Shown piece by piece: positions 1 through 27,446 of a DNA stretch of 27,446 nucleotides. This stretch comes from Planctomycetota bacterium (lineage in GTDB: Bacteria > Planctomycetota > PUPC01 > DSUN01). Position 1 is the stretch's first letter. Every line of letters starts with the position of its first letter. The DNA lies in assembly GCA_016872875.1 (NCBI GenBank), contig VGYW01000063.1:1-27446 (forward strand), given 5' to 3'. Made by a program: the position numbers and the translations under genes. The notes beneath the pieces are model-generated. The model searched no databases. It had not been told where the DNA came from and saw only the letters and a program-made list of their open reading frames with translations.

Positions 1-161
1 ATGGCCGCATCGCCCTCGACATGCAACGCGACGCCCAGGCCGACGGCCGAACCCAGACCATCGGCCTTCTTCACCGCGCGAGGGCCTGTTGCATGTGGAA
101 CTGACTCTGTAATGATGCTACACTCTCGAATCATTCGAATAATTCGAATCGGTTGGATCAT
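1..161 (-). CDS. Possible 5' fragment of a gene running off the left edge
   Basis: The minus strand is open from an ATG at 161 to the window edge. Other in-frame starts are an ATG at 134 and a GTG at 74. The part below 74 reads like ordinary protein (it begins VKKADGLGSAVGLGVALHVE). The part between 161 and 125 is encoded by a 9-base tandem repeat and is probably not original protein sequence. It follows the pseudoprotease gene on the same strand and could be the next gene of the series. No family is recognisable from about 25 to 53 residues. The plus-strand frame here is Ser/Pro/Arg-rich and less convincing. Confidence 0.25.
   Translation of the reverse strand, partial: MIQPIRIIRMIRECSIITESVPHATGPRAVKKADGLGSAVGLGVALHVEGDAA
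125..152. repeat. 9-base tandem repeat around TTCGAA
   Basis: Three copies of a 9-base unit of the form TCGAATNNN, each with the palindromic core TTCGAA. It lies just downstream of the stop codon at 168 of the minus-strand pseudoprotease gene. It has the same 9-base period as the arrays at 4401, 12283 and 19650, but a different unit. Confidence 0.7.
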
Positions 162-167
162 CCCCCC

Positions 168-1442
168 TCACGGCTGCTTCGGGGCAGGAGGGTGGTGATC
201 GGGAATCAGCGGCGTCGGCTGCGGGAACTGCTCCTCGCCGGCGTCGAGCGTGACCGAGACCGTCTTCTCCTCCTTGTCGCGCTTGAACTTCACGGACACG
301 GTGTCGCCGGCGACGTGGCGTCCCAGGAGCGAGCGAAGGGCCAGGAGGTCGCGCACCGCCTTGTCGCCGATAGCAAGAACGATGTCCTTCGCCTGGATGC
401 CCGCCTTCTGGGCGGGGGAGCCCTTCTGGACGTCCTGCACGGTGACGCCGCCGCCCGGCGCGGCGCCCGGCTGGGGCATGATGCCCAGCTTGCCCGGGCG
501 GAGCACGTCGCCCTTCTTGAGCCGGGCGAGGACCGGCTCGGCGTCGGAGAGCGGGACGGCGAAGCCGATGCCGGAGTCGTACCACTGGACGCCTTCGCCC
601 GCGGCCCCGCCGCCAGGGGCGAGGGGCACGGCGATGCCGACCACGCGGCCCTCGACGTCCACCAGCGGCCCGCCGTAGTTGGCGGGGGAGAGGTTCGCGT
701 CGGTCTGGATCGCCTTGCCCGAGAAGCGTTCCAGGGCGCTGACGATGCCGGCGGAGAGGGCGGGGGCGTCCCCGCCGTAGCCAACGCCCATCGAGACGAC
801 CCATTGGCCGACCTTGAGGCCGCCGCGTGGAGCCACGGCGGGCACGGGCAGGTCCTTCACGCCCTCAATCTTCAGCACGCACAGGCCGCGCGTCTCGTCG
901 CGTCCGCACAGCTTGGCCACGTGGCGCGAGCCGTCGCGCAGCACCACGGTGATGACCGGCGGCTGGCGGAGGAAGTTGAACGTGCTGGTGACGATGAAGC
1001 CGTCTGGGGAGATGACGACCCCCGTGGTTGGCCCCTCGCCTGGCTTGCTGACGGGAGCCATGCGTCGGCGGGGCATCGGGCCGCCCTTCGCCTTCGGGGG
1101 CGGGGGCGGGGCCAGCACGCCGCCGTAGCTCTCGATGGTTACAAGAGAGGGGAGCACTTTGGCGGCCGCGGCGCGGAAGGCCTTCGAGACGAGCCGAGGA
1201 TGGGCCTCCTCCTCCGCGGCGAGTGCTGGTGCCAGCAGAGCGCATAGCACGAACAGGGCGTTGCGTGCCGCGTGCCGCGTGCCGCGTGCCGGGGAACGGA
1301 AGATGCGTGGTGCGTGATGCGTGATGCGTGAAAAGGGCGAGGGGACACGTGCCCGCACAGGAGCGGGGTTGGGCTCCTTTCCTGGCACGCGGCACGCGGC
1401 ACGCGGCACGCAACAGAGGAGCAATGACTCGACTTGCCTCAC
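168..1442 (-). CDS. HtrA/trypsin-like PDZ pseudoprotease (second of two), secreted
   Basis: About 424 residues with a chymotrypsin-like HtrA core (roughly residues 82-290) and a C-terminal PDZ domain (roughly 310-400, with the GSPAQKAGI signature). All three triad positions are changed by my manual alignment to the active neighbour: His to Phe155 (VTSTFNF where VTNNHVV is usual), Asp to Gly186, Ser to Tyr256 (ANYGGPL where GNSGGPL is usual). It is therefore probably non-catalytic and may bind peptides or regulate the active HtrA. I chose the GTG at 1442 because its GTGA overlaps the upstream stop, as in the two genes before it, and a GGAGAA sequence lies just upstream; a longer reading to 1559 would run deep into the neighbour. 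Residues 11-61 are encoded by a repeat element inserted into the signal peptide. Without them [10 protein letters not shown] joins ALFVLCALLAPALA, a normal secretion signal. Confidence 0.85.
   Translation of the reverse strand: MRQVESLLLCCVPRAACRVPGKEPNPAPVRARVPSPFSRITHHAPRIFRSPARGTRHAARNALFVLCALLAPALAAEEEAHPRLVSKAFRAAAAKVLPSLVTIESYGGVLAPPPPPKAKGGPMPRRRMAPVSKPGEGPTTGVVISPDGFIVTSTFNFLRQPPVITVVLRDGSRHVAKLCGRDETRGLCVLKIEGVKDLPVPAVAPRGGLKVGQWVVSMGVGYGGDAPALSAGIVSALERFSGKAIQTDANLSPANYGGPLVDVEGRVVGIAVPLAPGGGAAGEGVQWYDSGIGFAVPLSDAEPVLARLKKGDVLRPGKLGIMPQPGAAPGGGVTVQDVQKGSPAQKAGIQAKDIVLAIGDKAVRDLLALRSLLGRHVAGDTVSVKFKRDKEEKTVSVTLDAGEEQFPQPTPLIPDHHPPAPKQP
1260..1414. repeat. Bipartite inverted heptamer element inside a signal-peptide region
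   Basis: Two perfect 31-base inverted arms (1260-1290 and 1384-1414), each with four tandem heptamers (CGTGCCG in one arm, GGCACGC in the other). The 93-base centre holds another heptamer run (TGCGTGA, about 1303-1330). The element lies inside the 5' end of the 168-1442 gene and adds about 51 codons in frame. No stop codon occurs in the coding direction. The two arms could form a long hairpin in DNA or RNA. Confidence 0.9.
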
Positions 1443-2533
1443 TTCGGCTTCTCCGACTGCGCCGCGGGGGTTAGCATGAGGGACTGAATGGTCATGCCGC
1501 GCTTGAGCATGACTTTGACCTCCTGGCCCGGCCTGAGCCTGGCGAGGGCCTCGTCGCACTCGCGGCAGTTGCGGACGACCTCCTGGCCGATGGTGAGGAG
1601 CAGGTCGTCCTTGCGGATGCCGGCGGCCTGGGCGGGGGAGCCGGGCGCCACGGCGTCAACGAAGGCGGGCGCCTTCTCCCCGCTGAGCTTGAAGAGCCTG
1701 ATGCCGACGTAGGCCCCCTGGCCGGGCGGCGGCTCGGCGGGTTCCACGGGCGGCGGCGTCTCCTCCTTGTCGTCCTTCCCCTCCACGAAGCGGCGGAGCA
1801 TGTCGGCGGGCACGGCGTAGTTGATGCGCGTGCGGGTGTTCACGCTCTGGAAGAGCTTGCCGATCATCCCCACCAGCTTGCCGTCGAGCGTGCAAACGGC
1901 GCCGCCAGGGGAGCCGGGGTTGCTCGTGATTGCGTCAACGAGCAGCATCTCGCCCTCGTAGGGGACGTCCTGCTTGCGGTGTCGGGCCTCCATCTCGGCG
2001 CGTAGCGAAACGACGCCGAGGCAGACGGAGAGCGGCTCGTTGGCCGCGGCCACGTTGAAGGTGTTGCTCACGGCGAACACCCAGTCGCCCTGCTCCACCC
2101 TGGCCTCATCCGCAAGGTTGAAGTAGAGGGGCGTCTTGGCTTCGACCTGGAGGAGCGCGGCCTGGAGCTTCTCGCTGCGGCGGACCTCTTTGGCCTCGCA
2201 GCGGCGGCCGTCGGGCAGGACGGCCCGCAGGGAGTCGCTGCCGAGGTAGATGCCCTGGGCGGTGAGGATGAGGCCGTCGGGCGACACGAGGAGGCCCGTG
2301 GCATAGCCGTGCTCGCGTCCCGCGCCGCCGCCATAGAGCCGCACGCAGCGCTTCTGCGCGTAGTCCATCGCGTCGCGGAAGGCCAGCGTGCCCGTCGCCT
2401 CCCCTGCCGGTTTCAACTCTCTGGTGGCACGGGCATCCTGCCCGTGTGCCACAGGCGGGACGCCTGTGCCACCGATGACTACTGCCACGGTCGCCATCAT
2501 CCGGCCCAGGTTGGGGGAGTTCCAATGGCTCAC
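1439..2533 (-). CDS. HtrA/trypsin-like PDZ pseudoprotease (first of two), secreted
   Basis: A 364-residue paralogue of its two neighbours. The HtrA-like core spans about residues 50-250, followed by a Pro/Glu-rich linker and a PDZ domain (about 275-355, GSPAQAAGI). The triad is lost with replacements different from the other pseudoprotease: Gly94 for His (LTAQGIY), Gln124 for Asp, Pro209 for Ser (GSPGGA). It is probably a non-catalytic binding or regulatory protein outside the cytoplasmic membrane. The start is a GTG whose GTGA overlaps the stop of the active HtrA gene, so translation is likely coupled. The N-terminal hydrophobic segment (MMATVAVVI) is directly followed by 17 residues encoded by a palindromic repeat ([17 protein letters not shown]), which breaks what would otherwise be a signal peptide. 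The function remains inferred. Confidence 0.9.
2423..2473. repeat. 51-base double-palindrome (REP-like) element inside the pseudoprotease gene
   Basis: This sequence starts GGTGGCAC and ends GTGCCACC, with two internal hairpins (GGGCATCCTGCCC and AGGCGGGACGCCT). It is exactly 17 codons long and reads through in frame just after the signal hydrophobic core. A 26-base half copy lies in the adjacent HtrA gene at 3155-3180. Confidence 0.9.
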
Positions 2534-4362
2534 TTGGCGCCCTCCGGGGGAGCGAAGGCGTTGTCTTCAAGCTTGGCGACGGCTTCGGCGGAGGCGACGG
2601 CGAACTCCAGGGCCACGCGCTCTTCGAGGCCGACGACGCGCCAGGTGCGGTGCGGGACGCGGAGGCCGGCGGCGGCGCGGTAGTCGCCGGAGGCCCAGGC
2701 GCCGTCGGAGCCCTTCTGGGGCGAGTCCACCGCGGCCTTGAGGAGGCGTGCCGCGGGCCACTCCTCGCCGAAGAGGGCGAACCAGAAGAGGAGCTTATTG
2801 CCCGCCTTGTCCTCCACTCGCAGGCGAAAGGCGCGCTGGCCCTGAGCCTTGTCGCCGCCTTCGAGCTCGACGGCGGCGAAGGCGTCGAGCGGCTTGTCGC
2901 GGCCGAAGGCGGCGAGGGCTCGGGCGGTGGCGACCTCGCTGTCCTTGCCCGTATCGGCCTCGCTCTTCTTTTCGGCGGCCTGGCCGGGCGCCTGGCGCCA
3001 GAAGACCTTGCCATCGCAGGCCCAGGCGTAGCCCTTCGGCAGGTCGCTGTAGCCCTCCAGCACGTCCACGCGGAAGCGGCCGTCGGCGGCGCGCAGGACG
3101 CGGCGCCGGCCGGCCACCTTGCCATCGAGGATGACATTCTCCTCGCATCGGACAGCCACAGGCGGGACGCCTGTGCCACCAGTGCGGAAGGCGTTCCAGC
3201 GGCGCAACAGGCGCTCGCACTCCTGGCGGTTGAGGTCCTTGCTCATGATCTTGCCTGGCTCGAGCTCTGGCCGCGGCGGGGCCTTCGCCTTCTCCTTGGG
3301 GTCAGGCGCTTTCTCCTTGTCCTTCGGCATGGGCACACGGCGGACGTCGGGCTGGCGCTGGGGCATGGCTCCGTAGGGGAGTGCGCGGAGGCGTAGCCAG
3401 ACGGTTCGCTCGTCGGCGCCCTTGCGGAAGGTGACGCTGACGGGCCATTCGGCGGGGTAGGTGGAGATGAGGTTGAGGTATTGGTTGGAGGTTCGGATGC
3501 GGACGCCGTCGAAGGCGATGAGCTGGTCGCCGAGGCCCAGGCCGAGCTTGGCGACGGCGGAGTCCTCGTTGATCGCGTCACAGATGACCTTGCCTTCATC
3601 GTCGCGGAACGTGGCGTCGAGGGTCGCGTGCTGGCAGACCTTGGTGGCGAGGAGGTCGCCGAGGAAGTTCCTCGCCTGCTCGATGGAGATGGCGTATCCG
3701 ACTCCGACGTTGACGCGGCCGCGCTCTTCGAAGGAGCCGCGTCCGTTGATGCCGATGACCTGGCCGGCGAGGTTGAAGAGCGGCCCGCCTGAGTTGCCGG
3801 GGTTGATCGAGGTGTCGAACTGGATGCAGTTGCCGTAGACGAGGGTGCGGCCGCCGCCCTCGCCGGGCTGGAAGCGCTCGACGCCGCTCACGATGCCGAA
3901 GGTGACGGTTGGCCTGAAGTCCTCGCTGAGTGCGAAGGGGTTGCCCATCGCCATCGCCCAGTCGCCCACGCGGACGGCGCGGGAATCGCCCAGGGGGGCG
4001 AAGGGGAACTTGGGCTTTCCCTTGAGGCGAATGACCGCGACGTCGCCGCCGGGGTCGGTGCCGATGGTCTCCCAGTCGTAGAGGCTGCCGTCGGCGAGGC
4101 CGGCCTTGCCCGCTCTGCCTGCGGCGCGGACGACGTGGTGGTTGGTGAGGGCGAAGCCCTGCTCGTCGTAGAGCACGCCCGAGCCGCCCCCGCGGTCGGT
4201 CGTCGGGCCATAGACGGCGACGACGGCGCCGTAGACGCTCTCAATGGCCCGCACGCGCGCCGCCTCGGCGCCCTTCACGCGGGCGAGCTCCTCTGGGGAG
4301 AGGGGCTCCGACGCCGCGTAGGCAAGCGCAGCGAACCACAGGATGGAAGCGATGGGCCTCAC
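2530..4362 (-). CDS. HtrA/Deg-type serine protease with PDZ domain and extra C-terminal domain
   Basis: A 610-residue protein with a likely signal sequence ([13 protein letters not shown]). The trypsin-like domain (about 35-235) has an intact triad: His76 in TNHHVV, Asp107 in GGDVAVI and Ser191 in [13 protein letters not shown] domain follows (about 240-335). A charged Lys/Pro linker (about 345-375) leads to a C-terminal region of about 230 residues with beta-strand character that I do not recognise. The family degrades or refolds damaged envelope proteins. The start is a GTG at 4362 with no strong ribosome-binding site; the upstream gap holds an inverted 9-base repeat. The 3' end overlaps the next gene by GTGA. 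A 26-base palindrome adds GGTGVPPVA within the C-terminal region. It is the only one of the three HtrA-like proteins here that looks catalytically competent. Confidence 0.93.
3155..3180. repeat. Half copy of the REP-like palindrome inside the HtrA gene
   Basis: Twenty-six bases from GCCACAGG to CTGTGCCACC, with the inner hairpin AGGCGGGACGCCT. They match the right half of the 51-base element at 2423-2473 and read in frame as GGTGVPPVA. Confidence 0.9.
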
Positions 4363-4400
4363 TTGTTGATGCCTGCTAACAGTGGAGACATGTTCGTGTC

Positions 4401-4556
4401 GTCCCTTAGGTCCCTGTGGTCCCTGTGGTCCCTGTGGTCCCTGTGGTCCCTGTGGTCCCTGTGGTCCCTGTGGTCCCTGTGGTCCCTGTGGTCCCTTCTT
4501 CCGCAGGGTGCAGAGGGGACCTAAGGGACCACAGGGACCACAGGGACCTAAGGGAC
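4401..4556. repeat. Bipartite inverted 9-base repeat element between NPCBM and HtrA genes
   Basis: The left arm is GTCCCTTAG followed by nine exact copies of GTCCCTGTG (4410-4490). The right arm holds CACAGGGAC and CTAAGGGAC units (4521-4556). Positions 4401-4427 and 4530-4556 are perfect 27-base inverted repeats, including the variant end unit. The whole fills most of the 210-base gap upstream of the HtrA start (GTG at 4362), so it would be in the HtrA 5' leader if the genes are co-transcribed. Confidence 0.95.
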
Positions 4557-4572
4557 ACGGGCCATTGCCAGC

Positions 4573-5760
4573 TCACTTCGTCTCGCGAATCACGCGCGCA
4601 TCGCACCAATCGGCCCTATCTGCCAGGTCGAGGTCCTCGCCCCAGTCCACGAGTAGGGTGAGGCGCTGGGCGCCGGTGATCTTGACGCGGACGTCGGCGG
4701 GCGGGTCGGCGCCGCGCATCGGCTTGCGGAAGAGCTCCTTGCCGTCGGCAAGGACCACGAACACGCAGTCGCCCTTGCCGCCCGCGCTGGCGTCAATGCC
4801 GATGGTGGCCGCGAAGAGGTCGAACCTGCCGTCGAGGGCGTAGCTCAGGCGGCAGCGGGAGTGGACGCCAAGGCCCTTCTCGTAGACTGTCTTGCCGAGG
4901 GTGAGGGGCTGGTTGAGGACGCTGCGGTCGCGGCGCCACGGCCCGGCGTAGGTCACGAGCGGCTCCTCCACGGCCTCGATTGGGTCGAGGTCCGAGAGGA
5001 AGGCGCACCGCGAGCTGCGAACGTCCAGGCGGCAGACGGCGTCCCAGGGGCGCGACAGGTCGAGCTTGTCGGCCAGGCGGAGGTCGAGCCGGCCGTTCTC
5101 CATGCCCTTCACGGTGGCCCAGAGCGAGGAGCCGTCCTTGAGGTGGACGAGGCACTGGCCCATGTGGTCGGGGCGCCCGTTCCTGTGGGCGAGGACGATG
5201 CCGTAGACCCTTGCCCTGGGGAGCTTGCGCTCGGCGTCGTTCCAGATGAAGCGCACCTCGTCGCCCGTGATGGCCTGGAGGCCGCCGCGGACGGCTTGGA
5301 TGGTGCCTTCGGTGACGGCAAAGAGCTCGTCGAGCCTCGCCTCGTCTTGTGCAAGGCTGGCCTCGAAGGCTGGCGGGCTGGCCTCTTGCGCGACCCCGAT
5401 GCGCACGGCGCGGACGAGGGCCAGGGGGAGAGCAAGGCCGTCGGCGTCGGCCCATTTGAGGGTGAACACCTGGCCGTCGAAGGAGACGTTCTGCGCGTGG
5501 AGCACGCCGCCGCTGTTCAGGTACACGTCGCACGGGGCTTGGGCTGTGGAGGCGGCCTCAGAGCGCTCGATGCGGCGGAGGCCCATGAGGTCGAGGGGCT
5601 CGGGCCGCCCCTGGCAGCGGACCATGCCCTGAGCGTCAATAGCCGTCACCGTGTCCTGGACCGCGCTGCCGTCGAGGAGCACCAGCCTGTCGGCGGCCCA
5701 CCCGATGGGTGCCACGAGGGCGAGCGCCACGCAGAGGACGGGGAAACAGTGTCGCCGCAT
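4573..5760 (-). CDS. Secreted NPCBM-domain protein
   Basis: A 395-residue protein with a clear signal peptide (residues 1-23, core [13 protein letters not shown], cleavage near WAA). The middle has repeated beta-rich segments of the type LLDGSAV...TAIDAQG, resembling small barrel repeats. The last 130 residues or so match the NPCBM module (novel putative carbohydrate-binding module): [18 protein letters not shown], then [40 protein letters not shown] and [16 protein letters not shown] domains are usually attached to glycosidases; no catalytic domain is visible here, so a binding role at the cell surface is the safest reading. The start is an ATG at 5760 placed directly after a run of heptamer repeats, with no visible ribosome-binding site. 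It lies 54 bases after the hydrolase-like gene. Confidence 0.88.
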
Positions 5761-5790
5761 TTCGGATTTCGGATTTCGGATTTCGGATTT
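5761..5790. repeat. Heptamer array TTCGGAT (single arm) abutting the NPCBM start codon
   Basis: Four tandem TTCGGAT units lie immediately upstream of the NPCBM ATG. It is the same unit as one arm of the elements at 9993, 20765 and 23109, but here the partner arm is absent. Confidence 0.9.
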
Positions 5791-5793
5791 CCC

Positions 5794-5811
5794 GCATCTC
5801 TCCAGAGATGC
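5794..5811. repeat. Perfect short hairpin between the hydrolase-like and NPCBM genes
   Basis: GCATCTCT, two bases, then AGAGATGC: an 8-base stem with a minimal loop, directly after the stop codon at 5815 of the hydrolase-like gene. No T-run follows on the minus strand, so I do not call it a terminator; it may protect mRNA ends or be part of the adjacent repeat. Confidence 0.7.
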
Positions 5812-5814
5812 CGG

Positions 5815-7785
5815 CTAGCGGTCGCCTTCTTGGAGGCTCTTGTAGTATTGCTCGAGGAGCTCGCGGTAGCGTTCGGGGAACTTGGCTTTGAGGACGTTTA
5901 GGATTTCGGCGCGCTCGCGTGCGCGGGCGTTGCCCCAGACCTCGTCGGCGCGGCCGCGTGCGAGGCGGCCGAGGGCGCCGATGCGGCCCTGGCCAGGTGC
6001 CACGGAGGACTGGCTGGCTGGGCCGGACGGCTGCTGGTTGCCGCTGGGCGGCCCGCCCTGGCCGCCCTGGCCGCCGCCGCCACCGCCCCCTCCGCCGCCC
6101 TGTTGCTCGCGGTCCTCCGCCTCCTTGATCAGTTTGTCGAGCATGGCGATGATGCGCTCCTGGCGCTCCTGGGTGGGCTTGCCCGACTGCTCGATGCGGA
6201 GGCGGCGGCGGGAGTCGTCCATGCGGTCCTGGACGTCACTCAGGGAGCCCTCTTCGAGGGCCTGGATGGTGCGCGCCACGTGGTCGGCGCCCACGCGCAT
6301 CCGCTCGGGGGCGTCGGGGTAGAGCTTCACGAAGTCGCGGAAGACCCTGAGCGCGGCCTCGCGGCGCAGCAGCTCGGCCTGGCAGACGCCGACGAGGAAG
6401 AGCGCGTCGCCGCCGTAGAGCGTGCGCTCGAGCCATTCGCCCGCGACCTTGGAGAGGAGGGGCAACGCGTCCTCGTAGCGCTCCTCGATGATGAGCGCCC
6501 GGCCCTCGAAGTAGGCGGCGTGGGCAGCCAGATAGGGGTCGGGCGCCTGGCGAAGCTCTTTGAGGACGGCGATTGCCTTCTGAGTGTCCTCGTTGTTCAG
6601 CGCGCCCAGTGCGTCCCTGAGCTTCGCGTGGAGCACGGCGACAGCGGTCGTGAGGGCGTCAGGCAACTGGGCGGGGTCGCCCTTGGCCTCCGCGAATATC
6701 CGCTTGATCGCTGCCCGCGCCGGCTCGGCTACCTTGGGGTCGGCCTCGACGGCCTTGAGGAAGGCGGCCACGACGTTGGCGGGCACGGGGGGCTTGTAGA
6801 GCTTCATGCCGGCCACGGCGGGGTCCTTCTCCATCTCGGCGATCATCGTGGCGGCCTCAGCGATGATGGCCTTGAGGGCGGGGTCGGTGGTGTTCTGGAA
6901 GGTCTCGCGGAACTCCAGCACCTTGTCGTAGGCGGCGGGGCGCTCGTCCTCCTTGAGGAGCTTGCGGACTTCGCCGAACGCCTCGGTCGCGGCGGCGAGA
7001 CGCTCCTTGCGGGCCTCGGGCGAGTCGTCGTCCTGGTGGACGAACCAGAGCTTGCTCATCCACTTGGCGCCGTCCTCGAGGATGCGTGCGGGTGCGGGCT
7101 CGGGCTGCTTGGCGTCGAAGGGCTGGAGGCGGAAGGGGATGCTCTTTTCCTGGCACTCGGCGCTCGCCTTCATCATCTCGCGCGCGTTGGGGTTCATCCG
7201 CGTGGTGGTGGCGAAGACGGCGACGTGCTTCGGGTGGTCGGCAGGGGTGCCAGGATCAAACGCGCCGTCGGCGAAGACGCCCGCGAACTTCGCGGGATAG
7301 GAGCGTGCGAGAGCGACGGCGGCCTTCGCCCCGCCGCCGAAGCCCGCGGCGTAGGAGCGGCGCGGGTGCGCCTTGAGCTTCTTCTCGGCGTTCGCAATCA
7401 CGGCGTCCCAGATCGGCTTCAGGTCGGCGGCCTTCGGGGCGTCGGTGACGCCGCGGTCGCACCAGGCGATGGCCCAGCCGAACTGGTTGGCGATGGGCGC
7501 CCAGCGCTTGGCGGAGAGCTCGCCGTCGTTGTCGGTGGCCGAGAAGCCGTAGAGCACTGGGTAGCGCTTCGCGGCGTCGAAGCTCTTCGGCAGGCAGAGG
7601 TGATAGGTGAGCGTGCCATCCTCATCGAGGGTGATGCGCTGGATGTTCGGCGCCTCGGCGGGCCTCTCTGGCGCGGCGGCGGGCGGCTTGGCCTCGGGCT
7701 TGGCCTCCTTGGCCTTCTCCTTTGGCCCGGCGGCGAAGGAAACGGCGGCGAGACACGCGACCGTGAAGGCGAGAGCCGTTCGCAT
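5815..7785 (-). CDS. Secreted alpha/beta-hydrolase-like protein with TPR-like and Gly-rich tail
   Basis: About 656 residues. The ATG at 7785 gives a clean signal peptide (MRTALAFTVACLAAVSFA) with AGGGG seven bases upstream; the longer open frame to 7899 is only translated repeat. Residues 50-260 resemble the esterase/PHB-depolymerase type of alpha/beta-hydrolase (RYPVLYGFSAT, then GWAIAWCDRGV). The nucleophile elbow reads G148-F-G-G-G152 instead of G-x-S-x-G, so the catalytic serine appears to be glycine. Residues about 385-530 form helical TPR-like repeats. Next come a ten-glycine run, a Gly/Gln/Pro/Ser linker, and a C-terminal helix pair (EVWGNARARERAEIL, then KFPERYRELLEQYYKSL). A structural role in the envelope is more likely than catalysis. 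Confidence 0.82.
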   Translation of the reverse strand: MRTALAFTVACLAAVSFAAGPKEKAKEAKPEAKPPAAAPERPAEAPNIQRITLDEDGTLTYHLCLPKSFDAAKRYPVLYGFSATDNDGELSAKRWAPIANQFGWAIAWCDRGVTDAPKAADLKPIWDAVIANAEKKLKAHPRRSYAAGFGGGAKAAVALARSYPAKFAGVFADGAFDPGTPADHPKHVAVFATTTRMNPNAREMMKASAECQEKSIPFRLQPFDAKQPEPAPARILEDGAKWMSKLWFVHQDDDSPEARKERLAAATEAFGEVRKLLKEDERPAAYDKVLEFRETFQNTTDPALKAIIAEAATMIAEMEKDPAVAGMKLYKPPVPANVVAAFLKAVEADPKVAEPARAAIKRIFAEAKGDPAQLPDALTTAVAVLHAKLRDALGALNNEDTQKAIAVLKELRQAPDPYLAAHAAYFEGRALIIEERYEDALPLLSKVAGEWLERTLYGGDALFLVGVCQAELLRREAALRVFRDFVKLYPDAPERMRVGADHVARTIQALEEGSLSDVQDRMDDSRRRLRIEQSGKPTQERQERIIAMLDKLIKEAEDREQQGGGGGGGGGGQGGQGGPPSGNQQPSGPASQSSVAPGQGRIGALGRLARGRADEVWGNARARERAEILNVLKAKFPERYRELLEQYYKSLQEGDR

Positions 7786-7831
7786 CGGACTGCCCCTAAC
7801 AACTCCTAGTGCGGCGATTGGCCGCAACCAA

Positions 7832-7909
7832 GGGGGATGAATGGATGGTTGGATGAATGGATGATTGTCTGACACCCATCCACCCATCCAGTCATCCATT
7901 CATCCCCTT
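7832..7909. repeat. Bipartite inverted octamer element (GGATGAAT / ATTCATCC)
   Basis: Imperfect tandem octamers form two opposing arms. The outer 15 bases are a perfect inverted pair (7833-7847 and 7893-7907). It occupies the 158-base gap between the coiled-coil protein gene and the hydrolase-like gene. The same octamer family recurs at 14841 and 18430. Confidence 0.9.
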
Positions 7910-7943
7910 CTACATTGCAACGAGCGCCCAGCGGATGCTCGTA

Positions 7944-10109
7944 TCAACGCTCAATCATTTCCTGTGTCATCTTGGCCACTTCGGCCTGGCGCTGGGCGAT
8001 CTTGTCGAGGTGGCTCTTCATCAGGGCGTCGAGCGAGGCTTCGGGCCGCGCCCGGTCGAATGCCTGAGTCCGCTTGTTCACGCGGAGCTGGGCGGACTTG
8101 AGGAGCTTGAGCTCGGCAGAGCTCGGGACGAGCGGCTGAAGCTGGGGCTGGGAGGGCTGGCTTTGGGACGGCTGCTGTTGCTGGGACTCTTTCCTCGCGC
8201 GTTCGAGGGCGGCGATGAGCTCCTCAAGGGTCTGCTCGATCTCCTTCTCGAGCTCCTGGGTGTACTGGGCGGTCAGTTCGCGGCCGAGGAGCTGTTGGAC
8301 GCTGCGCATGTCGTCGCGGAGCTGCGCGACGATCTGCGGGAAGATGACGGTGGTGCCGTCCTCGACCAGGATGTCGAGTGCCTTCTGTGTGAGGACGGCG
8401 AGCTTGCCCTCCTCGTCCGTGATGTCGGTCAGGCGGAGGCGGTCGGCGCGGGTCCACTGCCGCTTGGCGCGGACGTTCTCCAGGTCAATCGTGGTAGCCG
8501 TGATGGGGCGGTGGCGTTCGAGGATTTCGCGGAAGCGGGCCTCGAGTGCGGCGAGGATTTCCTCGCGCTCCTCCTCGCGGAGCTGGGCGAGGGCCTTCTC
8601 GATCTCCTGCATCGCACGCTCGAGTTCGTCAACTGCCTGCCGCTGGTTCTGGGCGGCGCTCTTTGGGTCCTGCTTGCGGTGCTGTTGGGAGGCCCGCTGC
8701 ATGGACTGCTGGGCCTGCTGAACCTGGGGTTGGCCGGGCTGCTGCTCGCCCTGATTCCCACCCTGGGACCCGCCTTGAGAGCCGCCTTGGGAGCCGCCCT
8801 GCGAGCCACCTTGAGAGCCCCCTTGTGAGCCGCCTTGAGAACCCCCCTGTGACCCGCCCTGCGAACCGCCTTGCGAGCCGCCCTCGCCGCCCTGCTCCAT
8901 GCTCCGGGCGAGCTTCTGCGTCTCGTCTGCGATGCGGTCCTGCCGCTCCGCGAGCTTCTTGAAGTGGTCCTCGGGGAGCTTGGCGAGGCGGTCGCGCTCC
9001 TTCTTCAATTCGTCCAGGGCATCCTGCATGCGGGCTACGGCGTCGCGCTCGTTGCTCTCGGCGGCCTTGCGTGCGCCGCGCACGAGGTTCTCCTCGGCGC
9101 CTTTCTGGCTCGCGGTGGCGCGGCCGAGGGCCTGCTGGCCCGGCTCGCCGCCCTGCTGCCCACCCTGCTGCCCGCCCTGCGACCCGCTTTGCGAGCCGCC
9201 CTGGGAGCCGCCTTGGGAACCTCCCTGGGAGCCACTTTGCGACCCGCCTTGCGAGCCGCTTTGAGAACCCGGCTGACTCCCTTGGGCGCCGCTTGGCTGG
9301 CCGCCCTGGGAGCCGGGCTGGCCGCCGCCCTCGCCAGCGATGTCCTTTGCCAGGCGTTCGGTGTCCTCGCGGACGCCTTTCTGCTCGGAAGCGATGCGGC
9401 CGAGGCCCTGGAGGTCCTGGCTGCTGGCCGCGCCGGTCTTGGCCACGATGTCCTTCTCTTTCCCGATCAGGCCCTCCAGCTCGCGGATCTGGCGGTCGAG
9501 GGTCTTGAGGACCTCGTCCTTGTTGGCGACCTTCTCGCTCTCGCGCCGTTCGCCCGTTTCCTTCTGGATGAGGTCGCGGATTTGTTTCTTCCATGCCTCG
9601 AGCTGCTCGATGCGCTTCTGGAGCTCGTCCTTCTCATCGGCGGTGAGGACCTCGATGAGGCGCAGGAGGTCTTGGATGACAAGTTCCTGGGCCTTGCGCG
9701 CGCCGTCGAGGTCGCCCTTGTCGAGCAGGCTGACGATCTTGGCCATGTGGCGCTCGATGAGTGCCTCCTTGGACTCCTGTAGCGCGCGGAGGAGCTTCGA
9801 GGACTGCTCTGGCTCGGTGGCCTTGAGGATTTCGGCGAGGCGCGCGAAGCGCTGTTCGAGCTCGGCCACCATCTGGCGCACGCCGTCCTGGCGAATGCCG
9901 AGGGGGGAGCTGAGCGGCTTGGGGTCGGTGGGGGGCGCCTCTTTGCCCTTGGCGGCCGGCTCAGCGGCGAGCGCGCTCAGAGACAGGTCGCCAATTGCGG
10001 ATTGCGGATTGCGGATTGCGGATTGAAATCCGAAATCCGAAATCCGAAATCCGAAATCACGCAGCCCGACGGCGCCAACAACCACGAGGACGAGGGCGAG
10101 GCGTCTCAT
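7944..10109 (-). CDS. Secreted coiled-coil protein with Gly-Gly-Ser-Gln repeat blocks
   Basis: About 721 residues. The ATG at 10109 has AAAGGAG eight bases upstream and starts a signal core MRRLALVLVVVGAVG. About 28 residues encoded by a heptamer hairpin follow (RISDFGF and IRNPQSA types), before the likely cleavage site near LSALAAEP. The rest is long charged helices, probably coiled coil (about 75-260, 330-410 and 460-721), separated by two low-complexity blocks of GGSQ/GSQ/GQQ units. The second block is ten GGSQ and one GGNQ. It resembles the Gln/Gly-rich helical tails seen on DUF4175-type proteins and follows such a gene by 22 bases, so the two may act together as an envelope-spanning or scaffold unit. 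No enzymatic motif is visible. Confidence 0.85.
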   Translation of the reverse strand: MRRLALVLVVVGAVGLRDFGFRISDFGFQSAIRNPQSAIGDLSLSALAAEPAAKGKEAPPTDPKPLSSPLGIRQDGVRQMVAELEQRFARLAEILKATEPEQSSKLLRALQESKEALIERHMAKIVSLLDKGDLDGARKAQELVIQDLLRLIEVLTADEKDELQKRIEQLEAWKKQIRDLIQKETGERRESEKVANKDEVLKTLDRQIRELEGLIGKEKDIVAKTGAASSQDLQGLGRIASEQKGVREDTERLAKDIAGEGGGQPGSQGGQPSGAQGSQPGSQSGSQGGSQSGSQGGSQGGSQGGSQSGSQGGQQGGQQGGEPGQQALGRATASQKGAEENLVRGARKAAESNERDAVARMQDALDELKKERDRLAKLPEDHFKKLAERQDRIADETQKLARSMEQGGEGGSQGGSQGGSQGGSQGGSQGGSQGGSQGGSQGGSQGGSQGGNQGEQQPGQPQVQQAQQSMQRASQQHRKQDPKSAAQNQRQAVDELERAMQEIEKALAQLREEEREEILAALEARFREILERHRPITATTIDLENVRAKRQWTRADRLRLTDITDEEGKLAVLTQKALDILVEDGTTVIFPQIVAQLRDDMRSVQQLLGRELTAQYTQELEKEIEQTLEELIAALERARKESQQQQPSQSQPSQPQLQPLVPSSAELKLLKSAQLRVNKRTQAFDRARPEASLDALMKSHLDKIAQRQAEVAKMTQEMIER
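8751..8882 (-). repeat. 12-base coding repeat, Gly-Gly-Ser-Gln block 2
   Basis: Eleven consecutive 12-base units encode ten GGSQ and one GGNQ. Codons differ between units (several Ser codons and both Gln codons), so the peptide is conserved better than the DNA. A more irregular block of the same type lies at about 9130-9330. Confidence 0.9.
9993..10058. repeat. Bipartite heptamer hairpin in the coiled-coil protein's signal region
   Basis: The left arm is GCGGATT units (9993-10025) and the right arm GAAATCC-type units (10026-10058), with almost no loop. The arms pair with one mismatch per heptamer, because one arm has GGATTGC where the other gives GGATTTC. The element is translated in frame within the N-terminal region. 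Confidence 0.92.
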
Positions 10110-10131
10110 CGCAGGGCTCCTTTGTGGCGGG

Positions 10132-12309
10132 TCATTCGAAGATCTTCTGAATGCGCCGCTGGTACTCCTTGATGGTCTGCTCGTTGACGTTCCTCTGGGC
10201 TTTGAGGACCTCACGGAGGAGGTTGAGTGCTTCCTGGTAGCCCTCCCATTTTACCATATGGCGGAGGATTTCTCGCATGGATTTCACAAGTTCTTCTTGC
10301 TCCTTCGCGGCGTCGGCGAGGGAGGCCAGGCACTCGGCCTTCGGCTGGCCGTCGGCGGTCGGCATGGTCTTTCGCGCGCCGTCGAGGAGGTCGGCGGCCT
10401 GGAGGACTCCGCGCCGCGCGAGGACCTCGAGCGGCTCGATGATGCGCCCGTGGAGGCGGTCGCGAGCCACCTGGGGGTCGGCCTCCAGGCGGTTGTTCTC
10501 CACCTCGGCGAGAAGCTGGGCGAACTGCCCGGCAATGGCGAGCGCCCGGCCGCCGATGAGCCGCTGGAGCTTCTCCGAGCTGCCGAGCAGCTCGCGGTCC
10601 TTCGCCGCCAGGGTGGGGTCGCGCTTGAGCGTGGCCTCGAACGCCCGCGAGTTTTCCAGGAGCCGCTGCTGGTCGGAGAGGATGCGCTCGAACTCGAGGC
10701 GCTGCTCCTGCTCGCGGCGCAGGAGCTCGTTCCGAAGCTCGTCCTCCGTGACCACGCGGAGCGAGAATGTGCCCGAGAGGCCGACCTTTGGCCCCGAAAC
10801 CGTGTCGTTATCCCTGGCCTCCACGTGGAGAGCCACGTGAACTCCGGGGGGAAGATTGAGCGGCCCGACCTCCAGGCGGTGCGCGAGGGCGACCTGCTTC
10901 GGCCCCCAGGCGTCCTTGCGGTCCCCGAAGGGCAGGCGGTGGGTGGCAGGCTCCTTCACGGCATCGCCGCTGACCGCGGCGACCAGCTCGCCGCTGACCA
11001 CCGCGTAGTCGTCGGACAACCTCGCGTGGACGGGGACGACGGCGCGCGGGACGATCATGTCGCCGATGCCCTCCAGCCGCGCGCGCACGGCCGGCTTCTG
11101 GTCGGGCACGACCTTGAGCGAGAAGCGCGCCGGCTGCCGCGAGGCGTAGCCGTCGCGGTCCGTCAGCGAAATCGTGTAGGTGGCGCTTTGGAGCGTCTCG
11201 CCGGCGAGCTTGGCCCGGAAGTCCCGCTCTCCGCCCAGTGCGAAGGGGAGGGGCTTGGCCTTGCCGAAGGACAGCTCGGCAACGGCCAGCGGCTTGCTCG
11301 CCGTGCCCTGCACCTCGATCGTGCTGCCGAGGAGGACGGGGTAGGAGCCGATGTCCGATGGCAGCGGGTGAGGCCCCTTGCCCACGTAGCCGGGCGGCGT
11401 GCAGATGAGCGTGAGGCTCTCGACGACCGGACGCTCGACCAACTGCACATGGCACCAGGGCGTCTCGGCGTCGCCGCCCCAGACGTAGAAGCGGAGCGGC
11501 TCGAGGACGTTGCGGAAGGTGGTGCTGAAGGTGTCGTCGCCCACTCCGACCATCGGCTCGCTGCCGGAGCCGCCCCCCGATTGGCGGAAGCGGATCATCA
11601 CGATTGAGGGCACCACTCCGCTTCGGTCCGCACGGACCTGCACCGTCAAGTCGTCGCCGCGCGGGCAGACGAGCACGCCGTCCTCGGCGCCGAGAATCGT
11701 CAGATGCGTGGCCTGCGGCCAGGAGCGGTCCAGGAGCAGGAGGTTCCGCGCTGCCCACAACCGCATCGTGGACGGGAAGGCTACACAGGCAGCCCCGAAG
11801 AGCAGGATGGCGAAGGCCACAGCCGCTACATTCAGCCGCCTGCCTCGGTCGTCCAGTGCGTCCGCGAAGTCCACCTCTGCCGCGGCGCGCACGCCGTCGT
11901 CAATCGTCGCCCGCACGAGGGCGGGGGAGGAGCCGATTCCTTCGGGGTCGGGAATCCGCGCGAGCTCCAGAGCGCTTATCAGGCGCTCGCGCAGCTCGCG
12001 GTGGCGGGCCTCGACGAGGAGCCCGAGCGCCTCGTCATCCAGCCTCCGCATCAGCGGCCGCGCCAGCCGCCGCCAGCCGATGAAGCCCAGCACCCCGAGC
12101 CCCAGGAGCAGGCTGAGCGCCCGCTGCGTCGCGTCCATACGCAGATAGCGGTCAACCCCCAGGCTCACGGCCGAGAGCGCGACGAACACGACGCAGAGCG
12201 CGGCCAAGCCATCGAGAATCAGCCATAGGCGCACCGCGCGCCGCAAGGCGGACAGCTTGGCCTCGATCGGGGCCGGGCAAGGAAGGGACGAAAGGGACGT
12301 AAGGGACAT
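10132..12309 (-). CDS. DUF4175-like membrane protein with long helical C-terminus
   Basis: A 725-residue protein. Two close membrane segments (about 30-50 and 66-84) are followed by the helical stretch RRLDDEALGLLVEARHRELRERLISALELA, typical of DUF4175-type proteins and split here for reading as RRLDDEALGLLVEARH and RELRERLISALELA. A third membrane segment lies at about 160-178. A beta-rich extracytoplasmic part (about 190-520) includes CTPPGYVGKG, and the C-terminal 200 residues are charged helices. The family's function is unknown; it is often near MoxR/vWA genes. The ATG at 12309 lies 7 bases after the vWA gene stop and inside a 9-base repeat, so the first nine codons (MSLTSLSSL) are repeat-encoded and no ribosome-binding site is visible. 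Confidence 0.8.
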   Translation of the reverse strand: MSLTSLSSLPCPAPIEAKLSALRRAVRLWLILDGLAALCVVFVALSAVSLGVDRYLRMDATQRALSLLLGLGVLGFIGWRRLARPLMRRLDDEALGLLVEARHRELRERLISALELARIPDPEGIGSSPALVRATIDDGVRAAAEVDFADALDDRGRRLNVAAVAFAILLFGAACVAFPSTMRLWAARNLLLLDRSWPQATHLTILGAEDGVLVCPRGDDLTVQVRADRSGVVPSIVMIRFRQSGGGSGSEPMVGVGDDTFSTTFRNVLEPLRFYVWGGDAETPWCHVQLVERPVVESLTLICTPPGYVGKGPHPLPSDIGSYPVLLGSTIEVQGTASKPLAVAELSFGKAKPLPFALGGERDFRAKLAGETLQSATYTISLTDRDGYASRQPARFSLKVVPDQKPAVRARLEGIGDMIVPRAVVPVHARLSDDYAVVSGELVAAVSGDAVKEPATHRLPFGDRKDAWGPKQVALAHRLEVGPLNLPPGVHVALHVEARDNDTVSGPKVGLSGTFSLRVVTEDELRNELLRREQEQRLEFERILSDQQRLLENSRAFEATLKRDPTLAAKDRELLGSSEKLQRLIGGRALAIAGQFAQLLAEVENNRLEADPQVARDRLHGRIIEPLEVLARRGVLQAADLLDGARKTMPTADGQPKAECLASLADAAKEQEELVKSMREILRHMVKWEGYQEALNLLREVLKAQRNVNEQTIKEYQRRIQKIFE

Positions 12310-12318
12310 AAGGGACCT
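12283..12318. repeat. 9-base tandem repeat AAGGGACNN spanning a stop and a start codon
   Basis: Four 9-base units with invariant AAGGGAC and variable last two bases. On the minus strand the array covers the stop codon of the vWA gene (12317-12319), the 7-base gap and the first codons of the DUF4175-like gene. The same unit occurs at 19650-19685, and related GGGAC units at 4521-4556. Confidence 0.9.
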
Positions 12319-14806
12319 ACATCAGGCGGTTGTACTTTCGGACTGCCCATTCAATCGTGAGCAGGATCGCGAGAAGGCCAATGAGCCGGGTGGTGTCCCA
12401 GAGGTTCTGGGGCTTTTCGCGGACGATGATGGTCTCGCGCTTGTCGGGGATCGCGGCGGCCACGTCGCCCGCATCCTCGAGGGCAAAGTAGCGCCCCTTC
12501 GAGCGCTCGGCGATGTCGGCCAGGAGCGCGCGATTCAGACGCGGGTCGGCGAACTCAACTCGCGGGGTCTCTATCGTGATCTGCTTCGCCACGATGACCG
12601 GCTTCCCGCTCGGGTCGTCGCGGAGGGCCACCTGGAGGTCGTTGATGCCGAGCTGGGTGGCCACGAACGCCCCCTCGTAGTGGCCGGGGCGGTTGGGGAC
12701 GAGGCGCAGCTCGGTCTCGATTGGCGGCGCGCCCGGCCTCCCCCGCACGACGAGGGGCACGGTGGGCGTCGCCAGCGGCTCGAAGGCCGGCGTGTAGAGC
12801 GTGGCCGCCACGGGCACGCGGCTCCCGGTCGTGAAGACGTCGCGGTCGGTCTCGATCCGCCCGCGCTTCTTGCCGCCCATGAGGCGGCCCTCGACGAGGT
12901 AGCGGATGGCCTGGACCCAGAACTGGTCGAAGTAGCGCTCGCCGAGCTTGCGCCAGCGCCAGGTGGCGTTGAGGCCGAGGTAGAGGCACCGCCCCGCCCC
13001 GTACTGGCTTGCGACGAGGAGCGGACGCCACTCCTCCTTCACCCGAAGGCGCGGGTCGCCGTGCTCGATGAGCGTTGTGCTCCCAGGCTTCGTCCCGTGC
13101 AGGGGGAAGGACCAGTAGACGCCTGGCATGGCCTCCCAGAGGCGGGCGTTGAGCTGCGGGTCCTTGTCGAAGACCAGCAGCGGGTGGTCGCTCCCGGCCG
13201 GGGTGATGCGGAGGGGCCAGGGGCGGGTGTGGGTCTCGCTCAGGAGGCGGAGGTCGGCCTCGGTGAACTCGCCGAGGCGGACGGGCAGGAGGGTGCGCGC
13301 CTCGCGCGTGCGGTGCTGGGTGAGGAACCGGACGCTGTACTTCGGGCCGCACTGCCAGAGGATGCCCCCCGCGTGGTCGCCCACGAACTTCCTGAGCGCC
13401 TCGAGCCACGCCTCGTTGAACTCGGAGGGGTCGGGGTCGAGGAACAGGATGACGTCGTACTTGAAGAGCTCCTCCGCCTTGTCGGGCAGCTTCTCGATCA
13501 CAGTGTCGCCGTCCTGCCGCATGTCGGGGTCAATGGACTGAAGCCAGCAGGAGACGTTGATGGTCTTGTCGCGGATGAGGAGGGTTCGGAGGGGCTGGAA
13601 GTCCCAGGTCGGCGAGCCAGCGACGAGGAGGACGCGGGCCTGCTCGCTCACCACGCGGACCGTGGCCGAGCGCTCGTTGTCGCTCTTGAGCAATTCGTTG
13701 GGCTGCGGGGCCACGCGCACCGTGTAGATGAACTGGCCGGGCACCTTCGGCGTGTGGGTGAAGGCCACGCTCGCTTGCCCGGGCTCCCCCTGGAGGGCCA
13801 CCTGCTTGCGGTCAAGGACGCTCTCCTGTGCGGGGGCCTCTTCGGAGGTGGTGGCGCTGCGCTCGACGAGCTCGACGGCCACGGTGGCGGCGCCCAGCCC
13901 CTCGGCGCTGAGCTTGGCCTGCACCTGGAAGGGGTCGCCGGCGAAGGCCGTCTCGGGCGCCCAGACGTCCACCACGCGCAGGTTCTGCGGGTTCCTGGGG
14001 TCGCCCACTCCGATGGTGAAGATGGGCACGCGCTGCTGTGCGGCAAGCTCGGCGGCCGCCTGGGGGTCGGAGCCGGCCGTGTTCTGCCCGTCGGTCACCA
14101 TCACGATGCCGGCGAGGGGGTTGCCGGCGAGGGAGGCGAGGGTCTCGCGGATGGCGCGGGCCAGGTCGGTGCTCGTCCCGGCCGGCACGACTGGCGGCAC
14201 GGGCTCGGGGGCTTGCGGAATGGGCACTGCGGCTTCCTGGTTGAGGTCCGCAATCCCCGCAATCGTCTCGCGGACCTTGAGCGAATCGGAGAAGGTCATC
14301 ACCCGCACGCGGCCGCGCGCGCGGAGCTGTTTGAGGAACGCGGCCCGGTCCTTCCGCATCAGGGCGTCAACAAGCTCCGCGCGCGTGGGCGGCTTCTCCC
14401 CCATGGCGGCAGAGTCAAGGCCAAGCCCGGCCGACACCTTCGCTCGCGTGTCCGGGTCGTAGTGGTCCTGGATGCCCATCGAGAGCGACTCGTCGAGGAG
14501 CAGGACGACGTAGGGCTCGACCGTGCGGCGGAGCGAGATGGCGAGGGCCGGCCCCATGAAGACGACCACCAGCACCAGCAGCACGCCGATGCGAACGACC
14601 GCCAGGAAGGCCTTGACGCGCGGGCGGCACGTGGTCATCTCGCGGCGATAGAGCCAGAAGGCGAGATAGGCCAGCCCGGCCACTGCCCCCAGGAGCACGA
14701 ACACCCCCCACGAGGCGGGGGCGTGGGTCCAGACGAACTCCGTCGCCGCCCCCTTCGGGATGCGGCTGAGGTCGAACCCGAGCATGCGCAGCCAGAATTC
14801 GCTCAT
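12317..14806 (-). CDS. Membrane vWA-domain protein with glutamine-amidotransferase-like domain
   Basis: An 829-residue protein. N-terminal membrane segments (about 33-53 and 68-90) are followed by a von Willebrand A domain with the metal-site motif D105-E-S-L-S109. The conserved Thr lies in PAGTSTDLARAI, and the later Asp in IVMVTDGQNT. The beta-rich middle leads to a flavodoxin/amidotransferase-like region (ARVLLVAGSPTWDFQPLRTLL, split as ARVLLVAGSPTW and DFQPLRTLL; DVILFLDPDPSEF; GGILWQCGP). A last membrane helix is near the C-terminus (about 805-825). Such proteins are common next to MoxR/BatA genes; a complete amidotransferase triad is not evident, so this domain is probably structural. 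The ATG at 14806 has no strong ribosome-binding site and is preceded by an octamer hairpin. Confidence 0.9.
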   Translation of the reverse strand: MSEFWLRMLGFDLSRIPKGAATEFVWTHAPASWGVFVLLGAVAGLAYLAFWLYRREMTTCRPRVKAFLAVVRIGVLLVLVVVFMGPALAISLRRTVEPYVVLLLDESLSMGIQDHYDPDTRAKVSAGLGLDSAAMGEKPPTRAELVDALMRKDRAAFLKQLRARGRVRVMTFSDSLKVRETIAGIADLNQEAAVPIPQAPEPVPPVVPAGTSTDLARAIRETLASLAGNPLAGIVMVTDGQNTAGSDPQAAAELAAQQRVPIFTIGVGDPRNPQNLRVVDVWAPETAFAGDPFQVQAKLSAEGLGAATVAVELVERSATTSEEAPAQESVLDRKQVALQGEPGQASVAFTHTPKVPGQFIYTVRVAPQPNELLKSDNERSATVRVVSEQARVLLVAGSPTWDFQPLRTLLIRDKTINVSCWLQSIDPDMRQDGDTVIEKLPDKAEELFKYDVILFLDPDPSEFNEAWLEALRKFVGDHAGGILWQCGPKYSVRFLTQHRTREARTLLPVRLGEFTEADLRLLSETHTRPWPLRITPAGSDHPLLVFDKDPQLNARLWEAMPGVYWSFPLHGTKPGSTTLIEHGDPRLRVKEEWRPLLVASQYGAGRCLYLGLNATWRWRKLGERYFDQFWVQAIRYLVEGRLMGGKKRGRIETDRDVFTTGSRVPVAATLYTPAFEPLATPTVPLVVRGRPGAPPIETELRLVPNRPGHYEGAFVATQLGINDLQVALRDDPSGKPVIVAKQITIETPRVEFADPRLNRALLADIAERSKGRYFALEDAGDVAAAIPDKRETIIVREKPQNLWDTTRLIGLLAILLTIEWAVRKYNRLM

Positions 14807-14840
14807 TTTGGCCCAACAGCGTGTGACGAAACGACTATGA

Positions 14841-14935
14841 GGATGAATGGATGAATGGATGAATGGATGAATGAGAAGAGCAACGGCTGCCTGAGTCTTT
14901 CATTCATCCAATCATCCAGACATCCATTCATCCCC
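14841..14935. repeat. Bipartite inverted octamer element between BatA-like and vWA genes
   Basis: Four exact GGATGAAT units (14841-14872) and an opposing arm of ATTCATCC-type units (about 14900-14935). Outer ends 14841-14853 and 14921-14933 are perfect inverted repeats. It fills the 133-base intergenic gap. Confidence 0.93.
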
Positions 14936-14939
14936 CTTC

Positions 14940-17237
14940 TCACTTTGTGGTCTCCCGTCTCTTTCCAAACCACCAGCCGAGCGCCTGCTCGACGCAGAGC
15001 GTGACCACCATCGCCAGGAGGAGTCCGCGCCAGAGCTCGCTCTTGGCCCCCGCGACGCCCTGGGCGAGGTACTCGCGCCCTTCGAGGAAGGCGATCTTGG
15101 TGCCGCTGACCCCGCGACGCAGGGCGCGAGGCTCGGCGGGGGTCAGGTCGCCCTCGGTCGCCTCCACGTTTGCCGCGAAGAGCTCGGTGTCCACGCTGCC
15201 GTCGTGGCGCTTGAGGCGGACCTTGTAGAGGCCGCTGCGGAGGGTGTCGTTGAACTGCGCTCGGAAGCTCTGGCCGTCCTCGCCGGGCGCCGCCTGGAGG
15301 CTGGCCGCCGGGCCATCGGACGGCTCCACCTGGACCTCGGTGCCGTGGAGAGAGGGGTCAACCTTGACCTTGATAGGCGCGCCCGCGGCGAGCGAGCCCT
15401 CGTCGGGCGCCTCGCGCGTCGCGTAGCGGGCCATCTCCAGCACGGTCACGAGGTAGCTGGGGTCCGACGGCCAGTTGTTCCACTCGCCATCGGCGGAACT
15501 GGTCGCCAGGAGAACGCGGCCGTTGCCCACCTTGCGCTCGACGATTGCGGGTGAGGCATCGGAGTCGGAGTACGACGCGAGGAGCTGGACGCGCCCGCTC
15601 GCGAGGTCGTCCTTTCGCACGGCGCCGCCCCACCATCGGAAGAACTTCACACGGCGCAGGAAGGGGTTCGCCGTGCCCTCGAAGATGCGGAGCACGGGGT
15701 GGTGGATGCTGGTCTCGCTCAGGTGGACCCATTGGCGTTGGGCCTCGTCGCCCGCGATGGTGCTCAAGCGCACTGGGAGCAGCCCCTTGCCCTCGGCCCA
15801 GAGCTTCTCGTTGTAGGCCGCCTCCTCCACCTGGTCGCCGAGGAAGATGATGAGGCCGCCGCCCGCGCCCACCCAGCTCTCCAGGGCCTTGCGGCGTCCG
15901 TCCGTCACTCGATAGACGTTCGCCAGGACGACCACCTGGAAGCGGTCGAGGGTGAGCTCTTCGAACTGGTTCTCGGTGACGACCGTGACGTCGTTGCCGC
16001 TGAGCGTTACGCCGGGCGGAGCCAGGGCGCGCTCGACGTAGAAGGTCTCGGTCTGCCCGTACTCGGAGGTCGGCTCGCCGTCCACCAGGAGGATCGGGAT
16101 GCCTTGTCGGATGCGTGCGGCCAGGTGCCGCACGTTGTCGCGCGGGAGCGGGTCGGCGGGTATCTCGGCCCGCACCGCGGCCGAGCCGGTCTCGCGGAAG
16201 CTGAAGGTGAACGGCACGGTCGCCCGTGCGCCAGGCTCGATGAGGTCAATCGTCGCGCGGAGCGGCACGGCATCGCCCGCCGCGAAGGTCAGCGGTACGC
16301 TCGCGGCGGCCCCCTCGCCCCAGTTCGTAACCGCCACCTCGAACTGCGCGGGCACGTTCGCGATGAGCGCCTTCTCGCGGAAGGCGACCTCGGTGATCGC
16401 CAGGTTCGGGGCCTTCGCGCCGCCGACGTTCACCACCACCAGGCTGTCCACCCGCTCCGCCAGCCGCTTCAGGATCACCAGCGGCCCCTCAGGGGGCTTC
16501 GAGCCGCGAGCTTCGGGCTTCGAGCCTTCGCCCTCCTCGCTCGCGGCTCGTGGCTCGCGGCTCGTGGCTTCCTCCGGAAGCCAATCCCGCCGCCTCAGGT
16601 CCGTGATGATGGTCAGCGCTCGATTCAGGTTGCCGCGCGGCGAGGCCAGGGTGTGCTCGAGGGCGGCGAGGGCGACCTCGAAGGCGGCCGACTTGTCGCA
16701 CGGCTCCAGGCTCTCGATCGTCCTGACCACGGCGTCCACCTTGGTGCCCGTGAGGTACTGGCCGCTGAGGACCGGGCGGTTGGGCTGCGAGGTGAGGATG
16801 AGGGTCAGGGTGTCGCCTGGGTGCTCGGCGGCGGTGCGGCGTGCGAGCTCGGCGAGGCCCTGCTTCGCCTCCTCGAAGACCGTGCGCGAGGCGAGCCGTG
16901 CGGCCATGCTCGGCGAGTCGTCGAGCAGCACGATGCGCTCCGTGCGAGCCGTCTCGATCATCCGTCCGGCCAGCCCGCTGCGGGTCAGGAAGAGCCTTGC
17001 GGCGAGGAACGCCAGCAGGATGATGGCCAGGCACCGCAGGAGCAGGAGGATGAGGTGTTCGAGCTGGATGCGGCGGCGGTTCCGCCGTTCGGCCTCGAGG
17101 AGGAACTCCATCGCCGCCCAGTCGAGTATGCGGAACTTCCGCCGGCTCAGCAGGTGGATGATGATGGGCGAGGCGATCAGCAGCGTGCCCCAGAGGAGCG
17201 CGCCGTTCACCGCTCCGATGCCTAGCCAGTTGCCCAT
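14940..17237 (-). CDS. BatA-like vWA membrane protein
   Basis: A 765-residue protein. The BatA-type N-terminus has two membrane segments (about 8-30 and 60-82) around the conserved HLLSRRKFRILDWAAMEFLL. A vWA domain follows with D106-D-S-P-S110 as metal site and IITDLRRRDW later. Residues about 330-560 combine a beta-sandwich with an amidotransferase-like region (IPILLVDGEPTSEYG; GGGLIIFLGDQVE). A C-terminal membrane helix lies at about 735-755. BatA-type proteins work with MoxR ATPases, possibly in envelope maturation or stress tolerance; the exact substrate is unknown. A repeat-encoded stretch (about residues 223-247, SREPRAASEE and EARGSKPPEG) interrupts the loop after the vWA fold. The ATG at 17237 has only a distant AGGA upstream. 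Confidence 0.9.
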   Translation of the reverse strand: MGNWLGIGAVNGALLWGTLLIASPIIIHLLSRRKFRILDWAAMEFLLEAERRNRRRIQLEHLILLLLRCLAIILLAFLAARLFLTRSGLAGRMIETARTERIVLLDDSPSMAARLASRTVFEEAKQGLAELARRTAAEHPGDTLTLILTSQPNRPVLSGQYLTGTKVDAVVRTIESLEPCDKSAAFEVALAALEHTLASPRGNLNRALTIITDLRRRDWLPEEATSREPRAASEEGEGSKPEARGSKPPEGPLVILKRLAERVDSLVVVNVGGAKAPNLAITEVAFREKALIANVPAQFEVAVTNWGEGAAASVPLTFAAGDAVPLRATIDLIEPGARATVPFTFSFRETGSAAVRAEIPADPLPRDNVRHLAARIRQGIPILLVDGEPTSEYGQTETFYVERALAPPGVTLSGNDVTVVTENQFEELTLDRFQVVVLANVYRVTDGRRKALESWVGAGGGLIIFLGDQVEEAAYNEKLWAEGKGLLPVRLSTIAGDEAQRQWVHLSETSIHHPVLRIFEGTANPFLRRVKFFRWWGGAVRKDDLASGRVQLLASYSDSDASPAIVERKVGNGRVLLATSSADGEWNNWPSDPSYLVTVLEMARYATREAPDEGSLAAGAPIKVKVDPSLHGTEVQVEPSDGPAASLQAAPGEDGQSFRAQFNDTLRSGLYKVRLKRHDGSVDTELFAANVEATEGDLTPAEPRALRRGVSGTKIAFLEGREYLAQGVAGAKSELWRGLLLAMVVTLCVEQALGWWFGKRRETTK
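16496..16569. repeat. Inverted short-repeat element inside the BatA-like gene
   Basis: Degenerate units such as GCTTCGAG on one side and GGCTCGYG octamers on the other. GAGCCGCGAGC (16501-16511) is a perfect inverse of GCTCGCGGCTC (16539-16549). It is translated in frame as an Arg/Ser/Glu/Pro-rich loop. Confidence 0.8.
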
Positions 17238-17262
17238 TAATCTGACAGTCCTGCGTTAGACG

Positions 17263-17474
17263 GGACAGAGGAAAGAAGGCAAAAGGCAAAAGGAAGAAGG
17301 CAAAAGGCAAAAGGCGGAAGGCGGAAGGCGGAAGGAAAAAAAGCAGAAGACAGGGGGTCGCGCAAGACATCTTCCCTTCTGCCTTTTCACTTTTGCCCTT
17401 TGCCTTTTCACTTTTGCCCTTTGCCTTTTCACTTTTGCCCTTTGCCTTTTCACTTTTGCCTTCTCCCTCTGTCC
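17263..17474. repeat. Large bipartite heptamer element between DUF58 and BatA-like genes
   Basis: The left arm is AAGGCAA-type heptamers (about 17275-17335). The right arm is a 21-base higher-order unit of three heptamers (TTTTCAC, TTTTGCC, CTTTGCC) repeated about three times (17385-17463). The outer ends (17263-17285 and 17453-17474) are near-perfect inverted copies with one indel and one mismatch. It fills most of the 247-base gap before the BatA-like start. Confidence 0.92.
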
Positions 17475-17484
17475 TCTGATCCGC

Positions 17485-18429
17485 TCACCGCTTCACGACG
17501 GCCCGGGCGGCCTTTCGTCGGAAGGCCAGGTAGCTCGCCAGGGCCGCATCGAGCGGGTCGGAGGTGCTCATGAGCATGTAGTCAATGCCGTTGTTCGCGC
17601 ACGTGGAGCGGACGCGTGTGAGGAAGCGCTCGACGGCCTCGAGATAGGCCTTCCGCAGCGCACGCGGCTCCGTGAGCACCTGGAGGTCTATCTCCAGGCC
17701 GCGGAAGAGGATGTTGTCCTGGAACGGGAACTCGAGCTCGTGTTCGTGCATGACGTGGAAGACGATGACCTCGTGCCGCCTGTGGCGGAAGTGCTGGAGG
17801 GCGCGGGTGAGGCTCGCGACGTCCAGGAAGCAATCCGAGAATAGCACGACGAGGCCCCGCCTGGTGATCTGCTCGGCCAGGCGGTGGAAAATGTCGGCCA
17901 CGTCCGTGCGGTGGTCGGGCTGCGTGTTCGCCAGCTCGTGAAGGAGGAGCTTGAGATGGGAGGGGTGCGAGCTGGCCGGCAGGTTGCGGCGGATCTCCGT
18001 GTCGAAGGTCACGAGGCCGACAGCGTCCTGCTGCTGTTGGAGGAGGTAGGCGAGCGAGGCGGCGGCGGTGCAGGCGTAGTCGAACTTCCGCATCCCGCCG
18101 TGGCCGTCGCCGTAGCGCATCGAGCGGCTGGCGTCCACGAGCAGCGTGCTCCGCAGGTTCGTCTCCTCCTCGTATTGCTTCACGTAGAGGCGGTCGGCGC
18201 GCGCCCAGACCTTCCAGTCAATGTGCTTCGGCTCGTCCCCTGGCACGTATTCGCGGTGGGTGGCGAACTCGACCGAGTAGCCGTGATAGGGGCTTTTGTG
18301 CATGCCGCTGATGAAGCCCTCGACGACGGTCCGCGCCCGCACCTCAAGGCGCGTGATGCGGTTGAGGACCTTCGGGTCGAGGTATTGGCGGCCGTCAGCT
18401 TCGGGCAAGTGCGCATCCCTCAACGACAA
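17485..18429 (-). CDS. DUF58 family vWA-like protein
   Basis: Up to 314 residues. The DUF58 signature is clear: SPYHGYSVEFATHREYVPGD then HIDWKVWARADRLYVKQYEE. A vWA-type metal motif D99-A-S-R-S103 follows (LLVDASRSM). There is no membrane segment, so this is probably the cytoplasmic adaptor between the MoxR ATPase and membrane vWA proteins. The start is unsure: the longest frame begins at a TTG at 18429 beside an octamer repeat with no ribosome-binding site, while a TTG eight codons later (18405, Leu-Pro-Glu-Ala) has GAGGGA about ten bases upstream. The gene lies 85 bases after the MoxR gene. Confidence 0.92.
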   Translation of the reverse strand: MSLRDAHLPEADGRQYLDPKVLNRITRLEVRARTVVEGFISGMHKSPYHGYSVEFATHREYVPGDEPKHIDWKVWARADRLYVKQYEEETNLRSTLLVDASRSMRYGDGHGGMRKFDYACTAAASLAYLLQQQQDAVGLVTFDTEIRRNLPASSHPSHLKLLLHELANTQPDHRTDVADIFHRLAEQITRRGLVVLFSDCFLDVASLTRALQHFRHRRHEVIVFHVMHEHELEFPFQDNILFRGLEIDLQVLTEPRALRKAYLEAVERFLTRVRSTCANNGIDYMLMSTSDPLDAALASYLAFRRKAARAVVKR

Positions 18430-18514
18430 GGAGGATGAATGGAGGGATGGATGACTGGATGAATGTAAGAGAGGAGGCGTGTTCTTTCATTCATCCATTC
18501 ATCCACCCATCCAA

Positions 18515-18520
<6 letters not shown>
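18430..18520. repeat. Bipartite inverted octamer element between MoxR and DUF58 genes
   Basis: GGATGAAT-type units (about 18430-18466) face ATTCATCC-type units (about 18486-18520). The right arm overlaps the last codon and stop of the MoxR gene (stop at 18515). It is the third member of the octamer family in this window. Confidence 0.9.
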
Positions 18521-19624
<1,104 letters not shown>

Positions 19625-19649
19625 GCGTAAGGCTTCTCCTGTCCGAGGG

Positions 19650-19685
19650 AAGGGACCTAAGGGACGAAAGGGACCGAAGGGACAT
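19650..19685. repeat. 9-base tandem repeat AAGGGACNN in the MoxR leader
   Basis: Four 9-base units with the same invariant AAGGGAC as the array at 12283. It lies in the 70-base gap between the toroid-protein stop and the MoxR ATG. Confidence 0.9.
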
Positions 19686-19694
19686 AGGGCGAGC

Positions 19695-20867
19695 TCAACG
19701 CTGGAGGATGGGCAGGTATTGATAGGGGAGCTGGAGGACAAGGAGGGCGATGGCAGTGCCGTAGACGTGGCCCGCGAAGTCGCCCTGCCAGCTCCCGTCG
19801 GCGTTCTGCTGCTTGATCAGCTCGTCGCGGTGCTTCGGGTAGAACTCCCGCCAGTCCTCCTCGCTGCTGAAGAACATGGCTTGGGACGTGTAGAGGAGCG
19901 AGTAGAAGCGGTGGCCCTGGAAGACGGTCGCGGAGTTGCTCCCCTTGAGGAGCTTCTTGAGGTAGGCGAGGGCCTTGAGTGCCACGGGGTTCTCGTACTG
20001 GCCGGCGTTGTAGAGGGTGGCCACGGCCGCGGCGGAGATGGCCGGGCGGCTCCCCCCGCGGCTCATCAGCGAGTAGCTGATCCCGCCGTCCTCGTTGGCG
20101 CACTTGTTGATGTACTCGCAGGCGCGCACGATGGTGCTCTTTGGCACCTTGATGCCGGCGTTGCGCGCCGCGCGGAGCGCCTGTATCTGGGTCACTGTCA
20201 CCGAACCCTCGTCGCCGTTCTGGTCGGGCGTGTAGAGCCAGCCGCCGTTGAACGACTGGCTCTTGGCGGTGAGGCCGACGGCGCGGTTGAGGGCCTCGTG
20301 GAGCTTGCGCTGGAGGTCGGTGTCGTGCTCGGCGCCGTATGCCTGCGCGAGGAACATCGTGGCGAAGCCGTGGCCGTGCATCGAGCGGTTCTCCTCCACG
20401 ATGGCGGTGATGAGGCCGCTGCGGGTGGTGGAGTTGAGCATGAAGTAGACCGCTCGGCGCACGTTCTCGGCGTATTCCCCTTCGCAGGGCGTGTTGCCTG
20501 CGGCCATCAGCGCCAGGCCGGCGAGGGCGGTCATTGCGGTGGGGTAGGAGCCGCCCATGCCCTCGGTGCGCCAGCAGCCGTTCTTGGCCTGGGTGCGGGC
20601 GAGGTAGGCCAGGCCCTTCTGCATCGCCTGCTCGGCCTCGGGGGTGACCATGTCGGGCCGCACCCGCGCCTCGGCCCCGTGGGCAGGGGAGAAGGCAAGA
20701 GGCGAAAGGGGGAAGGCGAAGGGCAAAAGGCAAAGGGCAAAAGGCAGAAGGGAGAAGGCGAGACGATTTCGGATTTCGGATTTCGGATTTCGGATTTCAG
20801 ACTTCAATCCGCAATCCGCAATCCGCAATCCGCAATCGCCAATCCGCAATCTCCGACAGCTCGTCAT
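19695..20867 (-). CDS. Prenyltransferase/squalene-oxidase-repeat (alpha/alpha toroid) protein, secreted
   Basis: A 390-residue protein. From about residue 75 it has helical hairpin repeats of the terpene-cyclase/prenyltransferase toroid ([63 protein letters not shown] with [13 protein letters not shown]). No DxDD or other cyclase motif is visible, so it is likely a binding toroid as is common in Planctomycetota. The ATG at 20867 overlaps the propeller-gene stop by ATGA and has GGAGAA about eight bases upstream, so the start is well supported. Codons from about 5 to 58 are almost entirely heptamer repeat; the hydrophobic part ([17 protein letters not shown]) comes from CTTTTGC-type heptamers and may itself serve as the signal peptide. 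Confidence 0.9.
20690..20852. repeat. Composite heptamer element in the toroid gene's 5' end
   Basis: Three adjoining heptamer runs: GGCAAAA-type (about 20690-20760), TTCGGAT (20765-20798) and CCGCAAT (20805-20852). The last two form an inverted hairpin with one mismatch per unit. All are translated on the minus strand without a stop. Confidence 0.93.
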
Positions 20868-23800
20868 GGTTTCTTCTCCGCGGGCGGGCTCGGGTCGCGC
20901 CCAAAGACCTGGATGCCGTCGTGGCGGGCAAGGATGATCATGCCGTCCTGGACGAAGAGCTGGTTGACGTTTTCGAACTTGCCATCGGCCCTGCTGGATG
21001 GGAGGCTGACGCCTTCGAGGGCCTTGCCGTCGGACTTCCGCACGAAGCCGATCTTGCGGAGGTTGGTGTGGCGGATGTTGTTGCCTTCCTTGATGATGTC
21101 AACCTCCATCCAGGGCACGAGGTCGCCCGAGCGCGCCCAGAGCTCCGAGAGGTCAATGCCGAAGACGTTTCCGCTGCTGGCTGGGCCGAGGGCGACGTTG
21201 CCGGTGGTGAGGTCCACGGTTCCGCCGCGCATCTTGCCCTGGCCGTCGTGCGCCCAGAAGCCCAGCTTCTTGCCGTCGGGGCTGAGGCTGAGCTGGGAGA
21301 TGAAGCCCTGAATCTTGTCCTGCGGGACAGTGACCTTGACGGCGCCGGAGGCGAGGTCGCGTATCTCGATGCCGCGGTTGGCGCCGCCCTGGAGGTAGAA
21401 GAGCTCGTCGCTGAGGAGCGCCGGCTGGCGGTACTCCTGGCCGAGGTCGAGGTTCCAGAGCATCTTGCCCGAGGGGAGTTCGAGGAGTGAGACCTTGTTT
21501 CCGCCCTTCGTGGGCTCCCACTTCTGGAAGAGCGCGCCGCGGCGCGTGACCTGGAAGGAGCGCGGGTAGCCCATGCGCTGGCCCTCGCCGAGGTCCACCG
21601 TGCCAACCCGCTCGCCCGAGAAGACGTCGCATATCCAGCACTCGCCGCTTTCGAGGGAGAAGATGACGTAGCGTCCGGCCTCCTGCGCCCAGGTGATCTG
21701 GCGGCGGCGGAAGCTGCGCTCCCAGCGGTCCTCGCCGGTCGCCAGCTCGAGCACGCGGATGGCGTTGGAGCTTGGCCGCAGGACCACGCAGCCGGCGGGC
21801 GCGCCGCCGCCCGCGCGGTACTGGATGTTCATGCGCCAGGCGAACGACGTAGCGTAGCGGACGCCGCCCGGCTGCGCCGCGGGCTGGGTGCGGCTCCAGA
21901 GGGTCTTGCCCGACACCAGGCCGAAGCCCTCCCAGGCGTTCTGGCCCTGGAGGAGGGCGACGTGGCCGTCGCGCGCCCCCTCGTGGGCCTGGAACTGGAG
22001 ATAGTGCGGCGGGCGGGCCATCGGCGCCTCGTAGAGCGTCTGTCCGTCGCTCAGCCGCCGGCAGACCAGGCGTCCGTCCGCGCCGTGCCGCTGGAAGAGC
22101 AGGTGCTGTTCGAGGAACTGCGAGAAGCCGAGCACGCCGGCGTAGGGGGACTGCCGGAGCTTGATCGGATTGGCGTAGCCGGGCTGGGTCTGGGAGGCCC
22201 AGAGCTGGCGCCAGGGCGGTTCGGGGACCCCCCTGAACATGTCGCGGCCGGCCTCGGCGAGCGCCTTGTCCGCGAGGCGGGCCGCTGCGAGCTCCTTGGC
22301 GGGCTTCGTCGCGCCCTCGAGGGCCACCGGCGCGTCGGCGTACTCCTTCGCCAGAAACTCCCAGGTGCCGCGTGCCTGCCAGAGCCAGCCCTTCTTCTGG
22401 TAGAGGTCGGCGAGTGCCGCCAGCCCCGCGGCGGCCGTGCCGGGATGGGGCGAGCGAGCCATCTCGCGGAGCATGGCCTCCGCCTTCTCGAAGATGCCCG
22501 TCGCTGCCTCGGACGCCGCGGCCTTCAGCCCAGCCTCGATGGCGGCCTGGGTGCCGGGGTAGAGGCGGAGGATGGCGCGGAGCGAGGGCGTGTCGTTGCC
22601 CGAGCGCGCCGCGGCGAGCGCGGCGTCGGCGTGCCTGGCGAGGAGCGGGGCCAGGCGGGCGTCGCCCTCGGCAAGGAGGCGCTGGATGGCGCCGGTCGCC
22701 ATCGCCTGGGGCGATGCCTTCCAGGCGTCGCCGCCGGCGTCGAGTTCCACGGGCGTGCCCTTGCCCGATTGTGCGAACTCCAGGAGCAGGGTGATGGCCT
22801 GGTCGAGGTCGCCGCGCTCGCGGTGGGCCGCCACGAGGGGCAGGACGGCGAGGCCCTCGTCCGGGCTGCCCTTCGCCGCGGCGTGGGCATCCCGGAGCAA
22901 CTCAAGCCGCCGGTTCGGCTCGCGGCGGGCCAGCTCCGTCAGGCAGTCCACGAGGTCGTGACGGGCCTTGTCCTTCAGCTTGGCGTCGGGTGTGTCGCTG
23001 ACCGCCGCCTTGAGGTCCTCCACGGCGTCGTGAACCCGGTCGTACTTGAGTCGCAGGCCGGCCCGCGCGAAGCAGGCCTCCGCGCGGCTCTTGAGGATCT
23101 CCGCAATCTCGGATTTCGGATTTCGGATTTCGGATTTCATTCCAAAATCCGCAATCCGCAATCCGCAATCCGCAATCCATCTGGCCAGTTGCAGGTCAAG
23201 CTGTGCCACACGGGTCTCGGCCTCGGCGAGCTTCGGCGCGGCGTTGACCACTGGATAGGTGTCGGTGAGGCCGACGACGACGAGGCGCGCGCCATCGGAG
23301 AAGAGGTTTCCGACCGGCTCCTCCTCCTCGGTTGACACGCGGATAGTGGCCTGGAGCTCCCCCTTCTTGGGGTCGAGGCGGAGGATGCACTTGCCGCTGG
23401 GCACGTAGAGTGCGTCGGGCGTGAGGATGCCGCGGCCGCACGCGCGGTCGCGCTCCTCCAGCTTCCGCTCCCAGGCCGCCTGCCCCGTGAGCGCGTCGAG
23501 CCGCCGCACGCAGGCGGCTGAGCTCGCGTAGAGGCTCGTGCCGTCGAGCCCGAGGCAATACTGGAGCCCAGGCGTCCTGTGGCGAGCCGTGACCTTGCCC
23601 GATGCCGCGTCGAGCACGAGGACGCACTCGGCGTCGCTGGGCAGCACGATGAGGCTGCTGCCCTCCACCGCCACCTGGCTGTCGCGCCAGCCGCGTATCG
23701 CCGCCGTCTGACCGAAGAAGGGCGTGGACGTGCTCCGGTCCCAGTCCTGCTCGTACTGCGAGGCCCAGTGGAGGCTGCCGTCGGTGCCGTCGAGGCTGAA

Positions 23801-25585
23801 GATGAAGCCCTGGCCGGAGGCGACGTATACGTCGCTCCCCTGCGTGGCGAGGCCGACGAGGCGCCACGACTCCATCCGATTGGTCACGAAGGAGCACAGG
23901 AAGGTCTGCCACGCGCACCGCCCGTTGGCCGGGTCGAGGCCGGCGAGCCACAGCTCGCCCTTCTTCTCGACGGGCACGATGAGCCGCCCGGCGCTCGCCA
24001 CGGGCGCGGCCACGAACTGCACCGCCCCCAGCTCGTCGTCGTCCTTCAGCGTCCGCCCCACCCGCCAGCGCTGGGCGCCCGTCCGGATGTCGTAGGCGGC
24101 CAGGACGTTTCCCGTCACCTGTTTCGCCTGCTCGCCGCCCTGCCTGGCGATTAACATCACGCCGCCGAAGCGGTTCTGCCCCCAGCGGTTCTGGTAGAAC
24201 TCCTCGACCTGGTAGACGCCGTCGCCGATGACTCTGATGGCCCGGCCGATCTGGTCGTCGAACTGGAGGACCTCGAGGGGGTGGCCCTGGCCGGTGTGCA
24301 TGTAGTGCATGGCGAGGTTGGGGTTGCCCGGCGGCTGCGCGGCCGCGGCCTTGGTCTGCCAACGTACCTGGCCGCTCGCGGGGTCGAGGCAGGTGAGCGT
24401 GCCCTGCGACCTCAGCAAGATGCAGGCGGGGCCTCCGTGCCCCGCATCTGTGGGCGGGGCCTCCGTGCCCCGCGTCTGAGGCGCCACCCAGACCGCGCAG
24501 TTGCTGGGGACCAGGGCCGAGCTCTCCCAGCGCCCGAGCATCCGGCTCTTCAGCGCCTCGGAGTCCGCCGCGCTCAGTTGCCCGAACGAGTTGGGCGGCA
24601 GGTCGCGCGGCGAGACCCCCGTCGTGTACCGCCACGACGGGATGGCCAGCGACCGCGGGCTCTCGAACAGGCCGGCGGGCAGGGGCGGGAAGACCCCGGT
24701 GTGGGCGGGGCCTCCGCGCCCCGCGTCGTCCCGCGCGTCCTTCGCAAGCTCGGCCTCTATCGCCTTCAAGGTCTCGTCGGTCGTAGTGCGGCCTTCAGGC
24801 CGTGCCAGTTGCTTCCACGCCGCTCGCGCACCCTCGGTGTCCCCGCACCGTCGGCAGGCCACGGCCAGACGCATCAGGACCTCGCCCCGCGGCACGGAGG
24901 GGTCGGGGTGCTCGGTGAGGACGCGGCGGAAGAGGCGGCGCGCCTTCGCAAAGTCGTGCTCGTCGAGGTGCAGACACCCCAGGAGGTATGCCGCGTCGTC
25001 CCCATGCGAGCTCAGGAAGTAGTGGCGGACGACCGTTCGGAGGGCCTCGGCGTCGCGGCTCGTCGCCACTGTGCCCAGGAGGGCCTTCGCCTGGCCGTCG
25101 GCCTCCATCCTGTAGGCATCGAGGCCCGCGGCGCCCAGGCCGGCCAGGATGCGCTCGGCCACGAACCGCACCGGGCGGAACACCGCGCCGTCCTCGCTCG
25201 CAAAGGCGTCGCCAGGCCGGTCAATGATGCTCTGGAGCAGGACCACCAGGTCGCGGTACTGCGGCTGCGGGGTGGCCAACAGCTCCTTCACCCGCCGCAG
25301 CAGTCGGTCGGCCTCGAAGTCCCGGTTCAGCTCGGCGCCGCGCGTCAGCTCCTTCAGGTCATCGTCCTGCTGCTTCTTGTCATCCGCAGCCGGCTGCGCG
25401 ATGGCCTTGGCTTGCAGGGGGACGGGCGCGACGGCGGCAGGCACGGGGGCGAGTGGGACCGCCTGCGGCTTCTCGCGCGCGATCGCCGCCGCCCCCGCCG
25501 CGGCCAGCGCGGGCCACAACGCCCACGCCACCACGATGAACACCCTGGCTTTGATCAACTTGCGGCGCTCCGTCAACATGGCCAT
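20864..25585 (-). CDS. Giant secreted protein with two PQQ-like beta-propellers and a helical middle
   Basis: About 1573 residues. N-terminal hydrophobic signal or anchor (VFIVVAWALWPALAAAGAA), then TPR-like helices (about 80-290). A first PQQ/quinoprotein-type propeller follows (about 330-790, blades such as LTCLDPASGQVRWQT, VLAAYDIRTGAQRWRVG, FIFSLDGTDGSLHW, VLVLDAASGKVTAR). A helical TPR-like region lies at about 800-1130 and a second propeller at about 1150-1570 (IRVLELATGEDRWERS, LLELPSGKMLWNLDLG). Quinoprotein catalytic residues are not evident, so a protein-binding platform is likely. Repeat-encoded inserts occur near residues 287-293, 370-387 and 802-825. Start choices are ATG 25585, ATG 25579 or GTG 25591; a GTG at 25630 is less likely given the candidate promoter. 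The first gene of the series, it overlaps the toroid gene by ATGA. Confidence 0.88.
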   Translation of the reverse strand: MAMLTERRKLIKARVFIVVAWALWPALAAAGAAAIAREKPQAVPLAPVPAAVAPVPLQAKAIAQPAADDKKQQDDDLKELTRGAELNRDFEADRLLRRVKELLATPQPQYRDLVVLLQSIIDRPGDAFASEDGAVFRPVRFVAERILAGLGAAGLDAYRMEADGQAKALLGTVATSRDAEALRTVVRHYFLSSHGDDAAYLLGCLHLDEHDFAKARRLFRRVLTEHPDPSVPRGEVLMRLAVACRRCGDTEGARAAWKQLARPEGRTTTDETLKAIEAELAKDARDDAGRGGPAHTGVFPPLPAGLFESPRSLAIPSWRYTTGVSPRDLPPNSFGQLSAADSEALKSRMLGRWESSALVPSNCAVWVAPQTRGTEAPPTDAGHGGPACILLRSQGTLTCLDPASGQVRWQTKAAAAQPPGNPNLAMHYMHTGQGHPLEVLQFDDQIGRAIRVIGDGVYQVEEFYQNRWGQNRFGGVMLIARQGGEQAKQVTGNVLAAYDIRTGAQRWRVGRTLKDDDELGAVQFVAAPVASAGRLIVPVEKKGELWLAGLDPANGRCAWQTFLCSFVTNRMESWRLVGLATQGSDVYVASGQGFIFSLDGTDGSLHWASQYEQDWDRSTSTPFFGQTAAIRGWRDSQVAVEGSSLIVLPSDAECVLVLDAASGKVTARHRTPGLQYCLGLDGTSLYASSAACVRRLDALTGQAAWERKLEERDRACGRGILTPDALYVPSGKCILRLDPKKGELQATIRVSTEEEEPVGNLFSDGARLVVVGLTDTYPVVNAAPKLAEAETRVAQLDLQLARWIADCGLRIADFGMKSEIRNPKSEIAEILKSRAEACFARAGLRLKYDRVHDAVEDLKAAVSDTPDAKLKDKARHDLVDCLTELARREPNRRLELLRDAHAAAKGSPDEGLAVLPLVAAHRERGDLDQAITLLLEFAQSGKGTPVELDAGGDAWKASPQAMATGAIQRLLAEGDARLAPLLARHADAALAAARSGNDTPSLRAILRLYPGTQAAIEAGLKAAASEAATGIFEKAEAMLREMARSPHPGTAAAGLAALADLYQKKGWLWQARGTWEFLAKEYADAPVALEGATKPAKELAAARLADKALAEAGRDMFRGVPEPPWRQLWASQTQPGYANPIKLRQSPYAGVLGFSQFLEQHLLFQRHGADGRLVCRRLSDGQTLYEAPMARPPHYLQFQAHEGARDGHVALLQGQNAWEGFGLVSGKTLWSRTQPAAQPGGVRYATSFAWRMNIQYRAGGGAPAGCVVLRPSSNAIRVLELATGEDRWERSFRRRQITWAQEAGRYVIFSLESGECWICDVFSGERVGTVDLGEGQRMGYPRSFQVTRRGALFQKWEPTKGGNKVSLLELPSGKMLWNLDLGQEYRQPALLSDELFYLQGGANRGIEIRDLASGAVKVTVPQDKIQGFISQLSLSPDGKKLGFWAHDGQGKMRGGTVDLTTGNVALGPASSGNVFGIDLSELWARSGDLVPWMEVDIIKEGNNIRHTNLRKIGFVRKSDGKALEGVSLPSSRADGKFENVNQLFVQDGMIILARHDGIQVFGRDPSPPAEKKP
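23109..23178. repeat. Bipartite heptamer hairpin inside the propeller gene
   Basis: TCGGATT units (23109-23138) and CCGCAAT units (23149-23178) separated by a short centre. It adds about 24 residues in frame ([13 protein letters not shown], then [11 protein letters not shown]) between the first propeller and the helical region. It is the same pair of units as at 9993 and 20765. Confidence 0.93.
24426..24473. repeat. Two copies of a GC-rich palindrome inside the propeller gene
   Basis: GCGGGGCCTCCGTGCCCCGC occurs at 24426-24445 and 24454-24473, each able to fold as GCGGGGC...GCCCCGC. They are read in frame as RGTEAPPTDAGHGGPA. A third copy with one base changed lies at 24705-24724. Confidence 0.9.
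24705..24724. repeat. Third copy of the GC-rich palindrome
   Basis: GCGGGGCCTCCGCGCCCCGC, one base different from the copies at 24426 and 24454. It is read in frame as DAGRGGPA within the propeller protein. Confidence 0.88.
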
Positions 25586-25630
25586 GGACACCCCGCCGCG
25601 CAGGGCGCACCGTTCCTTACCTATAGACAC

Positions 25631-25659
25631 ACCTTACCGGCTTTCTGCTGCAAAGTCAA
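25631..25659 (-). promoter_or_regulatory. Candidate sigma-70-type promoter for the propeller-led gene series
   Basis: On the minus strand TTGACT (25659-25654) matches five of six consensus -35 bases. After 17 bases comes TAAGGT (25636-25631), a poor -10 with three matches. Transcription would begin near 25625, about 40 bases before the ATG at 25585. The -35 match is good, but the weak -10 keeps this tentative. Confidence 0.3.
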
Positions 25660-25783
25660 CTCCGCTAGCGGCCTCACCAGCATTTAGACGCACGTCTCCC
25701 CGAAGCGGTTCCGCGCGACGATTCAGCGTGCCTCAGTGCAGCCCCCCACAGATGACGGGACAAGACCGGGGGCTTCGGCGTCT

Positions 25784-25800
25784 CGCTCCCAAAGGGAGCG
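25784..25800. repeat. Short hairpin CGCTCCC-AAA-GGGAGCG
   Basis: Perfect 7-base stem with a three-base loop, immediately beside the larger nested palindrome at 25805. No T-run accompanies it on either strand. Confidence 0.75.
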
Positions 25801-25804
25801 TAGT

Positions 25805-25969
25805 GGGTAGCCGGCGGCTTCAGCCGCCGGACTCGGGAGCCAAAGGTGGGAAAGTCCCGTAGGGACGGCAGATGCGTGTGCCCGGCCGCCTCACCGCAGG
25901 GGGCTGCCGTCCCTTCGGGACTGGGTCGTGGGTGCGCCCCTGTCCGGCGGCTGAAGCCGCCGGCTACCC
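25805..25969. repeat. Nested inverted repeat with GGCGGCTTCAGCCGCC hairpins
   Basis: The outer arms 25805-25832 and 25942-25969 are perfect 28-base inverted repeats, each itself a hairpin (CCGGCGGCT, two bases, AGCCGCCGG). The inner arms 25853-25871 and 25904-25922 are inverted with one mismatch over 19 bases, each containing GTCCC-NNN-GGGAC. Another GTCCCTTCGGGAC lies at 25976-25988. The total is about 165 bases. Confidence 0.92.
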
Positions 25970-26100
25970 TCTGCTGTCCCTTCGGGACTGCAATCCTGTC
26001 CCCTTACTTGTGCGGGGCTGTACTCAGGGCGCTGGGAAATGCTGCCTGGTGACGCCAGCTTCACGGAGCAGAGGTGCTCGCGCCGACGGCAGGCTCTTCT

Positions 26101-26220
26101 CAGAACGCCACCCTCACACGCGCAGGCAGTTGGCATTCTAAGCGGATCGGCGATCCGGGCACGTTTCTGCGGGAATTTCCCAGAACGCCAGCTCTGTGCG
26201 CGCGGAAGGTTGGCGTTCTG
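26101..26220. repeat. Two copies of a 39-40 base unit with CAGAACGCCA terminal inverted repeats
   Basis: Copy 1 (26101-26139) and copy 2 (26181-26220) both begin CAGAACGCCA and end TTGGC(A/G)TTCT, about ten bases of terminal inversion each. Between them is the palindrome CGGATCGGCGATCCG (26143-26157). Confidence 0.85.
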
Positions 26221-26324
26221 GGGGAACAGCGGTCGGCAAGGGTCCCGCGCGCCGACGGCTATGGCCCGAAGGACAATGGATGTGCTCCGCTTCGCGCACC
26301 CCCAGCTTGCGCGTGGGCGCGCGG

Positions 26325-27446
26325 TCACTTGGCGGCTGGCAAGGCGTGCGTGCGGCGGGCGGGGTCGAGGAGCGGCTGAAAGAGGGCGCCGATGTCGTTG
26401 TGTCGAAGGAGCACGTCGCGGGGCGCGTCGTCCACCCGAATCCCGTAGTCGAAGCCGCTGATCCTGTTGTTCTCGATGCAGGTGAGGCCCACGGGGCCTT
26501 CGATGTAGACGGCCGATGTGCCCGCCAGGCGCGGGTCGTCGTTCTGCGGACGGCCGTTGCTCCCCGCCAGGACGCAGCGGGAGACCCGCGTGCCCAGTTG
26601 CTTCACGCCCGCGATGTCGCGCTGCGAATCGGCGCCGTAGGGCTGAGCCGTCAGGTATAGCCCCGCAGTGTCCTCCCACGTGCAGCGGATGAACTGGTTG
26701 AAGTAGTCGGGCTTCAGATAGTAGTCCCACTCGCTGGTGTTCTTGTGCTTGCCCGGGTCGCGGCCGCTGGGCTTCGCGACGTTGCGGAAAGTGCTCCAGA
26801 GGTACGGGCTGCCCGTGTTGCGCGCCCACTGGCTGTCCACGATGCAGCCGACGGCCCCCGCGTAGAAGAAGCCGGGCGGGCAGCCGTTGCAGTTCTCCGC
26901 CCTGTTGCCGACGAGTGTCTCCTCAAACGAGCCGGCCATGATGATGCACGCGCTCGACCCGTCGGGCACGATCCGCCACGGCTCCGCGAGCCGCACCGTG
27001 TCCGCCGTGCTCGACACGATGAGGCGATACTGTCCCACGCCCCGCCCCTCCGTGATGGCCACCGTGTGGTCCGCAAGGCCCTGCTCCTTGTCCCACGTCA
27101 CCTTGAAGCTCGCTCCGGGCACGGTCACGCTGTCGCGCGTGAAGCGCGCCTCGCCTGGCTTCGCATACCACCGCATGCCGCACTCTTCGAGCAGATATGC
27201 CTCGCCGTCGCACGTCAGCGTGCGCTCCACGGTGTTGTTGATCTGGTAGTTGTGGACGCGCCCGTGGATGTGTGCGCCGGGCGTGGAGCCGCGCGGGGCG
27301 ACGATGTGGTTGTTCTCGAAGATCGAGTGCTTCGTCCCCCAGCCAAGGCCGGGGCCTCCCCCGCCGCCAGTCAGGAAGTGCCAGGCCTCAACCCTGTTGT
27401 ACGCGATCCGGCTGCGCTCGGTCCTGGGCAGGAAGCAGTGGGAGAT
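26325..27446 (-). CDS. Right-handed parallel beta-helix protein (5' end off the window)
   Basis: The frame is open from the stop at 26325 to the right edge, giving at least 373 residues without a start. Coils typical of right-handed beta-helix (pectate-lyase/NosD-type) proteins recur: RIAYNRVEAWHFL, HSIFENNHIVAP, VHNYQINNTVERT, TCIENNRISGFDYGIRV and VLLRHNDIGALF. A beta-rich segment in the middle (SFKVTWDKEQGLADHTVAI) may be an inserted sandwich. Such proteins are usually exported and bind or cleave polysaccharides, but no catalytic residues can be assigned from this part. It is on the same strand as the downstream series but separated from it by 739 palindrome-rich bases. Confidence 0.88.
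   Translation of the reverse strand: MSHCFLPRTERSRIAYNRVEAWHFLTGGGGGPGLGWGTKHSIFENNHIVAPRGSTPGAHIHGRVHNYQINNTVERTLTCDGEAYLLEECGMRWYAKPGEARFTRDSVTVPGASFKVTWDKEQGLADHTVAITEGRGVGQYRLIVSSTADTVRLAEPWRIVPDGSSACIIMAGSFEETLVGNRAENCNGCPPGFFYAGAVGCIVDSQWARNTGSPYLWSTFRNVAKPSGRDPGKHKNTSEWDYYLKPDYFNQFIRCTWEDTAGLYLTAQPYGADSQRDIAGVKQLGTRVSRCVLAGSNGRPQNDDPRLAGTSAVYIEGPVGLTCIENNRISGFDYGIRVDDAPRDVLLRHNDIGALFQPLLDPARRTHALPAAK

Follow-up and report, generated by a model that had tools for sequence, protein, structure and literature searches.

A stretch of 27,446 nucleotides from a planctomycete contig (the window) carries, between and within its genes, short tandem arrays that face inverted copies of the same unit, which raises the question of what such structures are and how they come to occupy so many sites. 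The first-pass annotation had claimed at least eight such elements, built from different unit families on one layout; ten were found, with units of approximately 7-9 bases, alongside solitary arrays, and the variety of families on a single plan is borne out. The elements are probably dispersed, non-autonomous palindromic repeats that work in the manner of REP/BIME or Rickettsia palindromic elements, a putative role in mRNA included. This reading draws on near-identical whole copies at unrelated sites, the non-random pairing and polarity of the arms, a position 3' of genes, and copies held in frame within coding sequence. Each element would be a hairpin, mostly of 60-110 bp, with two arms of ~30 bp that each form one short tandem array. 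Slippage within each arm, separately, would drive growth and homogenisation, and whole elements would spread and supplant one another at permissive junctions. Once transcribed, the hairpins at junctions may tune or stabilise polycistronic mRNA.

The first element (1263-1411), at the HtrA1|HtrA2 junction, sets GCGTGCC x4 against GGCACGC x4 (7 bp) and has a solitary TGCGTGA array (1304-1331) nested within it. The second (4401-4556), at HtrA3|NPCBM, has a 9-bp unit, approximately ten copies of GTCCCTGTG facing approximately five of GGGACCNNA; the like sizes earlier remarked for these two, 155 and 156 bases from 1260 and 4401, are apparently a coincidence, the others spanning ~65-185 bp. A compact element of 71 bp (7835-7905) has the units GGATGNNT / NNNCATCC; on the minus strand, a tail (7803-7834) comes after it. 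The same family is represented at the VWA|BatA-like junction (14841-14933, GGATGAAT unit) and, as a GGATG element that overlaps the MoxR stop region, at DUF58|MoxR (18433-18520). Between the BatA-like gene and DUF58, GGCAAAA and TTTTGCC form an irregular element (17276-17460), the right side of which is built of 21-base higher-order units; its pairing was inferred from its two detected arrays, outside the inverted-partner scoring.

Three elements lie within coding sequence: 9994-10058 (ATTGCGG / GAAATCC) inside gene 7944-10109, the degenerate tenth element 16497-16570 (GGCTCGN), in frame inside the BatA-like gene 14940-17237, and 23109-23178 (TCGGATT / AATCCGC), which keeps the reading frame of gene 20864-25585. 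The last had been merged with 20765-20851 (GATTTCG / CAATCCG) into one element running from 20765 to 23178; they are two, each of which may also be read as GGATTTC / GCAATCC. Element 20765-20851, at the start of gene 19695-20867, lies over or just before that start according to the start codon chosen. Arrays without a partner occur at 5759-5791 (ATTTCGG x4.7), at 12283-12316 (AAGGGACNN unit, start of gene 10132-12309), at 19650-19683 (AAGGGACNN unit, junction of MoxR and a prenyltransferase-like gene) and, of GGCAAAA type, at 20692-20758, where the array codes for the hydrophobic part of what looks like the signal peptide of gene 19695-20867. With gene calls from a simple purpose-made caller, six of 12 junctions (elements 1263, 4401, 7835, 14841, 17276 and 18433) have an inverted element that lies clear of the genes or barely overlaps them. 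This corrects the proposal that elements fill most gaps between genes.

Neither the arrays nor their pairing is explained by chance. At three thresholds, a first detector returned 20, 17 and 15 arrays from the window, whereas third-order Markov shuffles (five per threshold) averaged 0.0. Counts by length vary with the detector threshold. Under a stricter detector, 12 of 17 arrays had an inverted partner (score of at least 12 within 200 bp), compared with 3 for direct partners and 0 for the reversed control. The closest relative examined, G001, is a metagenome bin of 8.9 Mb, of which 1.59 Mb were sampled, and is the sole deeply sampled genome; there, 71 of 171 arrays had an inverted partner, as against 24 direct and 7 in the reversed control. 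Inverted pairing, as the first-pass annotation held, is thus real and non-random. The other 100 arrays had no inverted partner at the threshold, which counts against the dispersed-palindrome reading. As RNA, each of nine window elements (17276-17460 left out) was more stable than all 200 of its shuffled versions (z -3.5 to -9.1). An assembly artefact might be suspected given the metagenome bins that serve as source and a G001 contig break that falls in the VWA|BatA junction. This explanation is hardly credible, however, since most arms are not exact complements, similar elements occur in the separate assemblies of the window, G001, G003 and G050, and both polarity and placement are regular.

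Dispersal is seen for the GGATGNNT unit, three copies of which gave 543 matches in G001 (overlapping ones included; reversed control 0); among 49 other genomes a single one had matches, and these were confined to a GGAT tetramer. Six compact copies, chosen for their likeness, were identical at 63-70 of 71 bases, and some whole copies with unrelated flanks stand only 1-2 of 71 bases apart. Flanks were dissimilar in 14 of the 15 pairs of compact copies, the remaining pair having a 28-base tail in common. Such near-identical dispersed copies point to the copying of whole elements. Orientation is likewise regular: adjacent GGATG arm pairs had the polarity (+,-) in 18 of 18 cases, and family polarity was constant in all 37 classified elements of the sample, drawn from eight families (35 belong to six families with at least two members). 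An exception outside this sample is HtrA3|NPCBM, where the left arm is GTCCCT, opposite to three other G001 AAGGGAC elements. A single, widely spread unit family was considered and rejected, as GGATT inverted pairs occurred in just 9 of 392 Planctomycetota genomes, G001 counted (reversed control in 1), and GGATTNC x3 in 11 of 50 (reversed control one match, in G050).

The arms average ~30 bp across periods 6-10, with a mean of 4.27 units per arm at period 7 (28 elements) and 4.13 at period 8 (13 elements); periods 6, 9 and 10 also occur. Left and right lengths are closer than when shuffled (mean gap 4.6 versus 6.0, P 0.0026), and GATT arms are each homogeneous, yet carry different variants on the two sides. 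These features would suit a dedicated enzyme that extends DNA ends or hairpins by tandem units, through telomerase-like or terminal-polymerase repair, and so fixes arm length. The idea remains a faint prospect: it comes with no candidate enzyme, left and right lengths correlate only weakly (0.23, P 0.10), the length distribution is shaped by the detection threshold as well, and the near-identical copies indicate whole-element copying.

A second route to paired arms, raised at the outset, is de novo fold-back, in which an array made by slippage would be copied into an inverted arm via template switching. Both arms do have a unit family in common, and those of 1263-1411 are perfectly complementary. 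Across G001 and the window, however, facing arms fall below the chance level of complementarity: GGATG arms in register had identical triplets at a frequency of 0.119 versus 0.209 by chance, and in the GATT family base 5 was unlike between arms in 0.92 versus 0.62, being unlike in every unit pair of 19 of the 22 elements. This deficit argues against copying from arm to arm, as do the constant polarity and the near-identical dispersed copies, though 16 GATT elements from eight other genomes lean the other way (base 5 unlike in 0.31 versus 0.50, in a shuffle that mixes genomes). Fold-back is improbable as a general origin and is disfavoured in this lineage. Independent growth of the arms of a dispersed repeat is supported by the low arm-to-arm match in G001 and the window, and by a one-arm expansion at HtrA3|NPCBM, where G001 holds an element of the same GTCCCTGTG/GGGACCNNA family and, within the orthologous pair, one arm exceeds its counterpart in length and uniformity. 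Inter-arm compensatory change, sought as a sign of stem selection, was rejected, with G001 and the window presenting the opposite.

The 51 G001 elements comprise 40 in co-directional gaps, 7 in coding sequence, 3 in convergent gaps and 1 in a divergent gap; among the 40, the upstream stop was closer in 32 and the next start in 7, with 31 lying at most 30 bp from the stop and 14 at most 30 bp from the start. Strong hairpins immediately 3' of stop codons recall intrinsic transcription terminators, a very improbable identity here given that a T-run follows just 1 of the 40 co-directional elements, that convergent gaps show no excess (3 versus 5.4 expected, a depletion that is not significant), and that none of six terminator-like sites in window positions 1-20000, from a scan restricted to short loops, falls on an element. 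Alternatively, the elements might be paired binding sites for a putative global regulator or nucleoid protein, with approximately four units per arm, a conserved core and other bases free. Core-plus-variable units (AAGGGACNN, GGATGNNT), arms of ~30 bp over periods 6-10 and constant polarity in the sample would accord with this, and an equivalent proposal appears in the available part of a report on paired Geobacter sites (PMC2700814). The many unrelated unit families per genome and the different families at an orthologous junction speak against it, and the stop-proximal position, with divergent gaps holding 1 of 44 intergenic elements, is ill-suited to promoter control; binding sites therefore seem unlikely.

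Several known systems resemble these elements in part. Cyanobacterial STRR heptamers are degenerate heptamer arrays between genes, and Rickettsia palindromic elements are palindromes found between genes and, in frame, inside them. The latter are alike in their in-frame coding presence, a likeness of arrangement; arms made of tandem arrays are found only here. Although the first-pass annotation did not know the two-arm inverted form as a described class, paired inverted heptamer or octamer arrays are already described, as the accessible portions of the reports make clear, in Xanthomonas (PMC4692102) and Geobacter (PMC2700814). According to the former, as far as it was available, X. campestris and X. 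axonopodis carry GGGAATC arrays, mostly of four units and degenerate as GGGANTN, with 70 and 75 inverted convergent pairs; they are chiefly intergenic, closer to the 5' neighbour ORF, usually between aligned ORFs, and are discussed as G-quadruplexes, whereas Nostoc heptamer arrays include few inverted pairs (PMC4692102). The 'global regulator binding sites' of Geobacter metallireducens each consist of octamers (four in tandem), 8-9-mers (three) or heptamers (five); most are paired on opposite strands at variable distance, they are proposed as protein sites, and IS elements lie at a fixed distance from some, in the portion of that account at hand (PMC2700814). Short tandem arrays paired on opposite strands, in which an arm holds approximately 3-5 units, degenerate and 7-8 bp long, are found here too, besides periods 6, 9 and 10. 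Xanthomonas, on the same partial source, has one unit family, whereas the planctomycete elements have many, require no G-run and differ in family at orthologous junctions; their shared centre is not mentioned for Geobacter in the part available. REP, BIME and REPIN sequences are likewise dispersed palindromes near genes, as described in the available part of PMC3733652, the present ones lying near gene 3' ends.

Unlike REP/REPIN systems with RAYT, these elements have tandem arms of many families, no excess of GTAG or CGTC tags (5 of 51 G001 elements versus 7.4+-2.7 at random, and 15 of 51 versus 16.7+-3.6) and no detected RAYT-adjacent arrays. RAYT was rejected as the mobiliser: PF01797, the only transposase family searched, occurred in 25 of 32 genomes irrespective of richness in the searched patterns, and none of eight genes checked, among 19 G001 matches, had an array detected at 1.5 kb or less, though for one of them a GGATG arm of two units lies 141 bp away. 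The PF01797 search yielded no mobilising enzyme, and no target-site duplication, which along with a parent transposase would mark a MITE, was visible by eye at the one clean filled/empty coding site. At the Rfam gathering score, elements of the window, L326 and L001 matched no family, the only match being Acido-Lenti-1 elsewhere.

What is apparently new is the combination of many families on one plan, a common centre, regular arm length and family switching. The centre is purine-left/pyrimidine-right (AGAGAAGA..TCTTCTCT), a motif spotted by eye in the sample where it was counted; its rank was afterwards taken against every 5- and 6-mer. Tentatively, one may conceive of a class of miniature mobile hairpins that spans phyla and is defined by architecture, not by sequence: this centre, interchangeable ~30-bp tandem arms, machinery other than RAYT, and switching of arm family at fixed operon junctions. 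The present elements tie the isolated Xanthomonas and Geobacter reports to a similar architecture in Planctomycetota, and arm length, centre and mismatch pattern provide testable regularities for the origin and spread of tandem-armed palindromes.

Orthologous junctions often hold different families. Of the 11 junctions of one cluster that could be read in both window and G001, 1 had the same family in the two; the species pairs being compared may differ in divergence. At BatA-like|DUF58, the GGCAAAA element of the window is matched by a GGATG element in G001, and the solitary AAGGGACNN array between MoxR and the prenyltransferase-like gene by a GGATG pair; no array was found at the G001 orthologue of the junction holding 7835-7905. 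Arm sequence can thus vary while a site remains occupied. Within genes, the degenerate element 16497-16570 is common to the window and G001, equal in length and in frame, whereas 23109-23178 adds a net 15 codons in frame and is absent from L001. Tandem-armed palindromes also reshape signal peptides: 9994-10058, absent from G001, contributes a net 28 codons in frame to that of gene 7944-10109.

In the window (68.7% GC over 27,446 bp), 14 genes were predicted, every one of them on the minus strand. Their products include three HtrA-like proteases, a MoxR ATPase and NPCBM, VWA and DUF58 proteins; other genes go by the working labels BatA-like, prenyltransferase-like, est and coil. When the DUF58 protein was scanned against genome contigs and the best 80 loci retained, the nearest, all from Planctomycetota bins, were L001 (93% identity) and L002 and L003 (80%), so the host is probably a planctomycete. 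Synteny of the gene cluster extends to G001, the closest relative genome in the comparison, to which L001 belongs. The elements between, and in places inside, these genes, hairpins with two inverted arms that are each a short tandem array, are most likely dispersed palindromic repeats kept mainly at operon-internal gene ends.

Both Tandem Repeats Finder and our own detector recovered arrays at the places named in the first-pass annotation, and the observation of inverted elements stands. Under a stricter detector, an inverted partner within 200 bp accompanied 12 of the 17 arrays in the window, compared with three direct partners and none in the reversed control. The corresponding inverted, direct and control counts were 6, 1 and 0 for eight arrays in L001; 17, 4 and 1 for 50 arrays in 400 kb of G001; 14, 4 and 1 for 24 arrays in 400 kb of a second genome, G003; and 0, 1 and 0 for eight arrays in 230 kb of a third, G002. 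Other planctomycete loci gave 9, 3 and 3 of 28 arrays, loci of mostly Verrucomicrobia 0, 1 and 0 of 10, and other phyla 3, 1 and 0 of seven. Inverted pairing is strong in the lineage of the window and not universal. That it exceeds chance was borne out by a survey of 80 G001 stretches (1.59 Mb; partner score of 12 within 160 bp), where 171 arrays had 71 inverted, 24 direct and seven reversed-control partners; arrays with partners merged into 51 elements of 58–192 bp. In G003, GGARTGC inverted elements on locus L142 (7134, 9561, 11965 and 19192) occupy a similar site in apparently related gene copies, and their unit order differs.

The pattern of one family, GGATGNNT, has 543 matches in G001, overlaps counted, and its reversed form none; elsewhere it occurs in one of 49 other genomes, there as a plain GGAT repeat. 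Across 1.2 Mb of G001, L001 and the window, adjacent arm pairs of this family are (+,−) in 18 of 18 cases, and eight of 44 arms are unpaired, four of these with a weak partner arranged in the same way. Polarity is constant in all 37 classified elements of the 51, in eight families, two of which are single-member and uninformative. An element not included in that sample departs from this: at HtrA3|NPCBM the left arm is GTCCCT in both the window and G001, the reverse of three other AAGGGAC elements. Six compact 71-bp GGATG copies, each on a different G001 contig and chosen for being alike, share 63–70 of 71 positions pairwise; at E 1e-3 the flanks are dissimilar in 14 of 15 pairs, whereas the remaining pair has 28 further bases in common. 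From sequence, we read these as probable recent whole-element copying, sometimes with a neighbor. A varying conserved tail, TTGGTTGCGGCC..GGCCGCATTAGGAG, follows four GGATG elements (window 7803–7834; L269 17720–17752; L337; L338). A search for the tail (GCGGCC hairpin plus AGGAG) returned 17 fuzzy matches, of which four follow a GGATG arm, including window 7835–7905, and each of the three assessable ones has a same-strand gene start 37–46 bp beyond; the other 13 look like chance.

Fold-back copying of one arm from the other, which had been suggested as a dedicated mechanism, is unsupported in this lineage. In 44 G001 GGATG elements, each read in a single register and drawn from those of 80 forward matches (overlapping ones counted) that were listed, facing variable triplets were identical in 0.119 of 176 comparisons vs 0.209±0.029 with shuffled right arms (P = 0.0007). 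The deficit vanished when arms were shifted by one or two units, and an earlier, partly overlapping set of 22 elements gave eight of 81 vs 0.21. Within an arm, too, adjacent units resemble each other less than expected (right, P = 0.0055; left, weakly, P = 0.08). A deficit of matches could alternatively stem from loss of perfectly matched elements through instability or poor assembly. In the GATT family of G001 and the window, base 5 differs between all left and right units in 19 of 22 elements (difference 0.92 vs 0.62±0.09, reached in none of 3000 shuffles), and base 7 tends toward agreement. The tendency is the opposite in eight other genomes, where the arms of 16 GATT elements agree (0.31 vs 0.50, with a shuffle that mixes genomes). 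Several small families, such as GTAATCC and that of window 1263–1411, have well matched arms; arm mismatch is therefore no rule of the class. Many GATT tips in G001 and the window are GATTGAAATC or its reverse complement, so a short hairpin may have served as seed, each arm repeating its own half of it in tandem.

Centers were compared with element-free gaps in the 41 of 51 G001 elements at least 75 bp long, motifs being scored as written in the left half and reverse-complemented in the right. AGAGAA (9 vs 0.42 expected), AGAAGA (11 vs 0.73) and GAGAAG (12 vs 1.04) were enriched, with two occurrences each in opposite polarity, the motif having been first spotted by eye in the same data. In G050, a distant planctomycete, GAAGA lies left and TCTTC right of center in six of seven GATT elements, a hint of independent support for a shared center.

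Mean arm length in 50 of the 51 elements was 28.5, 29.9, 33.1, 34.2 and 29.8 bp at periods 6–10 (3, 28, 13, 4 and 2 elements), a near-constancy that entails fewer copies as period rises. Against a strict ruler count unequal lengths among periods 7, 8 and 9 (Kruskal P = 0.013), a weak left–right correlation (Spearman 0.23, P = 0.10) and the lower bound that the detector imposes on length; the two arms are nonetheless nearer in length than when shuffled (P = 0.0026).

The 51 elements divide into 40 in co-directional gaps, three in convergent gaps, one in a divergent gap and seven in coding sequence. For the three gap types in that order (44 intergenic elements), gap number predicts 32.8, 5.4 and 5.8 (P = 0.009, 0.36 and 0.025), and gap length 26.6, 7.5 and 9.8 (P = 1.5e-5, 0.07 and 0.0004). 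Among the 40 co-directional elements, the upstream stop is closer in 32 and the next start in seven; the distance is at most 30 bp to the stop for 31 and to the start for 14, and one has a downstream T-run. Within coding sequence, gene 7944–10109 reads VGAVGL, 29 mostly element-encoded residues and ALAAEPA in the window and VGTLGLHALAAEPA in G001, a net in-frame insertion of 28 codons in the signal peptide. Element 23109–23178 of gene 20864–25585 is absent from L001 (15 codons net), element 16497–16570 of the BatA-like gene is also present in L001 at unchanged length, and a GGCAAAA array encodes the hydrophobic stretch of an apparent signal peptide in gene 19695–20867.

Twelve orthologous junctions were compared between the window and G001. 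At est|coil the window has an element where G001 lacks any array. Five junctions have arrays of differing family (c10132|VWA, BatA|DUF58, DUF58|MoxR, MoxR|prenyltransferase-like and prenyltransferase-like|PQQ), and one, HtrA3|NPCBM, the same family, its left arm having about ten uniform GTCCCTGTG units in the window and about five varied units in G001. G001 has other palindromes at HtrA1|HtrA2, at NPCBM|est and at HtrA2|HtrA3 (the last with a palindrome of its own in the window too), and at coil|c10132 a palindrome occurs in G001 only; VWA|BatA is interrupted by a contig end in G001 (L001 end, L322 start). At HtrA1|HtrA2, several head-to-tail 30-bp palindromic units (L326 1502–1773) replace the window's element. 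The detector found no arrays in G003 loci L327 and L003, covering seven readable junctions. Inverted elements occur at five of 11 readable G001 junctions of the cluster vs 40 in 675 co-directional gaps (P = 0.00025), a suggestive enrichment in a cluster picked on account of the window and read by the author from detector output. Occupancy is thus conserved better than family, as would be expected if a hairpin is selected for at these junctions or if the site is locally permissive.

The two-arm form, not recognized in the first-pass annotation as a described class, has precedents: inverted pairs of short tandem arrays appear in Xanthomonas (PMC4692102) and paired tandem sites in Geobacter (PMC2700814), along with direct repeats of TAACTGA, one case being inverted (PMC4679880), and tagged REPs with Planctomycetes among their hosts (PMC3733652). 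No treatment of such paired arrays as one class was found within the accessible portions of the open-access literature searched.

Matches to the Rfam 'sRNA' Acido-Lenti-1 (RF01687) lie at window 25944–25989, L326 2803–2847 and 6570–6615, L251 2827–3922 and L112 9860–10035. In G001, nine are within 1 kb of the RAYT transposase gene of L251 and two near that of L112, with none on the four other RAYT stretches scanned; some of what is classed as this RNA family may therefore be REP DNA associated with RAYT. Gene 7944–10109 also carries GSQG-rich coding repeats of 12 and 24 bases (8747–8884 and 9148–9269), and gene 20864–25585 a 28-base tandem repeat of 1.9 copies (24425–24478) in a stretch gapped relative to L001. 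The second HtrA gene has another palindrome, itself translated, at its start (about 2424–2475), and part of it recurs inside the third (about 3158–3180).
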